Shown here: piece after piece, positions 1 to 64,000 of the stretch
Layout: each line of letters opens with the position of its first letter
Numbering within the stretch: the first letter of the stretch is position 1
NCBI RefSeq assembly: GCF_014530035.1
Contig: NZ_JACVMX010000003.1
Location: 248,001-312,000, forward strand
Length of the DNA stretch: 64,000 nt
From: Leucobacter sp. cx-328
Lineage (GTDB): Bacteria; Actinomycetota; Actinomycetes; Actinomycetales; Microbacteriaceae
Direction: 5' to 3'
The notes under the pieces: model-generated
The model's database searches: none
What the model was told of the DNA's origin: nothing
What the model saw: the letters and a program-made list of their open reading frames with translations, nothing else
Translations under genes and position numbers: made by a program

Positions 1-651
1 CTTCGGGCGGTGGATGAGTTCGATCGCCTGGCCGAGCGGCAAGATACCTTCGGTACGCTGCACCTCGGCCGGGAGCGGATCTTCAATCGGGCCAAGTGCA
101 TCGAGCACGAGCTCCACGGAGCTCTGGATCGTCCACGTCGGCACCTGCGACGTCGCTGGGTAAATCGGTACCGGAGTTTCAGACCACGCCTTCGCCGCTG
201 CTTCATCAAGCAACTCGGCACCCGGGGCCTCATCTGGGTCATCGAACAGCTGATAATCAGGATGCTGCAGCTGCAAGCGGCCCTGGTACGCATTCACTTT
301 GCCGGCGAACGTTCCGCGCACGCCGGGCTTGAGCTTTTCTGCTTGCCACTTCTGGTTGAAGAACGTGAGCGCGAGGGTGCCGACGCCATCGGTGATCCGC
401 ACCTCGGTCAGCACGCCATTGCGTCGCTGCATGCGCCGCTCACGCACGTCGAGCACCTGCGCGACAACCGCAACCTGTTCACCAATCGGGAGCGAATTCA
501 ACGGCGTCAGCTCGCCACGCTTCGAGTACCGGCGCGGTACATGATCAAGCAATTCACGGGCGGTGCGGATCGCGAACGCCTTCTCAAGCGCCTTCGCGGT
601 GCGCGCGCCGACCACGTCTGCGATGCCGGAATCGAGCGTGACGGAAACCAT
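1..651 (-). CDS. recG: ATP-dependent DNA helicase RecG, N-terminal part (cut by window edge)
   Basis: The reverse strand is open from an ATG at 651 to base 1 and encodes the first 217 residues of RecG, the helicase that remodels stalled replication forks and branched recombination intermediates. The start (MVSVTLDSGIADVVGART), the 'LLDHVPRRYSKRG' segment, the OB-fold wedge around residues 55-135 and the 'PIYPATSQVP' region are typical of actinobacterial RecG. The helicase motifs lie beyond the left edge. GGAGG sits almost against the ATG, and TAGCCT ends 6 nt before it, so a leaderless start is also possible. Long plus-strand frames here are antisense shadows. Confidence 0.93.
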   Translation of the reverse strand, partial: MVSVTLDSGIADVVGARTAKALEKAFAIRTARELLDHVPRRYSKRGELTPLNSLPIGEQVAVVAQVLDVRERRMQRRNGVLTEVRITDGVGTLALTFFNQKWQAEKLKPGVRGTFAGKVNAYQGRLQLQHPDYQLFDDPDEAPGAELLDEAAAKAWSETPVPIYPATSQVPTWTIQSSVELVLDALGPIEDPLPAEVQRTEGILPLGQAIELIHRPK

Positions 652-684
652 GCCTCCAGGCTACGCGGTCAGCGGGTCAGGATA

Positions 685-713
685 TTGACAGCTTGCCGCA
701 CGCCGCATAATCA
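685..713 (+). promoter_or_regulatory. Possible promoter of the tyrosine phosphatase gene
   Basis: TTGACA (685-690) is followed after 17 nt by TAATCA (708-713), with CATAAT (706-711) as an alternative -10 at 15 nt. It lies in the gap between divergent recG and the phosphatase gene. Confidence 0.35.
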
Positions 714-770
714 CCCGCATTCGTTACACTCTCAGCACAAGACTCAGAACAATCGAGATAGGGACGCCAC

Positions 771-1574
771 ATGAGCCAGCATCCGCACCGCACAGTTTCT
801 CTCGCGACCGCGCCGAACATGCGCACGCTTGGTGGCCTTGAGGTGTCAGGTGGGCGAATCCGTGACGGTGTGATTTTCCGTTCAGCGACCCTCGCGCACC
901 TGTCCGACGCTGATGGCCTGGCATTCACAGATCTCGGAATCAGGCTGGTGTTTGATCTGCGCACCAAAGGCGAATGCGCGGCGCAGCCAGACCGTCTGCC
1001 AGCCGGTATAGATCTCGTGAATCTCGATGTCCTCGCAGATAGCCCGGTTGATCTCGCCGCAAGCATGGCGATGCTGGATACGGATCCTGCCGCAACGAAT
1101 GCGATGCTCGCTAGCGGCAAAGCGGTCTCGATGCTCGAACATTCCTACTGCGATATCGTCTCGCAGCCTTCCGCGCGGTGGGCGTACCGGACGTTCTTCG
1201 AGACGCTGTCCGAGCCTGGCGAAACTCGCACCGCGCTGTTCCACTGCACGACTGGCAAAGACCGCACCGGCTGGGCAGCTGCCGCACTACTTCTACTCCT
1301 CGGAGCAGAAGATGAGACGGTGCGCGCCGACTACCTGCAGACGAACGTCGATCTACTTCCTGCGCTTCGGCCGTTACTCGACAAGGCCGCCGCGGCTGGC
1401 ATTGATCCTGATCTCTTGCTCCCAGTGTTGTCCGTGCAGGACAGCTTCCTCGATGCCGCATTGGGTGAAGTTGAACAGCGCTTCGGGTCAATGCAGGGCT
1501 ACTTCACCGAGGGGCTCGGACTCAGCAAGTGCCGCATCGACGCGCTGCGCGAACGGTTCGTCGTCTCGAACTGA
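771..1574 (+). CDS. Tyrosine/serine protein phosphatase (MptpB-like)
   Basis: A 267-residue cytoplasmic protein of the bacterial Y_phosphatase3 family. The family opening 'NMRTLGG...G.VFRSATLAHLSD' is present (residues 16-48), and the P-loop HCTTGKDRTGW spans residues 158-168, with nucleophile Cys159 and Arg165. The Lys-Asp-Arg in the loop is typical of MptpB-type enzymes, which dephosphorylate Tyr, Ser/Thr and phosphoinositides. No signal peptide. The ATG at 771 is preceded by a weak AGGGA. It is followed 14 nt later by rsmD, which seems to have its own promoter. The physiological substrate cannot be read from the sequence. Confidence 0.85.
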   Translation: MSQHPHRTVSLATAPNMRTLGGLEVSGGRIRDGVIFRSATLAHLSDADGLAFTDLGIRLVFDLRTKGECAAQPDRLPAGIDLVNLDVLADSPVDLAASMAMLDTDPAATNAMLASGKAVSMLEHSYCDIVSQPSARWAYRTFFETLSEPGETRTALFHCTTGKDRTGWAAAALLLLLGAEDETVRADYLQTNVDLLPALRPLLDKAAAAGIDPDLLLPVLSVQDSFLDAALGEVEQRFGSMQGYFTEGLGLSKCRIDALRERFVVSN

Positions 1575-1576
1575 AA

Positions 1577-1582
1577 TACACT
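1577..1582 (+). promoter_or_regulatory. -10 element for leaderless rsmD
   Basis: TACACT ends 6 nt before the GTG start of rsmD, which places the expected transcription start on or next to the start codon. The only purine stretch, GAGG, is too close to act as a normal Shine-Dalgarno. The -35 is not recognisable. Confidence 0.5.
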
Positions 1583-1588
1583 TGAGGT

Positions 1589-2176
1589 GTGACCAGAATC
1601 ATCGCAGGAGCAGCCGGCTCGCTCACGCTCGACGTCCCCAAGGCAGGCACTCGGCCAACGAGTGACCGCGTACGTGAGGCACTCTTTTCGAGTCTTGAAG
1701 CCTGGGACATGCTCAAGGGCGTCAATGTCCTTGACTTGTACGCCGGTTCTGGCGCACTCGGGTTTGAGGCCATCAGTCGCGGTGCTGCCGAACTCGATCT
1801 TGTCGAGAAACACGGGCCTGCGGCGCAAATCGTTGCACGAAATGCGACGAAGATTCAGGCGTCGCTGCGCGGATCCGCACCTCGTATCGACGTTCACCGC
1901 CAGGCAGCGGCCAGCTACCTTGCAGGCTGCGCTGAGACCCCGTTGTGGGACGTGGTGTTTATCGACCCGCCCTACGACCTTGGCGAGGCAGAACTCGTCG
2001 AAAACCTCGAGGCTGTCGCACTGCGGCTTCGCCCGCAAGCGCTCATCATGGTGGAACGTTCGAGCCGCTCGCCAGAGCCTACGTGGCCCGCTGGCCTAGT
2101 CCTGTTCAAGAAGAAGTCGTACGGTGAGACCGCCGTGTGGTGGGCCGAGTCGGCCGAAAGCGCAGCGACGGCATGA
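1589..2176 (+). CDS. rsmD: 16S rRNA (guanine(966)-N2)-methyltransferase
   Basis: A 195-residue SAM-dependent methyltransferase of the RsmD family, which methylates G966 of 16S rRNA in the assembled small subunit. The conserved start 'TRIIAGAAGSLTLDVP', 'TRPTSDRVREALFSSL', the SAM-binding DLYAGSGALG (residues 49-58) and catalytic DPPY (126-129) are all visible. Start is GTG, probably on a leaderless transcript. In many bacteria rsmD follows recG and precedes coaD; here recG is divergent and the next gene downstream is convergent. Confidence 0.93.
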   Translation: MTRIIAGAAGSLTLDVPKAGTRPTSDRVREALFSSLEAWDMLKGVNVLDLYAGSGALGFEAISRGAAELDLVEKHGPAAQIVARNATKIQASLRGSAPRIDVHRQAAASYLAGCAETPLWDVVFIDPPYDLGEAELVENLEAVALRLRPQALIMVERSSRSPEPTWPAGLVLFKKKSYGETAVWWAESAESAATA

Positions 2177-2188
2177 TCTGTCAAGAAG

Positions 2189-2383
2189 CTAACGGTCTGT
2201 TGCGCGCCCAACTGAGTAACGTCGAATGATCTTCCGAAGCTGCATCTTTTGAGCTGCCTTGCGCTCACGTCGCACTTCGCGCACCGTTTCGTCGAAGGTC
2301 TGGTTAAGCTTCGCCTCTCGGTTCTGCTGACGCGCGGCGAAGGTCTCTGGCGAGAGGCGATATGGCATTGGCGTGAAGGTCAT
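2189..2383 (-). CDS. Small basic protein of unknown function
   Basis: A 64-residue, arginine- and lysine-rich, probably helical protein ('RREVRRERKAAQKMQLRKIIRRY' type composition, described in pieces) that I do not recognise. Its ATG shares an ATGA overlap (2380-2383) with the stop of the upstream GAF-protein gene, so the two are probably translationally coupled. GC-rich third codon positions fit a real gene. It converges on rsmD, leaving a 12 nt gap. No membrane segment or known motif. Confidence 0.6.
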   Translation of the reverse strand: MTFTPMPYRLSPETFAARQQNREAKLNQTFDETVREVRRERKAAQKMQLRKIIRRYSVGRATDR

Positions 2384-3219
2384 GATCCGCTCCCTCTCTG
2401 ACTAAAAACGTTACCCACAGAATACATCCCCAGTTTGAAAAGTGCTCCCCTACGGGTGTGATGCTTCCGATTTGCCGCGGCATAGTATTCGGCGAGCACG
2501 TCGGCAATCGGGATGAGGTTTGCTTCATCGACCTCGAACAGGTCAGTTTCAGACGTCGTGTCGACCGTGAGAATTCCGAATACCTGGTCACCCCGCGACA
2601 CAGACACTGCTGCGAAGCTGGTGTACTCGTTTCCGACGACTTTCCGCTTGCTGAGGGAATCACTATCGCCCGTAAGCAGACTCATCATCCCCACAAAGAC
2701 GTCATCTCCATCGTCGTGTGCCCGTGGCCGATCTTCGCGCCCAGCACTTGCGACTGGACGCATTTGCACGTTTCCCCGCCCGTCACGCCCCAACTCGAAG
2801 AGCGTTACCCGATAGCCAAGTGCTCCTGGGTACGCAGTCTTCACCAGCTGTGCCACGATCTCCTCGAATGCTTGGTCCCGCAGTCGATGGCGGTCGCGGG
2901 GCCCCGCGGTCTCCATCGCCGAGAGGAGTGGCACCATGCGCGAAACCAAACGCAGACTTGCACGCTCCCGGGCATCTTGTTCATCTTGCTTCTTCTGAAT
3001 ATGGCGCAGAAAATACTGGCGAATTGCGAGCGGAAACGTGCCCACCGCAATGAGAGCGACCCCCAGCCAGAACCAGAACGCATCGAAGCTCTCCCCGACG
3101 TGGGTTGACACCATCGGGCCACCAATGAGCGGCAACACCCAGGGAGCCATCTCGATGAACAAGTACCGGTTTGCGATGAACTCTACGGTGAGCCACCAGG
3201 CGTTTCGAATGAACCTCAT
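2380..3219 (-). CDS. Membrane-anchored GAF-domain protein
   Basis: A 279-residue protein with two hydrophobic N-terminal segments (about residues 8-38 and 46-68), a short charged coiled-coil-like stretch (about 70-90) and a C-terminal region of about 150 residues resembling a GAF domain ('SFAAVSVSRGDQVFGILTVDT' core, where GAF folds carry a similar strand pair). It probably senses a small molecule or redox state at the membrane, but no output domain is attached. The ATG at 3219 has a strong GAGGAGG Shine-Dalgarno. It is coupled to the 64-residue gene downstream. The ligand and partner are unknown. Confidence 0.6.
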   Translation of the reverse strand: MRFIRNAWWLTVEFIANRYLFIEMAPWVLPLIGGPMVSTHVGESFDAFWFWLGVALIAVGTFPLAIRQYFLRHIQKKQDEQDARERASLRLVSRMVPLLSAMETAGPRDRHRLRDQAFEEIVAQLVKTAYPGALGYRVTLFELGRDGRGNVQMRPVASAGREDRPRAHDDGDDVFVGMMSLLTGDSDSLSKRKVVGNEYTSFAAVSVSRGDQVFGILTVDTTSETDLFEVDEANLIPIADVLAEYYAAANRKHHTRRGALFKLGMYSVGNVFSQRGSGS

Positions 3220-3373
3220 AAACGCCCTCCTCTGTACTCAGCCGACGATGTGCGCCTGTTTCCTACGCTACGTCCGACCACTGACATTTCAAGACGCGCT
3301 GCTAGCCACCCGCACCTCAGCACGCTGGCGCACGCCCAAACACTTCTCGCGACCCAACCCCGCGAAATCGACC

Positions 3374-3429
3374 GTTTCTGCCGAAAAGTCCCCTTTCATG
3401 CGTATGAAAGCGTCAGTCTCGGAAGAAAC
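3374..3429. repeat. 56-nt palindromic repeat, copy 1
   Basis: Outer arms GTTTCTGCCGA (3374-3384) and TCGGAAGAAAC (3419-3429) are inverted, around the core TTTCATGCGTATGAAA (3394-3409). A second copy of the same length with the identical core lies at 45710-45765; by hand alignment 47 of 56 positions match. Both copies are intergenic, in REP/MITE-like style. Confidence 0.7.
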
Positions 3430-3501
3430 GGCCATTCTCGAGGAGTTGGCGCCCCACCCAACGACCAGCACAGCGGCACAGCGGCACACCGCGCAACAGA
3501 A

Positions 3502-3545
3502 AACGGGCGGCCCCGCACCGATGACTCGATGCAAGACCGCCCGTT
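3502..3545 (-). terminator. Terminator downstream of gabD
   Basis: AACGGGCGG (3502-3510) pairs with CCGCCCGTT (3537-3545). On the minus strand the stem is followed by a short T-rich tail (TTTTCTGTT). Confidence 0.65.
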
Positions 3546-3559
3546 GACTAGGCGAAGAA

Positions 3560-5026
3560 TTAACGCGGGATGAGCGTGTACTTCGTTGCGAGGAACTCGT
3601 GGATGCCCTCGAAGCCACCCTCACGGCCGACGCCCGACTGCTTCATGCCACCGAAGGGCGCTGCAGCGTTCGAGACGAGGCCAGTATTGAGGCCCATCAT
3701 GCCGCTCTGAAGCTTCTCGATCATGCGCTGGCCACGAGCAAGGTTCTCGGTGAACACGTAGCTCACGAGGCCGTACTCGGTGTTGTTCGCGATCTCAACT
3801 GCTTCGTCCTCAGTGGAGAAGCGGATGATGCCGAGAACCGGGCCGAAGATCTCTTCGCGCATGATTGCCGACTGCTTGCTGAGCTTGTCAATCACGGTGG
3901 GCTGGAAGAAGTTGCCAGCACCCTCAATGATCTCGCCGCCAGCGACAACGGTTGCACCGGTGTCAACTGCGTCTGCAACGAGGCGAGCGGTGTTTGCCAC
4001 TGCCTTGCCGTCGACGAGTGCGCCGATGTCGTTACCCTCGTCAGCGCCACGGCCGATCGAGAACTTGTTGACGCGCTCTGCAATCTTCGCTGCGAACTCG
4101 TCAGCAACCGACTCGTGCACAATGATGCGGTTAGCTGCGGTGCAAGCCTGACCGATGTTGCGGAACTTCGCGAGCATTGCGCCCTCGACTGCTGCATCGA
4201 TGTCTGCGTCTTCGAACACGACGAAGGGAGCGTTGCCGCCGAGCTCCATCGAGGTACGGAGAACGTTCTGCGCTGCTGCTTCGAGAAGCTTTACGCCAAC
4301 CGGGGTCGAGCCGGTGAACGAGAGCTTACGGAGGCGGCTGTCGCTGAGCAGTGCGCTCGACTGAGCGCTCGACTTGCTGGTCTGAACAACGTTGACAACA
4401 CCTGCGGGCACGCCAGCCTCTTCGAGCAGCTGCACGAAGAAGATGGTGGTGAGCGGGGTGAGTGCTGCAGGCTTCACAACGACGGTGCAACCAGCTGCAA
4501 GCGCAGGCGCGATCTTACGCGTCGCCATTGCCAGCGGGAAGTTCCACGGGGTGATGAAGTAGCAGGGGCCGACAGGCTGGTGCGAGACAACAATGTTGCC
4601 GGTGCCCTCGGGGTTCGGACGGTAGTCGCCGCGCACGCGCACTGCTTCTTCCGAGAACCAGCGAAGGAATTCGCCGCCGTAGTTGACCTCGCCACGTGCC
4701 TCAGAGATGGGCTTGCCCATCTCCATCGACATGAGGAGTGCGAAGTCTTCCTTGCGCTCCATGAGGAGGTCGAATGCACGACGAAGGATGTTCGAACGCT
4801 CACGGGTTGAGGTTGCTGCCCATGCGTCCTGAGCAGCTACTGCAGCGTCAAGCGCGCGAACTGCATCATCAACGGTTGCGTCAGCAATGGTCTTGATGAC
4901 GTCACCGGTTGCGGGATCGTGCACGTCGAAGGTTGCGCCCGAGGACGATGCCTCGAACTTGCCACCGATTGCGAGACCCGAAGAAACTCGATCGAGCAGT
5001 TCCTGCTCGTTAGGCTTCAAAGCCAT
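3560..5026 (-). CDS. gabD: Succinate-semialdehyde dehydrogenase (NAD(P)+)
   Basis: A 488-residue aldehyde dehydrogenase that oxidises succinate semialdehyde to succinate, the second step of GABA breakdown. Visible are '[11 protein letters not shown]' (residues 158-167), the cofactor loop 'FTGSTPVG' (237-244), general base Glu261 in ELGGNAP, and catalytic Cys295 in '[11 protein letters not shown]'. Length is normal. It follows gabT by 32 nt on the same strand, as a two-gene operon. Other semialdehydes are possible, but the pairing with gabT makes succinate semialdehyde the best assignment. Confidence 0.93.
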
Positions 5027-5058
5027 AAGAATGACCTACTTTCCTTGTTGGGAAAAAG

Positions 5059-6402
5059 TTAGTTTGCCTTGATCGCGTCAACGACGACCTGGAGGCCCTC
5101 GCGAAGCAGCGCGTCAGAGATGGTGAGCGAAGGCAGGAAGCGGATGACGTTGCCGTAAGTACCGCAGGTAAGAGCGAGAACGCCCTGGTCAGCTGCAACC
5201 TGTGCAACCTTGTTGGTGAGGGCCGAGTTAGCCTTCTTCGAACCCGACTCAACGAGCTCGACAGCCATCATTGCGCCACGGCCGCGGATCTCGCCGATGC
5301 GATCGTCCGACTTCTGGAGCTCTGCGAAGACCTCAGTGATGGTCGCTTCGATGCGCTTTGCCTCGCTGAGGAGATCGTCCTCGAGGTAGGTCTCGATGGT
5401 TGCGAGAGCTGCTGCACATGCAACGGGGCTACCGGTGTAGGTGCCGCCGAGGCCGCCTGCGTGCGACGAGTCCATGATCTCGGCGCGGCCGGTCACTGCC
5501 GAAAGCGGGAGGCCGCCTGCGATGCCCTTTGCGGTGGTGATCATGTCGGGGACAACGCCCTCGAAGTTCGCAGCGAACATCTGGCCGGTGCGTGCGAAGC
5601 CGGTCTGAACCTCATCAAGGATGAAGACAACCTTGTTTGCGGTTGCCCACTCCTGGATTGCGGGGAGGAAGCCCTCAGCGGGAGCGATGAAGCCACCCTC
5701 GCCCTGGATCGGCTCGATGATGATCGCAGCGAGGTTGTTTGCGCCAACCTGCTTCTCGATCTGGCTGATTGCCTGTGCTGCAGCCTCTGCGCCGGTCAGG
5801 CCGTCACGGTACGGGTACGAAGCCGGTACGCGGTAGAGCTCGGGAGCGAAGGGGCCGTAGCCCTCCTTGTAAGGCATGTTCTTAGCGGTCATGCCCATGG
5901 TGAGGTTGGTGCGACCGTGGTAAGCGTGGTCGAAGACAACAACGCCGTTCTTGCGGGTGTAGTGACGAGCGATCTTGATCGCGTTCTCTACTGCCTCAGC
6001 GCCCGAGTTGAAGAGCGCCGAACGCTTCTCGTGGTCACCGGGGGTCAGCTCATTGAGCTTCTCTGCAACTGCAACGTAGCCCTCGTAGGGGGTCACGGTG
6101 AAGCAGGTGTGGGTGAACTGAGCAACCTGCTCCTGAACAGCCTTTACAACGCGGGGTGCTGAGTTACCAACGCCGGTAACTGCAATGCCCGAGCCGAGAT
6201 CGATGAGCGAGTTGCCGTCGACGTCAACGAGGACGCCGTCGCCGCCTGCTACGACCGAGATGGGGAGAGCTGCGCCAACGCCCGCTGCAACAGCAGCGTT
6301 CTTGCGAGCGATGATTTCCTGCGACTTCGGGCCAGGAATGCTGGTGACGAGCTTGCGCTCCTGGGGCAGCGAGGGGCCGCCGATGACGGTTGCGTCAGAC
6401 AT
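5059..6402 (-). CDS. gabT: 4-aminobutyrate aminotransferase
   Basis: A 447-residue class III PLP enzyme that moves the amino group of GABA to 2-oxoglutarate, giving succinate semialdehyde. 'SGAEAVENAIKIARHYT', 'FDHAYHGRTNLTM', 'DEVQTGFARTGQMFA' and the PLP lysine (Lys292 in TTAKGIAGG) are conserved. I chose the ATG at 6402 (MSDATVIGGPSLPQ), with GGAGG 10 nt upstream. An ATG at 6464 is in frame with a GGAAAGGA box and would add 21 residues. The frame stays open further upstream, but that part overlaps the regulator gene and is not homologous. It heads the gab operon, divergent from a PucR-family regulator. Confidence 0.93.
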   Translation of the reverse strand: MSDATVIGGPSLPQERKLVTSIPGPKSQEIIARKNAAVAAGVGAALPISVVAGGDGVLVDVDGNSLIDLGSGIAVTGVGNSAPRVVKAVQEQVAQFTHTCFTVTPYEGYVAVAEKLNELTPGDHEKRSALFNSGAEAVENAIKIARHYTRKNGVVVFDHAYHGRTNLTMGMTAKNMPYKEGYGPFAPELYRVPASYPYRDGLTGAEAAAQAISQIEKQVGANNLAAIIIEPIQGEGGFIAPAEGFLPAIQEWATANKVVFILDEVQTGFARTGQMFAANFEGVVPDMITTAKGIAGGLPLSAVTGRAEIMDSSHAGGLGGTYTGSPVACAAALATIETYLEDDLLSEAKRIEATITEVFAELQKSDDRIGEIRGRGAMMAVELVESGSKKANSALTNKVAQVAADQGVLALTCGTYGNVIRFLPSLTISDALLREGLQVVVDAIKAN

Positions 6403-6513
6403 GTTTGAAGTGCCTCCATTTGTCAGTGATAGGCCACGCAGGGGTGCTCCCACGTAACTAGTCATAAGTGTATGCTTCCTTTCCTGAGATTCGCGGTGCC
6501 ATAATGGAGATTG

Positions 6514-7755
6514 ATGAACACAGCTTTCGCCAATCCGGCAAACACACCCGCAGCTGACAGCCTGACCCACCAGCCGTGGATCCCTCTCGAGGATCTCCTG
6601 CACGACTATCAGCTGGGTCTCGTCGTGATTGCTGGTGGTGGCGGCGACGCCGGTGCACGGCCGGTGCAATGGGTACATCCCAGTGATCTCGTCGATCCTG
6701 CCCCGTTCCTCACCCCGCGAACCGTCCTGCTCACGACCGGCGTTCAGTTCCCCGGCACACTCTCCCCCGGCACCGCGGAAACCTATGTCACGCGACTTGT
6801 TGATGCAGGCGTGTCGGCACTTGGCGTCGCGGTCGGGCTGCGGTGGGATCGCATCCCACCGACGCTCATTCGCGCGTGCGAAGAGCACCGTCTTCCGCTC
6901 GTCCGCGTTCCCTATGACACCCCCTTCATTGCGATCTCGCGCGCGGCAACCCGCCTCATTGAGGCTGCCGTGCACGCCCGCAGCATGGATCGCACGGATA
7001 ACCTTTCGCGGGCGCAGCGATCCGCACCCCATCTGGCGCGTGTCGAATCGGCCGTTCGTTCCGCGGTGCTACGGCTACTCACCGCTGGTGAAATCGAGCT
7101 CGCAACCTCGGTTGCTGCCGAGTTACTTCCCCCGCTTCCGCGTGGCCAAATCGTGGTACTGAGCCTCGATGATCGTTCCGGGGCCGCGCGCCCGGCGATC
7201 GACTCCGCGATTGACGGCGTCATCTCGGGTGACCTCGATCATCGCTCGCTCATTGTGTGTGAGACGTCGCGGCTTGCGCCGATCCGCCGCCTGCTCGATC
7301 GCAACCAGGTTGCCGCTGGCGTGTCCGAGCGTGGCCGACATGATGACCTCACGACCCTCATCGATCAGGCGGATCGCGCGCTCGAAAACGCGCAGTCGCT
7401 CGAAGCGCCGCGCATCGTTGAGTATCGCCCCTCGATGCACTCGGGTGTACTGCAGTTGCTCACGAAGAGCCGTGAGGCGCGGCGTCGCGCGCACGGCTTG
7501 CTCGCCCCGATCACGGCACACGATGAGCGGCACAGCGACACCATTCTCATAAGCCTCGAAACCTGGCTCGCGCACAATGGCCAGCTCTCACCAGCCGCTG
7601 ACGACCTCGGTGTGCACCGACACACGCTCCGCTCACGGATTCGGACTGCCGCGAGCCTCCTGCAGCGTGACATCGACTCCCCTGATACTCGTGCCGAGAT
7701 TTGGACGGCGCTTCGCCTCCTGCACGCCGAACAGCAGGGTGAGAGCGCGCGCTAG
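6514..7755 (+). CDS. PucR-family transcriptional regulator, likely regulator of gabTD
   Basis: A 413-residue regulator with an N-terminal PucR domain (about residues 20-140, 'LEDLLHDYQLGLVVIAGG...WVHPSDLVDP...LLTTG') and a C-terminal HTH (about 345-395, 'LAHNGQLSPAADDLGVHRHTLRSRI'). PucR-type proteins often control amine, purine or GABA use. Its position divergent from gabT makes control of the gab operon the obvious inference. ATG at 6514 is chosen; a TTG at 6511 is in frame. CATAAT at 6500-6505 suggests a very short or absent leader. Its stop overlaps the convergent thiL stop by 4 nt. Confidence 0.85.
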   Translation: MNTAFANPANTPAADSLTHQPWIPLEDLLHDYQLGLVVIAGGGGDAGARPVQWVHPSDLVDPAPFLTPRTVLLTTGVQFPGTLSPGTAETYVTRLVDAGVSALGVAVGLRWDRIPPTLIRACEEHRLPLVRVPYDTPFIAISRAATRLIEAAVHARSMDRTDNLSRAQRSAPHLARVESAVRSAVLRLLTAGEIELATSVAAELLPPLPRGQIVVLSLDDRSGAARPAIDSAIDGVISGDLDHRSLIVCETSRLAPIRRLLDRNQVAAGVSERGRHDDLTTLIDQADRALENAQSLEAPRIVEYRPSMHSGVLQLLTKSREARRRAHGLLAPITAHDERHSDTILISLETWLAHNGQLSPAADDLGVHRHTLRSRIRTAASLLQRDIDSPDTRAEIWTALRLLHAEQQGESAR

Positions 7756-8813
7756 TTCGATCCTGGCGGCACGACGAGATACGGGTCCCAGCCAGCTGGC
7801 GACACGGGCGCTCCGTCGAGGAGCACGCCGGGCGTCGTCACTGAGCGGCCCGCCTGATGAGTGCCCGGCTCGTCGCCCTCACGCGTGACTGTCTCGCCGA
7901 TCCGCACGAAGCCAGTGGGAAGCGTGACATCGGCGGGGAACGTCGCAAGCAGGCCGTGGTCTTCCCCGCCGAACAACATCGCGGGCACGCTCACGGCCTC
8001 GCCCCCTTGCTCACCGAACCCGGCGCGCAGCAGATCGGCATGCAGCGCCACCGTCACCCCGCTCGCCGCCGCGATGCGCGACGCATCGAGGGCAAGCCCA
8101 TCTGACACGTCCATCATTGCGGTCGCGCCAGCCTGTGCTGCGACGACGCCAAGCGCGATCGGCGGCATCGGAGCAAACTGCGCAGCAATCGCAGCAGGGT
8201 GCGCGGATCGCAATTCCCCCAGCGTGCGCGAGTGCGCCGTGCCGTCAGCCTCGGTGGCGCCAGCAAAAAGCTGCGCGAGCCCCTGACATGCGAGCCCGAG
8301 CTGGCCCGCGTAGGCCACCACGTCACCGACCCGCGCACCTGAGCGCAACACTGGCGTCTGGGGTCCCAGATCACCGAAGGCCGTCACCGCAGCCATGAGC
8401 ACCGGGGCACGACCGAGATCGCCGCCCACAACGCCGCAGCCCGGCGCCAGTTCAGCGCACGCGGCCGTGAGTCCGCGCGCAACCTCTTCGAGGTAACAGA
8501 CCGGCAGATCGCGCGGAACAGCGAAGGCAACCGTGAGCCCGACAGGGACCGCCCCCATCGCCGCGACATCCGAGAGGTTCGTGGCCGCAAGTTTCCACCC
8601 GAGTTCGAACCCGCTATGCCACGCAAGGCGGAAGTCGGGCCCCTCGATCATCGTGTCGGTTGTCACAACGCTTTCGCCCACGTATGCCAACACCGCACAG
8701 TCGTCACCGGGGCCGACGCTTGCTGCCGTCGCAGGGCCGAGATTCCGGAGCACGCGCGCAAGCACACCTGCCTCGCCAAGTTCGCCAACCGTCACGTCTT
8801 CTGAGCCAATCAC
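7752..8813 (-). CDS. thiL: Thiamine-monophosphate kinase
   Basis: A 353-residue kinase that phosphorylates thiamine monophosphate to the diphosphate cofactor. It has the PurM/ThiL-type ATP-binding motif 'SVGPGDDCAVL' (about residues 32-42), 'TTDTMIEGPDFR', 'NLSDVAAMGA' and 'MMDVSDGLALD'. GTG start at 8813, preceded by a -10-like box and no Shine-Dalgarno. The end of the gene overlaps the pucR-type gene tail to tail through a palindromic CTAG that holds both stop codons. Confidence 0.92.
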   Translation of the reverse strand: MIGSEDVTVGELGEAGVLARVLRNLGPATAASVGPGDDCAVLAYVGESVVTTDTMIEGPDFRLAWHSGFELGWKLAATNLSDVAAMGAVPVGLTVAFAVPRDLPVCYLEEVARGLTAACAELAPGCGVVGGDLGRAPVLMAAVTAFGDLGPQTPVLRSGARVGDVVAYAGQLGLACQGLAQLFAGATEADGTAHSRTLGELRSAHPAAIAAQFAPMPPIALGVVAAQAGATAMMDVSDGLALDASRIAAASGVTVALHADLLRAGFGEQGGEAVSVPAMLFGGEDHGLLATFPADVTLPTGFVRIGETVTREGDEPGTHQAGRSVTTPGVLLDGAPVSPAGWDPYLVVPPGSN

Positions 8814-8820
8814 ACTCGCA

Positions 8821-8826
8821 ACTGTA
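8821..8826 (-). promoter_or_regulatory. -10 element for leaderless thiL
   Basis: TACAGT on the minus strand, then 7 nt, then the GTG start at 8813. There is no Shine-Dalgarno. It faces a mirror-image arrangement for the divergent DUF3515 gene. Confidence 0.55.
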
Positions 8827-8857
8827 GCCTCTCGGGGTTTCCTCCAGCGCGGCTCGC

Positions 8858-8863
8858 TAGAGT
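8858..8863 (+). promoter_or_regulatory. -10 element for leaderless DUF3515 lipoprotein gene
   Basis: TAGAGT followed by 7 nt and the GTG start at 8871, with no Shine-Dalgarno. Confidence 0.55.
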
Positions 8864-8870
8864 TGGTGCT

Positions 8871-9377
8871 GTGTTTGATTCGCTGATCCGCCGCCCGCGT
8901 ACGCTCGCCACTATCGGCCTGATTGCAGTTGCCGCTCCCCTCGCCCTCTCAGGCTGCGCCGGCCCCGCTCCCATGCACGCGGCTGACGACGCAAATAATC
9001 CTGCCTGCGCCGAGGTCATCGTGCGCCTGCCAGACACGGTCGCAGACCTGCAAAAGCGCGCTACCAACGCACAGTCAACCGGCGCGTGGGGAAATCCCGC
9101 CGATGTCGAGCTGCGTTGTGGGGTCGAAACGAGCGGGCCAACCACCGACATGTGCGTAAACGTCAACGACGTCGACTGGATCATCGACGAATCACAGGCT
9201 CCCCTCTACCGGTTCGAAGCATACGGCCGCGAGCCCGGTCTCGAGGTCTACGTGAACGGCGACAAGGTGAGTGGCACCTCGGTCGTCACCGACCTTGCCG
9301 CGGTAGCGAAGCAGCTCCCGCAGGTGCGCGAGTGCACCGGCTACGCCGATAGCATGGCGATCGCAAACGACAAGTAG
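8871..9377 (+). CDS. DUF3515 family lipoprotein
   Basis: A 168-residue predicted lipoprotein. Positive N-terminus, hydrophobic segment (about residues 11-26) and lipobox ending at Cys29 (LALSGC), followed by a secreted domain with three further Cys and the DUF3515 pattern ('CAEVIVRLPDTVADLQKR', 'LRCGVE', 'VNVNDVDWI'). The family is confined to Actinobacteria and commonly lies next to thiL and ddl, as here. The function is unknown. It converges on ddl across a shared terminator. Confidence 0.82.
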   Translation: MFDSLIRRPRTLATIGLIAVAAPLALSGCAGPAPMHAADDANNPACAEVIVRLPDTVADLQKRATNAQSTGAWGNPADVELRCGVETSGPTTDMCVNVNDVDWIIDESQAPLYRFEAYGREPGLEVYVNGDKVSGTSVVTDLAAVAKQLPQVRECTGYADSMAIANDK

Positions 9378-9398
9378 CCGTCACCGCAACGACGACAA

Positions 9399-9438
9399 CG
9401 CGAAAGGCCCCGGGGATCTCTCCTCGGGGCCTTTCGCG
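9399..9438. terminator. Bidirectional terminator between DUF3515 gene and ddl
   Basis: CGCGAAAGGCCCCG (9399-9412) pairs with CGGGGCCTTTCGCG (9425-9438): a 14-bp perfect stem with a 12-nt loop between convergent genes. CTTTCGCG forms the T-containing 3' arm on both strands. Confidence 0.75.
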
Positions 9439-9448
9439 TGCGCGGCGA

Positions 9449-10558
9449 TTAGTACATCGGGCGCTTCTCGATTGCGAGCTCAACGAGCTCAGTGATGAGG
9501 TCGGTGTACCCGAGACCTGATGCCTCCCACAGGCGCGGGTACATCGAGATCGGAGTGAATCCGGGCAGGGTGTTGATTTCGTTGAGCACGGGTCCTTCCT
9601 CGGTGAGGAAGAAGTCGATGCGTGAGAGTCCAGCACACTGGCAAACCTCAAACGCGAGCACGGCTGCATCGCGGATCGCCGCAAACTCCGCCTCGGTCAC
9701 GTCTGCGGGCAGTGCGAGCTCGATGCCTGCTGCGCCGAGGTACTTGGCCTCGAAGTCATAGAAGTCACGGCCGGTGAAGATGATTTCACCAATCACCGAG
9801 CTCGTGCGCGCGCGCGACTCACCGCGACCCTCGAGCACAGCGATCTCGACCTCACGGCCGGTGACGCCTGACTCGACGAGCACGGTGCGGTCTTCTGCGA
9901 AGGCGAGTTCGAGCGCAGCGGGAATCTGCGATGCCTCAGTGACGCGGCTGACTCCGACACTCGAGCCGGCGCGGGCAGGCTTCACGAAGAGCGGGTAGGT
10001 GAGGCCTTCGTCGATCCGCGCAACAAACGCCGGATCACGCTCGATCTGCTCGCGGGTGACGGTGCGCCACGGCGCAACAGCGATGCCAGCGTCAGCGAGC
10101 ACGGTTTTGACGGCGTGCTTGTCCATGCACAGCGCCGAACCGAGCACGCCGCTACCAACGTAGGGAACGCCCACGAGGTCGAGCATGCCCTGCACTGTTC
10201 CGTCTTCGCCGTACGGGCCGTGAAGCATCGGCAGCACCGCATCGATGTCGCCGAGTGTGCGGATCGCGCCAGATGCGTCGATGACAGACAACTCGCGCGT
10301 CTCAGTGGAGGCGGGCCACAGCACACGCGTGCCGTTGTTCCGCACCTCGGGCAGTGCGCCAGCCTCGAGCCGGTACTCAGCAAGATCGGACTCCTGCATG
10401 AGGACGTTTGCCCCCTGCTTAGTGATACCAACAAGGATCACATCGAACTGCTCGCGATCAATCGCACGCAGCACGCCAGCAGCGGTCACGCAGCTGATGC
10501 CGTGCTCGCTCGAACGGCCACCAAACAGGATGACAACAGTGCGCTTCGTAGAGCTCAT
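9449..10558 (-). CDS. ddl: D-alanine--D-alanine ligase
   Basis: A 369-residue ATP-grasp ligase that makes D-Ala-D-Ala for peptidoglycan stem peptides. Visible are 'VVILFGGRSSEHGISC' near the start, 'LHGPYGEDGTVQGMLDL', 'YPLFVKPARAGSSVGVSRV' and the metal/ATP site 'SRIDFFLTEEGPVLNEINTLPG'. ATG at 10558 is chosen: it overlaps the gpsA stop as TGATG, with GGGGAG upstream. A GTG at 10561 is possible. Last gene of the leu-mur-pls-gps-ddl run. Confidence 0.94.
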   Translation of the reverse strand: MSSTKRTVVILFGGRSSEHGISCVTAAGVLRAIDREQFDVILVGITKQGANVLMQESDLAEYRLEAGALPEVRNNGTRVLWPASTETRELSVIDASGAIRTLGDIDAVLPMLHGPYGEDGTVQGMLDLVGVPYVGSGVLGSALCMDKHAVKTVLADAGIAVAPWRTVTREQIERDPAFVARIDEGLTYPLFVKPARAGSSVGVSRVTEASQIPAALELAFAEDRTVLVESGVTGREVEIAVLEGRGESRARTSSVIGEIIFTGRDFYDFEAKYLGAAGIELALPADVTEAEFAAIRDAAVLAFEVCQCAGLSRIDFFLTEEGPVLNEINTLPGFTPISMYPRLWEASGLGYTDLITELVELAIEKRPMY

Positions 10559-11661
10559 CACTTGCTCCCCTTCAATCGGCTAATAAACCGCTTCCAGCGG
10601 CCTCCCACCTCGACCGCGAGCTTCAACTCGGGCTGCGGGATATCGTCTTCGGTCGCGAGATGCGGACCAAGATTGTGTGGCTTCATGGTGCCCTCAAGCA
10701 CCATCTTCACCTGCTGCACGATCGGCATCGTAATGCCGAGCTCAGATGCGACCTTGAGCACCGGATCAACCGAGGTAATGCCCTCAGCAGTCTGGTTCAT
10801 CTGTGCTTTCGTCTCTTCGAGCGTGAACCCCTGGCCAATGAGTCGCCCAGCAGTGTTGTTTCGCGACAGCGGCGACTGGCAGGTAGCGATGAGATCGCCC
10901 AGGCCGGCGAGGCCGGAAAGCGTCACCGGATCCGCGCCAAGCGCGACGGCAAATTCGGTCATCTCCGCGAGACCGCGCGTAATGATCGCCGCTTTCGTGT
11001 TCTCGCCATACCCCACGCCATCAACGATGCCGATCGCGAGCGCAATGAGGTTCTTCAGCACGCCACCAAGCTCGGTGCCTGGAATGTCAGTGTTCACGAA
11101 CGTACGGAAGTACGGTGCAGCCGCAGCCGAAGCAATCTCCTGCGCGATCGCTAGGTTTGCACAGGAAGCAACAGCACCGGTGGGCTGCTCCTTTGCGATC
11201 TCAAGCGCGATGTTCGGGCCAGATACGACACCGATGCGCCACGGATCGAGGTCGAGCGTGTCTTCAATGACCTCAGTCATACGCATCGTCGTCGAACGCT
11301 CGAGGCCCTTGACCAGACTCACAAGCACACTGCGCGGATCGAGGTAGGGCTCGATGTCTTCGAGGTTCTGACGCAGCGTCTGACTCGGAACAGCGAGGAA
11401 CACGATCTCAGCGCCCGTCAAGACCTCTTCGAGATCAGCAGAGGCAAACAGCGACTCAGGAAGTTCGATGTCAGGCAGGTACCGGCTGTTGCGGTGCTCA
11501 ATGTTGATCTCTTCAGCGACCTCTGGGCGTCGCGCCCAGATGCGCGTCTCAGAGCCAGCATCACAGAGCACCTTCGCGAAGGTCGTGCCCCAGCTGCCCG
11601 CGCCGACGACGGCAACGCGGCGGCCGCGCTTGCCAGTTGGCGTTCGCCCGGTGTCGATCAA
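10558..11661 (-). CDS. gpsA: Glycerol-3-phosphate dehydrogenase [NAD(P)+]
   Basis: A 367-residue enzyme that reduces dihydroxyacetone phosphate to sn-glycerol 3-phosphate for phospholipid synthesis. The Rossmann motif GAGSWGTTFA is at about residues 21-30, and the catalytic Lys lies in 'GVLKNLIALAIGI'. The TTG start overlaps the plsC stop as TTGA, and the stop overlaps ddl. Placement next to an acyltransferase makes metabolic sense, since one gene makes the substrate acylated in membrane lipid synthesis. Confidence 0.94.
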   Translation of the reverse strand: MIDTGRTPTGKRGRRVAVVGAGSWGTTFAKVLCDAGSETRIWARRPEVAEEINIEHRNSRYLPDIELPESLFASADLEEVLTGAEIVFLAVPSQTLRQNLEDIEPYLDPRSVLVSLVKGLERSTTMRMTEVIEDTLDLDPWRIGVVSGPNIALEIAKEQPTGAVASCANLAIAQEIASAAAAPYFRTFVNTDIPGTELGGVLKNLIALAIGIVDGVGYGENTKAAIITRGLAEMTEFAVALGADPVTLSGLAGLGDLIATCQSPLSRNNTAGRLIGQGFTLEETKAQMNQTAEGITSVDPVLKVASELGITMPIVQQVKMVLEGTMKPHNLGPHLATEDDIPQPELKLAVEVGGRWKRFISRLKGSK

Positions 11662-12434
11662 AAGCGCCCCGTCTCTGTCTGCTGATGCTTACTTGGATCC
11701 CACCGCTCCGCTGGAGCCTTTTCGCCGCGAAGACCTTCGAGCAACGCTGTGATCTCGTTCATGAGCAGCACAGTGGCCTCGTTGATGGTCTTCTGGTCGT
11801 GGGGTTTGCCGTCAAACCGGCTCAGGTCGATTGGCTGGCCAACCGCGACATGAATGGTCTTTCGCGGGAACGGGTGAATGCGCTTCGCGTAACGCGGCAT
11901 CAGTTCCTGTGTGCCCCAGTGCGCGACCGGGATCAGCGGAATACCCGATTCGAGCGCGAGGCGAACCGCGCCAGCTTTGCCGCGCATAGGCCAGAGGTCA
12001 GGGTCGCGCGTCAGCGTACCTTCGGGGTACACGATCACGCCCGAGCGCTGCTCAATGAGCTGGCTTGCCGCGCCCAATGGGTTGCTCTTCGACTGAGCCG
12101 AACGTGCAGCGCCCTGACGCTCGACGGGAATCTGACCCGACTTTCGAAGCAGCCAACCGAACACAGGAATCTTGAACAGGCTTGCCTTAGCCATGAAACG
12201 AGGAACGCGGCCGAGCCGCCAGGTCGCAACACCCATCGCAATTGGATCGATCTCACTGTAATGGTTTGGCGCAAGAATAAACGGACCCTCAAGCGGAATC
12301 TTCGAGTCGGGTGTGTACCGGTAGCGCGTCATCAGCGCCCAGATCGGAAGCACCAGCCCGGCGAGGATCCAGAACACGGATGGGCGTCGTTTTTCGGCGG
12401 AGGATCGCCCTCGCAGCTTCACCGTGTTAGTCAT
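11658..12434 (-). CDS. plsC: 1-acyl-sn-glycerol-3-phosphate acyltransferase
   Basis: A 258-residue membrane-associated acyltransferase of the PlsC family. The HX4D motif NHYSEID (His58, Asp63) and the later 'YPEGTLTRDPDLWPMRGKAGA' region, which contains the substrate-binding EGT, are present. One N-terminal hydrophobic segment (about residues 20-35). I chose the ATG at 12434 (MTNTVKLRG); the frame is open to 12473, but that stretch enters a palindromic terminator. Directly upstream of gpsA with a 4-nt overlap. Confidence 0.9.
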   Translation of the reverse strand: MTNTVKLRGRSSAEKRRPSVFWILAGLVLPIWALMTRYRYTPDSKIPLEGPFILAPNHYSEIDPIAMGVATWRLGRVPRFMAKASLFKIPVFGWLLRKSGQIPVERQGAARSAQSKSNPLGAASQLIEQRSGVIVYPEGTLTRDPDLWPMRGKAGAVRLALESGIPLIPVAHWGTQELMPRYAKRIHPFPRKTIHVAVGQPIDLSRFDGKPHDQKTINEATVLLMNEITALLEGLRGEKAPAERWDPSKHQQTETGRF

Positions 12435-12456
12435 GTCCCCAATTATCCCGGAAAAG

Positions 12457-12488
12457 CATGATGGCGCGTGCATGCACGCGCCATCATG
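12457..12488 (-). terminator. Perfect 32-bp palindrome, likely murA terminator
   Basis: The 32 bases read the same on both strands, with ATGGCGCG/CGCGCCAT arms around TGCATGCA. On the minus strand the palindrome is followed by CTTTTCC. It lies between the murA stop and the plsC start, so it may cut or reduce transcription within the operon. Confidence 0.6.
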
Positions 12489-12541
12489 GATGAATCTTGT
12501 CAGCCCAACAACAGAGAAACCGCGTTGGTGGCCTGTTGTAC

Positions 12542-13948
12542 TTAGCCTTCGAAGACGAAGTCTGCGCCGAGCAGACGAAGCTTCTCGATGAAGTTCTCGT
12601 AACCGCGAGAGATGATTCCGAGGTTCGTCACCTTCGTCTGCCCCTCTGCGGTAAGACCAGCGATGAGGTAGCTGAAGCCGCCACGCAAGTCTGGAACCTC
12701 AATCTCAGCACCCTTCAACGGAGTCGGACCCGAGATAACCGCAGCCTGCTCAAATTCACGACGCTTCACGCGACGGCTTTCATCATGCAGACCATCTCGG
12801 AAGACCTCGATGTTCGCACCCATCTTGTTGAGCGCGTCGGTGAAGCCGAAGCGGTTCTCGTAGACAGTCTCGTGAATGGTCGAGACGCCCTCCGCCTGGG
12901 TGAGCGCAACAACGAGGGGCTGCTGCCAGTCGGTCATGAAACCGGGGTGCACATCGGTCTCGATGGTCACAGGCTTCAGGTCGCCACCGGGGTGGAAGAA
13001 GCGAATGCCGTCGTCGTGAATGTCGAAATCGCCGCCAACCTTACGGAAGACGTTGAGGAAGGTCATCATCTCTTCCTGACGAGCACCGCCAACGAAGACA
13101 TCACCCTTGGTTGCGAGCGCAGCCGAGGCCCAGCTTGCAGCCTCGTTACGGTCGAACAGTGCACGGTGGTCGTAGCCACGGAGCTCTTCAACGCCCTCGA
13201 TAAAGATCACGCGGTTGGGCTCGACCGTGATGATCGCGCCCATCTTCTGCAGGATGCAAATGAGGTCGGTGATCTCAGGTTCGATAGCCGCGTTACGGAG
13301 CTCAGTCTGGCCTTTAGCGAGCACACTCGTGAGCAGTACCTGCTCAGTCGCACCAACCGACGGGTACGGCAGTTCGATGTTTGCGCCGTGGAGACCATTG
13401 GGTGCCGTCAGGCTAATGCCGCTCGGCAACTTCTCGACAACAGCACCGAACTTGCGGAGCGCATCAAGATGGAAGTCAATCGGACGATCGCCGATTCGGC
13501 AGCCACCGAGATCTGGAATGAACGCTTCACCAAGGCGGTGCAGCAGCGGTCCACAGAACAAGATGGGGATACGCGAGGAACCAGCGTGCGCATCGATGTC
13601 AGCGTGGTGTGCGATTTCAACGTTCGACGGATCGAAACGCCACTCGCCCGGCTCTTCGCCGCGAGTCACGAGGACTCCGTGCAACGCGAGCAGGCCCGCA
13701 ACAACGCGAATGTCAGAGACATTCGGCACGTTGCGGAGCACGCTCGGGGTCTTGCCGAGGAGCGCAGCAACCATTGCCTTAGGAGCAAGGTTCTTGGCGC
13801 CACGCACCTCAATACGACCCATGAGCGGACGACCACCGTTGATGATGATCTCGTCAGAGGTCAAGCCGACACGAGCGCCCGCCTTTTGGGCATCCTTCTT
13901 GAGTCCAGAAGCTTCGCCGTTGTCGTCCTGATGCTCTAGCTGAGTCAC
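12542..13948 (-). CDS. murA: UDP-N-acetylglucosamine 1-carboxyvinyltransferase
   Basis: A 468-residue EPSP-synthase-fold enzyme that adds enolpyruvate to UDP-GlcNAc, the first committed step of peptidoglycan synthesis. '[15 protein letters not shown]' and the loop '[13 protein letters not shown]' with active-site Cys150 are present; a Cys here predicts fosfomycin can bind. I chose GTG 13948, whose GTGA overlaps the leuD stop with AAGGAG upstream. The first 30 or so residues before 'DEIIINGGR' are a charged extension. A longer frame from 13984 would lie inside leuD. Confidence 0.94.
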
Positions 13949-14550
13949 GCGTTCTCCTTCACCGGAAGCGTCTGCGGCATCCAAGCCGGACGACGCTTCT
14001 CGAAAGCGGTAATGTCTGCCTCGTTACGCAGGGTCAACGAGATGTCGTCGAGTCCTTCAAGCAGACGCCAGCGAGTGTAGCTGTCGATCTCGAAAGGAAC
14101 CTGCAGGTCGCCTGCGGTAACGGTCTGATCCTCGAGGTTGACGGTCAGCTCAAGCCCGGGTTCAGCGTCCATTGCTGCCCAGAGTCGCTCAACGTCAGCC
14201 TCGGCAACCTGCGCCGCAAGCAAACCCTGCTTGCCCGAGTTGCCACGGAAGATATCTGCAAAACGCGAAGAGATAACGACCTTGAAGCCGTAATCACGGA
14301 GTGCCCACACGGCGTGCTCTCGCGACGAACCGGTACCGAAGTCCGGGCCTGCCACGAGGATCTGCGCGTTCTTGAACACGTCCTGGTTCAGCACAAAGTC
14401 AGCGTCTTCACGCCAGCGCGCGAAGAGTGCATCGTCAAAGCCAGTCTTCGTGACGCGCTTCAGGTACACCGCGGGGATGATCTGATCCGTGTCGACGTTT
14501 GAGCGCTTCAGCGGCGCTGCAACACCCGAGAATGTTTCGAATTTCTCCAT
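13945..14550 (-). CDS. leuD: 3-isopropylmalate dehydratase small subunit
   Basis: A 201-residue swivel-domain subunit of isopropylmalate isomerase, which with LeuC converts 2- to 3-isopropylmalate in leucine synthesis. '[18 protein letters not shown]', '[17 protein letters not shown]' and '[18 protein letters not shown]' are conserved. It follows leuC by 2 nt and overlaps murA by 4 nt. Confidence 0.95.
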
Positions 14551-14552
14551 GA

Positions 14553-16031
14553 TTACGCCTCAACCTTCTGAGCTGCGTGGTCTACACCGTTGGCCAGGTC
14601 TTCCTGGAGGTCCCAGGGGCTCGAGAGCGTACCGCGGATCGCGGTCGCTGCTGCCACGAGCGGCGACACGAGGTGCGTGCGGCCGCCGTTGCCCTGGCGT
14701 CCCTCGAAGTTACGGTTCGAAGTCGAAGCGCAACGTTCACCGGGAGCGAGCTGGTCGGGGTTCATACCGAGGCACATCGAACAACCAGCGAAGCGCCATT
14801 CGCCACCGAAGTCAGTGACGATCTTGTCAATACCCTCAGCTTCTGCCTCGAGACGCACGCGTGCGGAACCGGGAACCACCATAAGGCGGATCCCCTCTGC
14901 CATCTGCTTGCCCTCAATCAGCCGAGCAAACTCGCGCAGGTCGTCGAGGCGCGCGTTGGTGCACGAACCCATGAACACTGCGTCGACCTTGATGTCTTTC
15001 ATGTCCATGCCTGGTTCGAGCGCCATGTACTCGATGGCACGCTCTGCGGCGGCGCGCTCATTCGGATCCGCAATGTCTGCGGGAACCGGCACACGATCGC
15101 TCAGCGCGACGCCCTGACCAGGATTGGTGCCCCATGTCACGAACGGCTCGAGCGAGTTCGCGTCGATGAAAATCTCTTTGTCGAAGGTCGCACCCTCGTC
15201 AGTGGGCAACGACTTCCAGTACTCAACTGCCGCGTCCCAGTCAGCACCTTCGGGAGCGTGGGGACGGCCCTTGACGTACTCGAACGTGGTCTCGTCAGGA
15301 GCGACCATGCCCGCGCGTGCGCCTGCCTCGATCGACATGTTGCAGATCGTCATGCGACCGTCCATCGACAGTGCGCGGATCGCAGAGCCCCGGTATTCCA
15401 GGACATAGCCCTGGCCGCCGCCCGTGCCGATCTGGGCGATCACGGCAAGGATGATGTCTTTTGCCGTCACGCCGGGGCGGAGATCGCCATCGACGTTGAT
15501 CGCCATGGTCTTGAACGGCTTGAGCGGGAGCGTCTGCGTCGCCATGACGTGCTCTACCTCGCTCGTGCCAATGCCAAATGCCAGCGCGCCGAACGCGCCG
15601 TGAGTCGACGTGTGGCTGTCGCCACAGACGACCGTAATGCCAGGCATTGAAAGACCGAGCTGCGGGCCGACAACGTGAACGATGCCCTGCTCCTTGTCGC
15701 CGAGCGGGTGTGCGCGCACACCGAACTCTGCGACATTCTTACGAAGGGTCTCAATCTGCACGCGGCTGGTCGGCTCTTCGATCTCACGCGTAATGTTCAG
15801 CGTGGGAGTGTTGTGATCTTCAGTTGCGATCATCAGGTCGACACGGCGCAACGGGCGGTCTGCCATGCGCAAACCGTCGAATGCCTGCGGACTCGTCACC
15901 TCGTGAATGAGGTGGAGGTCGATGTAAATCAGGTCAGGATCGCCGTTTTCACCCTTGACGACGACGTGATCGTCCCACAGCTTCTCTGCCAGGGTGCGGG
16001 GCTTCGTCGAAACGTTGCTCTGCTCAGTCAT
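14553..16031 (-). CDS. leuC: 3-isopropylmalate dehydratase large subunit
   Basis: A 492-residue [4Fe-4S] aconitase-family subunit of isopropylmalate isomerase. Typical segments: '[18 protein letters not shown]', '[29 protein letters not shown]', and the cluster cysteines in 'MGSCTNAR' and '[12 protein letters not shown]'. The ATG at 16031 has a modest GAAGAG box. It heads the operon and is preceded by a likely leucine leader peptide/attenuator (16104-16183). Confidence 0.95.
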
Positions 16032-16103
16032 GTTTGCTTCTCTTCATTCTCTGCATGCGCGAAAACTCATCGCCCGCGCGTGAAACCGGTCATCACAAAG
16101 ACT

Positions 16104-16142
16104 CCGCGGCGGGCGACCGATATGGGCTATTCCCCGCCGCGG
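16104..16142 (-). terminator. Likely attenuator hairpin upstream of leuC
   Basis: On the minus strand CCGCGGCGGG (16142-16133) pairs with CCCGCCGCGG (16113-16104), a 10-bp GC stem overlapping the end of the leader peptide gene and followed by AGTCTTTG. Its position after a Leu-Leu leader peptide fits transcription attenuation; the T-tract is weak. Confidence 0.5.
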
Positions 16143-16171
16143 CAAACAAGAAGCTGTTGCCACGAACGCAT
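16127..16171 (-). CDS. leuL: Probable leucine leader peptide (leuL)
   Basis: A 14-residue ORF, MRSWQQLLVCRGGE, with two adjacent Leu codons (CTT CTT, rare in this GC-rich genome) and a stop inside the first arm of a GC-rich hairpin. The ATG follows TAGACT by exactly 6 nt, the same leaderless geometry as several genes in this window. It lies about 100 nt upstream of leuC. Ribosome stalling at the Leu codons would be expected to alter folding downstream. The inference rests on position, codons and structure; there is no experimental support. Confidence 0.55.
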   Translation of the reverse strand: MRSWQQLLVCRGGE

Positions 16172-16177
16172 GTCGGG

Positions 16178-16183
16178 AGTCTA
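16178..16183 (-). promoter_or_regulatory. -10 element of the leuL-leuCD transcript
   Basis: TAGACT on the minus strand, 6 nt before the leader ATG. No clear -35. Confidence 0.45.
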
Positions 16184-16188
16184 GCACT

Positions 16189-16220
16189 CAGGGCGCCCTA
16201 CCGATTGGTAAGGCGCCCTG
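16189..16220 (-). terminator. Terminator downstream of the TerC gene
   Basis: CAGGGCGCC (16189-16197) pairs with GGCGCCCTG (16212-16220). It lies just after the TerC stop on the minus strand and just upstream of the leu leader promoter. Confidence 0.6.
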
Positions 16221-16243
16221 GAATGGCAGAACTCTGGGAGAAA

Positions 16244-17275
16244 TTACTTCCCTGAGTCGTCCTTCGGAAGCTCGGCAGCGCCAAGGTGCAGACGCTCGCC
16301 GGTCTCCTTTGCGACGCGCTTCATCTTCACAACGCTGAAGATCGTTGCAACAGCCATTGCGAGGACGATGAAGCCGAGTGACATACCCGTCGTAATGTCG
16401 GGAACGTGCACCGGCTCGCCACCGTTGATGAACGGAAGTTCATTCTCGTGCAGCGCGTGCAGCACCAGCTTCACACCAATGAACGCAAGAATTGCAGCGA
16501 TACCGTACTTGAGGTATTCGAGCTTCTCGAGCAGGCCACCAAGCAGGAAGTAGAGCTGGCGCAGACCCATGAGGGCGAACACGTTTGCAGTGAAGACAAT
16601 GAAGGGGCTCTGGGTAATACCGAAGATTGCGGGAATCGAATCGAGCGCGAAGAGGACGTCAGTGCTCCCAAGCGCGATGTAGACGAGCAGCATCGGTGTG
16701 ATGAGCTTCTTGCCGTCGATCTTGGTCACCATGCGGCCACCATCGAATTCCTCGGAGTATGGGAGGAAGCGCTTTGCAAGGCGGACCATCATGCCGTCCT
16801 TTACGGGCGCATCATCGTCATGCTTCACCTGCTGAATTGCGGTCCAAATGAGCCACGCACCAAAGATGAAGAAGACCCAGATGTAACGCTCGATTACCGC
16901 AGCGCCAGCAACAATGAGAATGCCGCGGAAGATCAGCGCCAGCACGATGCCAACCATCAGTGCGCGCTGTTGATACGCCGTCGGCACCTTGAAACTCGCG
17001 AGAATCATCACGAAGACAAAGAGGTTATCAATCGAGAGACTGTACTCGGTGAGCCAACCTGCAAGGAACTCTGTGCCGTGTTGGACATCGCCCAGCAAGA
17101 AAATTGCTCCGGCGAAGACCAGCGCAAGCAGCACATAGAACCCAACCCACAAGCTTGCCTCGCGCATCGACGGCACGTGCGGTCGTTTGATGATCATCAG
17201 AAGATCGACGATAAGGATCGTCACGAGGACGATCATTGAGCCGGCCTCGAACCAGAATGGAAGAACCGAGTTCAC
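16244..17275 (-). CDS. TerC family integral membrane protein
   Basis: A 343-residue protein with about nine membrane segments and the TerC/Alx signature 'EYSLSIDNLFVFVMI' and 'GSTDVLFALDSIPAIFGI', in which acidic residues lie within membrane helices. TerC/Alx proteins are linked to Mn2+ export and metallation of exported proteins. The GTG start at 17275 has CAGGAG upstream. The leader carries a yybP-ykoY-like (Mn2+) riboswitch, which supports a manganese role. Confidence 0.88.
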   Translation of the reverse strand: MNSVLPFWFEAGSMIVLVTILIVDLLMIIKRPHVPSMREASLWVGFYVLLALVFAGAIFLLGDVQHGTEFLAGWLTEYSLSIDNLFVFVMILASFKVPTAYQQRALMVGIVLALIFRGILIVAGAAVIERYIWVFFIFGAWLIWTAIQQVKHDDDAPVKDGMMVRLAKRFLPYSEEFDGGRMVTKIDGKKLITPMLLVYIALGSTDVLFALDSIPAIFGITQSPFIVFTANVFALMGLRQLYFLLGGLLEKLEYLKYGIAAILAFIGVKLVLHALHENELPFINGGEPVHVPDITTGMSLGFIVLAMAVATIFSVVKMKRVAKETGERLHLGAAELPKDDSGK

Positions 17276-17295
17276 TCAGACTCCTGTTTCAGTAG

Positions 17296-17314
17296 GCCGC
17301 GTTTTTGGCGCGGC
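17296..17314 (-). other. Small hairpin between riboswitch and TerC start
   Basis: GCCGCG and CGCGGC arms with a 7-nt loop on the minus strand, between the riboswitch core and the GTG. It may be part of the expression platform. No U-run follows, so translational control seems more likely than termination. Confidence 0.4.
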
Positions 17315-17321
17315 AGATTCT

Positions 17322-17421
17322 GAAAGTCTCTTCCCAAACTCAAGTTTGAGCCTGCTCCATGCCGGCAGCGCCACGGAGCACTACGTATTGACGACAATGA
17401 AGAAGTGGAATACTCCCCTTC
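17322..17421 (-). ncRNA. yybP-ykoY (Mn2+) riboswitch candidate
   Basis: On the minus strand the leader of the TerC gene starts its core with GAAGGGGAGTA, continues through GTCGTCAATACG and GCGCTGCCGGC, and closes with GAGACTTTC. GAAGG (5') can pair with CTTTC (3') as the basal helix. The GGGGAGTA and GAGAC... blocks and the linkage to terC match the yybP-ykoY class. This is by eye; no covariance model was run. Confidence 0.65.
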
Positions 17422-17441
17422 GCGGGTTTAAGTGTAGCGCC

Positions 17442-17470
17442 TTGACATCTGTGCTGCGCTAACATTTAAC
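17442..17470 (+). promoter_or_regulatory. Promoter of the UPF0114 gene
   Basis: TTGACA (17442-17447), 17-nt spacer, TTTAAC (17465-17470), 27 nt before the GTG at 17498. Confidence 0.5.
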
Positions 17471-17497
17471 AACTTACCCACGACCGAAAGGCCGCCC

Positions 17498-18262
17498 GTG
17501 TCCCGCTCTAGCCAACCTCATATTGAACGCACCGCCGCGAAGGGACCGAGCGCTGCCTCGCGCACGCTTGCGGGCTTCATCTTTGCCAGCCGCTGGCTTC
17601 AGGCACCCCTGTACCTTGGTCTGATCATCGCGCAGGCCGTGTACGTTGTGCTGTTCTTCGTTGAGCTCTGGCATCTCATCGAGAACGTCATCATCACGGG
17701 TCAGATCAACGAAACAGATGTCATGCTGAGCGTGCTCGCCCTCATTGACATCGTCATGATCGCGAACCTCCTCATCATGGTCATCATTGGCGGTTACGAG
17801 ACGTTCGTCTCAAAGATCCGCGTCAATGGCCACCACGATGAGCCTGACTGGCTCTCACATGTCAATGCGAACCTCCTCAAGGTCAAGCTCGCGATCTCCA
17901 TCATCTCGATCTCGTCGATCCACCTGCTCAAGACCTTCATCGAGGTCGGTCGCATGGAAAACGGCATCGTGAAGGACAGCGCCGACCGCGTCATCTACTC
18001 CTCTGAGGGTGTCATGTGGGAGGTACTCATCCACGTCGCCTTCATTATTTCGGCACTCGCACTCGCATGGATCGACCGTATGAGTCAGCACGGCCACAAG
18101 GACGATGCGCCCGCAGCAGCAGCTCCCATCGCTCCCGTCGTCATTGCTCCGGTTGCAACTCACGGCGCGTCGAACCCGAGCGCGGATCCCGCAAGCTTCG
18201 TCACTGTTCGACTCCCCGCGGGCGCGCAGCTGCCCGAGGGTGCAGAGATCATCGAACGCTAG
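17498..18262 (+). CDS. UPF0114 (YqhA-like) integral membrane protein
   Basis: A 254-residue protein with about four membrane segments (roughly residues 35-60, 80-105, 128-148, 170-193). 'SRWLQAPLYLGLI', 'MIANLLIMVIIGGYETFVSKI' and 'LKVKLAISIISISSIHLLKTFI' match the UPF0114 family, whose function is not established. The C-terminal 55 residues are Ala/Pro-rich and likely disordered, longer than in the E. coli protein. GTG start after AAAGG. Divergent from the TerC gene. Confidence 0.85.
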   Translation: MSRSSQPHIERTAAKGPSAASRTLAGFIFASRWLQAPLYLGLIIAQAVYVVLFFVELWHLIENVIITGQINETDVMLSVLALIDIVMIANLLIMVIIGGYETFVSKIRVNGHHDEPDWLSHVNANLLKVKLAISIISISSIHLLKTFIEVGRMENGIVKDSADRVIYSSEGVMWEVLIHVAFIISALALAWIDRMSQHGHKDDAPAAAAPIAPVVIAPVATHGASNPSADPASFVTVRLPAGAQLPEGAEIIER

Positions 18263-18347
18263 GCACTCCGCCGCAAAAACACGCGGCTATGAAGTTTACG
18301 TCTGCTCACAAAACCCACTAGGCTAAAACGGTGCCCACGGGCACAAT

Positions 18348-18432
18348 GCGCGAGTGGCGGAATTGGCAGACGCGCTAGATTTAGGTTCTAGTGTCTTCGG
18401 GCGTGTGGGTTCAAGTCCCACCTTGCGCACCA
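18348..18432 (+). tRNA. tRNA-Leu (anticodon UAG)
   Basis: Acceptor GCGCGAG pairs with CTTGCGC, CCA is encoded (ends 18432), and the T-arm is GTGGG TTCAAGT CCCAC. The anticodon stem is CTAGA/TCTAG with loop TTTAGGT, anticodon TAG. A long variable arm marks a class II leucine tRNA. Reads CUA and probably other CUN codons. Confidence 0.95.
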
Positions 18433-18440
18433 CCTCATAA

Positions 18441-18478
18441 ACAAAGGGAAGTAGCTTTTCGGAGCTACTTCCCTTTGT
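18441..18478 (+). terminator. Terminator after tRNA-Leu
   Basis: A 16-bp perfect stem (18441-18456 with 18463-18478) and a TTTCGG loop; the 3' arm ends CCCTTTGT and is followed by TGTTTGT. Confidence 0.8.
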
Positions 18479-18585
18479 TGTTTGTGCCGCAAAAGTGCAC
18501 CTTAGCTGTCACGCTTTTCACCCTGCACCGAGTGTGGTCGCAAGCCGCCAACGTGTGCTCAGAGGCACGAATGCGTGAGTACACA

Positions 18586-18620
18586 ACAGCGGAGTACCGG
18601 ATACACCGATACTCCGCTGT
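18586..18620 (-). terminator. Terminator downstream of the cold-shock gene
   Basis: ACAGCGGAGTA (18586-18596) pairs with TACTCCGCTGT (18610-18620), 11 bp, 14 nt beyond the csp stop on the minus strand. Weak T-tract. Confidence 0.6.
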
Positions 18621-18634
18621 GAATCAGGTTTTAC

Positions 18635-18838
18635 TTAGATAACCTGGATGTTTGCTGCCTGCGGGCCCTTCGGACCCTGCTCTGCCTCGAACGAAACCTT
18701 CTGGTTCTCTTCAAGGCTGCGGTAGCCGCTGCTGTTGATTGCACTGAAGTGTGCGAAAAGATCAGCAGATCCGTCGTCAGGTGCGATAAAGCCGAAGCCC
18801 TTGTCGGCGTTGAACCACTTCACTGTTCCAGTTGCCAT
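18635..18838 (-). CDS. Cold-shock protein (CspA family)
   Basis: A 67-residue single OB-fold RNA/ssDNA chaperone. '[18 protein letters not shown]' with RNP1 (KGFGFI, residues 13-18) and RNP2-like LFAHF are diagnostic, and the length is exactly that of the family. Start ATG with AAGGAAA 6 nt upstream. Such proteins melt mRNA structure at low temperature or in stationary phase. Confidence 0.95.
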
Positions 18839-18848
18839 AATTATTTCC

Positions 18849-19139
18849 TTACGTAGTGAGAAGACCGAAACGGTCAGTTGTGCCTCGACAGTGGTGCCGA
18901 GGAAATCGACTTACCTGGCGACCAGAACTGGCCGCTCCAGTGAGACGTTTAGTGACGTGAGATTCCACGAGCGCGCAAGCGCTGCTCAAGGAACTCACCT
19001 CCGCCAGCGCGCTACTGTGCGCGTCGTGGGCGGTAAAAGTAGTTCCGTCGATCGCAACATATCCAGCGAATTCGCCGCCAATGTTTGCAACATAGATGTC
19101 GCAGTCGGCCTGGAGCCAAGAAATATGTGAAAGAGCCAC
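18849..19139 (-). CDS. Hypothetical protein upstream of csp
   Basis: A 96-residue frame on the same strand as csp, ending 10 nt before it. Residues 1-70 ('[22 protein letters not shown]' and following) read like a small beta-rich protein; the last 20 residues look less natural. The start is a GTG without a Shine-Dalgarno. It may instead be part of the long 5' leader usual for csp genes. Function unknown. Confidence 0.4.
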
Positions 19140-19417
19140 AGGAGTAGCAGGGGTGAAAATAAAAGACCAATCAATCTAAGCAATTGCATCCGGAAAATCG
19201 AGTTTCTAGATCACAACACTTGAGGTACTCACACCATCGCATCAAAGCTGAGGGGAGATGAATGCCGGCCTGAACGAGTTGTTCAGCAGAGACGCGACAT
19301 CACAAACTAAGAATTTACACGAAAATTCGACGCAAGGAAACCCGTCTTGCCTGCGTTTCGCGTCACCGAGTCATAGCGGAGACACTTTTTCCCATCTACC
19401 CCCGCCCTCCGACCGCA

Positions 19418-20170
19418 TCAACGCAGCGACCGCTGATACCGCCCAGGAGTCTGCCCGACCAACACGGTAAAGGCGTCGATGAACGCGCTCGGGTTCAACC
19501 ACCCGCAGGCAACAGCGGTTTCGGTGACCGAGGTTCCGGTTGTCAGCATGAGCAGCGCGTGATGCACCCGAAGCTGGGTCCGCCAGTGTACGAATCCCAT
19601 TCCGGTCTCAGCACGGAACAGTCGATTCAACGTCCGCTCACTCGCCCCGACCCTGCGTCCGAGATCTGCGAGCGTCGCGGGGTGAGAGAGGTCCGCCTGC
19701 ACCAAGCGAGTCACCGCGAGTAGCCGATCGTCCTCCGGCACCGGCAGGTGCAGTGGCTGCTCTGGGGCGGCAACCACATCGTCAATGATGACCTCGCGCA
19801 GCCGCGTGAGGGACTCGACGGTGTGGCGCCGATCCGCTCCCGTTGCCGCAAGCATGGCTTCGCGCGCGAGCGGGGTCATGACCAGTACGGCAGGGTGTGT
19901 GGGAAGCAGAGCGGCGAGCAAAGCATCAAGGAATATCACCCGCATATCTGTGTGACCGTGGGCGCGGTGCGCGTGCTCGAAGCCCCCGGGGATCCAAATG
20001 ACGCGGTTGGACGGCGCGATCCATGCCCCGTGCTGCGTGACGACTGACAGCACGCCTGTCGCGGGATAGACCAGGTGGCCTTGTACGTGGGTCTGCGTTG
20101 GCGTGCGCTCATCGTGCCCGAGCAACAGGCTGAGCTCGGGATCAAATGCATCGTGGCGTGTTTCAGTCAT
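19418..20170 (-). CDS. AraC-family regulator (NimR-like)
   Basis: A 250-residue regulator with an N-terminal cupin-like domain ('HVQGHLVYPATGVLSVVTQHGAWIAPSNRVIWIPGGFEH', given in part) and a C-terminal double HTH (about residues 150-250, 'LADLGRRVGASERTLNRLFRAETGMGF...AVACGWLNPSAFIDAF'). The first part matches the NimR/YeaM type, which controls an adjacent divergent drug exporter. The same layout is seen here with the MFS gene at 20283, so local regulation is likely. Confidence 0.85.
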   Translation of the reverse strand: MTETRHDAFDPELSLLLGHDERTPTQTHVQGHLVYPATGVLSVVTQHGAWIAPSNRVIWIPGGFEHAHRAHGHTDMRVIFLDALLAALLPTHPAVLVMTPLAREAMLAATGADRRHTVESLTRLREVIIDDVVAAPEQPLHLPVPEDDRLLAVTRLVQADLSHPATLADLGRRVGASERTLNRLFRAETGMGFVHWRTQLRVHHALLMLTTGTSVTETAVACGWLNPSAFIDAFTVLVGQTPGRYQRSLR

Positions 20171-20282
20171 TACTCGTCAGTTTATTGGTGGTACGCCAAT
20201 GAAGCCAGGAGGTTCACTGGGTCATAGAGTCACCGGGCAGGTCCGCTTGGGGGCTGTCTCGTTTCCCGGAAAGAGCATCAGA

Positions 20283-21629
20283 GTGAACCTCGCCTCCCCC
20301 AGCACACCACGCACCGCACCAGTGCCGACCGTGCCCGCACTGCACAACACGACCGCAGCGTCGGCAGCGTCGGCAGCGTCGGCAGCGTCGGCAACCCAGC
20401 CTGCCCGTTCTCGCTGGAGCCTCGTGCTGCTCGCAGCGGGACTCATGCTGATCGCCCTCAACATGCGTCCAGGCATCGCGGCGATTGGCCCGGTGCTGCT
20501 GGAGATCCGCACCGATCTCGGTCTGTCAGCTGAGGTCGCCAGTTTCCTTACGACGATCCCGGTCTTCTCGTTCGGCGTCTTCGCCTTCTTCACCCCTGTG
20601 CTCGTGCGCAAGCTCGGCACGCACCGCTTACTCGGTCTCACGATGCTCGTGTTGGCTGCGGGAATCGCCCTGCGTCTCGCACCGTCAATGCTTTGGATCT
20701 TCGCCGGTACCGTCTGCATCGGCGCCGCAATTGCCATCACGAACGTCGTGATGCCTGCCGCAATCAAGCAGGATTTCGCTTCTCGTTCTGCCCTCATGAT
20801 GGGCTTCTACTCCACGGCAATGTTCGTCGGTGCCTCTGCCGCTTCTGGCCTCACCGCTCCCCTGGCAGTTGCTGCCGGCGGTTGGCGCCCCGCTGTCGGC
20901 GTCTGGGCGCTGCCTGCATTGGCGGCGTTCCTGCTGTTCCTTCCCCAGATGCTTCGTCCACGCGAGGTGGGCGCGGATCCGGCAGCCCGCACCACCGACA
21001 CCACACCATCGAATTCAGCGTCACACGCGACCCCACGGCTCCGAGATCTCTTCAGGGATCGAGTCGCGATCGCCATCACCATCCTTATGGGCACGCAGAG
21101 TCTCTCGTACTACGTGAGCCTCACCTGGTTCCCTGCGCTCCTGCAGGATTTCGGTGTGGACAAGAACACCGCCGGTCTCCTGATCGCGTTCACTGCCCTC
21201 CCCGGCCTCGTTGCGTCACTGTTCACGCCGATGATCGCTCAGCGTGTCCGCCCCACGTGGGTCCCGTTCGTGGTGGCGGCGCTCCTGCCGGCTTCCGCAT
21301 ACCTCGGACTCGCATTCTCGCCGTTGCACGGCACCTACCTCTGGATGACGCTGCTCGGCCTCGGCCAGGGCGCTGCGATCGGTTTGGCACTCACCTACAT
21401 CGTGTGGCGCTCACCCGATGTGCAGACCACGGCGCTCGTGTCGACGATGTCACAGGGCTTCGGGTATCTCCTGGCTGGCCTCGGCCCAATTCTCTTCGGC
21501 GCGCTGCACTCTGTCACGGGTTCGTGGAATGCTCCACTCTGGCTACTGGGCGGGATCCTCGTGCTGCAGGTCGTTGCTGGCATCGCAGTGAGTCGTCCCC
21601 GCATGGTGCTGGCTGGGCCGGTCGCGTAG
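20283..21629 (+). CDS. MFS exporter of the CynX/NimT type
   Basis: A 448-residue, roughly 12-helix transporter. 'LIALNMRPGIAAIGPVLLEI' in helix 1 and 'GLGQGAAIGLALTYIVWRSPD' are typical of the CynX/NimT (YeaN) group, which exports small anions or nitroimidazoles. I chose GTG 20283 with GGAAAGAG upstream; the frame is open further but without homology. The N-terminal tail contains a four-fold Ala-Ser-Ala repeat encoded by a perfect 9-bp tandem repeat. Divergent from a NimR-like regulator. Confidence 0.82.
   Translation: MNLASPSTPRTAPVPTVPALHNTTAASAASAASAASATQPARSRWSLVLLAAGLMLIALNMRPGIAAIGPVLLEIRTDLGLSAEVASFLTTIPVFSFGVFAFFTPVLVRKLGTHRLLGLTMLVLAAGIALRLAPSMLWIFAGTVCIGAAIAITNVVMPAAIKQDFASRSALMMGFYSTAMFVGASAASGLTAPLAVAAGGWRPAVGVWALPALAAFLLFLPQMLRPREVGADPAARTTDTTPSNSASHATPRLRDLFRDRVAIAITILMGTQSLSYYVSLTWFPALLQDFGVDKNTAGLLIAFTALPGLVASLFTPMIAQRVRPTWVPFVVAALLPASAYLGLAFSPLHGTYLWMTLLGLGQGAAIGLALTYIVWRSPDVQTTALVSTMSQGFGYLLAGLGPILFGALHSVTGSWNAPLWLLGGILVLQVVAGIAVSRPRMVLAGPVA
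20355..20390 (+). repeat. 9-bp tandem repeat inside the MFS gene
   Basis: Four perfect copies of GCAGCGTCG, encoding repeated Ala-Ala-Ser in the cytoplasmic N-terminal tail. Copy-number change would keep the frame. Confidence 0.9.
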
Positions 21630-21657
21630 GACGCGGATCGCACAGCAGCACGCCCTA

Positions 21658-23445
21658 TCAGCAGGTCGGGGCGAATTCGGCGCCGGTGAACCGATCCGCC
21701 GTCCACGCGATGAGGTCGCCTGGCAGCGCAGAGTCGTCACCAACGACCCCCATGTGGTCGAGGCCCGGATACGTTCGATATTCGATGGCCTGTCCCGCTG
21801 CGCAGCGATCCGCCACGAACTGCGCCTGCACCGCGGGAAGCACGAGCGTGTCTCCCCCGCCCTGGCCGATGAATACGGGTGCGTCAATGAGCTTGGTCGG
21901 AGTGTTCTCCGCAGCGCGCTCGAGCAGCGGACCGTGCACCGGGTCGCCACGCCACACGGTGCCGTCTGCGAGCAAAGCGGTCGCGATGGAAGCGAGCGTT
22001 CCTGGGTCGGTGAGGCAGCGCTGAGCGTATTCATCGACGAGGATCCGCGCCCCGGGTCGCACGTATGCTCCGAGCGTGACATCGTCGTAGGTGTCTGCGT
22101 ATGCGGTGATCATGAATGCACCAAAGACGCTTCCGACCCGGGTTTGGGTGAGGCCGGAAAGCAGCGCGGGGAGGTCGCTCGCTGGCGCAAGTGCCGCGAC
22201 GCCGACGATATCGAGCTCAGGTGCGTAGCGTGACGCGACTCCGCCAGCCCAAAGAGCAGCGTGGCCACCCTGCGAGTGGCCCCAGATTGCGGTCTGGGTG
22301 CCGAGGTCTGCGGCCTCAAGCTGCTGCGCCGCGCGGACTGCGTCCAGGACGTTGCGTCCCGCTGGTTCACCCACGAGGTATCCGTGGGTGCCCTGCGTGC
22401 CGAGCCCTGCATAGTCAGTTGCGACAATGCCCCATCCTGTGGCAAGCATAGCGTCTGCGTTGAGCAGCGCACCGGCTTCGAACGGATGCGAAAGCAATGA
22501 GGGTGCGCACCCAGTCGCAGCTCCGGTCGTGCCGTGCGCCCACGCGATTACGGGCGCGTCTCGCACCCCAGACGGTGCCGCCACGATCGCAGACGCAACG
22601 GTTGCGGTACCGTCAGCGCTGGTCGTCGAATACAAGATGCGCCAGCCAGCGCTGCCTGCGGGAATGTCGGTCTCGAACGGCTCTGATCTGATCAGGGTGC
22701 CTGGCTCCGCGGGAATCTGCGTTGGGGCAGCATAGAAAGCACTAGGGGTCGGTGTCCCGGACAGCTTGGTACTCACCCAGAGTGAGCCGAACGCGAGAGC
22801 GCACACCAGACCAGCGGCGATCGGGCGACCCCATCGGCGCATCCGTTCCCGCTGCGCGTTCCGGCCCTTGCCATCCTCGCGCATGTGCTGTCTACGGAGC
22901 GTCCGCACCGCAGTGCCGATGTTCTCGAGGCCGAACAGCATGAGCTGCACACCAAACACTGCGGCGAGCGCGAACACCGAAAGGTCGGGCCAGGCGAACG
23001 CAACGATACCGAAGGCAATCCACGCGATGGCAAAGCACAGGTCTGCGATCCACCCCTCCTGTCGCGCAAGAACTGCCTGTACGAGCTTGACCGCACCGCT
23101 GATCACGAGCGCGGCAGCGAGGATCAGGGTGAGCAATGCAATGGTGAGCGCAGGGACAAGGAGCACTGCCGCTGCGGCAATGCACCACGCGGCCCGGGCG
23201 AACACCGAGAGGACGCGTGTTGCGGACTTTCTCGTGAGCGAGCCAGGGAGGAACGCGTTGAGCAGCATGCCGCACGCGAAGAGGATGACGAGTACCTGGA
23301 GTGAGGCAAACGGGGTAACCGCGAGTATCACGCCACCGGTGAGGGACACGCAGCCGAGCAGAAGTCGAAATTGCGCTGTTTGTGCCCAACGCCAGTTCTG
23401 GCGGTCAATGACTCGTCGGTATGCGGCACTGAACACTGAGGTCAT
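21658..23445 (-). CDS. Membrane-domain/secretory-lipase fusion (alpha/beta hydrolase)
   Basis: A 595-residue protein in two parts. Residues 1-185 hold about six membrane helices resembling HdeD/DUF308 proteins. A further helix (about 208-228) leads to an alpha/beta hydrolase of the secretory lipase (LIP) family, with nucleophile Ser391 in GHSQGG, 'GQGGGDTLVLP' (likely Asp) and 'YPGLDHMGV' (likely His). The catalytic part is predicted to lie outside the membrane. 'AWAHGTTG' supplies the oxyanion hole. Substrate unknown; lipids or esters are likely. Start ATG 23445, divergent from a GTPase gene. Confidence 0.75.
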   Translation of the reverse strand: MTSVFSAAYRRVIDRQNWRWAQTAQFRLLLGCVSLTGGVILAVTPFASLQVLVILFACGMLLNAFLPGSLTRKSATRVLSVFARAAWCIAAAAVLLVPALTIALLTLILAAALVISGAVKLVQAVLARQEGWIADLCFAIAWIAFGIVAFAWPDLSVFALAAVFGVQLMLFGLENIGTAVRTLRRQHMREDGKGRNAQRERMRRWGRPIAAGLVCALAFGSLWVSTKLSGTPTPSAFYAAPTQIPAEPGTLIRSEPFETDIPAGSAGWRILYSTTSADGTATVASAIVAAPSGVRDAPVIAWAHGTTGAATGCAPSLLSHPFEAGALLNADAMLATGWGIVATDYAGLGTQGTHGYLVGEPAGRNVLDAVRAAQQLEAADLGTQTAIWGHSQGGHAALWAGGVASRYAPELDIVGVAALAPASDLPALLSGLTQTRVGSVFGAFMITAYADTYDDVTLGAYVRPGARILVDEYAQRCLTDPGTLASIATALLADGTVWRGDPVHGPLLERAAENTPTKLIDAPVFIGQGGGDTLVLPAVQAQFVADRCAAGQAIEYRTYPGLDHMGVVGDDSALPGDLIAWTADRFTGAEFAPTC

Positions 23446-23539
23446 AATTTCTCAGCTTACGCGCGCCTCAGCCTCGGGCGATGCATAGTAGTAGATGTAT
23501 CGTTCTCCGAAAGTGTCTGAGTGAAGAAGGAGCCATCTC

Positions 23540-24775
23540 ATGCCTCACGAAGAAGAGTCCAATCAGACTTCGTTACCCGCTTCGTCTCCGGTGGATAAGG
23601 CTCCTATCTCGAAGGCACCTCAGACCGACGCAACGAAGCGAGGCGCGTCTCCGCTTGACCCGAGCGCGTTCATCGAGTCTCGCAGCACTGCGCAGGCGGA
23701 GTTTGGGCGCTTCAATCTCGCGGTGGTTGGCGGGACAGGCGTTGGCAAGTCATCGCTCGTGAACGCGGTCTTTGGTCGGAATCTCGCGAAGACGGGGGCC
23801 GGTCTTCCGGTCACACGGGGCGTGAAGTACTACCAGGACGATTCACTGGGTATCTGGGACATCGAGGGCTTCGAGATTGGCTCGTCGGTGTCACCGCGCG
23901 AACAGCTGCGGCAGCACCTTGCGGAGATCGCGAAGCATCCTGCCGATACCCAGATCGCGGTGGTCTGGTACTGCGTGAAAGCCAATGACGCCCGTCTCAC
24001 ACCAGCAGATATTGAAATGATCCGCGAGCTCGATGCGAGTGGCCTGCCGGTCATGCTGGTACTCACCAAGGTGGACTGGGACCGCAACCCAATTACCGGC
24101 GTACGACGACCGGTGAAGGCGCTCTCTGAGTTCATGGATTGGCTGGAGCGTCCCGAGGACAACGGCACGCCCATTGACATCCCATACCAGCGAGTCATGC
24201 CGACCTCGACCATGGACCGTGACGGAAAGGGGTCGGGTCACGGACTCGGTGAACTTGTCGAAGAAACCCTGGCGCTTTCGCCAGAACGCGTCAAGGATTC
24301 CTTTCGCGTCGCCCAACGACTCAACCTCCCGTGGAAACGGGAGATGGCGCGCACCGCGACCAAGGCTGCCGTGGCCGCCGCTGGCGCAGCTGCCGCAGTC
24401 CCTCTCCCGCTTGCAGACGCCGTGGTCCTCGCGCCGATCCAACTCGGACTAATGGGGCGGATCGCTGCCATCTACGATCTTGATCTCACGACGATGATGT
24501 CAGCTGCCGGCCTCGCGCAGGTGGGCGTACAGTTTGCGGGGCGCGCACTCGCGAGCAGCTTCTTAAAACTCATCCCCGGCGCGGGCAGCGTACTCAACGC
24601 CGGAGTCGCTTCGGCGTTGACCGCAGCGACCGGTGAGGGCTGGACGCGGCTCTGCGAACAGATCCACACCGGCAAGCTCGACATCACCAAAGTGGAGAGC
24701 TCTTGGGGAGCCTACGCGCCGAGCTACCTCGAGGTGGTCCGCGGCATCGTCACGCAACGCGGATCAAAGCGATGA
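23540..24775 (+). CDS. Era/YfjP-like GTPase with hydrophobic C-terminus
   Basis: A 411-residue protein. After a 55-residue disordered tail comes a G domain with G1 GGTGVGKSS (residues 64-72), a G3-like DIEG and G4 TKVD (about 176-179). The C-terminal half has Ala/Leu-rich amphipathic or membrane-associating helices (about 275-360), as in DUF697-type GTPases. The ATG has AAGGAG upstream. Its stop overlaps the serine-hydrolase start (ATGA). Role unknown; related proteins act in membrane or cell-envelope stress. Confidence 0.75.
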   Translation: MPHEEESNQTSLPASSPVDKAPISKAPQTDATKRGASPLDPSAFIESRSTAQAEFGRFNLAVVGGTGVGKSSLVNAVFGRNLAKTGAGLPVTRGVKYYQDDSLGIWDIEGFEIGSSVSPREQLRQHLAEIAKHPADTQIAVVWYCVKANDARLTPADIEMIRELDASGLPVMLVLTKVDWDRNPITGVRRPVKALSEFMDWLERPEDNGTPIDIPYQRVMPTSTMDRDGKGSGHGLGELVEETLALSPERVKDSFRVAQRLNLPWKREMARTATKAAVAAAGAAAAVPLPLADAVVLAPIQLGLMGRIAAIYDLDLTTMMSAAGLAQVGVQFAGRALASSFLKLIPGAGSVLNAGVASALTAATGEGWTRLCEQIHTGKLDITKVESSWGAYAPSYLEVVRGIVTQRGSKR

Positions 24776-25830
24776 CCTTGGCACGCTCGACAGACACGCT
24801 CGATGGCCTGCTGCAGCGCGTGGTCTCCCCCGGCATCGGTTGCGGGGCAGTGTTGCTCACAGCCGTGGATGGCACAGTCGTCAGCGACCATGCGCTGGGC
24901 ACGACCCGCCAGTACGACAGCGTTGACGTTCCAACCACTGTGCCTGGCAAGCCGGTCACTCGTGACACCGCCTTTGACCTCGCTTCGCTCACCAAGCCGC
25001 TCGTAGCGGCAACCCTGCTCACCGAGCTCGCGGAGCGCGGCTACGGACCGGAGCTGCCCGTCGCTGAGGTGCTCTCCGAGTTCCGCACGCCAGAAGCACA
25101 ATCGCTTACCGTCGGTCACCTCCTCACCCACACTTTTGGGTTCACCCCAACGTGGCCAGACCGTTCTCCCGATCCGGGAGGTCGTCGTTTTCGCGCAGCC
25201 GCACAGCCGAGCCGTGTACCCATGCCGCAACACGAGTATTCCTGCCTGAACTTCATCTGGGCCGGATACCTCGCCGAAGCGCTCGCCGAAGCACCGCTTC
25301 CTGAGCTTGTCAGGCGCCGAGTGCTTGATCCGCTCGGAATGCGCGGCACCGGGTACTTGCCTGCCCGCGAGCACTGGTCGAGCATCGCAGCGACAGAGTT
25401 CCAGCCGGCCCGGGGCATGGTGCAGGGACAGGTGCACGATGAGACAGCGTTCGCGCTCGGCGGTGCTGTGGGCAACGCAGGAATCTTCGGCACCGCGCCA
25501 GACATCATGCGGTTCGCGGAGACCGTGCGTACGGGCACTGGGCTGACTCCCCAGGTTCACACTTGGCTTACCGAGCCAGTGCAGTTGCCAGCCGGAGCGC
25601 CCTACGAGCACACCTATGGTCTCCGCAGAGCAGAGCCATGGTGTGCTGCGACCCCACGCACCGCAGTGAGCCACACTGGCTTCACCGGCACGGCATTTCT
25701 CACTGAGCCTGGCGGCTCCTTCTCACTCGTCCTGTTTACGAACCGCGTACACCCCACCAGAACGCAGACAGCACTGCCGACCATGCGCGCAAGTATTGTT
25801 GCGGCGGCGGTCAGCAGCGCTGGGTTGTAG
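24772..25830 (+). CDS. Beta-lactamase-fold serine hydrolase (S12-like)
   Basis: A 352-residue protein without a signal peptide. Nucleophile motif SLTK (Ser72-Lys75) in 'FDLASLTKPLVAATLL', 'GHLLTHTFG' and the third motif HTG in 'AVSHTGFTGTAF' are typical of class C/esterase-like S12 proteins. The second motif, normally Tyr-x-Asn, reads YSC ('HEYSCLNF'), so the usual Asn is replaced. Translationally coupled to the upstream GTPase. It might be an esterase, an amidase or a peptidase. Convergent with dadA. Confidence 0.78.
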   Translation: MTLARSTDTLDGLLQRVVSPGIGCGAVLLTAVDGTVVSDHALGTTRQYDSVDVPTTVPGKPVTRDTAFDLASLTKPLVAATLLTELAERGYGPELPVAEVLSEFRTPEAQSLTVGHLLTHTFGFTPTWPDRSPDPGGRRFRAAAQPSRVPMPQHEYSCLNFIWAGYLAEALAEAPLPELVRRRVLDPLGMRGTGYLPAREHWSSIAATEFQPARGMVQGQVHDETAFALGGAVGNAGIFGTAPDIMRFAETVRTGTGLTPQVHTWLTEPVQLPAGAPYEHTYGLRRAEPWCAATPRTAVSHTGFTGTAFLTEPGGSFSLVLFTNRVHPTRTQTALPTMRASIVAAAVSSAGL

Positions 25831-25851
25831 GTGAGGCGCGGGCGCGGATCC

Positions 25852-27117
25852 CTAGCGGCGCACCGCGAACGGCGTCAGGTCAAGGTTCTTCCCCTTCACC
25901 TGTGTAACGCGGTTCGCGACGAGGTCTGCAACCACCTCACCGGTCACGGGGCCGAGCGAGAGGCCGTGCATGTTATGGCCAGACGCGACGATGACGTCTG
26001 CGCGGCCAGGCACGCGGCCAAGCAAGGGCATGCCGTCTGCGGTCATGGGACGCGGGCCAACCCATTCATCGGTGCGATTTTCCCAGTCGCCACCGGTGAT
26101 GAGTCCGGCTGCCGCGCGAGTCAGCACGTCAAATCGATCGCGGTTCATGCGGGTGGGCTGCTGGTCGAATTCCATCATGCCGACGATGCGCAAGCGGCCG
26201 TGCATAGGAATGGCGACGCAGTGGCGATCCATCGCGTGAATGAGGGTCGATGGCATCGTCTCAACGGACACCGTGAAGCTGTAGCCCTTGCCCGAGACCA
26301 CCTTGGTCGAGCGCACGCCTGAGCGCTGCAAGAACGGCGTGGTCCACGCACCAGCGGCGACGACCACCTTGTCACCAGAGATCGTCACGGGCTGGCGAAT
26401 CTCGTCTTCGCACTCAACGCTCGCGCCCTGGCCAAGGCGCAGTGCGGTAAGTCCGGTGCGCACGTCGGCACCAGCTGCACGAATGTGGTCGGCGAGGCTC
26501 GCAACGAACGTCACGGGATCCAGCGAGAATTCTGCGGGCAGCATGAAGCCACCGGTGACGCCGGGGTCAAGCGTTGGCTCGTGGGCCGCAAGTTCAGCGT
26601 TGCGCATGATCTTGCCAGGCGCCTCGCCCCAGCCGAGGTCGGCGCGATGCTGGTAGCCTGCGTGCGCTGCCTGCAGCGCGCCTTCCTCTGAGCAGGTCAT
26701 GAGGTAGCCGTCGCCACCACCCGAAATGTCAATACCGTCTGCGGCCATACGGTGCATCGCGGGCAGAATCTCACCAGAAAACTGGGCGAGGGCTGCCGAT
26801 CCGCGGGCAGTGCCGCGCTTACCCGACGCTTTGATGAAGCCAAGGCCGAAGCCCGCGAGCGCTGGGAGCCGCAGGGCATCGATCGAGAGGTAGGAAGTGC
26901 GCGTAAACACGCCACGCAAAACGTCGCGAGCTGTGTTTGGCGACGCGAGCGGGGCAACCTGCTGCGGAGTGAGTTCACCAGCGTTGCCAGTGGCGGCGCC
27001 AGCGCCAAGATGGTCGCGCTCAATGATCGTGACTCGGTGGCCATCGCGCAGCAGCGCGTACGCCGAACTCAGACCGATGAGGCCGCCACCGACCACGACA
27101 ACGTGCTGTTTCTTCAA
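25852..27117 (-). CDS. dadA: D-amino-acid dehydrogenase (DadA-like FAD oxidoreductase)
   Basis: A 421-residue FAD-dependent oxidase/dehydrogenase of the DAO family. The dinucleotide motif VVVGGGLIGLSSAYAL (residues 6-21), 'NAGELTPQQVAPLASP' and the C-terminal 'RPMTADGMPLLGRVPGRADVIVASGHNMHGLSLGP' region resemble DadA, which deaminates D-amino acids at the membrane to 2-oxo acids. Last gene of a leftward operon of peptidases and an epimerase, which suggests it consumes D-amino acids freed by them. Glycine/sarcosine oxidase activity cannot be excluded. Confidence 0.8.
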   Translation of the reverse strand: MKKQHVVVVGGGLIGLSSAYALLRDGHRVTIIERDHLGAGAATGNAGELTPQQVAPLASPNTARDVLRGVFTRTSYLSIDALRLPALAGFGLGFIKASGKRGTARGSAALAQFSGEILPAMHRMAADGIDISGGGDGYLMTCSEEGALQAAHAGYQHRADLGWGEAPGKIMRNAELAAHEPTLDPGVTGGFMLPAEFSLDPVTFVASLADHIRAAGADVRTGLTALRLGQGASVECEDEIRQPVTISGDKVVVAAGAWTTPFLQRSGVRSTKVVSGKGYSFTVSVETMPSTLIHAMDRHCVAIPMHGRLRIVGMMEFDQQPTRMNRDRFDVLTRAAAGLITGGDWENRTDEWVGPRPMTADGMPLLGRVPGRADVIVASGHNMHGLSLGPVTGEVVADLVANRVTQVKGKNLDLTPFAVRR

Positions 27118-27161
27118 TTCATCTCTCCTTCGAGTGAACGGGGGTAGATTTGAGTGGCCGA

Positions 27162-29345
27162 CTAGCCGATGATGACGCGTGGGCGCCGTCCGTCGAGTTC
27201 TGATGCCTCGGCCGAGGTCACTGACAGGCTCTGCACGAGGGGTTCTGCGAGACCAATCAGACGGACCTCACAGAACAACTCACCGCGATCGCACGCAATC
27301 GACCAGCGCAAGTGGGCAGCATCGTCTGCTGAGTGAATCCGCGAAGCGAATGCCGACTGACCGGCAGAGATCGGACCGATGTCGGCGAGCAAGGCATCGA
27401 TCCGCGCCCGCCGAACCGGCTCGGGAACATCGAGCAGCACGTTGGTCGCGAGCACACCCGTGTCTGCGAACGTCGTATTGTGGCGGATCGCAGCGTCAAG
27501 TACCTCGGCAGCGTTGAGGGTGGCTGGCCATGGCCGCGTCTCCTCAGCGGGAGCGTCGACCGCAGCGAGCACGCGAACGAGTGCGTCGGCGGCGAGGCGT
27601 TCCGTGCGGAAGACATCGGAGTTTCCGAATGCCACCGCACCGATGCCGGTCGCGAGCTGCCAACGCATGTGCGAGCTGAAGCCAGGAAGACCGCCGGAAT
27701 GCTGGGCAATTCTGCCGTGCTGACGATCGTGCTCAACTGCGAGCCCGTAGCCATAACCGAGCGCCGCAAGATCGCGATAGGGGCCAGCATCGCCGACGGG
27801 AATAACCGCATGCACGCGTTGCATTTCGCGGCGGCTGTGTGCCGAAAGCACCTCGGGGCGCAGCGGAGCGACCGAGAACCCAGAGGCGAGGAAAGCCGAC
27901 CAGGCCGCAATGTCATCGACCGTGCTGAAGAGTGCGCCGATGCACGCGAGCGCGCCAGAGCCGACGAATGGTTCGGGTACGAAGCTCGCACCGTCGTCAA
28001 AGGTGCGGAAACCGTGCGCAAGATCGTGACCGGGGACGTACTCTCCCGCTTCGTAACGTGTCGAGTCGAGCCCGAGCGGGCCGAGGAAGCGCGAGCGCAC
28101 CTCTGACTCAACGGTATTTCCGGTGACTGCTTCGATTGCACGACCGACGTAGGACATGCCGATGTTCGAGTATTGGTATTTCTCGCCAGGCAGTGCGGTG
28201 AGTTCGAAGCCGTGTTCACCGAGCGCGGCAATTTCCTCCCGGGTGACGCCGAGGGCGCGGTCGCCGTACGCATTGTCCTCAGGCATGCCCGATCGGTTCG
28301 CCAGGAGCTCACCTACGGTCACCTGTCGGGCTTCGCCCTGCCACCGGAACAGGACCCCAGGAACGTACTCGTCCAAATCTCGGTTGAGATCGAGCCGCCC
28401 TTCATCGCTCAGTGCGAGGGCAGTTGCCGCGAGGAAGCTCTTCGACATTGACGCGATACGGAAGACGGTGTCTCTGGCAGTGGCGTCACCGTCGCGGCGG
28501 GGCTCGCCGATTCCGCGCCAAGCAATGATGCCGGTGCGGTCAAAGAGCGCCACACTCACGGCGGGCGCAACCTCAGTCGCGGCAGCCGCGGCGGCCTCAT
28601 CGAGCGCGCCCTTTGCGGCAGCGACGATGCGGGGCGATCCGCCCATCTCTGCAGCGAACGCATCGATCAGCTGCCGGCTCGCAGACGTGTTCTCACCGTG
28701 CACCGCACGCGCTGCCGCCAGCAGGTCGGCAATGTCGAGCCCCTCCTCGCGGAGCGCTGCATCATCCCAATTCTGCAGATCTGCGGCACTGGCCTCGGGG
28801 TGAAACTGCACCGCACGCACATGCTCGCCAATGACGAATGCCTGGTTCTCGATCGCATCACTCGACGCGAGCAGCACCGCGGTCTCGGGAAGCCGCGTGA
28901 TCATGTCTTCGTGGTTTTCGATCATGTGGGCCGAGTGGCCAATCACACCAATGACACTGTCTTCACGGCCAGCCGGCGTGGTGTGGATCGCGGTCGCCCC
29001 GCGTTCCTTCGGGCCGGTCTTCGCCTGGACCTCGCCGCCGGCGACCTTCGCGATCACTTGCGCACCTAGGCAAATACCGAGCGTTGGCAAGTCCTGTTCG
29101 ATTGCCTGGCGCACGAGATCGCGCTCTGCTGGCAGCCAGGGGGCGCGCTCGTCGTCGTCTGGCATGAGTCCGCCGCCGAGCAGCACGAGACCGTCGAACC
29201 CGTCAAGCGTTTCAGGAAGGCCGTCGGCGCCGTGAACAGCGACGACCTCGACTCCTGCATGTTCGAGCCACGTTGCGAGGCGACGCGGTCCCGAGCTCGG
29301 CGAGTTGACGACCACGAGTGCTCTCGGGGTGTGCGGGCTAGTCAT
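27162..29345 (-). CDS. Glutamine-amidotransferase / beta-lactamase-fold serine hydrolase fusion
   Basis: A 727-residue fusion. Residues 1-235 form a class I glutamine amidotransferase-like domain with a complete triad: Cys92 (GICLGAQ), His182 and Glu184 (QFHPE). Residues 240-600 form an S12/beta-lactamase-fold hydrolase with SMSK (Ser299, Lys302), YSN (392-394) and HSG (549-551). About 125 C-terminal residues form an extra domain I do not recognise. No signal peptide. It lies between an M19 dipeptidase and DadA in one operon, so it probably hydrolyses an amide or peptide of an imported compound. Both active sites look intact. ATG 29345. Confidence 0.75.
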   Translation of the reverse strand: MTSPHTPRALVVVNSPSSGPRRLATWLEHAGVEVVAVHGADGLPETLDGFDGLVLLGGGLMPDDDERAPWLPAERDLVRQAIEQDLPTLGICLGAQVIAKVAGGEVQAKTGPKERGATAIHTTPAGREDSVIGVIGHSAHMIENHEDMITRLPETAVLLASSDAIENQAFVIGEHVRAVQFHPEASAADLQNWDDAALREEGLDIADLLAAARAVHGENTSASRQLIDAFAAEMGGSPRIVAAAKGALDEAAAAAATEVAPAVSVALFDRTGIIAWRGIGEPRRDGDATARDTVFRIASMSKSFLAATALALSDEGRLDLNRDLDEYVPGVLFRWQGEARQVTVGELLANRSGMPEDNAYGDRALGVTREEIAALGEHGFELTALPGEKYQYSNIGMSYVGRAIEAVTGNTVESEVRSRFLGPLGLDSTRYEAGEYVPGHDLAHGFRTFDDGASFVPEPFVGSGALACIGALFSTVDDIAAWSAFLASGFSVAPLRPEVLSAHSRREMQRVHAVIPVGDAGPYRDLAALGYGYGLAVEHDRQHGRIAQHSGGLPGFSSHMRWQLATGIGAVAFGNSDVFRTERLAADALVRVLAAVDAPAEETRPWPATLNAAEVLDAAIRHNTTFADTGVLATNVLLDVPEPVRRARIDALLADIGPISAGQSAFASRIHSADDAAHLRWSIACDRGELFCEVRLIGLAEPLVQSLSVTSAEASELDGRRPRVIIG

Positions 29346-29364
29346 GGGGAATTCCTTAGTTCTT

Positions 29365-30456
29365 TCAGTTTCGCTGTTCGGTATCGACCGCGGGGACGAT
29401 CACGGGCGCAGCAGCTTCACCGGCAGTGCCAGCAAGGAATGCACGGTAGTCGTCGTCCGACGCGTCGAGGACGCGAAGTACGTTTTCGTGCGCGAGACCG
29501 CGCAGCTCAGGCTCGGTCCAGCCACGACGCTCCAGCTCGGCAAAGAGTGCCGGGTAGCCAGACACATCGCTGAGTCCTGTAGGCAACGCATCGGTGCCGT
29601 CGTAGTCCGCGCCAATGCCGACCGCGTGGACACCCGCAATCTTACGGACATGATCGATATGATCTGCCACATCTTCGACGCCGACGTACGGCGCTTCGCC
29701 GACCTCACCGGCCTCAACCCAGAGCCTGCGCTCTTCGTTGAGGAACGAGGGAACGAACGCCACCATGACAACGCCACCACCCTCGCCAATCTTCGCGAGC
29801 ACATCGTCAGGGACGTTGCGCTTGTGGTCACAGATCGCGCTCGCACCAGAGTGGCTCACCATCACGGGGCGTGTGCTCTCCTCGAGCGCGTGCCGCATGG
29901 TGTCGGGTGACACGTGCGCCAGGTCGACGAGCACACCAATGCGGTTCATCTCACGTACGACCTCGCGGCCGAAGTCGGTGAGTCCGCCATGCACACGCTC
30001 GTCGGTTGCCGAGTCTGCCCAGTCAATCGTGCGCGACCAGGTAAGCGTCATGTAGCGGGCACCGAGGCGAGCGAACTGACGGAGTGTTGCAAGCGATCCG
30101 CCGATCTGGGCACCGCCCTCAATGCCAATCAGCGAGGCAACCTTGCCGTCAGTGAGCGCGGATCGGGCATCAGCTGCCGTGCGCGCCAGGCGGAGCTGGT
30201 CAGGATAGGTGTCGACAAAGCGGTAGACGAAGTCGATCTGTTCGAGGGTCGCAACGACCTGCTCTGCTCCCTGAAGCACAGGATCCACCCACACCGACCA
30301 GAACTGGCCGCCAACGTTGCCAGCCGCGAGGCGAGGCAGGTCAGTCTGCAGGTTCGGGACGCCGGTGTCGAGTTCGGCAACCGAGTATTTACGGTCGATA
30401 CGGCATGCCCATGCAAGGTCATTGTGGCCGTCGATGACCGGGTAACGAGTGGTCAT
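29365..30456 (-). CDS. M19 membrane-dipeptidase-like dipeptidase
   Basis: A 363-residue zinc peptidase of the renal dipeptidase (M19) family. Metal ligands are visible: HND (His11, Asp13), Glu112 (IGIEGG), 'VDLAHVS' and 'MVSHSGA'. M19 enzymes cleave dipeptides and accept D-residues at the C-terminal position. No signal peptide, so cytoplasmic. It overlaps the epimerase gene upstream by 4 nt, and the fusion gene starts 19 nt downstream. Confidence 0.9.
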   Translation of the reverse strand: MTTRYPVIDGHNDLAWACRIDRKYSVAELDTGVPNLQTDLPRLAAGNVGGQFWSVWVDPVLQGAEQVVATLEQIDFVYRFVDTYPDQLRLARTAADARSALTDGKVASLIGIEGGAQIGGSLATLRQFARLGARYMTLTWSRTIDWADSATDERVHGGLTDFGREVVREMNRIGVLVDLAHVSPDTMRHALEESTRPVMVSHSGASAICDHKRNVPDDVLAKIGEGGGVVMVAFVPSFLNEERRLWVEAGEVGEAPYVGVEDVADHIDHVRKIAGVHAVGIGADYDGTDALPTGLSDVSGYPALFAELERRGWTEPELRGLAHENVLRVLDASDDDYRAFLAGTAGEAAAPVIVPAVDTEQRN

Positions 30457-31589
30457 GCGAGATCCTCCTCAGCGGAATCGAAAATTGCGGTCGAAAGCTC
30501 TTGGATACGTGCGGTGTCTACCTCGAACCCGAGGCCCGTTCCGGTCGGCACCGCGACGACACCAGAGACCGCGACCACTGGCGGGTCGATGATGTCACGC
30601 TCGTAGTACTTATCTGAACCGGAGACATCCGACGGCAGCAGGAAGTTCGGCAGCGACGAGATCGCAACGTTTGCAGCACGCCCAATGCCGAACTCGTGCA
30701 TGCCACCACACCACACGGGCACACCAGCGTCTGCAGCAACATCGTGCGCGCGCTTCGCCTGCGAAAGACCGCCCATCCGCGAGACCTTGATGTTGAGAAT
30801 GCGTCCAGCATCAAGGCGCAACATCGTTTCGAGATCTTCAATCGTCACGACCGATTCATCGAGACAGATCGGCGTCTCAATCATGGCCTGCAGTTCGGCG
30901 TGCGATACGAAGTCACGCACACCGAACGGCTGCTCGATCATCGTGAGCCCCTGAGTGTCGAGTTCACGGAAGATACGAGTCGATTCCACCGAACGGGGGT
31001 AGGCGCCATTCGCATCGACGTGAACGTCGAGCGCGGGGAACGCTCCGCGCACCGCACGCACGGCCTCGACGTCCCAACCGGGCGCGATCTTCAGCTTTAC
31101 GCGGCCGTAGCCCGCGCTGGTGTGCTGCGCCACCTGAGTAAGCAGCGCGTCAATCGACGGTTCGATCCCGAGTGAGACACCAGCGACGACCTCGGTGCGC
31201 GTGCCACCGAGGGCCTGCGACAGCGAGACACCACCGCGCTGGGCGAACAGATCCCACGCCGCACCAGCGAAGCCAGCCTTCGCGAACTCGTGCCCGCGCA
31301 CCTTCGCCCACGTCGCTTCGAGTTCCTCGGGCCAATCCCACGATGCACCGAGCACCGCTGGCGCCAAGTACTTCGTTGCGAGCAGCCAGGCCGTATCAAT
31401 GGTCTCTGAGCAGAAGAATGGGTCACTCGGTGAAGCGATCTCGCCCCAACCGATCCGCCCATCGGAGTCAGTCAGCTCTACGAGCAGGTGCTCGATGCCA
31501 GACTTCCGGTGGGAGCTTGTCTGAAAGCTGTGCCGCAACGGGAGGCCCATTGAATATACGCGCACACGCTGAATTGTCACTGCAGTCAC
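30453..31589 (-). CDS. Enolase-superfamily racemase/epimerase (N-acylamino-acid racemase or dipeptide epimerase)
   Basis: A 378-residue member of the muconate-lactonising subgroup, related to o-succinylbenzoate synthase/NSAR. Catalytic Lys pair in 'RVKLKIAPG' and 'NIKVSRMGG', and metal ligands in 'DANGAY', 'EQPF' and 'LDES', are all present; 'GGMHEFGIGRA' resembles NSAR enzymes. No menaquinone genes are nearby, while peptidases and DadA are, so epimerisation of N-acyl amino acids or of L/D dipeptides fits better than OSB synthesis. GTG start with GGGGAG, 2 nt after the SIS gene. Confidence 0.82.
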   Translation of the reverse strand: MTAVTIQRVRVYSMGLPLRHSFQTSSHRKSGIEHLLVELTDSDGRIGWGEIASPSDPFFCSETIDTAWLLATKYLAPAVLGASWDWPEELEATWAKVRGHEFAKAGFAGAAWDLFAQRGGVSLSQALGGTRTEVVAGVSLGIEPSIDALLTQVAQHTSAGYGRVKLKIAPGWDVEAVRAVRGAFPALDVHVDANGAYPRSVESTRIFRELDTQGLTMIEQPFGVRDFVSHAELQAMIETPICLDESVVTIEDLETMLRLDAGRILNIKVSRMGGLSQAKRAHDVAADAGVPVWCGGMHEFGIGRAANVAISSLPNFLLPSDVSGSDKYYERDIIDPPVVAVSGVVAVPTGTGLGFEVDTARIQELSTAIFDSAEEDLA

Positions 31590-31591
31590 GT

Positions 31592-32266
31592 TTACTCCCC
31601 TGCTCCATGTCCCGGCTGATACAGCGCAATTTGCGCCGCATATTGATCACGCACCGCCAGACGACGTCGCGCACCCTTCGCGCTCGCCGTCGTCAGCGTG
31701 CTGAGGAGGTGGCAGACCGCGGCAACCGCGGTCGGGGAATCCGCGTATGAGACAGAACCCGTGCGTACCTTGATGAGTGCCGTCGCATAGTGCGCGAGCG
31801 GGCATTCTTCACTGTCAGTAATGACGACGAGCTGACCACCAGCCTCTTTGAAGAGTCGACCAAGTTTGATGGTTTCCTCACGGTAGCGCCGCATCGAGAA
31901 CACGATGAGCACGTCGCTCGCGCGCACATCGGTGAGCACCGTGATTGGCGACAATCCCCGTCCATCGATGAGGAACACGTTGGACAGCGTCGCAGACAGG
32001 TCGGCGTTCAGGAGCTGCGCGTAGGCCGCAGATTTTCCCTCGCCGCCGATGTAACGCCGGCGCGCGCTCAGAATGAGGGCGGCCGCACGGGGAACATCAC
32101 CGGTCTCCGCGAGCTCTTCAAGTGTTTGTGCGAGCGAACTGAGTTCGCTCTCGATCACCTGTGACTGAATACCCTCAGCAGACAGGTTGGTCTTCAGCCG
32201 TTCGCCAAACCGATCTTGCGGTGAGACGAGCGAACGGTTGAGTGCGTCTTCCTCTTCGTGCTTCAT
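31592..32266 (-). CDS. SIS-domain protein, RpiR/MurR-like but lacking the HTH
   Basis: A 224-residue protein. From about residue 55 it matches the linker and sugar-isomerase (SIS) domain of RpiR/MurR regulators ('IGGEGKSAAYAQLL', 'VLIVFSMRRYREETIKLGRLFKEAGGQLVVITDSEECPLAHYA'). The usual N-terminal HTH of about 75 residues is absent: only some 35 residues precede the linker. It is coupled by ATGA to the GNAT gene, so the short form is natural. It may bind a sugar-phosphate or peptide ligand. Whether it regulates at all is unclear. Confidence 0.7.
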   Translation of the reverse strand: MKHEEEDALNRSLVSPQDRFGERLKTNLSAEGIQSQVIESELSSLAQTLEELAETGDVPRAAALILSARRRYIGGEGKSAAYAQLLNADLSATLSNVFLIDGRGLSPITVLTDVRASDVLIVFSMRRYREETIKLGRLFKEAGGQLVVITDSEECPLAHYATALIKVRTGSVSYADSPTAVAAVCHLLSTLTTASAKGARRRLAVRDQYAAQIALYQPGHGAGE

Positions 32267-33108
32267 GCGCTCTCCTCGTGGGGTGTGGGCGGCCGGTCCG
32301 CTGGCACCGCAAGATACGCGGCGGAAAGTTCATCTATACGGCGGCAGTCGATCAAGACGTGGCCGTCGGAAATAAGGCCGCCGAGCACACCGGCGAGAGC
32401 ACCTCGAATTTCAGCGGTCGCAGCAGCGTCCTGATCAGTGGGTAACGAAACCCAAACACCATGCTCGTCTTCGACCGGGGTCGCCCACTGTGCCGTGGTG
32501 AGCCGGGGCGGCGTCGATCCGCGCAGTGCGAGATGGGGCGTCGGAGCATCGCCGATTGCCCACTCAACGATGAGTCGATCAGTCTCACTCCGACCGTAAT
32601 AGTCGTGGAGGAAGCCGGTGCCGGTAGCGCCGAGGGTACCGAAGTTGAAGTGTCCATTGCGGGCAAGGATCGGATCAAACGTCCAGCGCATCGTCGTGTG
32701 CCCCCAACGTTCGGCGACCGCGCGCTGGAGCTGCTTGAGCTCACGGCCGATACCGGAACCTTGATACGCGGGATCAACAACAGCCGACTGCGAGTAGTGA
32801 AAGTCGCGGCCATGCTCATCGCGCCCGGCAAAGCCGTATGCAAAACCCACAAGCTTTTCGTTGCGGGTATACACACCGACGGCCGACCCGCCGTTGTCTT
32901 TGAGCGCAAACATAAGGTTTGGGTTCAGCGCAAAGCTAGGATCTTCGTAACCGAACACCCGAACGTAGAGTTCATTCGCTGCACGGAAGTCTTCGTACGT
33001 CGAGAGTTCTCGGCCGAATAGCCCGCGACCACCCTGAGCATTCAGGTGCGCGAGTGTGGTCCGTGGACTGGGAGCGACAGCGGTCCCGATCGACATCGTT
33101 GTGATCAT
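32263..33108 (-). CDS. GNAT acetyltransferase (COG3375-like)
   Basis: A 281-residue N-acetyltransferase-fold protein with the acetyl-CoA loop in 'AVVDPAYQGSGIGRELKQLQRAVAERWG' (R/Q-x-x-G-x-G/A pattern). 'TMRWTFDPILARNGHFNFGTLGATG' is characteristic of the COG3375 group, often found next to N-acylamino-acid racemases. I chose ATG 33108 because a good promoter ends 7 nt before it. It heads a six-gene leftward operon down to dadA. It may acetylate amino acids or peptides so that they become substrates of the racemase. Confidence 0.75.
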   Translation of the reverse strand: MITTMSIGTAVAPSPRTTLAHLNAQGGRGLFGRELSTYEDFRAANELYVRVFGYEDPSFALNPNLMFALKDNGGSAVGVYTRNEKLVGFAYGFAGRDEHGRDFHYSQSAVVDPAYQGSGIGRELKQLQRAVAERWGHTTMRWTFDPILARNGHFNFGTLGATGTGFLHDYYGRSETDRLIVEWAIGDAPTPHLALRGSTPPRLTTAQWATPVEDEHGVWVSLPTDQDAAATAEIRGALAGVLGGLISDGHVLIDCRRIDELSAAYLAVPADRPPTPHEESA

Positions 33109-33115
33109 GATTCGT

Positions 33116-33144
33116 ATCCTATGTCTCCGACCACAGTCCGGCAA
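33116..33144 (-). promoter_or_regulatory. Promoter of the leftward peptide-utilisation operon (leaderless)
   Basis: On the minus strand: TTGCCG (33144-33139), 17-nt spacer, TAGGAT (33121-33116), then 7 nt to the ATG of the GNAT gene. No Shine-Dalgarno. Confidence 0.6.
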
Positions 33145-33163
33145 GGCTTTTATTTTTCGGCTA

Positions 33164-33192
33164 TTGCCAGAGTCCAAAGTCTGGGATACGTT
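33164..33192 (+). promoter_or_regulatory. Promoter of the M20 peptidase gene (leaderless)
   Basis: TTGCCA (33164-33169), 17-nt spacer, TACGTT (33187-33192), then 7 nt to the ATG at 33200. No Shine-Dalgarno. It mirrors the divergent GNAT promoter. Confidence 0.6.
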
Positions 33193-33199
33193 TCGTAAC

Positions 33200-34339
33200 A
33201 TGACTTTAGAATCATCAGACCGCAACGCCGGGGTCGATGAGGTAGCGCTGCTTCGTCAGCTCGTCGAAATCGAATCCCCGAGCCTTGATACCCAGGCGAG
33301 CGACGAGATCGCTCAACTCATCGAGGCCGAGTTTTCGCGCCTCGATGCTGCCGTCACCCACACCCGCACCGAAGCGGGCACGAGCCTCACGATCGACGTG
33401 GGTGGTGCGGGCGAGGACGCCGGGCGCGCACCGTTACTTCTTGTCGGACACACAGACACTGTCTGGCCGGTTGGCACCCTCGCAGGCGACGTGCCGTGGA
33501 GCCATGACGGCGACCGCATCGCAGGCCCAGGCGCATTCGACATGAAGTCGGGCATTGTCATCATGCACGCCGCACTCGCACGGCTGGCCGGTCACGCCCA
33601 CCGCAGGGCGCGGATCGTGCTGACCTGCGACGAAGAAATCGGATCGCCCACCACGCAGGGCCTGCTTCGGGCAGCCGCGGCAGACGTCGCTGGGGTACTT
33701 GGCTTTGAGTCCCCCCACCCTGACGGGGCGCTCAAGGTGGGGCGCTGGGGCAGCACGCGCCTGCGTTTGGGAATCACCGGCAAGGCCTCGCACGCTGCAC
33801 TCGATCCGGAACACGGAATCTCTGCCATAGATGAACTCGTCGATCAGCTCATGCGCGTGCGCGAGATCACGAATGACCCTACGCTTGTGTCGCCGGTGCT
33901 CTGCAACGTCGGGACTGTGGCTGGCGGTGGCCGCACCAACGTTGTCCCCGATCATGCGAGTGCCGAGATCGGCTTGCGCTTCGTGAACCCCGAGTCGGAG
34001 CATTCAGTGCTCGATCGACTCGCGAGTCTCGCTCCCTGCCGCGCTGGCGCTCAGCTCACGGTCGAAACCCTGAGCAGCAGGCCGGCGTGGCAAGCAAGCG
34101 AACGCGATACCGCACTCCTTGCCGAAGTCACCTCAGCCGCACACCGCATCGGGCAAACCGTGAGCGGGCGCCCAGCGCATGGCGCGGGCGATACCAATCT
34201 GCTCGGCTCACTCGGCATTCCAACGCTCGACGGCCTCGGCCCGCGCGGCGGTGGCGCCCACGCGGTCACCGAACACATCTTCGTTTCATCGCTCATGGAA
34301 CGCATCGACCTACTCACGGAAGCGCTCAGGCAACCGTGA
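33200..34339 (+). CDS. M20 metallopeptidase (carboxypeptidase G2/ArgE-like)
   Basis: A 379-residue dinuclear-zinc peptidase. 'LLLVGHTDTVWPVGTL' gives the first metal His and bridging Asp motif, 'GPGAFDMKSGIV' and 'LTCDEEIGSP' the catalytic Glu pair, and 'HAVTEHIFV' the last His. Best resemblance is to glutamate carboxypeptidases, which remove C-terminal Glu or acyl groups. No signal peptide. It starts the rightward group of genes, divergent from the GNAT operon; a 356-nt gap separates it from the ABC transporter. Confidence 0.88.
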   Translation: MTLESSDRNAGVDEVALLRQLVEIESPSLDTQASDEIAQLIEAEFSRLDAAVTHTRTEAGTSLTIDVGGAGEDAGRAPLLLVGHTDTVWPVGTLAGDVPWSHDGDRIAGPGAFDMKSGIVIMHAALARLAGHAHRRARIVLTCDEEIGSPTTQGLLRAAAADVAGVLGFESPHPDGALKVGRWGSTRLRLGITGKASHAALDPEHGISAIDELVDQLMRVREITNDPTLVSPVLCNVGTVAGGGRTNVVPDHASAEIGLRFVNPESEHSVLDRLASLAPCRAGAQLTVETLSSRPAWQASERDTALLAEVTSAAHRIGQTVSGRPAHGAGDTNLLGSLGIPTLDGLGPRGGGAHAVTEHIFVSSLMERIDLLTEALRQP

Positions 34340-34695
34340 GTATCGCGCGCGAACACGCGCGCCCTCTCAGTAACCAATGATTTGAAACGTAAGTTCCATC
34401 GAAGATTCGATCACAATCACACAAAGTCCACTGAATTGTCTGTACAAACTCTTGGAAGTACCCCTACTATCGGGGTAACTCGAAACGAGAAATACGATTC
34501 ATATCTTTGAATCAGCACGGTCATGATGGGGTGAACGATGCGTCTACACACGACAGCACAACGAAACAGCGAAGTTTCGTTCAGAGTCAACGCGCTCCTC
34601 ACCCGCCATGGCAACAACACACTTGGCGCGGCCCCAGGTCGGCACCGCCTCACAAACCCATTTCGTGTGACAACCGAATTAAAGGAGATCCGGTA
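34340..34695. other. Intergenic region upstream of the peptide ABC transporter
   Basis: 356 bases. It holds a GC hairpin after the M20 gene (34345-34362), a GAAACGTAA motif at 34384 shared with the divergent region at 33.19 kb, and a small palindrome CTCGAAACGAG at 34479-34489. The SBP frame stays open through the last part, but a strong Shine-Dalgarno and signal peptide mark 34696 as the start. No other gene seen. Confidence 0.5.
34345..34362 (+). terminator. Possible terminator after the M20 gene
   Basis: GCGCGCG and CGCGCGC with a 4-nt loop, 6 nt after the stop codon. No T-run follows. Confidence 0.4.
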
Positions 34696-36462
34696 ATGAA
34701 GATCATGAAACCACTCATCGGAACGACCGCAGCGCTCGCGCTCGCTGTTGCACCGGTGACTGCTGCGTTTGCAGCAGATTCCAGCGACGCCGAGTCGTCG
34801 ATCCGCCTCTCGAGTGACATGAGCCAGATTGACACGCTGAACCCGTTCACCGCGGTGTTCAACGAGGCGCTCATCGTGCTCGACTACGAGTACGAGCCGC
34901 TCGCAGGCATCGTTGAGACCGGCGACTACGGCGGGATCCTCGCGAAAGACTTCAAGGTTGACGGCAAGACCTGGACCTACGAGATCCAGCCAGAGGCAAC
35001 CTGGTCAGACGGTGAGCCCGTGACCGCTGACGACGTCGTCTGGACGTACGAGGCTGTCATGAACAACAAGGCGCTCCAGGTTGCGAACGGAGAGTCGGTC
35101 GGCAACATCGAAAAGGTCGTCGCGACTGACGACAAGACCGTCGAGATCATCACCGCAGACCCGACGCCGCTTCACCCCGGCATCCTGCCGATCGTCCCGA
35201 AGCACATCTGGGAAAAGATTGACAACCCCGACGAGTACGCAAACACCGAAGACGTCGTGGGCAGCGGCCCCTTCATCATCGATGAGTACAAGCAGGGCAC
35301 CTCGATCACCATGAAGGCGAACCCGCACTACTGGCGCGGCGAGACCGGTGTCGACAAGCTCCACATCGTTGGCTTCAAGAACACCGATGCTGCTGTGCTC
35401 GCACTCCGTAATGGCGAGATCGACATGCTCGGCGGCCTGAACTCGGCGCAGTTCGATTCCCTCAAGGGCGTCGACGGCATCGAGGCATACCAGGTGAAGT
35501 CGAAGCACTTCTTCAACCTCACCATCAACGGCGGTTGGAAGACCACCGGCGGCGAGGCATTCGGCGACAACAACCCGGTCCTCGAGGATCAGGCGTTCCG
35601 CCGCGCACTCGGCCAGGCTATCGATCGCGATGTCCTCGTTGATCGTGTGCTCAACGGCCTCGGCAGCCAGGGCCCGACCATCCTGCCTCCCGGCAGCCCC
35701 GGTGGCATGTTCACCGAGCTCGAAGACGTTGCACTCCCCATGGGTGTTGAAGCAGCAGCAAAGTCGCTCGAAGCGGCTGGCTACACCACCGACGCTTCGG
35801 GCAACCGCCTCGATAAGAGCGGCAACCCCATCACGCTCCGCATGATGTTCAACGGTGGCAGCACCGCGAACACCGCTACCGCAGAGTTCGTCGAGTCGTG
35901 GTTCACCGACCTCGGCATCAAGATGGAGCTCAAGAACACCAACTGGGACGAAATGGGCGAACTGCTCCCCAAGGGTGAGTACGACATGTACATCGATGGC
36001 TGGGGCGTTTCGGACGACCCCGACTACATGCTCTCGATCAACACCTGCAAGGTGCTCCCCGAGACCCCCGGTGGTTCGAACTCTTCGCAGTCGGGCATGT
36101 GTGACCCCGAGTACGACAAGGTCTTCAAGGCACAGCACACTGAGCTCGATCCCGCGAAGCGCGAGACTCTCGTTCACCAGGCTCTCCAGATGATCTACGA
36201 ACACGGCAACACCGCGATGTTCTACTACGACGACGCACTCGGCGCATACCGCACCGACCGTCTCGAGAACCTCGTAGAGGTCAATGGCTCGCCCTACAAC
36301 CGCTTCTCGATCGCTCAGGCGACCATCAAGGGCCAGGACGAAGCAGGTTCGGGTAGCGCAACCGGTTGGATCGTTGGCGGCGGCATCGCAGTCGTCGTGA
36401 TCGCGGCTGCGGCTATCTTCCTCTCCACTCGTCGTAAGCAGAACGCGGACGACCGAAAGTAA
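34696..36462 (+). CDS. Oligopeptide ABC transporter substrate-binding protein (SBP family 5)
   Basis: A 588-residue solute-binding protein of the DppA/OppA type ('SIRLSSDMSQIDTLNPFTA', 'WSDGEPVTADDVVWTYEAVM', 'FRRALGQAIDRDVLV', 'NTCKVLPETPGGSNSSQSGMCDPEYDKVF'). It has an N-terminal signal peptide ending near AFA-ADS (residue 28), no lipobox Cys, and a C-terminal membrane helix (about 560-580, 'WIVGGGIAVVVIAAAAIF') followed by RRK. It is thus anchored by its C-terminus rather than by a lipid. Perfect AAAGGAG Shine-Dalgarno before ATG 34696. First gene of the transporter operon. Confidence 0.9.
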   Translation: MKIMKPLIGTTAALALAVAPVTAAFAADSSDAESSIRLSSDMSQIDTLNPFTAVFNEALIVLDYEYEPLAGIVETGDYGGILAKDFKVDGKTWTYEIQPEATWSDGEPVTADDVVWTYEAVMNNKALQVANGESVGNIEKVVATDDKTVEIITADPTPLHPGILPIVPKHIWEKIDNPDEYANTEDVVGSGPFIIDEYKQGTSITMKANPHYWRGETGVDKLHIVGFKNTDAAVLALRNGEIDMLGGLNSAQFDSLKGVDGIEAYQVKSKHFFNLTINGGWKTTGGEAFGDNNPVLEDQAFRRALGQAIDRDVLVDRVLNGLGSQGPTILPPGSPGGMFTELEDVALPMGVEAAAKSLEAAGYTTDASGNRLDKSGNPITLRMMFNGGSTANTATAEFVESWFTDLGIKMELKNTNWDEMGELLPKGEYDMYIDGWGVSDDPDYMLSINTCKVLPETPGGSNSSQSGMCDPEYDKVFKAQHTELDPAKRETLVHQALQMIYEHGNTAMFYYDDALGAYRTDRLENLVEVNGSPYNRFSIAQATIKGQDEAGSGSATGWIVGGGIAVVVIAAAAIFLSTRRKQNADDRK

Positions 36463-36473
36463 GTGAAAGCACA

Positions 36474-37538
36474 ATGGAACGTGTGAATCCGGGCAATGCT
36501 GCCCCAGAAACAGAGACGAAACCGATGACCGGTCACGCCTCTGACGAAAGCGCTGACGTACGTCACGGCGGAAGTACCTGGCGGTACTTACTCGTCAAGG
36601 CGGGCGGTTCAGCAGTCAGCCTGCTGATGGTAGTGCTGCTCGGGTTCTTCGCGTTCCGCGTGCTCCCCGGCGACCCGGTGGCCTTGATGACTCGAGGCCG
36701 CCGGGTCACCGCGGACCAAATGGAACAGCTGCGAGAACAGTTCGGTCTGGACAAGCCCGTTCTCGTGCAGTTCTGGGAGTACCTCGTGGGGCTGCTCAAC
36801 GGCAACCTCGGTACCTCCTTTGTCTTCCGTCGGCCCGTGACCGAGCTCATGGCTCAGTACGTCGGCCCGACGCTGCTCCTCATGAGCGTCTCGATGGTGC
36901 TTACCGTTAGCCTCGGCGTATGGGTCGGTCAGCGTGCTGCGTGGAAGCGCGGCGGCTGGTTCGATAAGTCGGCCACCTGGACCTCCCTCTTCTTCTGGTC
37001 GATGCCCACCTTCTGGTTCGGCCTGCTTCTGCTCCTCGCCTTCTCCGGCACCGGTTTCTTCCCGAGCAGCGGCATGGTCACCGTCGGTTCGGACCTGACT
37101 GGTTGGGCACACGTCCTCGACGTTGCACGCCACCTCGTACTCCCAGTACTGGCGCTTTCAATCGCGTCGTATGCGCAGTACGTCCTCATCATGCGTTCCT
37201 CACTCATTGAAGAACTCGGTCAGGACTACCTCGTGACCGCTCGGGCCAAGGGCCTCCCCGAGGATGGCGTGCGTCGCAAGCACGCACTCCCGAACGCTCT
37301 GCTGCCGACCGTCACCATGATCTTCCTGCAGCTCGCCGGCCTTATTAGCGGTGCGGTCACCGTCGAGACAGTGTTCTCCTGGCCAGGCCTTGGCTTCCTC
37401 ACCTTCCAAGCGATTCAGGGACCTGACTTCCCCGTATTGCAAGGCACCTTCGTGGTGTTCTCGACGATCGTCATCGTCATGAACTTCTTTGCGGACATTC
37501 TTTACCGCTTCATCGATCCCCGCGTTCGTGCGGCATAG
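36474..37538 (+). CDS. Peptide ABC transporter permease, DppB type
   Basis: A 354-residue membrane protein with six helices. 'LGFFAFRVLPGDPVALMTRGRRVTADQMEQLREQFGLDKPVLVQFW' (cited in part) is the DppB family opening, and the EAA loop 'TARAKGLPEDGVRRKHALPNALLP' contacts the ATPase. A 40-residue hydrophilic tail precedes helix 1; a later start is possible. It begins 11 nt after the SBP gene. Confidence 0.92.
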   Translation: MERVNPGNAAPETETKPMTGHASDESADVRHGGSTWRYLLVKAGGSAVSLLMVVLLGFFAFRVLPGDPVALMTRGRRVTADQMEQLREQFGLDKPVLVQFWEYLVGLLNGNLGTSFVFRRPVTELMAQYVGPTLLLMSVSMVLTVSLGVWVGQRAAWKRGGWFDKSATWTSLFFWSMPTFWFGLLLLLAFSGTGFFPSSGMVTVGSDLTGWAHVLDVARHLVLPVLALSIASYAQYVLIMRSSLIEELGQDYLVTARAKGLPEDGVRRKHALPNALLPTVTMIFLQLAGLISGAVTVETVFSWPGLGFLTFQAIQGPDFPVLQGTFVVFSTIVIVMNFFADILYRFIDPRVRAA

Positions 37539-37554
37539 AAAGGCGGCGACGGAA

Positions 37555-38463
37555 ATGGATACTGCAACAGTCTCAACGACCAGCGCTCGCACCCTCGCGC
37601 GGAAGCGCCGTGCCGATGCGGCCCGTGCCAACTGGCGCGCATTCGCGAAGCAGCCTGGTGGCGTCATCGGACTCATCGTGCTCATCATCGTGCTCGGCCT
37701 CGCGGCGTGCGCGCCCCTCATCGCCGATGTCTCAGTGCTCGACCCCACGAACGCCGAGGGTCGCCCATTCGAGGCTCCCTCAAGCACCTTCTGGCTCGGC
37801 ACGGATTATCTCGGCCGCTCGGTCTTGCCGCTCCTCATTTGGGGCGCGCGAACCTCGCTCACGGTTGGCATCGCGGCAACGATCACGTCGATGATCATCG
37901 GTACGTTGATGGGCCTCATGGCAGGCACGCTGCACGGCTGGCGATCCGCAATTGTCATGCGCGTGATCGACTTCTTCCTCATCATTCCCGGCCTCGTTCT
38001 CGCGATCGTGCTGGGCGCGGTGCTCGGCTCGAGCACCTTCACGATTGTGGTCGCGATTGGTGTGACTTCGTGGGCTGGTACCGCGCGAATGATCCGCGCG
38101 CAGACCCTGTCGCTCGAAAACCGCGGCTACGTTGAGCGCGCACGCGCACTCGGCGCGTCACAGTCGCACATCACCTGGCGCCATATTCTGCCTGGCGTGA
38201 TGCCGCTCGTCCTCGCAAACACCTCGCTTGCGGTCGGCGTCGCGATCATCTCAGAGGCAACGCTTGCCTTCCTCGGTATTAACGGTGGCGGTATCTCATG
38301 GGGCACCATGCTCCAGCAGGCCATGGGCTCGGGTGCCGCGGTTGCAGGATTCTGGTGGCTCATTGTGGCCCCGGGTGCCGCGATCCTCATCGTTGTTCTT
38401 TCTTTCACCCTCGTGAGCCGCGCCCTTGAGACCGTGGTCAACCCGACGCTCGGAGGTCGCTAA
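37555..38463 (+). CDS. Peptide ABC transporter permease, DppC type
   Basis: A 302-residue permease with an N-terminal helix, 'HLGTDYLGRSVLPLLIWGARTSL'-type region ('WLGTDYLGRS' here) and the EAA loop 'RARALGASQSHITWRHILPGVMPL'. ATG 37555 with AAAGGCGG upstream; the frame is open back into dppB but without homology. Stop and next start overlap as TAATG. Confidence 0.92.
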   Translation: MDTATVSTTSARTLARKRRADAARANWRAFAKQPGGVIGLIVLIIVLGLAACAPLIADVSVLDPTNAEGRPFEAPSSTFWLGTDYLGRSVLPLLIWGARTSLTVGIAATITSMIIGTLMGLMAGTLHGWRSAIVMRVIDFFLIIPGLVLAIVLGAVLGSSTFTIVVAIGVTSWAGTARMIRAQTLSLENRGYVERARALGASQSHITWRHILPGVMPLVLANTSLAVGVAIISEATLAFLGINGGGISWGTMLQQAMGSGAAVAGFWWLIVAPGAAILIVVLSFTLVSRALETVVNPTLGGR

Positions 38464-40163
38464 TGTATGCACTGCAGTTCGAGGATGTCTCGATCTCCTA
38501 CCGCACCCGCAATGAGGCAGGCGAGCCGATCGATTACGAAGCGGTCAAGAACGTCACGCTCCGTCTTCCGAAGCGCGGCACGCTCGGCATCGCTGGCGAG
38601 TCAGGGTCTGGCAAGTCGACCCTCATCATGTCGGCGCTGCGTCTGCTCCCCGACAGCGCGACCGTCACCGGCACCGTCAAGCTCGGCGACAAGAACATGA
38701 ACGAGCTCTCCTGGGGTCAGGTGCGAGCCGTCCGCTGGAAGGAAGCATCGATTGTCTTCCAGGGCGCGATGCACTCGCTCAACCCGGTACAGCGCATCGG
38801 CAAGCAGATTGCTGAAGCCATGGAGCTCCACGATCCGAAGGCGCACACCAAGCGTGGCAAGAACGCCTACCGCGCCGAGGTCATCTCGCTGCTCGAGCAG
38901 GTGGACCTGCCGGCGCGCACCGTAGATTCGTACCCCCACGAAATCTCTGGCGGCCAGAAGCAGCGCGTCATGATCGCGATGGCACTCGCGTGTGACCCCG
39001 AGGTCATCATCGCTGATGAGCCGACCACCGCGCTCGACGTGATCGTGCAGGAGCGCGTCCTCGACCTCCTCACGAAGCTCGTCGAAGACCGCGGTCTCTC
39101 GCTCCTCATGATCACCCATGACCTCTCGGTACTTGCGCGCACGTGCAAGGAGATCGCGGTCATGTACCACGGCGAGATTGTGGAGTCGGGCCCCTCGCTC
39201 GATATCCTCACGAACCCGCAGCACCCGCACACTCGCGCGCTCACGGACGCGGTGCCGGTCATCGGCGATCCGAAGAGCCGGATGAACCCCGCAAGCCGGA
39301 AGCAGAGTGAGCCAGGCAGCACGACCGTCGTGAGCGTTGTGCCGGAGGGGCCAGGCGACGAGCTGCTCGGCGCCGACAACCTGTCGGTGCGCTTCCAGAC
39401 GCGCGTCGGTGAGGTGCGCGCGGTCGACGGCGTCGACCTCAGCTGCCGCGAGGGCGAGATCACCGTTCTCGTCGGCCAGTCAGGCTCTGGCAAGACCACC
39501 CTCGTTCGCACGGTGCTCGGGCTCCAGGCACCGACGGGCGGCAACGTCCGTTTCCGCGGCAAGCCGCTCAGCCGCAAGCAGCGCGACCTGCGTGACTACC
39601 GCGGAAGCGTGCAGTTCGTATTGCAGGACCCAATGTCAGCGCTCAACCCCAAGCACACCGTCTACGAGCTCATCGCAGAGGGCATTCGGGTGCAGGGTCT
39701 GCAGGGTGACGAGCGCCAGCGTGTACGTGAGGCGCTCATTGCTGCCGAGCTGTCTCCGCCAGAGCGCTTCTTCGCGAAGCTGCCGAACGAGCTCTCCGGC
39801 GGTCAGCGTCAGCGCGTCGTCATCGCGGGCGCACTCGCGCTTGAACCGGAGTTCATCATCGCCGACGAGCCCGTCGCATCGCTCGATGCCTCGGTGCGTG
39901 GTGAGATCCTCGCGCTGCTGTTGCGTCTCAAGCGCAACCTCGGCCTCGGCTGTCTGGTCATCACCCACGACCTCGGCGTCGCGTGGAACATTGGTGACCG
40001 CGTGCTCGTTATGCACCAGGGACGCATCGTCGAGGCTGGCGCCGCGGAGGATGTGCTCCTCCGCCCAGAACACGAGTACACGAAGCAGCTGCTCGCGGCA
40101 GTCCCAACCATGCGCCAGCCAGCTGCGGCGCAGGCCTCGAACGATCACGTCGAAGGGCAGTAG
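38463..40163 (+). CDS. Peptide ABC transporter, fused double ATPase (DppD-DppF)
   Basis: A 566-residue protein with two complete nucleotide-binding domains. Domain 1: Walker A GESGSGKST (45-53), signature ISGGQ, Walker B 'VIIADEPTT'. Domain 2: Walker A GQSGSGKTT (about 337-345), signature LSGGQ, 'FIIADEPVASLDASV'. It therefore supplies both ATPases of the importer in one chain. The linker (about 280-310) is Pro/Ser-rich. The start overlaps the upstream stop by 1 nt. Confidence 0.93.
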   Translation: MYALQFEDVSISYRTRNEAGEPIDYEAVKNVTLRLPKRGTLGIAGESGSGKSTLIMSALRLLPDSATVTGTVKLGDKNMNELSWGQVRAVRWKEASIVFQGAMHSLNPVQRIGKQIAEAMELHDPKAHTKRGKNAYRAEVISLLEQVDLPARTVDSYPHEISGGQKQRVMIAMALACDPEVIIADEPTTALDVIVQERVLDLLTKLVEDRGLSLLMITHDLSVLARTCKEIAVMYHGEIVESGPSLDILTNPQHPHTRALTDAVPVIGDPKSRMNPASRKQSEPGSTTVVSVVPEGPGDELLGADNLSVRFQTRVGEVRAVDGVDLSCREGEITVLVGQSGSGKTTLVRTVLGLQAPTGGNVRFRGKPLSRKQRDLRDYRGSVQFVLQDPMSALNPKHTVYELIAEGIRVQGLQGDERQRVREALIAAELSPPERFFAKLPNELSGGQRQRVVIAGALALEPEFIIADEPVASLDASVRGEILALLLRLKRNLGLGCLVITHDLGVAWNIGDRVLVMHQGRIVEAGAAEDVLLRPEHEYTKQLLAAVPTMRQPAAAQASNDHVEGQ

Positions 40164-40172
40164 GAAGAGCAG

Positions 40173-41393
40173 ATGACCAGCACCGAAACTATCCTCGCTC
40201 GGGCGACCGACCCGCGCTTCACGCGTCCCCGTATCCTGGTACTTGAGGCCGATACTGGCCGCTCGCTCCTCGAACGCGCCGCTGACCGCGGCGAGGAGAC
40301 CGCCAGCGTCATGAAGACAATCACCTGCGCTGCCGCACTGCACGAGCTCGGCCCGGACCGTCGTATCGAGACACGCGTGGTGCGCGGATCGGCACCGGGC
40401 GAAATCGTCATCATCGGTGGCGGCGACGTCACCCTCAGCCGGGTGCCTGATGACGGACCAACGTACTACGACTCCCCCGCTCGCATGGACGTGCTCGCAC
40501 GGGACACCCTCGCGGCACTCGGCAATGAGGCGCCCACCCGCCTGGTCTACGACGATTCGCTCTTTGCTGGCGGCGAGTGGCTCACTGGCCAGTGGCTTGA
40601 CGAAGACCGCAACCCCGAAGGCTACATCCCGATGATCTCGTCACTCCAGGCAGACGGCGATCGCGAGGATCCCGCTGCAGACGACAGTCCCCGCAGCGCC
40701 GATCCAGCTGGGAACGCAGCGCGTGCGTTTGCCGCCTTCCTGGGGGACGATATTGCGGTGGTGCGCGGATCCGCTCCCGCAAATGCCGAAGAACTCGCGG
40801 TCGCGAAGTCACACACGATCGAGGAACTCGTGCGCGAGTGCCTGCGCACCTCGGACAACGGGCTCGCGGAAGCGCTTGCGAAACTCGCGGTGATCGAGCG
40901 CGGCGAAGACGGCACCTTCGACGGGGTGAAGCGTGGCCTCACCGGCGTGCTGCGCGACCTTGGCGTCCCCACCGAGGGTGTGGAGCTGCAGGACGGCTCT
41001 GGTCTGAGCGACTACATCAAGGTGCCCGCGCGCACTATCGCGGATCTCATTCGCCGCGCGCGACTGCGCGAGGGAATCCTTGGCATGCTCGACGACCGGC
41101 TGAGCCGCACCGGGCCGAACGGCACTATGTACAGCGCACGCTTCACTGGCGAGAACGCCATCGTCGGCGATGCCGTGCGCGGCAAGACCGGCTTCATCAA
41201 TTCGGTGCACTCGCTCGCGGGCGTTGTTCGTACGCTCGATGGCGCAGATCTCGTGTACGCCGTTTTCGCGATGGGCGAGGACATGTCGCCCGAGCATCCC
41301 TCGCGCGTGGCAATCGACGACTTCGTGACCAGCCTGCACCTGCACGGCGACGCGCTGCTCACGCACGGCGAGACGATTCTGCTCGACGACTAG
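40173..41393 (+). CDS. S13 D-Ala-D-Ala carboxypeptidase-like protein without signal peptide
   Basis: A 406-residue PBP4/DacB-family (S13) serine peptidase. All three motifs are intact: SVMK (Ser45-Lys48) in 'ETASVMKTITCAAAL', SDN (227-229) and KTG (338-340). 'DDSLFAGGEWLTGQW' and 'DGSGLSDYIKV' are family hallmarks. Unlike typical PBP4 enzymes it starts directly with the fold, with no signal peptide or membrane helix, so it is probably cytoplasmic. It follows the importer ATPase by 9 nt in the same operon, implying action on imported peptides ending in D-Ala or similar. Confidence 0.85.
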   Translation: MTSTETILARATDPRFTRPRILVLEADTGRSLLERAADRGEETASVMKTITCAAALHELGPDRRIETRVVRGSAPGEIVIIGGGDVTLSRVPDDGPTYYDSPARMDVLARDTLAALGNEAPTRLVYDDSLFAGGEWLTGQWLDEDRNPEGYIPMISSLQADGDREDPAADDSPRSADPAGNAARAFAAFLGDDIAVVRGSAPANAEELAVAKSHTIEELVRECLRTSDNGLAEALAKLAVIERGEDGTFDGVKRGLTGVLRDLGVPTEGVELQDGSGLSDYIKVPARTIADLIRRARLREGILGMLDDRLSRTGPNGTMYSARFTGENAIVGDAVRGKTGFINSVHSLAGVVRTLDGADLVYAVFAMGEDMSPEHPSRVAIDDFVTSLHLHGDALLTHGETILLDD

Positions 41394-41427
41394 CCCTGGC
41401 ATGGGTGGCTGCATTTCGTAGCGCCCA

Positions 41428-41472
41428 CGCGAAAGGCCCCCGCGCATCGTGTGATGCCGGGGGCCTTTCGCG
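41428..41472. terminator. Bidirectional terminator between S13 and S66 genes
   Basis: CGCGAAAGGCCCCC (41428-41441) pairs with GGGGGCCTTTCGCG (41459-41472), a 14-bp stem between convergent genes. Confidence 0.75.
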
Positions 41473-41496
41473 TTCCGAGCTGTGGCGCGCTATACG

Positions 41497-42435
41497 TTAG
41501 GCATCGAACTCGATGCGTGGGTTCTCGTCAGCGGTGAGCGTCGCAGTGATGCCAGCGCCGATCGGGAACGAAGACACATCGGGACCGTGCCCGAAGCGCA
41601 GACCCCAGATGACCGGGATACCGAGCGGCTCGAGCAGCTCGGTCAACAGCGCCTTCACCTCGTCCAGGTCCCCACAGTCGACCCAGGTGCCGAGACCGAC
41701 CGCGAGCGCACCCTCGAAATAGCCCGAGCGCAGCAAAATCTGCATGAGGCCATCGATCCGGTACGGCGACTCGTGGACCTCTTCGATGAGCACGATCTTG
41801 CCCTTCGCGCGCTCGAGTGTGGTCGGGTGTGAGCCGACGCTCATTACGAGCAGCGAGAGGTTGCCACCGGTGAGCTGGCCTGTTGCGGCGCCCGGCACGA
41901 TGGTTGCGGTGTCGGTATCGCCGGCGATCTCCAGTGGCCCCTCGCCCAGCACGGCAACGCGCAGGTCCTCGACGTTGTTCGGCGACAGTAGCAGGTCGTT
42001 GGTGGCGATCATCGGGGTGAACCAGGTGGGAACTCCGAGCCGCTGCTCCCAGAATTCGTGGAGTGCGGTGATGTCAGAAGACCCGATGAGCGGCTTCGAC
42101 TCAGCCGCGGCGAGCACGTCGACGTCAAGGAGATCGATGATGCGGATCGCGCCGTAGCCACCGCGTACACAGAAGACAGCGTCGATCTCGGGGTCTGTCC
42201 ACGCTGCCGTGAGATCCGCCGCCCGATCTGCATCGCTGCCAGCCAGATACCCGTGAGCGCGCTCATGCCGGTCAAGCACGTGCTTGCCGCGGACGGGAAC
42301 GAGGCCCCACGAGCGCAGGAGCGCTTCGGCTTTCTCGACGGCTTCTTCGGTCGACGGCCCCGATGGGCTCACCAGCGCGCAACGGGCACCTGGCGCGAGT
42401 GTGCGGAGTGCGGGTGAGGTGTTCCGAATGGTCAT
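41497..42435 (-). CDS. S66 LD-carboxypeptidase (LdcA/MccF-like)
   Basis: A 312-residue serine peptidase of family S66. The nucleophile is Ser120 in 'LIGSSDITAL'; the Glu and His lie in 'VLIEEVHESPYRIDGLM' and 'GLRFGHGPDVSSFPIGA'. LdcA enzymes trim D-Ala from murein tetrapeptides in the cytoplasm; MccF-type relatives cleave peptide nucleotides such as microcin C. Given the neighbours, murein peptide trimming is the better guess. ATG 42435 with AAAGGAG. Divergent from the second M20 gene. Confidence 0.9.
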   Translation of the reverse strand: MTIRNTSPALRTLAPGARCALVSPSGPSTEEAVEKAEALLRSWGLVPVRGKHVLDRHERAHGYLAGSDADRAADLTAAWTDPEIDAVFCVRGGYGAIRIIDLLDVDVLAAAESKPLIGSSDITALHEFWEQRLGVPTWFTPMIATNDLLLSPNNVEDLRVAVLGEGPLEIAGDTDTATIVPGAATGQLTGGNLSLLVMSVGSHPTTLERAKGKIVLIEEVHESPYRIDGLMQILLRSGYFEGALAVGLGTWVDCGDLDEVKALLTELLEPLGIPVIWGLRFGHGPDVSSFPIGAGITATLTADENPRIEFDA

Positions 42436-42645
42436 GTCGCTCCTTTGTGACAGTGTGGCGGGACCCACGCAGCCCACTTTACGATTCGTAAGACAGGAAC
42501 ACAAGAGTCGCGACTGGGTCAGATCCTCATGTAAATCAATAAAAGTTGCTGCGTTATTCACCGGCGACAGATAGTGTTTATGTGACGTAACTTCGGTGCG
42601 CCAACGGCGGCGCACGGTACGAACCTCAGAGAGGACGGTTCGCGA
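42436..42645. promoter_or_regulatory. Divergent control region between S66 and M20 genes
   Basis: 210 bases. A perfect 13-bp palindrome TTACGATTCGTAA (42479-42491) lies on the S66 side and another CGTAA half-site in GACGTAAC near 42585 on the M20 side. AT-rich stretches around 42535-42550 could hold the rightward promoter. The palindrome is an operator candidate. Confidence 0.4.
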
Positions 42646-43965
42646 ATGACCGCAGAGATGACAGCGGCCGAATTGTGTGCGCACTTCGTTCGCTACGACA
42701 CTTCAAACTTCGGTAACGGCAAGAGCAGGGGCGAGACTCAACTTGCGGAGGAGATCGCTCGCATTCTCGCTGATGCGGGCTATGCGCCCGAGCTCTACGC
42801 GCCGGAACCCGACCGCGCATCGGTCCTGATCCGCATTCCCGGTCGCGATCGCAGCCTGCCCGGCGTGCTCGTGCACGGCCACCTCGACGTCGTACCCGCC
42901 GAGCCGGAGCAGTGGCGCGTGCCGCCCTTCGAAGGGCGAATCGAAGACGGATACGTATATGGTCGCGGATCAGTCGACATGAAGGACATGGTCGCGATGA
43001 TGGTCGTGACCGCGCTCGAGTGGGCGAAGCGGCGGATCGTGCCAGAACGCGACGTTGTCTTCCTTTGGGTCGCCGACGAGGAGGATCGCGGCGACTGGGG
43101 CGCCGGCTGGCTCGTGAAGGAACGTCCGGAGCTCTTCGCGGGCATCGGCGCAGCGTTCGGCGAATCTGGCGGCCAGGCGATGCCCCTGACGGCGAAGGAC
43201 GGCTCTCCCGTGACGCTCGTCCCCATCGCGGTTGCCGAGCGCGGCACACTCCACATGCGGCTGCGCGCTGAGGGCGTTTCAGGCCACGGCTCGCGCCCCG
43301 CGCCGGGCAGCGCGATTTCCAAGCTGCTCGCAGCAGCGCAGCGCCTCAACGAGCACAAGTGGCCGCTGCAGATGGTCGACGCCGTGCGCACCTACATCAC
43401 CGACACGAACGCCGCGCTCGGCTACGAAGCCGACCTCACAGATGAAGCGGGCGTTGCCAAGGCGATCGAGCAGATGGGCGAGGCCGGTACCGTCGCACGC
43501 GTCACCGTCCGTTGCTCATCTACTACCACGGTGCTCAACGCCGGCTACAAGGTCAACGTTATTCCCGGCGTCGCCGAAGCCGAGATCGACGTGCGCTGCG
43601 TGCCAGGCACGTTCGAGTCAACGCAGGCGGTGCTCGCCGAGCTCGTCGGCCCCGATGTCTCGCACGAGTACATCGACCCGGGCAAGCCCACCGACTTTTC
43701 GCACCATTCACCATGGTTCGCGGCAATGCGCGAAGCGGTACTGCGCTCACGCCCCGAAGCGGTCGTCGTCCCGTTTTGCATGGGCGGCGGTACCGACGCA
43801 AAGTCCTTCGCCAAGCTCGGCATCGAATGCTTCGGCTTCGCCCCGCTCACCCCCGACCCCGACGGTCGCCGCTCAGGTGGCGTGCACGGCGTTGACGAGC
43901 GAGTCCCCGTGGCTTCAGTCAACGGCGGCCAGCTCATCCTCAGCGACTTCCTGCGCTCGGTCTAA
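42646..43965 (+). CDS. M20 metallopeptidase (DapE/dipeptidase-like)
   Basis: A 439-residue zinc peptidase with HGHLD (His77-Asp81), 'GRGSVDMKDMVAMMV', 'VADEEDRGDWG' and a dimerisation domain (about 190-310). It belongs to the longer M20 dipeptidase group, acting on short peptides or N-acyl amino acids. No signal peptide. First gene of a three-gene unit with two beta-lactamase-like genes. Confidence 0.88.
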   Translation: MTAEMTAAELCAHFVRYDTSNFGNGKSRGETQLAEEIARILADAGYAPELYAPEPDRASVLIRIPGRDRSLPGVLVHGHLDVVPAEPEQWRVPPFEGRIEDGYVYGRGSVDMKDMVAMMVVTALEWAKRRIVPERDVVFLWVADEEDRGDWGAGWLVKERPELFAGIGAAFGESGGQAMPLTAKDGSPVTLVPIAVAERGTLHMRLRAEGVSGHGSRPAPGSAISKLLAAAQRLNEHKWPLQMVDAVRTYITDTNAALGYEADLTDEAGVAKAIEQMGEAGTVARVTVRCSSTTTVLNAGYKVNVIPGVAEAEIDVRCVPGTFESTQAVLAELVGPDVSHEYIDPGKPTDFSHHSPWFAAMREAVLRSRPEAVVVPFCMGGGTDAKSFAKLGIECFGFAPLTPDPDGRRSGGVHGVDERVPVASVNGGQLILSDFLRSV

Positions 43966-43987
43966 CCCTCATCTGTCAAGGAACACC

Positions 43988-44887
43988 ATGAAGAATCCAG
44001 ACTTCGGTCTCGACGATGACCCCCGCGGCATCGTCAGCGACTACTCCGACGGCATCCCCGTCATCTCCTACACGCTCGTCGACGCTGACGGTACCGTCCT
44101 GCGCGAGCAGAATGCCTCACTCCCCTATTACTCCGCATCAACTGTCAAGGTCGGTGTCCTCGTCGCTGCACTGCGGCGGGTGCAAGCTGGCGAATGGCGT
44201 CTCGACGATCCGCACATCGTCACGCACGAGTATGCGAGCATCGTGCCCGACGCGCCCCGGTTCACGATTGAGATCGAGGAGACCGATCCCGGCCTCGGCG
44301 CCCCCGGCGACACCGTCCCCCTCGCGCACTTGCTCAACCGAATGACGACCGTGAGCGCCAACTGCGCCACGAACATGCTGTTCGAAGCGTTGGGGGCGGA
44401 TCGCATCGCCGCCGTCTCACTCGACGCAGGCTCGCCAGACACCGGCCTTGATCGGCCCTACTCCGACGTTGCAGGCCTCGAAGCCGGCGTCACGAACCGC
44501 GCCTCGGCACTCGGCCTCGCACGGCTCATGGCTGCGCTGGTTCGTGGCGCACTCCTCGACGCAGAGCACACCGCAATCGCGATGCAGCTCCTGCGAGAGC
44601 GTGAGGAGCCCGTCATCAGCACGGCAGCACAGGTCTTCGGTGAACGCACCGGCGTCGCAATCGACACCGGCAGCAAGGGCGGCAGCGTCGACGGCATCGC
44701 CCATGACTTTGCCTTTATCTCGCGCGACGGCATCATGCAGTGCCTCGCGGTCTGCACCCGCGGCTACACCTATGAGCAGGGTGCTGCCGCGATCTCGGCG
44801 ATCACCGCGGCGCTACTCTCCTCGACTCCCGCGACAGCGGCTTCGGCCACCTCAGCGAGCATTTCTCAGGACGGAGCACAGGCATGA
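43988..44887 (+). CDS. Class A beta-lactamase-like serine hydrolase, cytoplasmic (1)
   Basis: A 299-residue protein of the beta-lactamase2 type. STVK (Ser51-Lys54), 'VSANCATNMLFEALG' (SAN in place of SDN) and a third motif reading KGG in 'GSKGGSVDGIAHDFAFI' are visible. There is no signal peptide and it begins with a charged tail. ATG 43988 with AAGGA. It overlaps the next, paralogous gene by 4 nt. Likely an amidase or DD-peptidase on imported peptides; beta-lactam hydrolysis is possible but unproven. Confidence 0.8.
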   Translation: MKNPDFGLDDDPRGIVSDYSDGIPVISYTLVDADGTVLREQNASLPYYSASTVKVGVLVAALRRVQAGEWRLDDPHIVTHEYASIVPDAPRFTIEIEETDPGLGAPGDTVPLAHLLNRMTTVSANCATNMLFEALGADRIAAVSLDAGSPDTGLDRPYSDVAGLEAGVTNRASALGLARLMAALVRGALLDAEHTAIAMQLLREREEPVISTAAQVFGERTGVAIDTGSKGGSVDGIAHDFAFISRDGIMQCLAVCTRGYTYEQGAAAISAITAALLSSTPATAASATSASISQDGAQA

Positions 44888-45672
44888 GCGTCGCGAAGCG
44901 CGGTGAGCCCAATGTCTCGTTCACCCTCATCGATCAGGCCGGCACCACCCTCGCAGGTTGTGACGAGACGCAGACCTACTACGCAGCGAGCACGGTGAAG
45001 CTTGCCGTCGCGGCTGCGGTCATGTTCGCGGTCGAAGCCGGCACGCTGCACCTCACCGATGAGTTCCCCGTGCGGCTCTCGTTCGCGAGCCGCATTCCTG
45101 ACGCAGAGCCGTTCGGTTTCGAGCCAGCGGAGCAGGACCCTGGCCTTCCCGAGGTCGGCACCATGATGAGCGTTGACTGGTATCTCGAGCGCATGATCAC
45201 GGTGTCGTCGAACGAGGCCACGAACATTCTCATTGAGGCGCTGGGCGCTGGGGTGGCTGGCATCAACGCGGTCGAGGCTGCACTCGATCGCCTCGGCGTG
45301 CGCAATGTAGAGATGTCTCGCCTCATTTGTGACTATCCCGCTGCGCTTGCAGGCTACACGCACTCGGTCACCACGCGCAGTCTCGCGGATCTGGCTCTCG
45401 CTGTCGTGTCCAGCGAGGAGCTCGCACCTTCCTCGCGCGCGGTCATCCTTGGCTACATGCGGGCGCAGCTGTTCCCGATGATCGCGCCAGCGCTTCCCGC
45501 TGGCGCTGTCTGGGGCGCAAAGAGCGGCTGGGACGAAGGTATCCGCCACGACGTCGCCGTCATTGGCGAGCCTGGAACTCCGGAATTCCGCGTGCTCGCG
45601 GTGTGCACGAAGGCGTTCTACGCGGCTGGCGCACAAGAGGCGATTGCCGCGGTTACCCGCGCCGTGCTTTAG
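44884..45672 (+). CDS. Class A beta-lactamase-like serine hydrolase, cytoplasmic (2)
   Basis: A 262-residue paralogue of the previous gene. STVK (Ser36-Lys39), 'VSSNEATNILIEALG' (SSN) and KSG in 'GAKSGWDEGIRHDVAVI' are the three motifs. No signal peptide. ATGA overlap with the upstream gene implies coordinated synthesis, perhaps as a heteromeric pair. Sequence differs enough from its neighbour that the duplication is old. Confidence 0.8.
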   Translation: MSVAKRGEPNVSFTLIDQAGTTLAGCDETQTYYAASTVKLAVAAAVMFAVEAGTLHLTDEFPVRLSFASRIPDAEPFGFEPAEQDPGLPEVGTMMSVDWYLERMITVSSNEATNILIEALGAGVAGINAVEAALDRLGVRNVEMSRLICDYPAALAGYTHSVTTRSLADLALAVVSSEELAPSSRAVILGYMRAQLFPMIAPALPAGAVWGAKSGWDEGIRHDVAVIGEPGTPEFRVLAVCTKAFYAAGAQEAIAAVTRAVL

Positions 45673-45692
45673 TGCTTCGTCAATTCACCCCA

Positions 45693-45709
45693 GCCCCTCG
45701 AAAAGGGGC
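45693..45709 (+). terminator. Terminator after the beta-lactamase-like pair
   Basis: GCCCCT (45693-45698) pairs with AGGGGC (45704-45709), followed by GTTTCT. It directly abuts the palindromic repeat. Confidence 0.55.
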
Positions 45710-45765
45710 GTTTCTCCCGAGACGGCCTCTTTCATGCGTATGAAAGGCCCAGTCTCGGGAGAAAC
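45710..45765. repeat. 56-nt palindromic repeat, copy 2
   Basis: GTTTCTCCCGAGAC and GTCTCGGGAGAAAC are perfect 14-nt inverted arms around TTTCATGCGTATGAAA (45730-45745). Same length and core as 3374-3429. A partial extra CTAGTCTCGGGG follows. Confidence 0.75.
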
Positions 45766-45803
45766 CCCTAGTCTCGGGGGGTCCGCTCCTGGCTGCTGCC
45801 AGG

Positions 45804-46514
45804 CTAGCGCACCGCAGCGCGGCGCATCGTCACCCAGGTGCCGACAAGCGCCAGCAGCGCGACAACGATAGCTCCGACCGCGAGATCTACCCGCGTAATA
45901 CTCGTCACGATCTCGATGAAGTTCGGCGCAATCGCAAGCAGGATCAGCACGATAATCAGCCCGAGTACGACTCCGGCAATGGTCGGGCCCTTCGTCCCGA
46001 ACCGCACCCAGATCGCGCCGAAGAAACCACCGATGGTGACCGCGACAAACGTCCCGAGGAACACCGTTACCGCGAGCACCCAGGCGTCGCCGCTGCCAAG
46101 TGCGTAGTTGTCGAGCGCATACGAGCCGAAGAACCAGTGATCGGTCGCCAGCTCAATCCAGAGCAGCACCGTGAGCATTGCCGCAACGAATACCGAGAGA
46201 ATCAGATTCGCCAGTGCAGTGCCGAGTACGTAAGCACGTCGCGTCGTGCCAAGTGCAAGCGCGAACGGGAAGGTGGTCGATACCGCCTGCACGCCGTAAT
46301 AAACCAGGAAGCCTGGCAGGGCGTATGCCACCGCAATGTTTGACCGTGCGCCGTCGGCGTACGCTGGGTTCGCAGGGTCGAGCCCAGCGCGCTGCAGCGC
46401 AAATGAAATGATCATCGTAATGATCAACACCAGAGCGATAATAAACGCCGGGGTGCGGAACATGATCTCAGGCTTATTCAGGTGCAATCGAGTCACGTGC
46501 GTGATGTGCTTCAT
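45804..46514 (-). CDS. ABC-2 type exporter permease
   Basis: A 236-residue protein with about six membrane helices and 'LALGTTRRAYVLGTALANLILSVFVAAMLTVLLWIELAT'-like organisation typical of small ABC permeases paired with YtrA regulators. Overlaps the ATPase gene by 4 nt (46511-46514). Substrate unknown. Confidence 0.75.
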   Translation of the reverse strand: MKHITHVTRLHLNKPEIMFRTPAFIIALVLIITMIISFALQRAGLDPANPAYADGARSNIAVAYALPGFLVYYGVQAVSTTFPFALALGTTRRAYVLGTALANLILSVFVAAMLTVLLWIELATDHWFFGSYALDNYALGSGDAWVLAVTVFLGTFVAVTIGGFFGAIWVRFGTKGPTIAGVVLGLIIVLILLAIAPNFIEIVTSITRVDLAVGAIVVALLALVGTWVTMRRAAVR

Positions 46515-47443
46515 GAGCGTGCTCCCTTCGCATCGCGAGCCAGCGCTTCGCCGGCATCGCCACCCGCGTCTGCATCACGGTCGAATCCATACGCTGACAC
46601 GAGTTCCTGCAGCGTCACCGAGCTGAGATCAAGATCAGCTGCCACCGCGGCTGCCCGATCCGCCTCGGTCAATGTGCCCTCGATCACCGCAGTCGCAAGG
46701 CCACCCGTGCGATGTACGCTGAGTGCCGTCCGGGCGGCCACGAACTCCTCAACCGCCGCGCGGCGACCAGCGACCTGGTACGCACGTCCCCGCAGCTCAT
46801 CGACGTCGGCGTCTTGAACCACACGTCCACGATCCAGAATCACCACCCGCTCGAGCAGCCGGTCCATTTCATCGATGAGGTGTGTGGAGAGCACGATCGT
46901 GCGCGGATGCTCTTGGTAATCCCGCAGCAGCACATCATAGAAGTAGGTGCGTGCGGTCGCATCGAGCCCCAGGTACGGTTCGTCAAAGAACGTGACCCGG
47001 GCACGCGAAGCGAGACCGAGCACGATCCCGAGCGCCGAGAGCTGACCGCGAGAGAACTTCTTCACTACGGTCTTGGCTGGGATACGGAACAGTGCCACGA
47101 GCTCGTCAGCGAGCTCTTGCGACCAACCGGGATGGAACACCCGTGCCGCGCGCAGCGCATGCTTGAGCTTGTAGTCGTCTGGGTAGCGCTGGTTGTCTCG
47201 AACAAAGCTCAGCTGTTCGATCACACGCTCGTTCTCGAACGGCTCTTCGCCGAGCACCTTCACGATGCCGGCAGTCGGACGATCCTGCGCGGTCACGAGC
47301 GACATGAACGTTGTCTTTCCTGCGCCGTTGCGGCCGAGGAGACCGGTGATCGTATTGGCCTGAATCTGCACCGTCACCGCATCGAGCGCGCGGATGTCAC
47401 CGTACGCTCGCGTGAGGTCACGCGCCTCAATGGCAAATGTCAT
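46511..47443 (-). CDS. ABC exporter ATP-binding protein
   Basis: A 310-residue ATPase: Walker A GRNGAGKTT, signature FSRGQ, Walker B 'VTFFDEPYLGLDA', H-loop 'VLSTHLIDEMD'. The C-terminal 90 residues are an accessory domain. Partner of the permease downstream; preceded by its GntR regulator with a 4-nt overlap. Confidence 0.9.
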   Translation of the reverse strand: MTFAIEARDLTRAYGDIRALDAVTVQIQANTITGLLGRNGAGKTTFMSLVTAQDRPTAGIVKVLGEEPFENERVIEQLSFVRDNQRYPDDYKLKHALRAARVFHPGWSQELADELVALFRIPAKTVVKKFSRGQLSALGIVLGLASRARVTFFDEPYLGLDATARTYFYDVLLRDYQEHPRTIVLSTHLIDEMDRLLERVVILDRGRVVQDADVDELRGRAYQVAGRRAAVEEFVAARTALSVHRTGGLATAVIEGTLTEADRAAAVAADLDLSSVTLQELVSAYGFDRDADAGGDAGEALARDAKGARS

Positions 47444-47844
47444 GATGTCTCAGTTTCTGTGTGAGCGGACTCCGATGGGAGCGCGGATCGCTCAGCCTCA
47501 GAAGCGACGAGGCGTGCAAGCGCAACCTGGTCGATTCCGAGCATCGCCGCTTCCGCAAGCATCGGTCGGATGAAGCTCTGAACAAATTCCTGATGACGTT
47601 CTGCAGAGAGCGCATCAAATGCGCCTGCCGCGACGAACATGCCGATACCGCGACGCTTCACCAGCACCTGACGCTCAACCAACAGGTTCAGCGCCTTCCC
47701 GGCGGTTGCAGGGTTAATGCGCAGATGCTGCGCAAGCTCGTTGGTTGACGGAACCTGCTCACCTTCTGCATATCGACCCCGCAGAATGTCGCCAGCGATG
47801 CGGTCGGCAAGCTGCAGAAAGATTGGGCGCGTGTCGTCGAACAC
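47440..47844 (-). CDS. GntR-family regulator, YtrA subfamily
   Basis: A 134-residue repressor with winged HTH ('PIFLQLADRIAGDILRGRYAEGEQVPSTNELAQHLRINPATAGKALNLLVERQVLVKRRGIGMFV', cited for its position at residues 7-70) and a short C-terminal helix pair, as in YtrA proteins, which control adjacent ABC exporters and respond to cell-wall stress. I chose GTG 47844 with GAGG 6 nt upstream; GTG 47862 is in frame but lacks a Shine-Dalgarno. First gene of the ABC operon. Confidence 0.87.
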   Translation of the reverse strand: MFDDTRPIFLQLADRIAGDILRGRYAEGEQVPSTNELAQHLRINPATAGKALNLLVERQVLVKRRGIGMFVAAGAFDALSAERHQEFVQSFIRPMLAEAAMLGIDQVALARLVASEAERSALPSESAHTETETS

Positions 47845-47966
47845 TTGCCACCTCACTTTCACTCTCGCAGCGAGCCTATCGGCTTATCTGGTTCATTACT
47901 TCACTAATGAACCTACGCACCGAAAGCGATTTTGTCAATGAGATTGCGGAGACAGCTACAGCTCGT

Positions 47967-48587
47967 CTACGGCAGAATTGGATTGGGAATCGCCAAAACC
48001 CGTGATGACGCCTCAATGAGCGGAGCGGCATCAATTTCCACGGTACCTTCGTCGACGCCGATTCCGCGATGCATGTAATGAAGCTTCATCACACCCTGGG
48101 GAGGTAGTGGCCACAACCAGAACCCGTGTTCTGTTCTGGAGTAATCTTCACTGCCTTCCCCAGAACCACCGAGACTACTCAGCACAAACTTCTGTGGCTT
48201 TTCACCCCAGGGCCGGTCAGGACCCTCAAAGGAGTCAACAACGCTGCCATCCGAAAACTCAAGCCCTACGCGAAGCGCGTCTTTCAAGTAGGCCTCTTGG
48301 TCACCCCAATAGTGGTGCTCACCCAACGACCTACTCAACGCTGCTTTTTCTGCAGAGGTCATGCCCTGTGAATAACGCGCCTCGACGCGAAGAATAAACT
48401 TCACGCCTTCCGTGTACACGTCCGCACGCTCCAGCACCAACATCACATTTCTCGCGCGCCCGAGTTCTCGCACGTACGGCACGGCGACAGGAATCTCATC
48501 TTGACTCGGTTGCACCCAACTCGGCACCGCAACGGGTTCAGTGTTTTCATCGCCATCAGGCACTGGCACAAACGTGAAGAAGCTCAT
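47967..48587 (-). CDS. Hypothetical protein
   Basis: A 206-residue soluble protein I do not recognise. Proline- and Trp-containing N-terminus ('FVPVPDGDENTEPVAVPSWVQPSQDEIP'), then a likely beta-sandwich ('VMLVLERADVYTEGVKFILRVEARY', 'HGFWLWPLPPQGVMKLHYMHRGIGV'). No signal peptide or membrane helix. ATG 48587 with a promoter ending 7 nt before it. It is a lone gene between the ABC operon and the TIGR01777 gene. Confidence 0.6.
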   Translation of the reverse strand: MSFFTFVPVPDGDENTEPVAVPSWVQPSQDEIPVAVPYVRELGRARNVMLVLERADVYTEGVKFILRVEARYSQGMTSAEKAALSRSLGEHHYWGDQEAYLKDALRVGLEFSDGSVVDSFEGPDRPWGEKPQKFVLSSLGGSGEGSEDYSRTEHGFWLWPLPPQGVMKLHYMHRGIGVDEGTVEIDAAPLIEASSRVLAIPNPILP

Positions 48588-48594
48588 ACGAAAG

Positions 48595-48623
48595 ACTCAA
48601 GTCGAGTACATGCGAGCCGTCAA
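48595..48623 (-). promoter_or_regulatory. Leaderless promoter of the hypothetical gene
   Basis: On the minus strand: TTGACG (48623-48618), 17-nt spacer, TTGAGT (48600-48595), 7 nt, ATG 48587. The -35 overlaps the end of the upstream gene. Confidence 0.55.
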
Positions 48624-49528
48624 GTGTTGATCAATTTTCCCGCTCGGATCGCATCAGCGACCGCTGCCTCAACGGTTTCGTGCGTAAAGACAAAGCCAGA
48701 TGTCAGCAGTACGTCTGGCCGCACGTCAGCATCAGCGGTCAGCAATGATTCAGTCGCCTCGCGCCCGAGCACGAGGCGCAATGCCCACGCAGGCGCAGGC
48801 AGCAGGAATGGGCGATGCATATTGCGTGCGAGCGCGCGGCCCGTCTCGTTGGCGGTGGCTGTGATCGGCCCGCAGAGATTAACGGGGCCAGTGATCCGCC
48901 GGTCAAGAATGTGCAAGATCGCTCGCACCTCATCGGTCAGCGAAATCCAAGGCCACGTCTGCTTGCCCGAACCGAGCGGGCCACCGAGACCGAGGTTCGT
49001 GAGCGTGATCATGGGACGCAGCACTCCCCTGGGGTGAATCACGGGAGCGGTGCGGAGCAAGGCCACGTCAGTCACCGCTTCCGCTTCGCGTGCGGCGCCT
49101 TCCCAGTCGACGCAGAGTTTCGCAAGAAAGGTATCGCCTGCCGGGGAGTCTTCGGTCAAGACGGCCCCGGGAACTGAACCGTAGAACCCCACCGCAGAGC
49201 CAGAGAGCAGCATGGGTCGCGGACCAGTCATTCGCTGCAGTGCCCTGACGACGGTGTTCGTCGAGTCCAGTCGAGAGGTGAGCAGCTCACCACGATACTT
49301 TGCCGTCCATGGTAAGCGTCCAACGCTCGCGCCGTTCAACAGCACGATCGCATCGACCCCTGCAATCGCCTCTGGCGCGAGCTCGCCGCGCACTGGGTTC
49401 CAGGATATTTCAGACTCGCTGACAGCGGGCCGCCGCACGAGGGTTGCGATGTCATCGCCGCGGGCACGCAGCGTTTCGCTCAGTGCCGAACCAATGAGTC
49501 CCGATGCACCGCCGATGAGCACTCGCAT
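48620..49528 (-). CDS. TIGR01777 family SDR epimerase (YfcH/SulA-like)
   Basis: A 302-residue extended SDR protein. Glycine motif GGASGLIGSAL (residues 5-15), 'AIVLLNGASVGRLPWTAKYRGELLTSRLDSTNTVVRAL' region (cited in part) and 'GPVNLCGPITATANE' match TIGR01777. The function is uncertain; cell-division inhibitor is a historical label. ATG 49528 lies 2 nt after the upstream stop. The longer frame lies inside that gene. Confidence 0.87.
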   Translation of the reverse strand: MRVLIGGASGLIGSALSETLRARGDDIATLVRRPAVSESEISWNPVRGELAPEAIAGVDAIVLLNGASVGRLPWTAKYRGELLTSRLDSTNTVVRALQRMTGPRPMLLSGSAVGFYGSVPGAVLTEDSPAGDTFLAKLCVDWEGAAREAEAVTDVALLRTAPVIHPRGVLRPMITLTNLGLGGPLGSGKQTWPWISLTDEVRAILHILDRRITGPVNLCGPITATANETGRALARNMHRPFLLPAPAWALRLVLGREATESLLTADADVRPDVLLTSGFVFTHETVEAAVADAIRAGKLINT

Positions 49529-49530
49529 GA

Positions 49531-49959
49531 TTACACCCTCTCCCAGGTGGCAACGCCGCCTGACACCACTGTAAACAGCGGATGGGGTGTTGGCGAGCTT
49601 TCTGCCCAACGAGCTGCGTCTTCTGGGCTCCGATGCGCAAGCTTTGACCCGAGGTGCGTCCATTCGAATGCAAGCTGGCCGTCGGTGACGGGGATGAGCT
49701 CTGTAACGTGCTCAGTACGCATGATTTTCGAGCCGTCGAAGCGATACCCGCGCGCGAGGGACTCCTCGTGCAACCCACGCAGGTAGGCCCCGACCATGAG
49801 CAGCGGGTCGCTCGTCTCACGGAATCGTTCAAGTTGTGGGTGGTTCTTGTACCCCTTCGTGAGGTCAGCAAGCACCGCCTGAGCGAGCAGTGTTTCACGC
49901 CAGCCGGCAACCAGGCCGGCACGATCAAGGTGACTGGGGTGAAGCGACCACATTCTCAT
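49531..49959 (-). CDS. Pyr_excise family protein (pyrimidine-dimer DNA glycosylase-like)
   Basis: A 142-residue protein beginning 'MRMWSLHPSHLDRAGLVAGWRETLLAQAVL', with 'YKNHPQLERFRETSDPLLMVGAYL' and 'FEWTHLGSKLAHRSP', matching bacterial homologues of T4 endonuclease V (Pfam Pyr_excise). The T4 enzyme acts through its N-terminal Thr; here position 2 is Arg, so the enzymatic role is uncertain. Leaderless start: TAGATT 6 nt before ATG. Followed closely by the TIGR01777 gene. Confidence 0.75.
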   Translation of the reverse strand: MRMWSLHPSHLDRAGLVAGWRETLLAQAVLADLTKGYKNHPQLERFRETSDPLLMVGAYLRGLHEESLARGYRFDGSKIMRTEHVTELIPVTDGQLAFEWTHLGSKLAHRSPEDAARWAESSPTPHPLFTVVSGGVATWERV

Positions 49960-49965
49960 GCTGAC

Positions 49966-49971
49966 AATCTA
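49966..49971 (-). promoter_or_regulatory. -10 element for the Pyr_excise gene
   Basis: TAGATT on the minus strand, 6 nt before ATG 49959; no Shine-Dalgarno. Confidence 0.45.
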
Positions 49972-49972
49972 T

Positions 49973-50848
49973 CTAAGCGGTATCGATTTCCCTGCGGCCG
50001 CCGCGCTGTGCCGCCGCCCCAGCAATCACCACCAGCAAGATGCCAAGCACCTGCATGAGCACGGGCGCCTGCGCGAGCACGAGGAACCCAATAACGACGC
50101 CGATGCCCGGCTCGATGGCCATGAGCGTACCGAATGCCGTCGGCGTCATGCGTTTGAGCGCGAGCATCTCGAGCCCGAACGAGATGACGGGCGCGAGCAA
50201 CGAAACCCCCGCGGCAAGCAGGATGAGTTGCCAGGTGAGGTCGCCCATGACGACCTGCGGCAAGCCGACTGGCATGGTCGCGATCGCCGCAATCGGGATC
50301 GTGATCGCCAGTCCAGAGATGCCACTGAATCGGTCGCCCACGCGCTGGGTCAGAACGATGTACAAGCCCCAGCACACACCGGAAAGCAACGCGAAGCCGA
50401 TGCCTACGAGATCCGCGCTCCCACTCCAGGGTTCGGCAAGCAGCACGACGCCGACAAGCGCGAGTGCTGGCCAAACGAGCGCGGATCGACGCTTACTCAT
50501 CACGCCCGCAACCGTCAGCGGCCCGAGGAACTCGATGGCAACGGCGGTGCCGAGCGGCAAGCGTTCGACCGCGGCAAGGAACGCTGCGGTCATGTAGCCC
50601 GTCACGACACCCAGTGCGATGAGGAGCGGGACGTCAGCTTTGCGCACCAACCGTAGGTTCGGACGCGCGATGAGGAGCAGGAACACCGCCCCAAACATCA
50701 TGCGCATCCAGGAGGCACCCGCCGGCCCAACCCCAGCTATGAGGTGGACCGACAGGGCGTTGCCCAACTGAATCATCGCCATTGCCGCGACCGCGAGCAG
50801 CCACGGTGGAATGCCCGTGCGCGGGGCGTTCGGAATACGCGCGAGCAC
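49973..50848 (-). CDS. EamA/RhtA-type metabolite exporter
   Basis: A 291-residue protein with ten membrane helices in two EamA repeats ('GPAGASWMRMMFGAVFLLL', 'GTAVAIEFLGPLTVA', 'MTPTAFGTLMAIEPGIGVVIGFLVL'), closest in style to RhtA homoserine/threonine exporters. GTG start 6 nt after the stop of the aminotransferase fusion, hence probably one transcript with it; it may export a product or substrate of that enzyme. Confidence 0.87.
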   Translation of the reverse strand: MLARIPNAPRTGIPPWLLAVAAMAMIQLGNALSVHLIAGVGPAGASWMRMMFGAVFLLLIARPNLRLVRKADVPLLIALGVVTGYMTAAFLAAVERLPLGTAVAIEFLGPLTVAGVMSKRRSALVWPALALVGVVLLAEPWSGSADLVGIGFALLSGVCWGLYIVLTQRVGDRFSGISGLAITIPIAAIATMPVGLPQVVMGDLTWQLILLAAGVSLLAPVISFGLEMLALKRMTPTAFGTLMAIEPGIGVVIGFLVLAQAPVLMQVLGILLVVIAGAAAQRGGRREIDTA

Positions 50849-50854
50849 CCGGGG

Positions 50855-53800
50855 TTACCAGCCTTCGGTCAAGACGCGGTCAAGCTGCGCAACCATAAAG
50901 TCGGCGCTCTCCTCAGTGAGGCACAGCGGCGGCTTCACCTTGAGCACGTTCGAGCGCTCCGAGGTGGTGAGCACAATCACGCCGAGTTCCTTCAGACGCT
51001 CACAAATCGCTGCGGTCTCTTCCTTTGCTGGCTCGAGCGTCTCGCGATCGCGCACGAGCTCAACGCCGAGATACAGGCCTTCGCCGTGAATCGGGCCGAT
51101 AATGTCGTGGCGCTCCGCGAGCTCACGGAATCCGGCCGCGAGGCGCGAGCCAACCACGCGCGCGTTCTCCTGCAGCTGCTCGTCACGCATCGCATCAAGC
51201 ACGGCAATGCCGACGCGGCACGACAGCGGGTTGCCGCCTGCCGATGCGAAGAACTGGCCCTGGGTCGCGAGCGCGTCGGCGATCTTCTTGGTCGTGATGA
51301 CGCCACCGATCGGGAACCCGTTACCCATGGGCTTCGCAATCGTAATGATGTCAGGTGTGACACCCGACTGTTCGAAGCCCCAGAAGCTCGATCCCATACG
51401 ACCGAAGCCGACCTGTACCTCGTCAGCGATACACACGCCACCTGCGGCACGCACGCGTGCGTACACGTCACGCAGGTAGCCGTCAGGCAGGAGGACGCCG
51501 CCGGCGTTCCCCAGCACCGACTCGCAGATAAACCCTGCAACGTCTCGCCCGGCCTCGGCGAGGGCGGTGAGGTCGTTGCCGAGATCCGCCGCATACTGCG
51601 CGCCAATGGTCGCGTCAGTCACCGCGCCGCGGTAGGTGCCGCGGAACCGGTTCGGCACGTCAGCAACGTGCACCCAATCGGGGCGGTTATCGAGCGCGTA
51701 CGGGTTGTCGTATGCGCTCGTCGTGACAGCGTCGCTCGCCATGGTCCAGCCGTGGTACGCCTCACGCAGCGAGACGATGGTCTTGCGGCCGGTCGCCGCC
51801 TGCGCCAGCCGGAGCGCGAGATCGACCGCCTCCGAGCCACTGTTCACGAGCAGCACGGTGTCAAGACCGGTATCCTCGGGCAGCATCTCAAGTAGGCGCT
51901 CGCTGTACTCAGTCAACTCGCGGTACAGGAAGCGCGAGTTCGTGTTGAGGATGCGGATCTGTCGGCTCGCCGCCGCAGCAACTCCCGGGTGCCCGTGGCC
52001 AAGACCCGTGACGTTGTTCACCATGTCGACGTACGACCGGCCGGTCGTGTCGATGAGGTGCTGGCGCCAGCCGCGCTCGATCTGCATTGGACGCTCGTAG
52101 TAGCGCTCTTGCGCGCTCGCAAAGATGCGCTGGCGACGCTCAAGCTCCGCAGCTGCCTCGTCGCGCTGGGCGAAGGATTCCAGGCCGAGAATGTCAGCGG
52201 GATCAACGGTGAAGCGATCCCACGCTGGCACGCGCTCCGGCGCGACAAACTGCGCGCGGCCGGTCTCTGGCACCTCAAGTGCGAGGATCGGCGGCACGCT
52301 CTCAACGAGTTCACCGAACTCGGACTGCGTGTTTCCAGCGGTCTCACCTACGGCATCGGCACGACACAGAGTAACGGCGATGGGGCGCGGATCGGCAGCA
52401 GCCACCAGAGTCGCCACCACGTCGCCGGCCTGCACCTGTGCGTCGGCCTCAGCCGTCGCCTGCACACCGTCAATCGAGAGGTACCACTCGGCGCCTGCCA
52501 GCTCGATGAGCAGACCGCGGTCGGTCGCAACGACCACTTTGCCATCGACCGGGGCAGCAACCGCGAGCTCCTCGCCAGCTGCGACAACGATCTCGGTCGC
52601 GAGCGGCCAGGTCTCAGCACCATCAGCTGAATTGATCGCAGTGCGAGTCAGACGGAAGACGCCATAGGGCAGCACAACCGCAGCTGCTCCCCCACCGAGC
52701 GCCTCATGTACGAGCGTGACATCAGCATCTGCTGCGAGGAACTTGCCAGCCTCAAGCGCCTCAGATTCGACGCCAGCGTCAATGACTGCGACCTCACCCG
52801 TGAGGGCGGAGAGCAGGGCGCGCAGCGGATCCGCCACCGAAGCAGCGGGCGCTGCGAGCTCACGCAGCCCAGCTCCGCACGCAATTCCATCGCGACCGAG
52901 CGCTGCGAGCACCTGTTCGGTCATCTCAGCGAGCGTGAAGTGGGTCGCGGAGTCAAAAATTGCCTGCTCGCCGGCGATACGCTCGCGGGCGTAGTCATTG
53001 TCACCGTCGATCTCGAGCTGACGCCAGCCACTCGCAACCAGGTGCGCAGCTCGCAGCACGACGAGCGGCCACACTGCACGCGCCTCTGCGTCAGCAATGG
53101 GCGCAACGCGGTCAAACGCGACGATGGTGTCGAGCGCACGCAGCGGGCGTGCGGGCTCGTGGTGCAGCATCGATGACACCGTGACCGAGAGTTCTGCGAT
53201 GCGCCAGCCGTAACCGAGGTCACCGAGATCGAGCAGGGTGTGTGGGTGGTATCGACGATCATCCCCGGGCTGGGCCACAACGTTGTCGTCGGTGAGGTCA
53301 CCGTGAATTGCTTGCACCGGCAGCGACTCGATGAGCGGCTGCAGCGCAGAGTGCGCGGCGATGGCGGCTTCAAGGACGTCCTCACGCAGGTCTTCGTCGG
53401 TGATCGCAGCAGCAAGACGCAGGGTCTCCTCGAACGCACCGCGCATGTCCCACGGGTTCGGGCGGCCGAGACCGTGGTGTTCGAGGTCAGCGAGCGCGTT
53501 GACCGAAGCCGCCGCGAGGGCACCGAACTCTTCAAGCACGACCGGCGCGAGGTAGCCATGGTCGACGAGTGACTTCCCGTGTGCGAACTCGCTGCGGCGC
53601 ACGGCGAAACCGTTCCAACGCTGCGTCAGCTCACCGTTCAGACCGGGCAGGACGCTTGCGACACGCACGTTCGCCGCGCGGTAGGCGTCGAGCGCAGCGT
53701 GCTGCGCATCGCGCGCCTCGTCGCCGAACACCGGATTGTCGATGCGCAATACGCTCTTCGTGCCGTCAGCCTCGACGATCATGAAGTTGCGATCTTGGTT

Positions 53801-53926
53801 GCTCCCAAGTTCCGTCGCAGACACCTCGACCCCGTACAGATCCAACGCGATAGTAATCGCGTCAGCCACACGTACGTTGGGGCGTACAAGGCCGCCCGGC
53901 TCGGTGATGTCGGTCAGGTTGTGCAT
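50855..53926 (-). CDS. Kinase / beta-barrel / class III aminotransferase-like fusion
   Basis: A 1023-residue three-part protein. Residues about 1-340 are an aminoglycoside-phosphotransferase-fold kinase with catalytic loop 'HGDLTDDNV' and metal motif 'LLDLGDLGYG'. Residues about 350-590 contain a lysostaphin (M23)-like beta domain ('APVDGKVVVATDRG', 'VQAGDVVATLVA') in which I see no HxH zinc site. Residues about 600-1023 are a class III PLP fold of the AGXT2L phospho-lyase type: 'NSGSEAVDLALRLAQAATG', 'ADEVQVGFGRMGSSFWGF', PLP Lys in 'IAKPMGNGFP'. AGXT2L proteins eliminate phosphate from phosphoethanolamine or phosphohydroxylysine, so a kinase plus phospho-lyase acting in sequence on an amino alcohol is plausible. 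Confidence 0.82.
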   Translation of the reverse strand: MHNLTDITEPGGLVRPNVRVADAITIALDLYGVEVSATELGSNQDRNFMIVEADGTKSVLRIDNPVFGDEARDAQHAALDAYRAANVRVASVLPGLNGELTQRWNGFAVRRSEFAHGKSLVDHGYLAPVVLEEFGALAAASVNALADLEHHGLGRPNPWDMRGAFEETLRLAAAITDEDLREDVLEAAIAAHSALQPLIESLPVQAIHGDLTDDNVVAQPGDDRRYHPHTLLDLGDLGYGWRIAELSVTVSSMLHHEPARPLRALDTIVAFDRVAPIADAEARAVWPLVVLRAAHLVASGWRQLEIDGDNDYARERIAGEQAIFDSATHFTLAEMTEQVLAALGRDGIACGAGLRELAAPAASVADPLRALLSALTGEVAVIDAGVESEALEAGKFLAADADVTLVHEALGGGAAAVVLPYGVFRLTRTAINSADGAETWPLATEIVVAAGEELAVAAPVDGKVVVATDRGLLIELAGAEWYLSIDGVQATAEADAQVQAGDVVATLVAAADPRPIAVTLCRADAVGETAGNTQSEFGELVESVPPILALEVPETGRAQFVAPERVPAWDRFTVDPADILGLESFAQRDEAAAELERRQRIFASAQERYYERPMQIERGWRQHLIDTTGRSYVDMVNNVTGLGHGHPGVAAAASRQIRILNTNSRFLYRELTEYSERLLEMLPEDTGLDTVLLVNSGSEAVDLALRLAQAATGRKTIVSLREAYHGWTMASDAVTTSAYDNPYALDNRPDWVHVADVPNRFRGTYRGAVTDATIGAQYAADLGNDLTALAEAGRDVAGFICESVLGNAGGVLLPDGYLRDVYARVRAAGGVCIADEVQVGFGRMGSSFWGFEQSGVTPDIITIAKPMGNGFPIGGVITTKKIADALATQGQFFASAGGNPLSCRVGIAVLDAMRDEQLQENARVVGSRLAAGFRELAERHDIIGPIHGEGLYLGVELVRDRETLEPAKEETAAICERLKELGVIVLTTSERSNVLKVKPPLCLTEESADFMVAQLDRVLTEGW

Positions 53927-54001
53927 CTTTACAGTTCCTTTGTTCCAGGCCTCGCTGCGCGAAGCGGGTACAGCTCAAATATTACCGCCCAGAACGCACG
54001 A

Positions 54002-54033
54002 ATGCCGCCGCAGGGGCTTCCCTGCGGCGGCAT
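54002..54033 (-). terminator. Hairpin downstream of rdgB
   Basis: A perfect 14-bp GC stem (54002-54015 with 54020-54033) and a GCTT loop, between rdgB and the fusion gene. No clear T-run. Confidence 0.55.
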
Positions 54034-54052
54034 CACGGTGCGCTTGAGTGCG

Positions 54053-54649
54053 TTAGTCCGCGGTGATGCGCTTCGCAATCTCAGGCGCGAGTGCGCTAAA
54101 GGCACGGTTGCGGTGCGAGATGAGGTCTTTCTCCTCCGGCCGCATTTCAGCGGCAGAACGACGCTCTCCCGCCGGGCGGAAGATCGGATCGTAACCGAAT
54201 CCTTCAACGCCAGCACGCTCGGTAAGAATCTCACCCTGCCAATGGCCGAGCTCGCACACCTCTTCGCCATCTGGCATCACGAGCGCCGCGGCGCAGACGA
54301 AACTTGCCGCACGATTTGGCTCAGCGACGTCAGAGAGCTGCCAGAGCAGCAGCTCGAGGTTCTTCGTGTCGTCACGCTCTGGGCCAGACCAACGGGCAGA
54401 AAAGATGCCGGGGCACCCGCCGAGCACGTCAACAGCAATGCCCGAATCATCTGCGACAGCGGGCAGCCCCGTGTGCTTCGCAGCAGCGCGGGCTTTGATG
54501 AGCGCATTGGCTTCGAACGTCAGGCCGTCTTCTACGGGCTCAGGGCCGTCATAGCTGACAATCTCAATGCCAGGCACGAGCGGTTCAAGCACGCGACGAA
54601 GCTCAGCGAGCTTCTTCGTATTGTGGCTTGCCAGAACAACCTTGGTCAC
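54053..54649 (-). CDS. rdgB: Non-canonical purine NTP pyrophosphatase (RdgB/HAM1)
   Basis: A 198-residue enzyme hydrolysing dITP/XTP to monophosphates to keep them out of DNA. 'VVLASHNTKKLAELRRVLEP' at the start, 'EANALIKARAAAKHTGLPAVADDSGIAVDVLGGCPGIFSARW' (cited in part) and 'GFGYDPIFRP' are diagnostic. It begins 2 nt after rph; murI-rph-rdgB is a common actinobacterial order. Confidence 0.95.
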   Translation of the reverse strand: MTKVVLASHNTKKLAELRRVLEPLVPGIEIVSYDGPEPVEDGLTFEANALIKARAAAKHTGLPAVADDSGIAVDVLGGCPGIFSARWSGPERDDTKNLELLLWQLSDVAEPNRAASFVCAAALVMPDGEEVCELGHWQGEILTERAGVEGFGYDPIFRPAGERRSAAEMRPEEKDLISHRNRAFSALAPEIAKRITAD

Positions 54650-54651
54650 GA

Positions 54652-55389
54652 TTACTCCCCTGCCAGTGCAGCAGTCTGCGCCTCAGCAAGCTCAGCGATG
54701 CTTGCGAGTGCGAGGTCGAGGAGGGTGTTGAGCTCATCACGACTGTAGGGAGCTCCCTCAGCGGTACCCTGCACCTCAACGAGGCCGCCCTTGCCGGTCG
54801 CGACAACGTTCATGTCGGTGTCGGCCTTCGAGTCCTCGACGTATGCCAGGTCACTCATGGGAACGCCACCAACGATGCCGACCGAGATCGCTGCAACGCT
54901 GTCCTTCAGGGGCTTCGCGTTGCGGCCGATGTGACCGTTCGCGCGTGCCCACTCGATCGCGTCAGCGAGCGCGACGTACGCGCCGGTGATCGATGCGGTG
55001 CGCGTGCCGCCGTCTGCCTGCAGCACGTCGCAGTCGATGACGATGGTGTTCTCACCGAGCTCAGCGGTGTCGATTACCGCGCGGAGGCTCCGGCCAACAA
55101 GGCGCGAAATCTCATGGGTACGGCCACCGATCTTGCCGCGCACCGACTCGCGCTGCATGCGGTCGTTCGTCGAGCGGGGCAGCATCGAGTACTCAGCGGT
55201 TACCCAACCGGTGCCCTGGCCCTTGAGCCAACGGGGAACACCGGGGGTAAATGATGCGGTGCAGAGCACCTTGGTGTCGCCGAAGCTGATGAGCGCGCTG
55301 CCCTCAGCCTGCTTGCTCCAGCCACGCTCGATCGTTACGGTGCGCTTCTGCTCGGGCGTGCGGCCATCAACGCGGGTCATATCGCTCAT
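54652..55389 (-). CDS. rph: Ribonuclease PH
   Basis: A 245-residue phosphorolytic 3'-5' exoribonuclease that trims tRNA 3' ends. '[19 protein letters not shown]', '[17 protein letters not shown]', '[14 protein letters not shown]' and '[15 protein letters not shown]' are conserved. Start ATG overlaps the murI stop as TGATG. Confidence 0.96.
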
Positions 55390-56216
55390 CAGTTCTCCTT
55401 CTGGGGATGTGGCTCGACGGGATCGATCTCGATGCCGAGCATTCGGCGCGCGAGATCAGCGAAATGCTCGCCGTCTTCACCGGTAGTTTCATAGCGGATC
55501 ACGGGGTCTCCCGCGCCCTCGGGTCGCAGCAGCTGCTCATCGGTGAGCACCTCGTAGACACGATTGGCTGTCTCAATGTCGCTCGAGACGAGCGCAACAT
55601 CGGGACCCATGACCTGGCGGATCGCGCCGCGCAGGAACGGGTAGTGCGTGCAGCCGAGCACGAGTGTATCGATTTCCTTCGCCTTGAGCGGTGCAAGGTA
55701 CTCGGAGGCGATCGCAAGCGTTTCTTCGCCAGAGGTCTTGCCCGCCTCAACGAGCTCGACGAAGCGGGGGCACGCGCGCGAGGTGAGATTCACACTCGAA
55801 CTCACACGGAACAGGTCTTCGTAGGCACGGGAACGGATCGTCCCCTTCGTGCCAATCAACCCGATTCGACCATTGCGAGTGATCGCGAGCGCGCTTCGCA
55901 CGGTTGGGCCGATGACCTCAACCACGGGAACGTCGTAGCGTTCGTACGCGTCACGCAACACCGCAGCCGAGGCGGTATTGCACGCGATCACGAGCATTTT
56001 CACGCCCTCGGCAACCAACCGATCCATCACCTCAAGCGCGAGCTTACGCACTTCGGCAATCGGCCGGGGACCATACGGCGTATGGGCCGTATCGCCGACA
56101 TAAATCATGGATTCATTCGGCAACTGATCTCGAATTGCTCGCGCCACCGTCAATCCCCCGACGCCCGAATCGAAGACTCCGATGGGTGCGTGCTGGGGGT
56201 TACTGCCAAACTTCAC
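55389..56216 (-). CDS. murI: Glutamate racemase
   Basis: A 275-residue cofactor-independent racemase making D-Glu for peptidoglycan. Both catalytic Cys regions are seen: '[16 protein letters not shown]' and '[15 protein letters not shown]'; '[15 protein letters not shown]' opens the fold. GTG start at 56216, with TAGACT 6 nt upstream and no Shine-Dalgarno, so leaderless. First gene of murI-rph-rdgB. Confidence 0.95.
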
Positions 56217-56222
56217 GGGTCA

Positions 56223-56228
56223 AGTCTA
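56223..56228 (-). promoter_or_regulatory. -10 element for leaderless murI
   Basis: TAGACT on the minus strand, 6 nt before the GTG start. Confidence 0.55.
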
Positions 56229-56245
56229 CCGTTTCGGCCTTTCGG

Positions 56246-56920
56246 CTACTTTTCCTTCAACCAGGTGATGCGGTGCAATTCGGTTGCGCCATGTTCTTCC
56301 AGGCCCGCATAGTGAGCGGCGGATCCGTAGCCCTTATTGGTGTCCCAGCTATAACCGGGATGCTGTTCGTGCGCCTCACGCATCAGCGCGTCGCGCTCCA
56401 CCTTCGCGCGCACGGAGGCGGCTGCAACGCTCGCGCATGCGCGATCCGCGCCCACGCGAGTGCGCACATCGAGCGGTGATTTGAGCTGCGGCGTGAGCCA
56501 GTCTTGCGAGCCATCGACGAGAATCACTGCGCGAGTGACATCGACGCCCTGCTCATGGAGCTGCAGCAACGCACGCCGCGCGGCAGCACCGAGCATCGCG
56601 GTGATCCCGTGCTCATCAATCTCAGCTGCGGTTGCATAGCCAACTGCCCCTGCGCCCCATGCTTCGACGAGCGGTGCGATCTTCTCCCGTCGCTTCTCAG
56701 TGAGCAGCTTGGAATCGCGCAGCCCCTCAGGGAACGAGTCAGTGCCGCGCGTGACCACATGAGCACCGACCGCGACCGGGCCAGCAATCGCACCGCGACC
56801 CACCTCATCGATTCCGATGACGAGTTCTGCCCCCTCGTCGAACCACTGCCACTCCATGTCGAGCGTCGGGTCCTTCTCGGGTGGGGCCTTGCAGGTCAGC
56901 GGCTCACACTCAGTTGTCAC
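56246..56920 (-). CDS. rnhB: Ribonuclease HII
   Basis: About 224 residues. Removes ribonucleotides from DNA and RNA primers. 'VIGIDEVGRGAIAGPVAVGA' carries the first catalytic Asp and Glu; 'ILVDGSQDW' the next Asp; 'RTRVGADRACASVAAASVRAKVERD' the last. I chose GTG 56920; ATG 56938 and a later ATG at 56857 are also in frame. It overlaps the lepB end by 11 nt. Confidence 0.92.
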   Translation of the reverse strand: MTTECEPLTCKAPPEKDPTLDMEWQWFDEGAELVIGIDEVGRGAIAGPVAVGAHVVTRGTDSFPEGLRDSKLLTEKRREKIAPLVEAWGAGAVGYATAAEIDEHGITAMLGAAARRALLQLHEQGVDVTRAVILVDGSQDWLTPQLKSPLDVRTRVGADRACASVAAASVRAKVERDALMREAHEQHPGYSWDTNKGYGSAAHYAGLEEHGATELHRITWLKEK

Positions 56921-57614
56921 GTGCTTCTTCCACTCCAACGAAGGTGTTCTCGGGGTTTGACAGCCAGCTCAGACGATTCAGCGGCCAGTTCAGGAGGAAC
57001 GCACGGCCAACGACATCAGCCTCTGGGACGAAGCCCTTACCGGGACCGTCTTGGTTGTAACGCGAGTCTTTGCTCGCGTAGCGATTGTCACCCATAACCC
57101 AGAGCGATCCTTCTGGCACGACAACGTCAAAATCGATCGCTGAGGCGCGCTTTTCACCTTCGGGGAGCACAATGTACGGCTCGTCAAGCGGAACACCGTT
57201 GACGGTTACCCGCCCCCCGGTATCGCAGCAGGCGACACGGTCGCCACCAACACCGATGACACGCTTCACAACGTAGTCATGACTGGTGTCAGCTGCGAGG
57301 CCCACCGCCTGCAAGACTTTCTCGGCACCGGTTGGCTTAGTCTCGTGCGCGCGCGGGTATAGCCACCCACCCGGGTCACTGAACACAACGATGTCGCCGC
57401 GCTTAATGTCTTGCACGTTCGGGACCAGCTGGTTCACGAGGATGCGGTCATCGATCTGGAAGGTGTTCTCCATCGACTGCGATGGAATGTAGAAGCTCCG
57501 AACGAGGAACGTCTTCAGCAGGAACGACACCAGGAATGCCACCACGATGATGACGAGCAGGTCCCGGATAAACGTAAGAAAACCGGATCGGCGCCCGCGG
57601 GCTGTTTCGCTCAT
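56910..57614 (-). CDS. lepB: Signal peptidase I
   Basis: A 234-residue membrane protease that removes signal peptides of exported proteins. One N-terminal helix (about residues 12-32), nucleophile in 'IPSQSMENTFQIDD', general base Lys in 'YVVKRVIGVGGDRV' and the C-terminal box 'VMGDNRYASKDSR' are present. ATG 57614 with CAGGAG. Order rplS-lepB-rnhB is standard in Actinobacteria. Confidence 0.95.
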   Translation of the reverse strand: MSETARGRRSGFLTFIRDLLVIIVVAFLVSFLLKTFLVRSFYIPSQSMENTFQIDDRILVNQLVPNVQDIKRGDIVVFSDPGGWLYPRAHETKPTGAEKVLQAVGLAADTSHDYVVKRVIGVGGDRVACCDTGGRVTVNGVPLDEPYIVLPEGEKRASAIDFDVVVPEGSLWVMGDNRYASKDSRYNQDGPGKGFVPEADVVGRAFLLNWPLNRLSWLSNPENTFVGVEEARDN

Positions 57615-57689
57615 ATCGCTCCTGAAATTAGCGGATCCCCGCAGCGCGCGGGGATGTACTCAGCGTATTGCATTGCTACTTAAAAACGC

Positions 57690-57725
57690 CTCAGGCTCCC
57701 ACCTACGAGTAGATGAGAGCCTGAG
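57690..57725 (-). terminator. rplS terminator
   Basis: CTCAGGCTC (57690-57698) pairs with GAGCCTGAG (57717-57725). On the minus strand the stem is followed by GCGTTTTTAAG, a clear T-run. Confidence 0.85.
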
Positions 57726-57744
57726 AAGATCACGAAGGCAACAA

Positions 57745-58092
57745 TTACTTGTCGCGCTTCTCCTTGATCTTTGCCTTCTTGCCGGTGAGGCCACGGAGGT
57801 AGTACAGCTTTGCGCGGCGAACATCACCGCGGCTGACGACCTCGATCTTCTCGATCGCGGGCGAGTGGACGGGGAACTTACGCTCCACGCCTACCTGGAA
57901 GCTGATCTTACGAACAGTGAAGGTCTCGCGAACGCCATCACCGTGACGGGAGATAACAACGCCCTGGAACACCTGAACACGCGAACGGTTGCCCTCGACA
58001 ATGTTCACGTGAACCTTAACGGTGTCACCGGCGCGGAATGCGGGGATGTCGCTCTTGAGCGACGATGCATCGACGTGGTCGAGCTTCTGCAT
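57745..58092 (-). CDS. rplS: 50S ribosomal protein L19
   Basis: 115 residues, normal length for bL19. '[29 protein letters not shown]' (cited in part), '[21 protein letters not shown]' and '[21 protein letters not shown]' are diagnostic. ATG 58092 with GAGAGA upstream; the open frame beyond it is leader. It lies at the subunit interface in the ribosome. Confidence 0.97.
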
Positions 58093-58213
58093 GATTGTCT
58101 CTCTCTGCGCCCGCCGCAAGCCGGAACGCTGAAATATAAATTGAAAAGTAAATGCGTGCAACACGAACCATGCGAAACCCTCGCGGCAGCGTCGCGTCGT
58201 GGCACAAGCTTCA

Positions 58214-58223
58214 ATTATGCCAT
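58214..58223 (-). promoter_or_regulatory. rplS promoter, extended -10
   Basis: On the minus strand TGG precedes CATAAT (58219-58214), about 120 nt upstream of rplS. No clear -35. Confidence 0.4.
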
Positions 58224-58295
58224 AACTGCGACCACTCTTCGTCACAGGCTCCCGCGCGTGTCAGCAGACGGCCAGAATCGGCGTAGACTGACACG

Positions 58296-58334
58296 ATGAC
58301 CAACACCTATGGTCACGACAGTCAACGGCGCTGA
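58296..58334 (+). CDS. Possible leader ORF upstream of the MHS transporter
   Basis: MTNTYGHDSQRR, 12 codons plus TGA. Its ATG follows TAGACT (58284-58289) by 6 nt, the leaderless geometry seen elsewhere here. Its stop lies inside the first arm (58331-58338) of a hairpin that closes at 58362-58369. It could be a regulatory leader peptide or simply the 5' end of the transcript. Confidence 0.35.
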   Translation: MTNTYGHDSQRR

Positions 58335-58400
58335 GTCATCGAAGCAGCACCCCCAGTTGAGTGACTCAGGCCTACTACCTGATTCTTCGAAAGCGACATT

Positions 58401-59810
58401 TTGTCTACTTCAGCTTCCTCAACTGTGAACTCGGGCGCCGCGCCCGCAAACTCTCGTTCACGCGTGATTCTCGCGAGCCTCATCGGCACGACGATTGAGT
58501 TCTACGACTTCTACGTCTACGCGACCGCTGCAGTGCTCGTCTTCCCCGTGCTGTTCTTCCCCACTGGGAACGAGACCACCGCGCTCATCGCATCATTCGC
58601 AACCTTCGGTGCTGCGATGCTTGCACGCCCGGTTGGCGCAATCTTCTTTGGCCATCTCGGCGATCGACTTGGCCGCAAGACCACGCTCGTCGCGTCACTG
58701 CTCACGATGGGCATCGCGACGTTCCTCATCGGCTTGCTTCCCACGCACGAGAACATCGGCATCTGGGCAGCGGTTCTGCTGCTCATCCTGCGCCTCGCGC
58801 AGGGCTTCGCCATCGGTGGCGAGTGGTCGGGCGCCGCACTTGTCGCCACCGAAAACGCGCCTGAGGGCAAGCGCGCCTGGTACGGCACCTTCCCCCAGCT
58901 TGGCGCACCGCTCGGATTCGTTATCGCGAACATGCTCTTCTTCGTGATCAACAATGCACTCGCAGACCCGGCAGCTCCCGGCATTGCTTCCGAAGCATTC
59001 CTGAGCTGGGGCTGGCGCATCCCGTTCCTCTTCTCGGCTGTCATGGTCATCGTTGGCCTGTGGGTACGCCTGAAGCTCGTTGAGTCTGAGGCATTCGAGC
59101 GCACGAAGCAGACCGGCAAGGTCATCCGCATGCCGCTCGTTGAGGCGTTCAAGAACCACAGCAAGGCGCTCGTGCGCGCGACCTTCGCGATGCTCGCAAC
59201 GTACGTGCTCTTCTACCTCATGACCTCGTTCACTCTCACCTTCGGCACGCGCCCGACGCTCGAGACCGCGCAGGCAAACGCTGAGGCTGCAGGCACTCCG
59301 TTCGATGCCTCGACCTACGTTGCTGGCCAGGGCTACACGTACAACCAGTTCATTCTCATGCTGGTCTTCGGCGTCGTCTTCTTCGGCATCTTCACGCTGG
59401 TCTCGGGTCCGCTTGCCGACCGCTTTGGCCGCCGCCGCACGCTCATCTGGACGACCATCGCGATTGTCCTCTTCGGCTTCACGTTTGCGCCGCTGCTCGG
59501 CGGCGAAACCGCTGCAGTGATGTTCTTCCTCGCACTCGGGTTCACACTCATGGGCCTCACTTTTGGCCCGATGGGCGCGTTCCTGCCAGAGATGTTCCCC
59601 ACAAACGTGCGCTACACGGGTTCGGCCTTTGCGTACAACGTCTCGTCGATTCTCGGTGCAGCACTTGCGCCAATCATCGCGGTCTGGCTGTGGGGCCTCG
59701 CAGATGGCAGCCCCGTCTACGTCGGCTGGTACCTCGCGATCGCAGCGGTCATCACGCTCGTTTCGCTGATCTTCACGCCCGAGACGAAGAACGTCGACAT
59801 TAACGAGTAG
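58401..59810 (+). CDS. MHS-family MFS transporter (ProP/ShiA-like)
   Basis: A 469-residue, 12-helix symporter. 'SLIGTTIEFYDFYVYATAAVLVFPVLFFP' (start of helix 1, cited in part), 'GHLGDRLGRKTTLV', 'RLAQGFAIGGEWSGAALVATE' and 'GPLADRFGRRRTLI' are typical of metabolite:H+ symporters, which carry shikimate, proline/betaine or dicarboxylates. The substrate is not determined. A TTG start at 58401 is the best available; there is no strong Shine-Dalgarno. Confidence 0.87.
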   Translation: MSTSASSTVNSGAAPANSRSRVILASLIGTTIEFYDFYVYATAAVLVFPVLFFPTGNETTALIASFATFGAAMLARPVGAIFFGHLGDRLGRKTTLVASLLTMGIATFLIGLLPTHENIGIWAAVLLLILRLAQGFAIGGEWSGAALVATENAPEGKRAWYGTFPQLGAPLGFVIANMLFFVINNALADPAAPGIASEAFLSWGWRIPFLFSAVMVIVGLWVRLKLVESEAFERTKQTGKVIRMPLVEAFKNHSKALVRATFAMLATYVLFYLMTSFTLTFGTRPTLETAQANAEAAGTPFDASTYVAGQGYTYNQFILMLVFGVVFFGIFTLVSGPLADRFGRRRTLIWTTIAIVLFGFTFAPLLGGETAAVMFFLALGFTLMGLTFGPMGAFLPEMFPTNVRYTGSAFAYNVSSILGAALAPIIAVWLWGLADGSPVYVGWYLAIAAVITLVSLIFTPETKNVDINE

Positions 59811-59870
59811 ACGCTTGGCGCCGCTCGGTGCGGTGTCTCGGCTCCCGTCGCGGAATCATTCTCCGGAGAC

Positions 59871-59932
59871 ATGCAATCGGCCGTCAATATGCTCCAGAAC
59901 GCAGAATCTGGCATATTGACGGCCGATTGCAT
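59871..59932. repeat. Large inverted repeat, hairpin 1
   Basis: A 21-nt perfect inverted repeat (59871-59891 and 59912-59932) with a further CCAGA/TCTGG inner stem. It stands between the convergent MHS and Nei-like genes. Confidence 0.75.
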
Positions 59933-59978
59933 ATCTACGGCAACTCGCGCGCTCGCTTCGTCGCACCGCTAGACGCAG

Positions 59979-60036
59979 AAAACGAGCGTTGGGTAAGACG
60001 TTTTCCCTGAGAATCGTCGTACCCAACGCTCGTTTT
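59979..60036. terminator. Large inverted repeat, hairpin 2 (bidirectional terminator)
   Basis: AAAACGAGCGTTGGGTA (59979-59995) and its complement (60020-60036), plus an inner GACG/CGTC pair. Each strand ends in TTTT, so it can stop transcription from both sides. Confidence 0.7.
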
Positions 60037-60070
60037 GCTACCGGGGCTCAATGAGGGGGCTCCGGCAGAG

Positions 60071-61075
60071 CTAGTGCTGGCAGCCGGGGCACCAGTACAG
60101 CTTGCGATTCGCCATTTCTTCGAGAACGATGTTCGTCCCACAGCGCTTACACGGAGTGCCCTCGAGCTTGTAGACCCAGTGGCGCTCATCGCGCTCGACC
60201 AGGGCCTTCTCGTACGCTTCTCCCTCGAGGCCGTCGATCGTCATCATCTGACCGACCGTAATACCGGTGTCCAGGAGCGCAGCCCAGTCGTCCCACATGT
60301 CTTCAAGCACCGTGCGGTCGATGGTATTTGCGGGGGTGTGCGGATCGATTTCCGCACGGAACAGCATCTCGGCACGGTAGACATTGCCGATGCCAGCGAC
60401 GACCGACTGATCCATAAGCACGATGCCGATTGCGGTCTTCTTTTTGCCCGCACGCTCCACAAACCGCTGCTTCTCAAGCGGGGTGTTCGCGTTTGCCGGG
60501 TCGGGCCCAAGCTTCTGTATTACCGCATCGACTTCGGCAGGCGTCAGCACTTCGCAGGCGGTGGGGCCGCGCAGATCCGCGCACACGAGATCATTGAGCA
60601 ATCGCACCCGCACCTGCCCAACGGGCTCGGGCGGCCAGACCGACGACGCTGCCGATGCCTTGTCGCTCTCGGCCATACGTACGCGACTGCGACGAGGTGC
60701 GCCGATCGAGGTGACTGAGTCTTCCGCGTCAGCATCGACCGGGCGTGAGCCGCTCGGTCGCGAGTGCTCCCCCGTTTGGCCAAGCTTCGAATGGCCCGGC
60801 GTCTGGCCATGGATCTGAATTGAGTCATCGACCCGAACCTCGCCCGCGAAGTCCCAGGCACCATAGATGCCGAGGTGGACGCGCAGCCAGTAACCGCCCT
60901 CGAACTCGAGAAACATCTGCTTCCCAACGGCACGCGCATCAATCATTTTGCGGCCGCTAATAAGCTCTGCGCCCTGCGCAAAACGTCCCTGAGGACTCGT
61001 GATTTCAGGCGCGGTGCCAACAAAGTTCACGCCGAACTGACGCGCAATTCGGTGTACGGAATGCCCTTCAGGCAT
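60071..61075 (-). CDS. Nei-like DNA glycosylase/AP lyase (endonuclease VIII)
   Basis: A 334-residue Fpg/Nei-family enzyme that excises oxidised bases. 'MPEGHSVHRIARQF' supplies the catalytic Pro2 and Glu3, 'SVVAGIGNVYRAEMLF' is the helix-two-turn-helix, and four Cys ('CKRCG' and 'CPGC') form the C-terminal zinc finger. A charged, low-complexity insert (about residues 90-145) separates the domains. ATG 61075 with GAGGTG. Confidence 0.9.
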   Translation of the reverse strand: MPEGHSVHRIARQFGVNFVGTAPEITSPQGRFAQGAELISGRKMIDARAVGKQMFLEFEGGYWLRVHLGIYGAWDFAGEVRVDDSIQIHGQTPGHSKLGQTGEHSRPSGSRPVDADAEDSVTSIGAPRRSRVRMAESDKASAASSVWPPEPVGQVRVRLLNDLVCADLRGPTACEVLTPAEVDAVIQKLGPDPANANTPLEKQRFVERAGKKKTAIGIVLMDQSVVAGIGNVYRAEMLFRAEIDPHTPANTIDRTVLEDMWDDWAALLDTGITVGQMMTIDGLEGEAYEKALVERDERHWVYKLEGTPCKRCGTNIVLEEMANRKLYWCPGCQH

Positions 61076-61179
61076 GGATTTCACCTCACATATACAAGAA
61101 GTGGGGCTCAGGAACGCGCTGCGCACGAACCCGAAACCCCACCTCGCGAGTTAGTTTCGCGAACTCCGAGAGAAACTCT

Positions 61180-61671
61180 CTAGAGCGAATCGACCTGCTT
61201 GCCTGCGATAAGACCGGTGCGCTCGTACTCGCCGAGCTGACCGATGCGGCGCACGTGGCGCTCATCACCGGGGAACGGCGTAGCGATGAAGAGATCGATG
61301 AAGCGGATCGCGTCTTCGACCGGGTGCTGGCGCGCGCCGATCGAGATCACGTTGGCGTTGTTGTGCTCACGCGCGAGTTCAGCGGTCGAGTCGTTCCACA
61401 CGAGTGCCGCACGGATACCCTCAACCTTGTTTGCAGCGATCTGCTCGCCGTTGCCCGAACCGCCGAACACGACGCCGAGCGCCTGCACGCCGTCGCGCTC
61501 ATCACGCGCAACGCCGAGTGCTGCGTTGATGCAGAACGAGGGGTAGTCGTCAAGCGCGTCGTAGGCCTCAGGGCCGTGGTCAATTACTTCGTGGCCCTGG
61601 TCTGCCAGGTGCTGCTGAAGCTGCTGGCTGAACTCGAGGCCTGCATGGTCGGTGGCAACGTGAATACGCAT
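61180..61671 (-). CDS. rpiB: Ribose-5-phosphate isomerase B
   Basis: A 163-residue isomerase of the non-oxidative pentose phosphate pathway. 'RIHVATDHAGLEF' and 'FGGSGNGEQIAANKVEGIRAALVWN' match actinobacterial RpiB, which uses a Glu in place of the Cys base of E. coli. Leaderless: TAAACT 7 nt before ATG. Confidence 0.95.
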   Translation of the reverse strand: MRIHVATDHAGLEFSQQLQQHLADQGHEVIDHGPEAYDALDDYPSFCINAALGVARDERDGVQALGVVFGGSGNGEQIAANKVEGIRAALVWNDSTAELAREHNNANVISIGARQHPVEDAIRFIDLFIATPFPGDERHVRRIGQLGEYERTGLIAGKQVDSL

Positions 61672-61678
61672 AATCTCT

Positions 61679-61684
61679 AGTTTA
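61679..61684 (-). promoter_or_regulatory. -10 element for rpiB
   Basis: TAAACT on the minus strand, 7 nt before ATG 61671. Confidence 0.45.
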
Positions 61685-61695
61685 CCTGCTCGGAA

Positions 61696-62319
61696 CTAGA
61701 ACTGCGGACCCGCGGTACGACCGCGCTTGAGCTCGTAGAAACCGGGAACGCTTGCCATCATTACCATGCCGTCCCACAGCCGAAGTGCGTCATCACCGGT
61801 CGGCGCGGGGGTCATCACTGGGCCAAAGAATGCGTTGCCGTCGACGGAGATGATCGGAACGCCAACGTCGGGGCCGGCGGTCGCCATTGCGTGGTCGGTG
61901 TTCGCACGAAGGATGGTGTCGTCGGTGGCGTCTGCGCGATCCGCCAACTCAGCAGAGAGACCAACTGCAGCGAGCGCTTCGAGCGCAATCGCGTCGTCAT
62001 CGGTGCGGGCTTCGGGGTGAATGCGGGTGCCGACCTCGGTGTAAAACTTGCCGACGGCTTCGTCGCCTGCGGTTTCGCCGATTGCAATGGCGATCTGGCC
62101 AAAGCGCTTGCCGCGCCGGTGGCCCTCGACGTACGGGGCAGCCTCGGGGCTGGAGTGCAGCGCTTCATTACCCTCGTTCAAGATGGCGAGGCTGATGGGG
62201 CGCCACAGCACAGGGAAGTTACGAACTTCTGAGACTTCGTGGACCCAACGGCTGGTCATCCAGCACCAGGGGCAGCTTGGGTCGAAGTAAAACTCTACGG
62301 TGGGGGTCTGCTCGGTCAT
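61696..62319 (-). CDS. DsbA-fold oxidoreductase, Rv2466c-like mycothiol-dependent reductase
   Basis: A 207-residue cytoplasmic thioredoxin-fold protein with CPWC in 'FYFDPSCPWCWMTSRW'. 'RPISLAILNEGNE' and 'VGVPIISVDGNAFFGPVM' match the actinobacterial Rv2466c family, where the enzyme uses mycothiol and activates some nitro-drugs. Start ATG 62319, with TAGGGT 6 nt upstream. Divergent from pepN. Confidence 0.88.
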   Translation of the reverse strand: MTEQTPTVEFYFDPSCPWCWMTSRWVHEVSEVRNFPVLWRPISLAILNEGNEALHSSPEAAPYVEGHRRGKRFGQIAIAIGETAGDEAVGKFYTEVGTRIHPEARTDDDAIALEALAAVGLSAELADRADATDDTILRANTDHAMATAGPDVGVPIISVDGNAFFGPVMTPAPTGDDALRLWDGMVMMASVPGFYELKRGRTAGPQF

Positions 62320-62325
62320 GGCTTC

Positions 62326-62331
62326 ACCCTA
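62326..62331 (-). promoter_or_regulatory. -10 element for the Rv2466c-like gene
   Basis: TAGGGT on the minus strand, 6 nt before the ATG. Confidence 0.45.
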
Positions 62332-62464
62332 TCTGCGTACTGGCTTCGCGCGCATGCCTTTTCCGCACAGAATGACTGCGGTTCTGCAGGCCGTTCAGCG
62401 CGGTCATTGGATATGCGAATACAGTTGACTCAATTACATTGTTTTTCGTGGAGTGGAGATCACA

Positions 62465-64000
62465 GTGCCAGGAGAAAACCTCACTCGTCTTGAGGCCCAG
62501 GAACGCGCCCGCGTAGTACAGAGTCAGAGCTACGAAATCGCTCTGCATCTTGCTTCGGGCGACGAGACGTTCCAGTCAGATACGACGGTTCGATTCACGG
62601 GCGAAGCTGGCGCTTCGACGTTCATCGACCTCATTGCTGCATCGGTTGAGCTCGTTGAGCTGAACGGTGTCGCGCTCGACCCCGCAGAGGTATTTGCGGA
62701 CTCGCGTGTGCAGCTGCCCAGTATCGCTGCTGAGAACGTATTGCGGATCAAGTCGACCCAGCGTTACATGAACACTGGCGAGGGTCTGCACCGTTTCGTC
62801 GACCCTGCGGACAATGAGGTCTACCTGTACTCGCAGTTCGAGGTACCTGATTCGCGTCGTATGTACCCCGTGTTCGAGCAGCCTGATCTGAAGGCGAACT
62901 TCCAGTTCATCGTCACGGCTCCTGCGCGCTGGAAGGTGACGAGCAACCAGCCGACGCCTGAGCCCGTCGCAGTTGCTGAGCCCTCTGGCATTGGTGCGCT
63001 CGGCGGCGAGGAACTCGCTACCTGGACGTTCGAGCCAACCCCGGTGATCTCGAGCTACATCACTGCGCTCATCGCCGGCCCGTACTACGAGGTTCGTAGC
63101 GAACTGACGAGCAAGGATGGGCGGATCATCCCCCTCGGCGTTTTCTGCCGCCATTCGCTGTCAGAGTACATGGACGCCGACTACGTGTTCGACAAGACCC
63201 GTGAGGGCTTCGAGTTCTTCGAGAACGAGTTCGATTTCCCGTACCCGTTCGATAAGTACGATCAGCTCTTCGTCCCCGAGTACAACATGGGCGCAATGGA
63301 GAACGCTGGCGCTGTCACGTTCACCGAGACCTATGTCTTCCGTAGCCAGGTGACCGATGCCATTCGCGAGCGTCGCGTGGTGACGATTCTGCACGAGCTC
63401 GCGCACATGTGGTTCGGTGACCTTGTCACCATGCGCTGGTGGAATGATCTCTGGTTGAACGAGTCGTTCGCTGAGTACATGTCGACGCTGGGTGTTGCTG
63501 AGGCAACCGAGTGGTCAGACTGCTGGACGACCTTCGCTGCCAGCGAGAAGTCGTGGGCGTACCGCCAGGATCAGCTGCCTTCGACGCACCCGATCAAGGC
63601 TGAAATTCGTGATCTGCAGGACGTGCTCGTCAACTTCGACGGCATCACCTACGCCAAGGGCGCTTCGGTACTCAAGCAGCTCGTTGCTTGGGTTGGCCGC
63701 AAGCCGTTCATGACCGGTGTGCACGACTACTTCGTCAAGCATCAGTTCTCGAACACTGAGCTTCCTGATCTCATGACCGAGCTCGAGGCACAGAGCGGCC
63801 GCGACCTCACAGACTGGACCAAGAAGTGGCTCGAGACCGCTGGCGTGAACACGCTCCGCCCGGTCTTTGAGGTTGACGCAGACGGCAAGTTCACGAGCTT
63901 TGTGATCGAGCAGACCGCGCACGCCGACTACCCCACGCTTCGCCCCCACCGCATCGCGGTTGGCCTCTACGAGGAGCAGGACGGCGCGATCATTCGCACC
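62465..64000 (+). CDS. pepN: Aminopeptidase N, N-terminal part (cut by window edge)
   Basis: The first 512 codons of an M1 zinc aminopeptidase, which removes N-terminal residues from peptides in the cytoplasm. Substrate motif 'GAMENAG', zinc motif HELAHMWFGDL with the third ligand Glu in 'NESFAEY', and 'EQPDLKANFQF' are present. GTG at 62465 with GGAG 7 nt upstream. The gene continues beyond the right edge. Confidence 0.95.
   Translation, partial: MPGENLTRLEAQERARVVQSQSYEIALHLASGDETFQSDTTVRFTGEAGASTFIDLIAASVELVELNGVALDPAEVFADSRVQLPSIAAENVLRIKSTQRYMNTGEGLHRFVDPADNEVYLYSQFEVPDSRRMYPVFEQPDLKANFQFIVTAPARWKVTSNQPTPEPVAVAEPSGIGALGGEELATWTFEPTPVISSYITALIAGPYYEVRSELTSKDGRIIPLGVFCRHSLSEYMDADYVFDKTREGFEFFENEFDFPYPFDKYDQLFVPEYNMGAMENAGAVTFTETYVFRSQVTDAIRERRVVTILHELAHMWFGDLVTMRWWNDLWLNESFAEYMSTLGVAEATEWSDCWTTFAASEKSWAYRQDQLPSTHPIKAEIRDLQDVLVNFDGITYAKGASVLKQLVAWVGRKPFMTGVHDYFVKHQFSNTELPDLMTELEAQSGRDLTDWTKKWLETAGVNTLRPVFEVDADGKFTSFVIEQTAHADYPTLRPHRIAVGLYEEQDGAIIRT

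Follow-up and report, generated by a model that had tools for sequence, protein, structure and literature searches.

In the window analysed here, a 64-kb stretch of Leucobacter sp. cx-328 DNA, two divergent sets of genes lie back to back, with coordinates based on assumed start codons and gene families assigned using Pfam and curated models. The minus-strand operon begins with a GNAT acyltransferase carrying a C-terminal extension (32263..33108; PF00583, 31.4 bits against a cut-off of 20.7), followed by a stand-alone SIS-domain protein (31592..32266, minus strand) directly upstream of a member of the N-succinylamino acid racemase (NSAR) subfamily of the enolase superfamily (30453..31589, minus strand). 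The remaining genes of the operon encode an M19 dipeptidase (29365..30456; PF01244, 369 bits), a fusion of a class I GATase (approximately residues 1-236) with a PF00144 serine hydrolase (27162..29345; Pfam), and, as the last gene, a DadA-like FAD oxidoreductase of the DAO family (25852..27117; PF01266, 186 bits). On the plus strand, an M20 enzyme resembling carboxypeptidase G2 (M20a, 33200..34339; assigned by Pfam and solved relatives) precedes an oligopeptide-type importer consisting of a substrate-binding protein of the SBP_bac_5 family (SBP, 34696..36462; PF00496, 257 bits), an OppB-type permease (36474..37538; PF00528), an OppC-type permease (37555..38463, assumed start; PF00528), and an OppD-OppF double ATPase (38463..40163; PF00005 in two stretches, oligo_HPY). 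Further along are an S13 peptidase with SVMK, SDN, and KTG motifs (40173..41393, plus strand), an S66 LD-carboxypeptidase on the minus strand (41497..42435; PF02016, PF17676), a second M20 peptidase (M20b, 42646..43965, plus strand; NF005913, 489 bits against a cut-off of 382), and two class A-like serine hydrolases on the plus strand, both matching PF13354 (43988..44887 with STVK, SAN, and KGG; 44884..45672 with STVK, SSN, and KSG). All gene types named in a preliminary description of this DNA were found by Pfam where it had placed them, and the catalytic motifs expected of the families are present as string matches.

The N-terminus of SBP resembles a signal peptide lacking a cysteine, while its C-terminus consists of a hydrophobic segment and a basic tail. 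The preliminary description had regarded the hydrolases, including S13, as lacking signal peptides, and this is borne out in that no peptidase-type enzyme has an N-terminus resembling that of SBP, as judged by eye and from a hydrophobicity heuristic rather than by a trained predictor. The heuristic gave 2.06 for SBP, 1.75 for the Rossmann start of the DadA-like protein, and 1.93 for blaA2 around its SxxK motif. The S66 and M19 enzymes each have a single match in the genome. The closest solved relative of the M19 enzyme is the Streptomyces coelicolor dipeptidase 3id7 (346 bits), which we take to be Sco3058. This bacterial renal-dipeptidase homologue prefers dipeptides with a C-terminal D-residue. 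None of the three beta-lactamase-fold parts of the locus reaches the curated cut-off of a beta-lactamase model that it matches, the two PF13354 proteins scoring 39 and 62 bits against the class A model (cut-off 200). Among 54 same-genus genomes, four had an S13 match, ruling S13 out as a widespread member of the locus; matches in 144 of 199 family genomes are, after the first three, 33-44% identical among the matches listed and presumably represent ordinary S13 enzymes. The locus offers candidate cytoplasmic D-peptidases.

The racemase scored 275.1 bits against TIGR01928, a model named o-succinylbenzoate synthase with a curated cut-off of 200.65. Among solved structures, the N-acylamino acid racemase 2ggg was its best match with 287 bits, compared to 91 bits for the L-Ala-D/L-Glu epimerase 1jpm, and two L-Ala-D/L-Glu epimerase models gave 61 and 58 bits (cut-offs 500 and 343). 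These scores settle an alternative left open by the earlier label of NSAR/dipeptide-epimerase-like enzyme, as the NSAR half holds and a dipeptide epimerase is ruled out. KLK 165, DAN 192, EQP 219, DES 244, and K268 were found as strings, and presumably correspond to the lysine pair and the metal ligands. Paired lysines are described as catalytic in NSAR/OSBS enzymes in passages of PMC8142540. A second, divergent match elsewhere in the genome (28%; G000:C14:98.7k), by eye a MenC-like gene separate from the NSAR gene, lies amid frames that appear CoA-ligase-like and MenB-like, likewise judged by eye. Among six plasmid records examined, five give the label menC to a relative lying outside any visible men operon, which suggests that some menC-labelled genes are NSARs.

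No solved relative of the GNAT was detected at E 0.1. The nearest solved relative of M20a is carboxypeptidase G2, and M20a is proposed to be an N-acyl-L-amino acid deacylase. As the racemase belongs to the NSAR subfamily and the combination of GNAT, racemase, and M20 is a known module for N-acyl D-to-L conversion, the locus probably inverts D-amino acids in N-acylated form, M20a being the putative deacylase, and does not only oxidise them. Such racemisation of N-acyl D-amino acids together with GNAT and M20a, which was not part of the preliminary description, explains this step better than an epimerase inverting one centre, as first proposed. Succinyl, the probable acyl group, is proposed by analogy only, since NSARs are promiscuous and are used on many N-acyl groups (passages of PMC7431475).

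For oxidation, the DadA-like protein can be assigned to the DAO family, yet the label DadA given previously is weak, as it reached 168 bits against the DadA model with a curated cut-off of 383, and glycine oxidases are its best solved relatives. Moreover, a DadA-like gene was found near the NSAR in only 4 of 80 loci, so oxidation by DadA, a step of the route first drawn, looks like a lineage-variable accessory. Depending on the lineage, the NSAR is accompanied by this gene, by a family with a class IV aminotransferase as its one scanned member (21/80 loci, 13 of them in Microbacterium), or by an Amidohydro_3 family, which we take to be D-aminoacylases.

The conservation of the locus was examined in 80 loci of NSAR relatives with neighbourhoods reaching 10 kb. 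Within this distance of the NSAR, GNAT was found in 78, SIS in 71, and M20a in 68 loci; all three lie within 4 kb in 64 loci, and in 63 of these M20a is divergent from GNAT-SIS-NSAR. The importer is adjacent in 26 of the 80 loci, all of which carry M19 and GATase and 14 of which carry S66. GATase was matched in 32 of 80 loci, mostly unfused, and where both parts occur, GATase and PF00144 are separate in 28 loci and fused in two (L003 and L004). A locus from another genus (L128) preserves the order of the second PF13354 gene, M20b, S66, S13, Opp, M20a, and GNAT-SIS-NSAR with one extra PF00144-like gene, the compared stretch ending within the NSAR. Four same-genus genomes carry M20b divided from SBP-oppB-C-DF-S66-PF13354-DadA-like without an NSAR there. 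Overall, of the 54 same-genus genomes, only five carry a close NSAR and 12 a distant one. Distant NSARs (40-44% identity) also keep M20a and GNAT alongside in all seven examined of the 13 listed, although these M20 enzymes are only 32-37% identical to M20a. Near plasmid-borne NSARs of Priestia, Stenotrophomonas, and Streptomyces, GNAT occurs with an M20 or an 'amidohydrolase' (3/6 viewed), while the other three plasmid relatives lie with a mannonate dehydratase, with an M20 lacking GNAT, and in a men operon. No M20a match was obtained by tblastn beside the NSARs of Priestia, Stenotrophomonas, and L. plantarum.

The locus is further characterised by an operator-like palindrome, scored with a matrix trained on 48 regions excluding Leucobacter and Zimmermannella. 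Its best match in the window (33184..33200; 23.0 bits, strict match) abuts the assumed start codon of M20a, and another (33108..33124; 17.2 bits with this held-out matrix) abuts that of GNAT. Two sites lie upstream of the importer (34378..34394, 16.6 bits; 34490..34506, 18.2 bits, strict match) and one between S66 and M20b (42477..42493; 17.9 bits, strict match). These top five sites in the 64-kb window (16.6-23.0 bits) all fall within the three control regions of the locus, and the sixth reaches 12.6 bits. Across 2.64 Mb, the strict pattern occurs at four distinct sites, of which three belong to this locus and the fourth precedes a second Opp operon, while a reversed-pattern control gave one. 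As shuffled windows (n=40) reached a maximum of 18.7 bits, a lone site of 16-18 bits is not decisive. Sites were also lacking in places: none of at least 13 bits was found at three importer loci without NSAR (L105, L106, and L108), and none of at least 14 bits before SBP in 15 of 27 importer loci. The left arm of the palindrome, TAGGAT, fits the leaderless -10 consensus. Yet, a mere -10 box can be rejected because the right arm is conserved as well and some sites are far from starts. Operator-like matches were also seen over the first codons of PepC-like genes (L113, L112, and L109), which may be a coding coincidence. A 14.7-bit match before an RpiR gene in Priestia was discounted, as the matrix assumes a GC-rich background and this AT-rich plasmid DNA gave, in the same stretch, a 19.5-bit match with no obvious significance.

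The SIS protein (224 aa) matches PF01380 only, with the SIS domain of the RpiR protein 3sho as its closest solved relative. The N-terminal HTH of MurR/RpiR was not found by Pfam, so that of the previous designation as a MurR-like SIS protein the SIS domain stands and the regulator does not. This stand-alone HTH-less protein usually accompanies the close NSAR clade. An operator-like site (at least 14 bits) and SIS were both present in 68 of the 80 loci, both absent in 7, and found singly in 2 (SIS only) and 3 (operator only), an association with a Fisher p of 1e-6 among loci that are related to one another and mostly served as training data for the matrix. Of the SIS-only loci, one is on a 3.6-kb contig (L072) and the other has a partial SIS match with GNAT and M20a not found (L027). 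In Nesterenkonia, SIS and operator are both present in three loci and both absent in six. The link may only mirror locus architecture, as the seven loci lacking both also lack M20a. Against SIS as the operator-binding protein itself, two Leifsonia loci (L005 and L016) have a site with no SIS gene nearby by profile search, and genome G012 has two operator-like sites with no SIS match; in locus L079, SIS is ~9 kb away. Four genes of the RpiR type located outside this locus were considered as candidates for the operator's regulator, but in their ~3.2-kb loci no operator-like site reached 10 bits, the best scoring 9.9. It could tentatively be speculated that SIS is an HTH-less relative of RpiR that senses a D-peptide or N-acyl-amino acid and controls the palindrome over leaderless divergent promoters, either alone, by contacting DNA in an unrecognised manner, or together with a partner repressor. 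If true, it would represent a new actinobacterial regulon coupling peptide import to D-to-L conversion.

Families, motifs, synteny, and operator-like sites together point to what is probably a co-regulated locus for the use of peptides containing D-amino acids. Here, a membrane-anchored SBP and the Opp-type ABC transporter would import short peptides, which S66, S13, and the three beta-lactamase-fold hydrolases may cut at D-residue bonds in the cytoplasm, while the GATase domain could cleave gamma-glutamyl links and M19 split dipeptides having a C-terminal D-residue. The released D-amino acids would be acylated, probably succinylated, by GNAT, racemised as N-acyl derivatives by the NSAR, and freed as L-amino acids once M20a strips the acyl group from the L-form, with part of the D-pool oxidised by the DadA-like enzyme. 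One regulator acting on a palindrome of the WTAnGAWWCGTAW type could control five unit starts (GNAT, M20a, SBP, S66, and M20b) from three control regions and also act before the second peptide importer elsewhere in the genome. Every substrate in this scheme is inferred, as are the kind of acyl group, the direction of the pathway, repression, and the existence of the regulator. The D-peptide import and breakdown outlined in the preliminary description is thus upheld at the sequence level by co-conservation and the shared operator, while its epimerase and DadA steps are not as written. The genes recur together in relatives, and the objection that they might not co-occur falls because the importer and D-peptide-type hydrolases are recurrent and the control regions share the palindrome. 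The importer and the predicted cytoplasmic D-peptide-type hydrolases are therefore supported as a recurrent unit.

A chance neighbourhood of unrelated genes is already contradicted, as the synteny recurs across genera and operator-like sites are shared, while of the 80 loci only one has the outer flanking GTPase gene (at 23540) within 10 kb. The locus could instead chiefly recycle the stem and bridge peptides of the cell's own peptidoglycan, a reading we consider rather unlikely. The S66, S13, and M19 families suit murein peptides, and LD-carboxypeptidase and epimerase act on such peptides in E. coli and B. subtilis (passages of PMC2954226). In addition, Leucobacter has type B peptidoglycan with diaminobutyric acid (DAB) according to parts of PMC4511665 and PMC4804768, and more D-residues may therefore need inversion. 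Yet, type B is reported for all six strains tabulated there, whereas the NSAR is sparse in the genus (close or distant, as counted above), and no murein-sugar gene was present among the locus genes scanned.

General scavenging of mostly ordinary peptides, with D-specific enzymes serving occasional D- or isopeptide bonds, would agree with the generic nature of the Opp-type SBP and M20 enzymes and with the operator-like site before the second Opp operon. It appears improbable, as S66, S13, M19, and NSAR with GNAT are jointly biased towards D-chemistry, and aminotransferase, DadA-like, or Amidohydro_3 companions lie near the NSAR in different lineages. Finally, the three beta-lactamase-fold parts and the broad N-acyl range of NSARs might indicate that these intracellular enzymes detoxify or exploit N-acyl or beta-lactam-like compounds. 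This is very unlikely, since these parts fall below the model cut-offs, seemingly lack signal peptides, and leave the importer, S66, and M19 unexplained. The apparent regulon offers several handles, namely the operator-like palindrome, the usually paired SIS protein, and those enzymes of D-amino acid metabolism that accompany the racemase in particular lineages. What NSARs do physiologically in Actinobacteria becomes testable via growth on D-residue peptides.

The preliminary description knew of no described locus with this set, yet both halves, peptide import with D-bond hydrolysis and N-acyl conversion, have precedents in the B. subtilis ykf/dpp genes and in NSAR operons. A description of the union of these halves, the operator, or the SIS partner was not recognised in open-licence PMC full texts, which does not prove its absence. 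Like B. subtilis ykfABCD-dpp and murein use in E. coli, the locus has a peptide ABC transporter near S66 and an enolase-superfamily enzyme, and D-containing peptides are degraded in the cytoplasm in those systems (passages of PMC2954226). In contrast to ykfABCD-dpp, the enolase-superfamily member here is of the NSAR subfamily rather than a dipeptide epimerase, GNAT, M19, GATase, and serine hydrolases are extra, and no NlpC/P60 match was found by Pfam among the locus proteins scanned. The M19 enzyme differs from its relative 3id7 in being encoded within a presumed D-amino acid operon. In the DgcN/DgcA D-glutamate pathway, the roles are those of an N-acetyltransferase and an enolase-superfamily racemase, the latter also being given in an NCBIfam model name. 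However, the NSAR reached 86 bits against the DgcA model (cut-off 400) and the acyltransferase here is a GNAT; dgcN is described as the key gene for racemisation by an irreversible pathway (passages of PMC12363236). Closest in gene content is the grouping of an NSAR-subfamily enolase with GNAT and M20 hydrolase genes, which also recurs beside distant NSARs. An NSAR pathway with this set, converting D- to L-amino acids irreversibly, was reportedly described by Sakai et al. in 2006. Compared to that pathway, the locus adds the Opp importer, S66, S13, M19, GATase, and serine hydrolases as well as the SIS partner and common operator-like sites, thereby joining peptide import and D-bond hydrolysis with N-acyl D-to-L conversion in an apparent single regulon.

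Peptide uptake, hydrolysis of D-bonds and D-to-L conversion are quite probably joined in this locus, as judged from its synteny and from common operator-like sites. Pfam and NCBIfam scans of the locus, which lies in a genome of 2.64 Mb and 14 contigs, recovered every gene type named in the preliminary description. With gene starts assumed throughout, the minus strand carries a unit of GNAT (32263..33108), SIS (31592..32266), NSAR (30453..31589), M19 (29365..30456), a GATase/PF00144 hydrolase fusion (27162..29345) and a DadA-like gene (25852..27117). M20a (33200..34339) lies on the plus strand, followed by SBP-oppB-oppC-oppDF (34696..40163) and S13 (40173..41393); S66 (41497..42435) forms a minus-strand unit, and M20b (42646..43965) precedes two PF13354 hydrolases (43988..45672) on the plus strand. 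On these coordinates, neighbours within a unit overlap by a few bases or are at most about 45 bases apart, and the M20a-SBP gap is 356 bases. The SBP (34696-36462) starts with a signal-peptide-like stretch that lacks a cysteine, and its other end consists of a hydrophobic segment and a basic tail; thus it seems to have a C-terminal anchor instead of being a lipoprotein. Downstream of the locus, a protein without Pfam match that looks membrane-spanning (45804-46514) and an ABC-type ATPase (46511-47443) are apparently unrelated to it.

The NSAR exceeds the cut-off of the curated model TIGR01928 (275 against 200.65) and scores 287 bits to N-acylamino acid racemases versus 91 to dipeptide epimerases; its closest named relative, from Leucobacter sp. 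cx-42, is 97% identical in protein. A divergent second match on contig 14 lies among CoA-ligase-like and MenB-like frames (judged by eye), so menaquinone formation probably does not depend on the locus copy. M20a resembles carboxypeptidase G2, and the closest solved relative of M19 is 3id7, which reportedly prefers dipeptides with a C-terminal D-residue. Alkaline D-peptidase and D-Ala-D-Ala carboxypeptidase are the best matches of the fusion's PF00144 part. For the GATase domain, glutamine amidotransferases come first (76 bits) and gamma-glutamyl peptidase 1 only fourth (60 bits), and a gamma-glutamyl bond as its target is therefore a guess. By string match, the usual motifs are retained in S13, S66, M19, both M20 enzymes and the serine hydrolases, and a heuristic read no signal peptide in any of these. 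The enzyme initially named DadA can be placed no more closely than in the DAO family.

PF01380 is the sole Pfam domain of the SIS protein, which is similar to the SIS domain found in RpiR regulators (3sho, E 4e-9) and, at 26% identity (pairwise E 5e-13), to the RpiR protein encoded next to a Priestia NSAR. Across 49 aligned members, 21 positions are invariant, seven being arginine or lysine. Among 296 genomes drawn class-wide, a SIS match at 1e-30 occurs in 19. Sixteen of them, including that of the window and 12 from one genus, exceeded 300 bits, and in all 16 the gene lies directly upstream of NSAR; the NSARs beside the other 15 are 61-64% identical to that of the window. Of the three lower-scoring matches, two come from genomes with no NSAR match at 1e-60, and the third is located some 9 kb away from an NSAR of 55%. 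Among the NSARs of 38-45% identity listed for this draw, none had such a SIS gene beside it.

Co-conservation was examined in all of the best 80 of 285 NSAR relatives, which are related to one another, so that counts are not independent events. Within 10 kb of NSAR were found GNAT (78/80), SIS (71/80), M20a (68/80), oppDF (34/80), M19 (32/80), S66 (16/80), DadA-like (4/80), the two PF13354 queries (1 and 2), S13 (1/80) and M20b (0/80); the far genes S13, S66, M20b and PF13354 are under-counted, as loci extend no more than 10 kb to each side and some are cut shorter by a contig end. GNAT, SIS and M20a all lie within 4 kb of NSAR in 64 of the 80 loci, from 22 genus labels (some unnamed MAGs), with M20a divergent in 63. 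SBP, oppB and oppDF occur together in 26 loci of six genus labels, 19 of them Microbacterium, and all 26 have M19 and GATase matches and 14 have S66. Counted apart, GATase occurs in 32 loci and the PF00144 part in 30; both are present but unfused in 28 and fused in two Leucobacter loci (L003, L004), which suggests a common task. The latter two also retain a PF00144 serine hydrolase beside the locus, found in the window at 24772-25830, convergent to the DadA-like gene. ORF clustering, with one representative per family scanned, added a class IV aminotransferase (21/80), an Amidohydro_3 (12/80) and a C39-like peptidase family (12/80; L020:5874-7274 and 11 others), the last sitting between SBP and M20a in the loci compared (L005, L020, L030).

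Other arrangements are found in relatives. Among 54 same-genus genomes including that of the window, with Leucobacter membership by inference, NSARs of at least 67% identity occur in five (window's counted), NSARs of 40-44% in 12, an S13 match in four and the second PF13354 protein in nine. Genomes G012, G016, G033 and G007 carry M20b | SBP-oppB-oppC-oppDF-S66-PF13354-DadA-like without NSAR at that place, with a distant NSAR elsewhere in G016 and G033. In G053, S66-S13-Opp adjoins SIS-M19-GATase/hydrolase without GNAT and NSAR at this position, and a distant NSAR lies elsewhere with GNAT and M20a. Such a set was absent from the stretches around the PF13354 gene in G015 and G014. Of 13 distant NSARs listed, the seven whose loci were fetched all stand next to M20a and GNAT. 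G099, from a different genus within the family, keeps the gene order between the second PF13354 gene and NSAR apart from an additional PF00144-like gene; the stretch compared ends within NSAR, short of M19, GATase and DadA. In a third genus, G151 has S13-Opp-M20a | GNAT-SIS-NSAR-M19-GATase-DadA-like, and S66 was not detected in this stretch. In six plasmid records viewed of 64 with a match, three show GNAT and an M20 or 'amidohydrolase' gene as neighbours, one shows an M20 without GNAT, one is a men operon and one is set among sugar-acid genes. In plasmid records of Priestia, Lactiplantibacillus, Stenotrophomonas, Streptomyces and Nitratireductor, NSAR relatives with no menaquinone operon visible around them carry the menC label, and the Pseudomonas plasmid relative lies within a true men operon.

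In 64 GNAT|M20a intergenic regions, one 8-mer recurs in 26 and one 10-mer in 16 (at most 6 and 3 in 20 letter shuffles). A 17-base matrix was built from 52 non-redundant regions, and a held-out version from 48 regions that exclude Leucobacter and Zimmermannella; both show an approximately palindromic site, ATACG-N3-CGTAT. Scored by the held-out version, the top five sites of the 64-kb window all lie in this locus and the sixth (12.6 bits) elsewhere. Clearly symmetric sites are at 33184 (23.0 bits, GNAT|M20a region), 34490 (18.2 bits, before SBP) and 42477 (17.9 bits, S66|M20b region); those at 33108 (17.2 bits, GNAT|M20a region) and 34378 (16.6 bits, before SBP) are not clearly symmetric. Over forty window shuffles the maximum averaged 13.3 bits and peaked at 18.7, and 0.6 sites per shuffle on average scored at least 13 bits; the scan found none of at least 13 bits near the 24772-25830 gene. 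Genome-wide, a strict pattern hit four distinct places (reversed-pattern control, one), three in this locus and a strong one on contig 5 that precedes an oppB-oppC-ATPase-ATPase-SBP operon (L136:1588-7169; contig 5 of G000, ~49.6-55.2 kb; four of five genes scanned) by about 114 bases, counted to its earliest possible start. Judged by sequence, this is a second oligopeptide ABC operon sharing the operator-like site.

Across the 80 loci, which total 1.54 Mb and include those used in training, 140 sites reached at least 14 bits, 59 before M20a, 58 before GNAT, 13 before SBP and 10 elsewhere; the SBP is preceded by such a site in 12 of 27 importer loci. Strong sites stand at matching places in the separately fetched G053, G051, G099 and G151 and in G046 and G002 (genomes of L004 and L007, also outside training); two sites in G012 score 16-18 bits. 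L105, L106 and L108 had no site of at least 13 bits, and the seven distant-NSAR loci had none except one of 14.1 bits. The plasmid loci L122, L123 and L125, which are AT-rich, gave 14-19.5 bits at places not tied to such genes, which suggests that the matrix over-scores AT-rich DNA. Operator-like matches were also seen directly at the start of the C39-like gene (L029, L030) and over the first codons of a PepC-like gene (PF03051) in three same-genus genomes (L113:7028-8386, L112:3944-5299, L109:8102-9460). The site often abuts a start codon, the nearest in-frame start lying 8 bases from its centre for GNAT (28/65 loci) and 9 bases for M20a (23/65), and the outer two sites are 75-77 bases apart in 33/65. 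As the left arm presumably resembles an actinobacterial -10 box, leaderless divergent promoters covered by a putative repressor would be a fitting reading.

An N-acyl D-to-L route was reportedly described by Sakai et al. in 2006 and is the model for the proposed conversion. By analogy to it and to NSAR chemistry, as reviewed in PMC8142540 and PMC7431475, D-residues may be converted through N-acyl derivatives. The natural source could be the own wall, the walls of other bacteria or other D-peptides, with the patchy distribution favouring exogenous nutrients. According to PMC4511665 and PMC4804768, the wall of Leucobacter is type B and contains diaminobutyric acid. The D-to-L module is already known, and no description of its union in one apparent regulon, of the operator or of the SIS partner was found in open-licence papers. 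As described in PMC2954226, B. subtilis and E. coli use murein peptides through an LD-carboxypeptidase, an endopeptidase and an L-Ala-D/L-Glu epimerase, a logic common to the present locus, although the L-Ala-D/L-Glu epimerase is theirs and not that of the locus.
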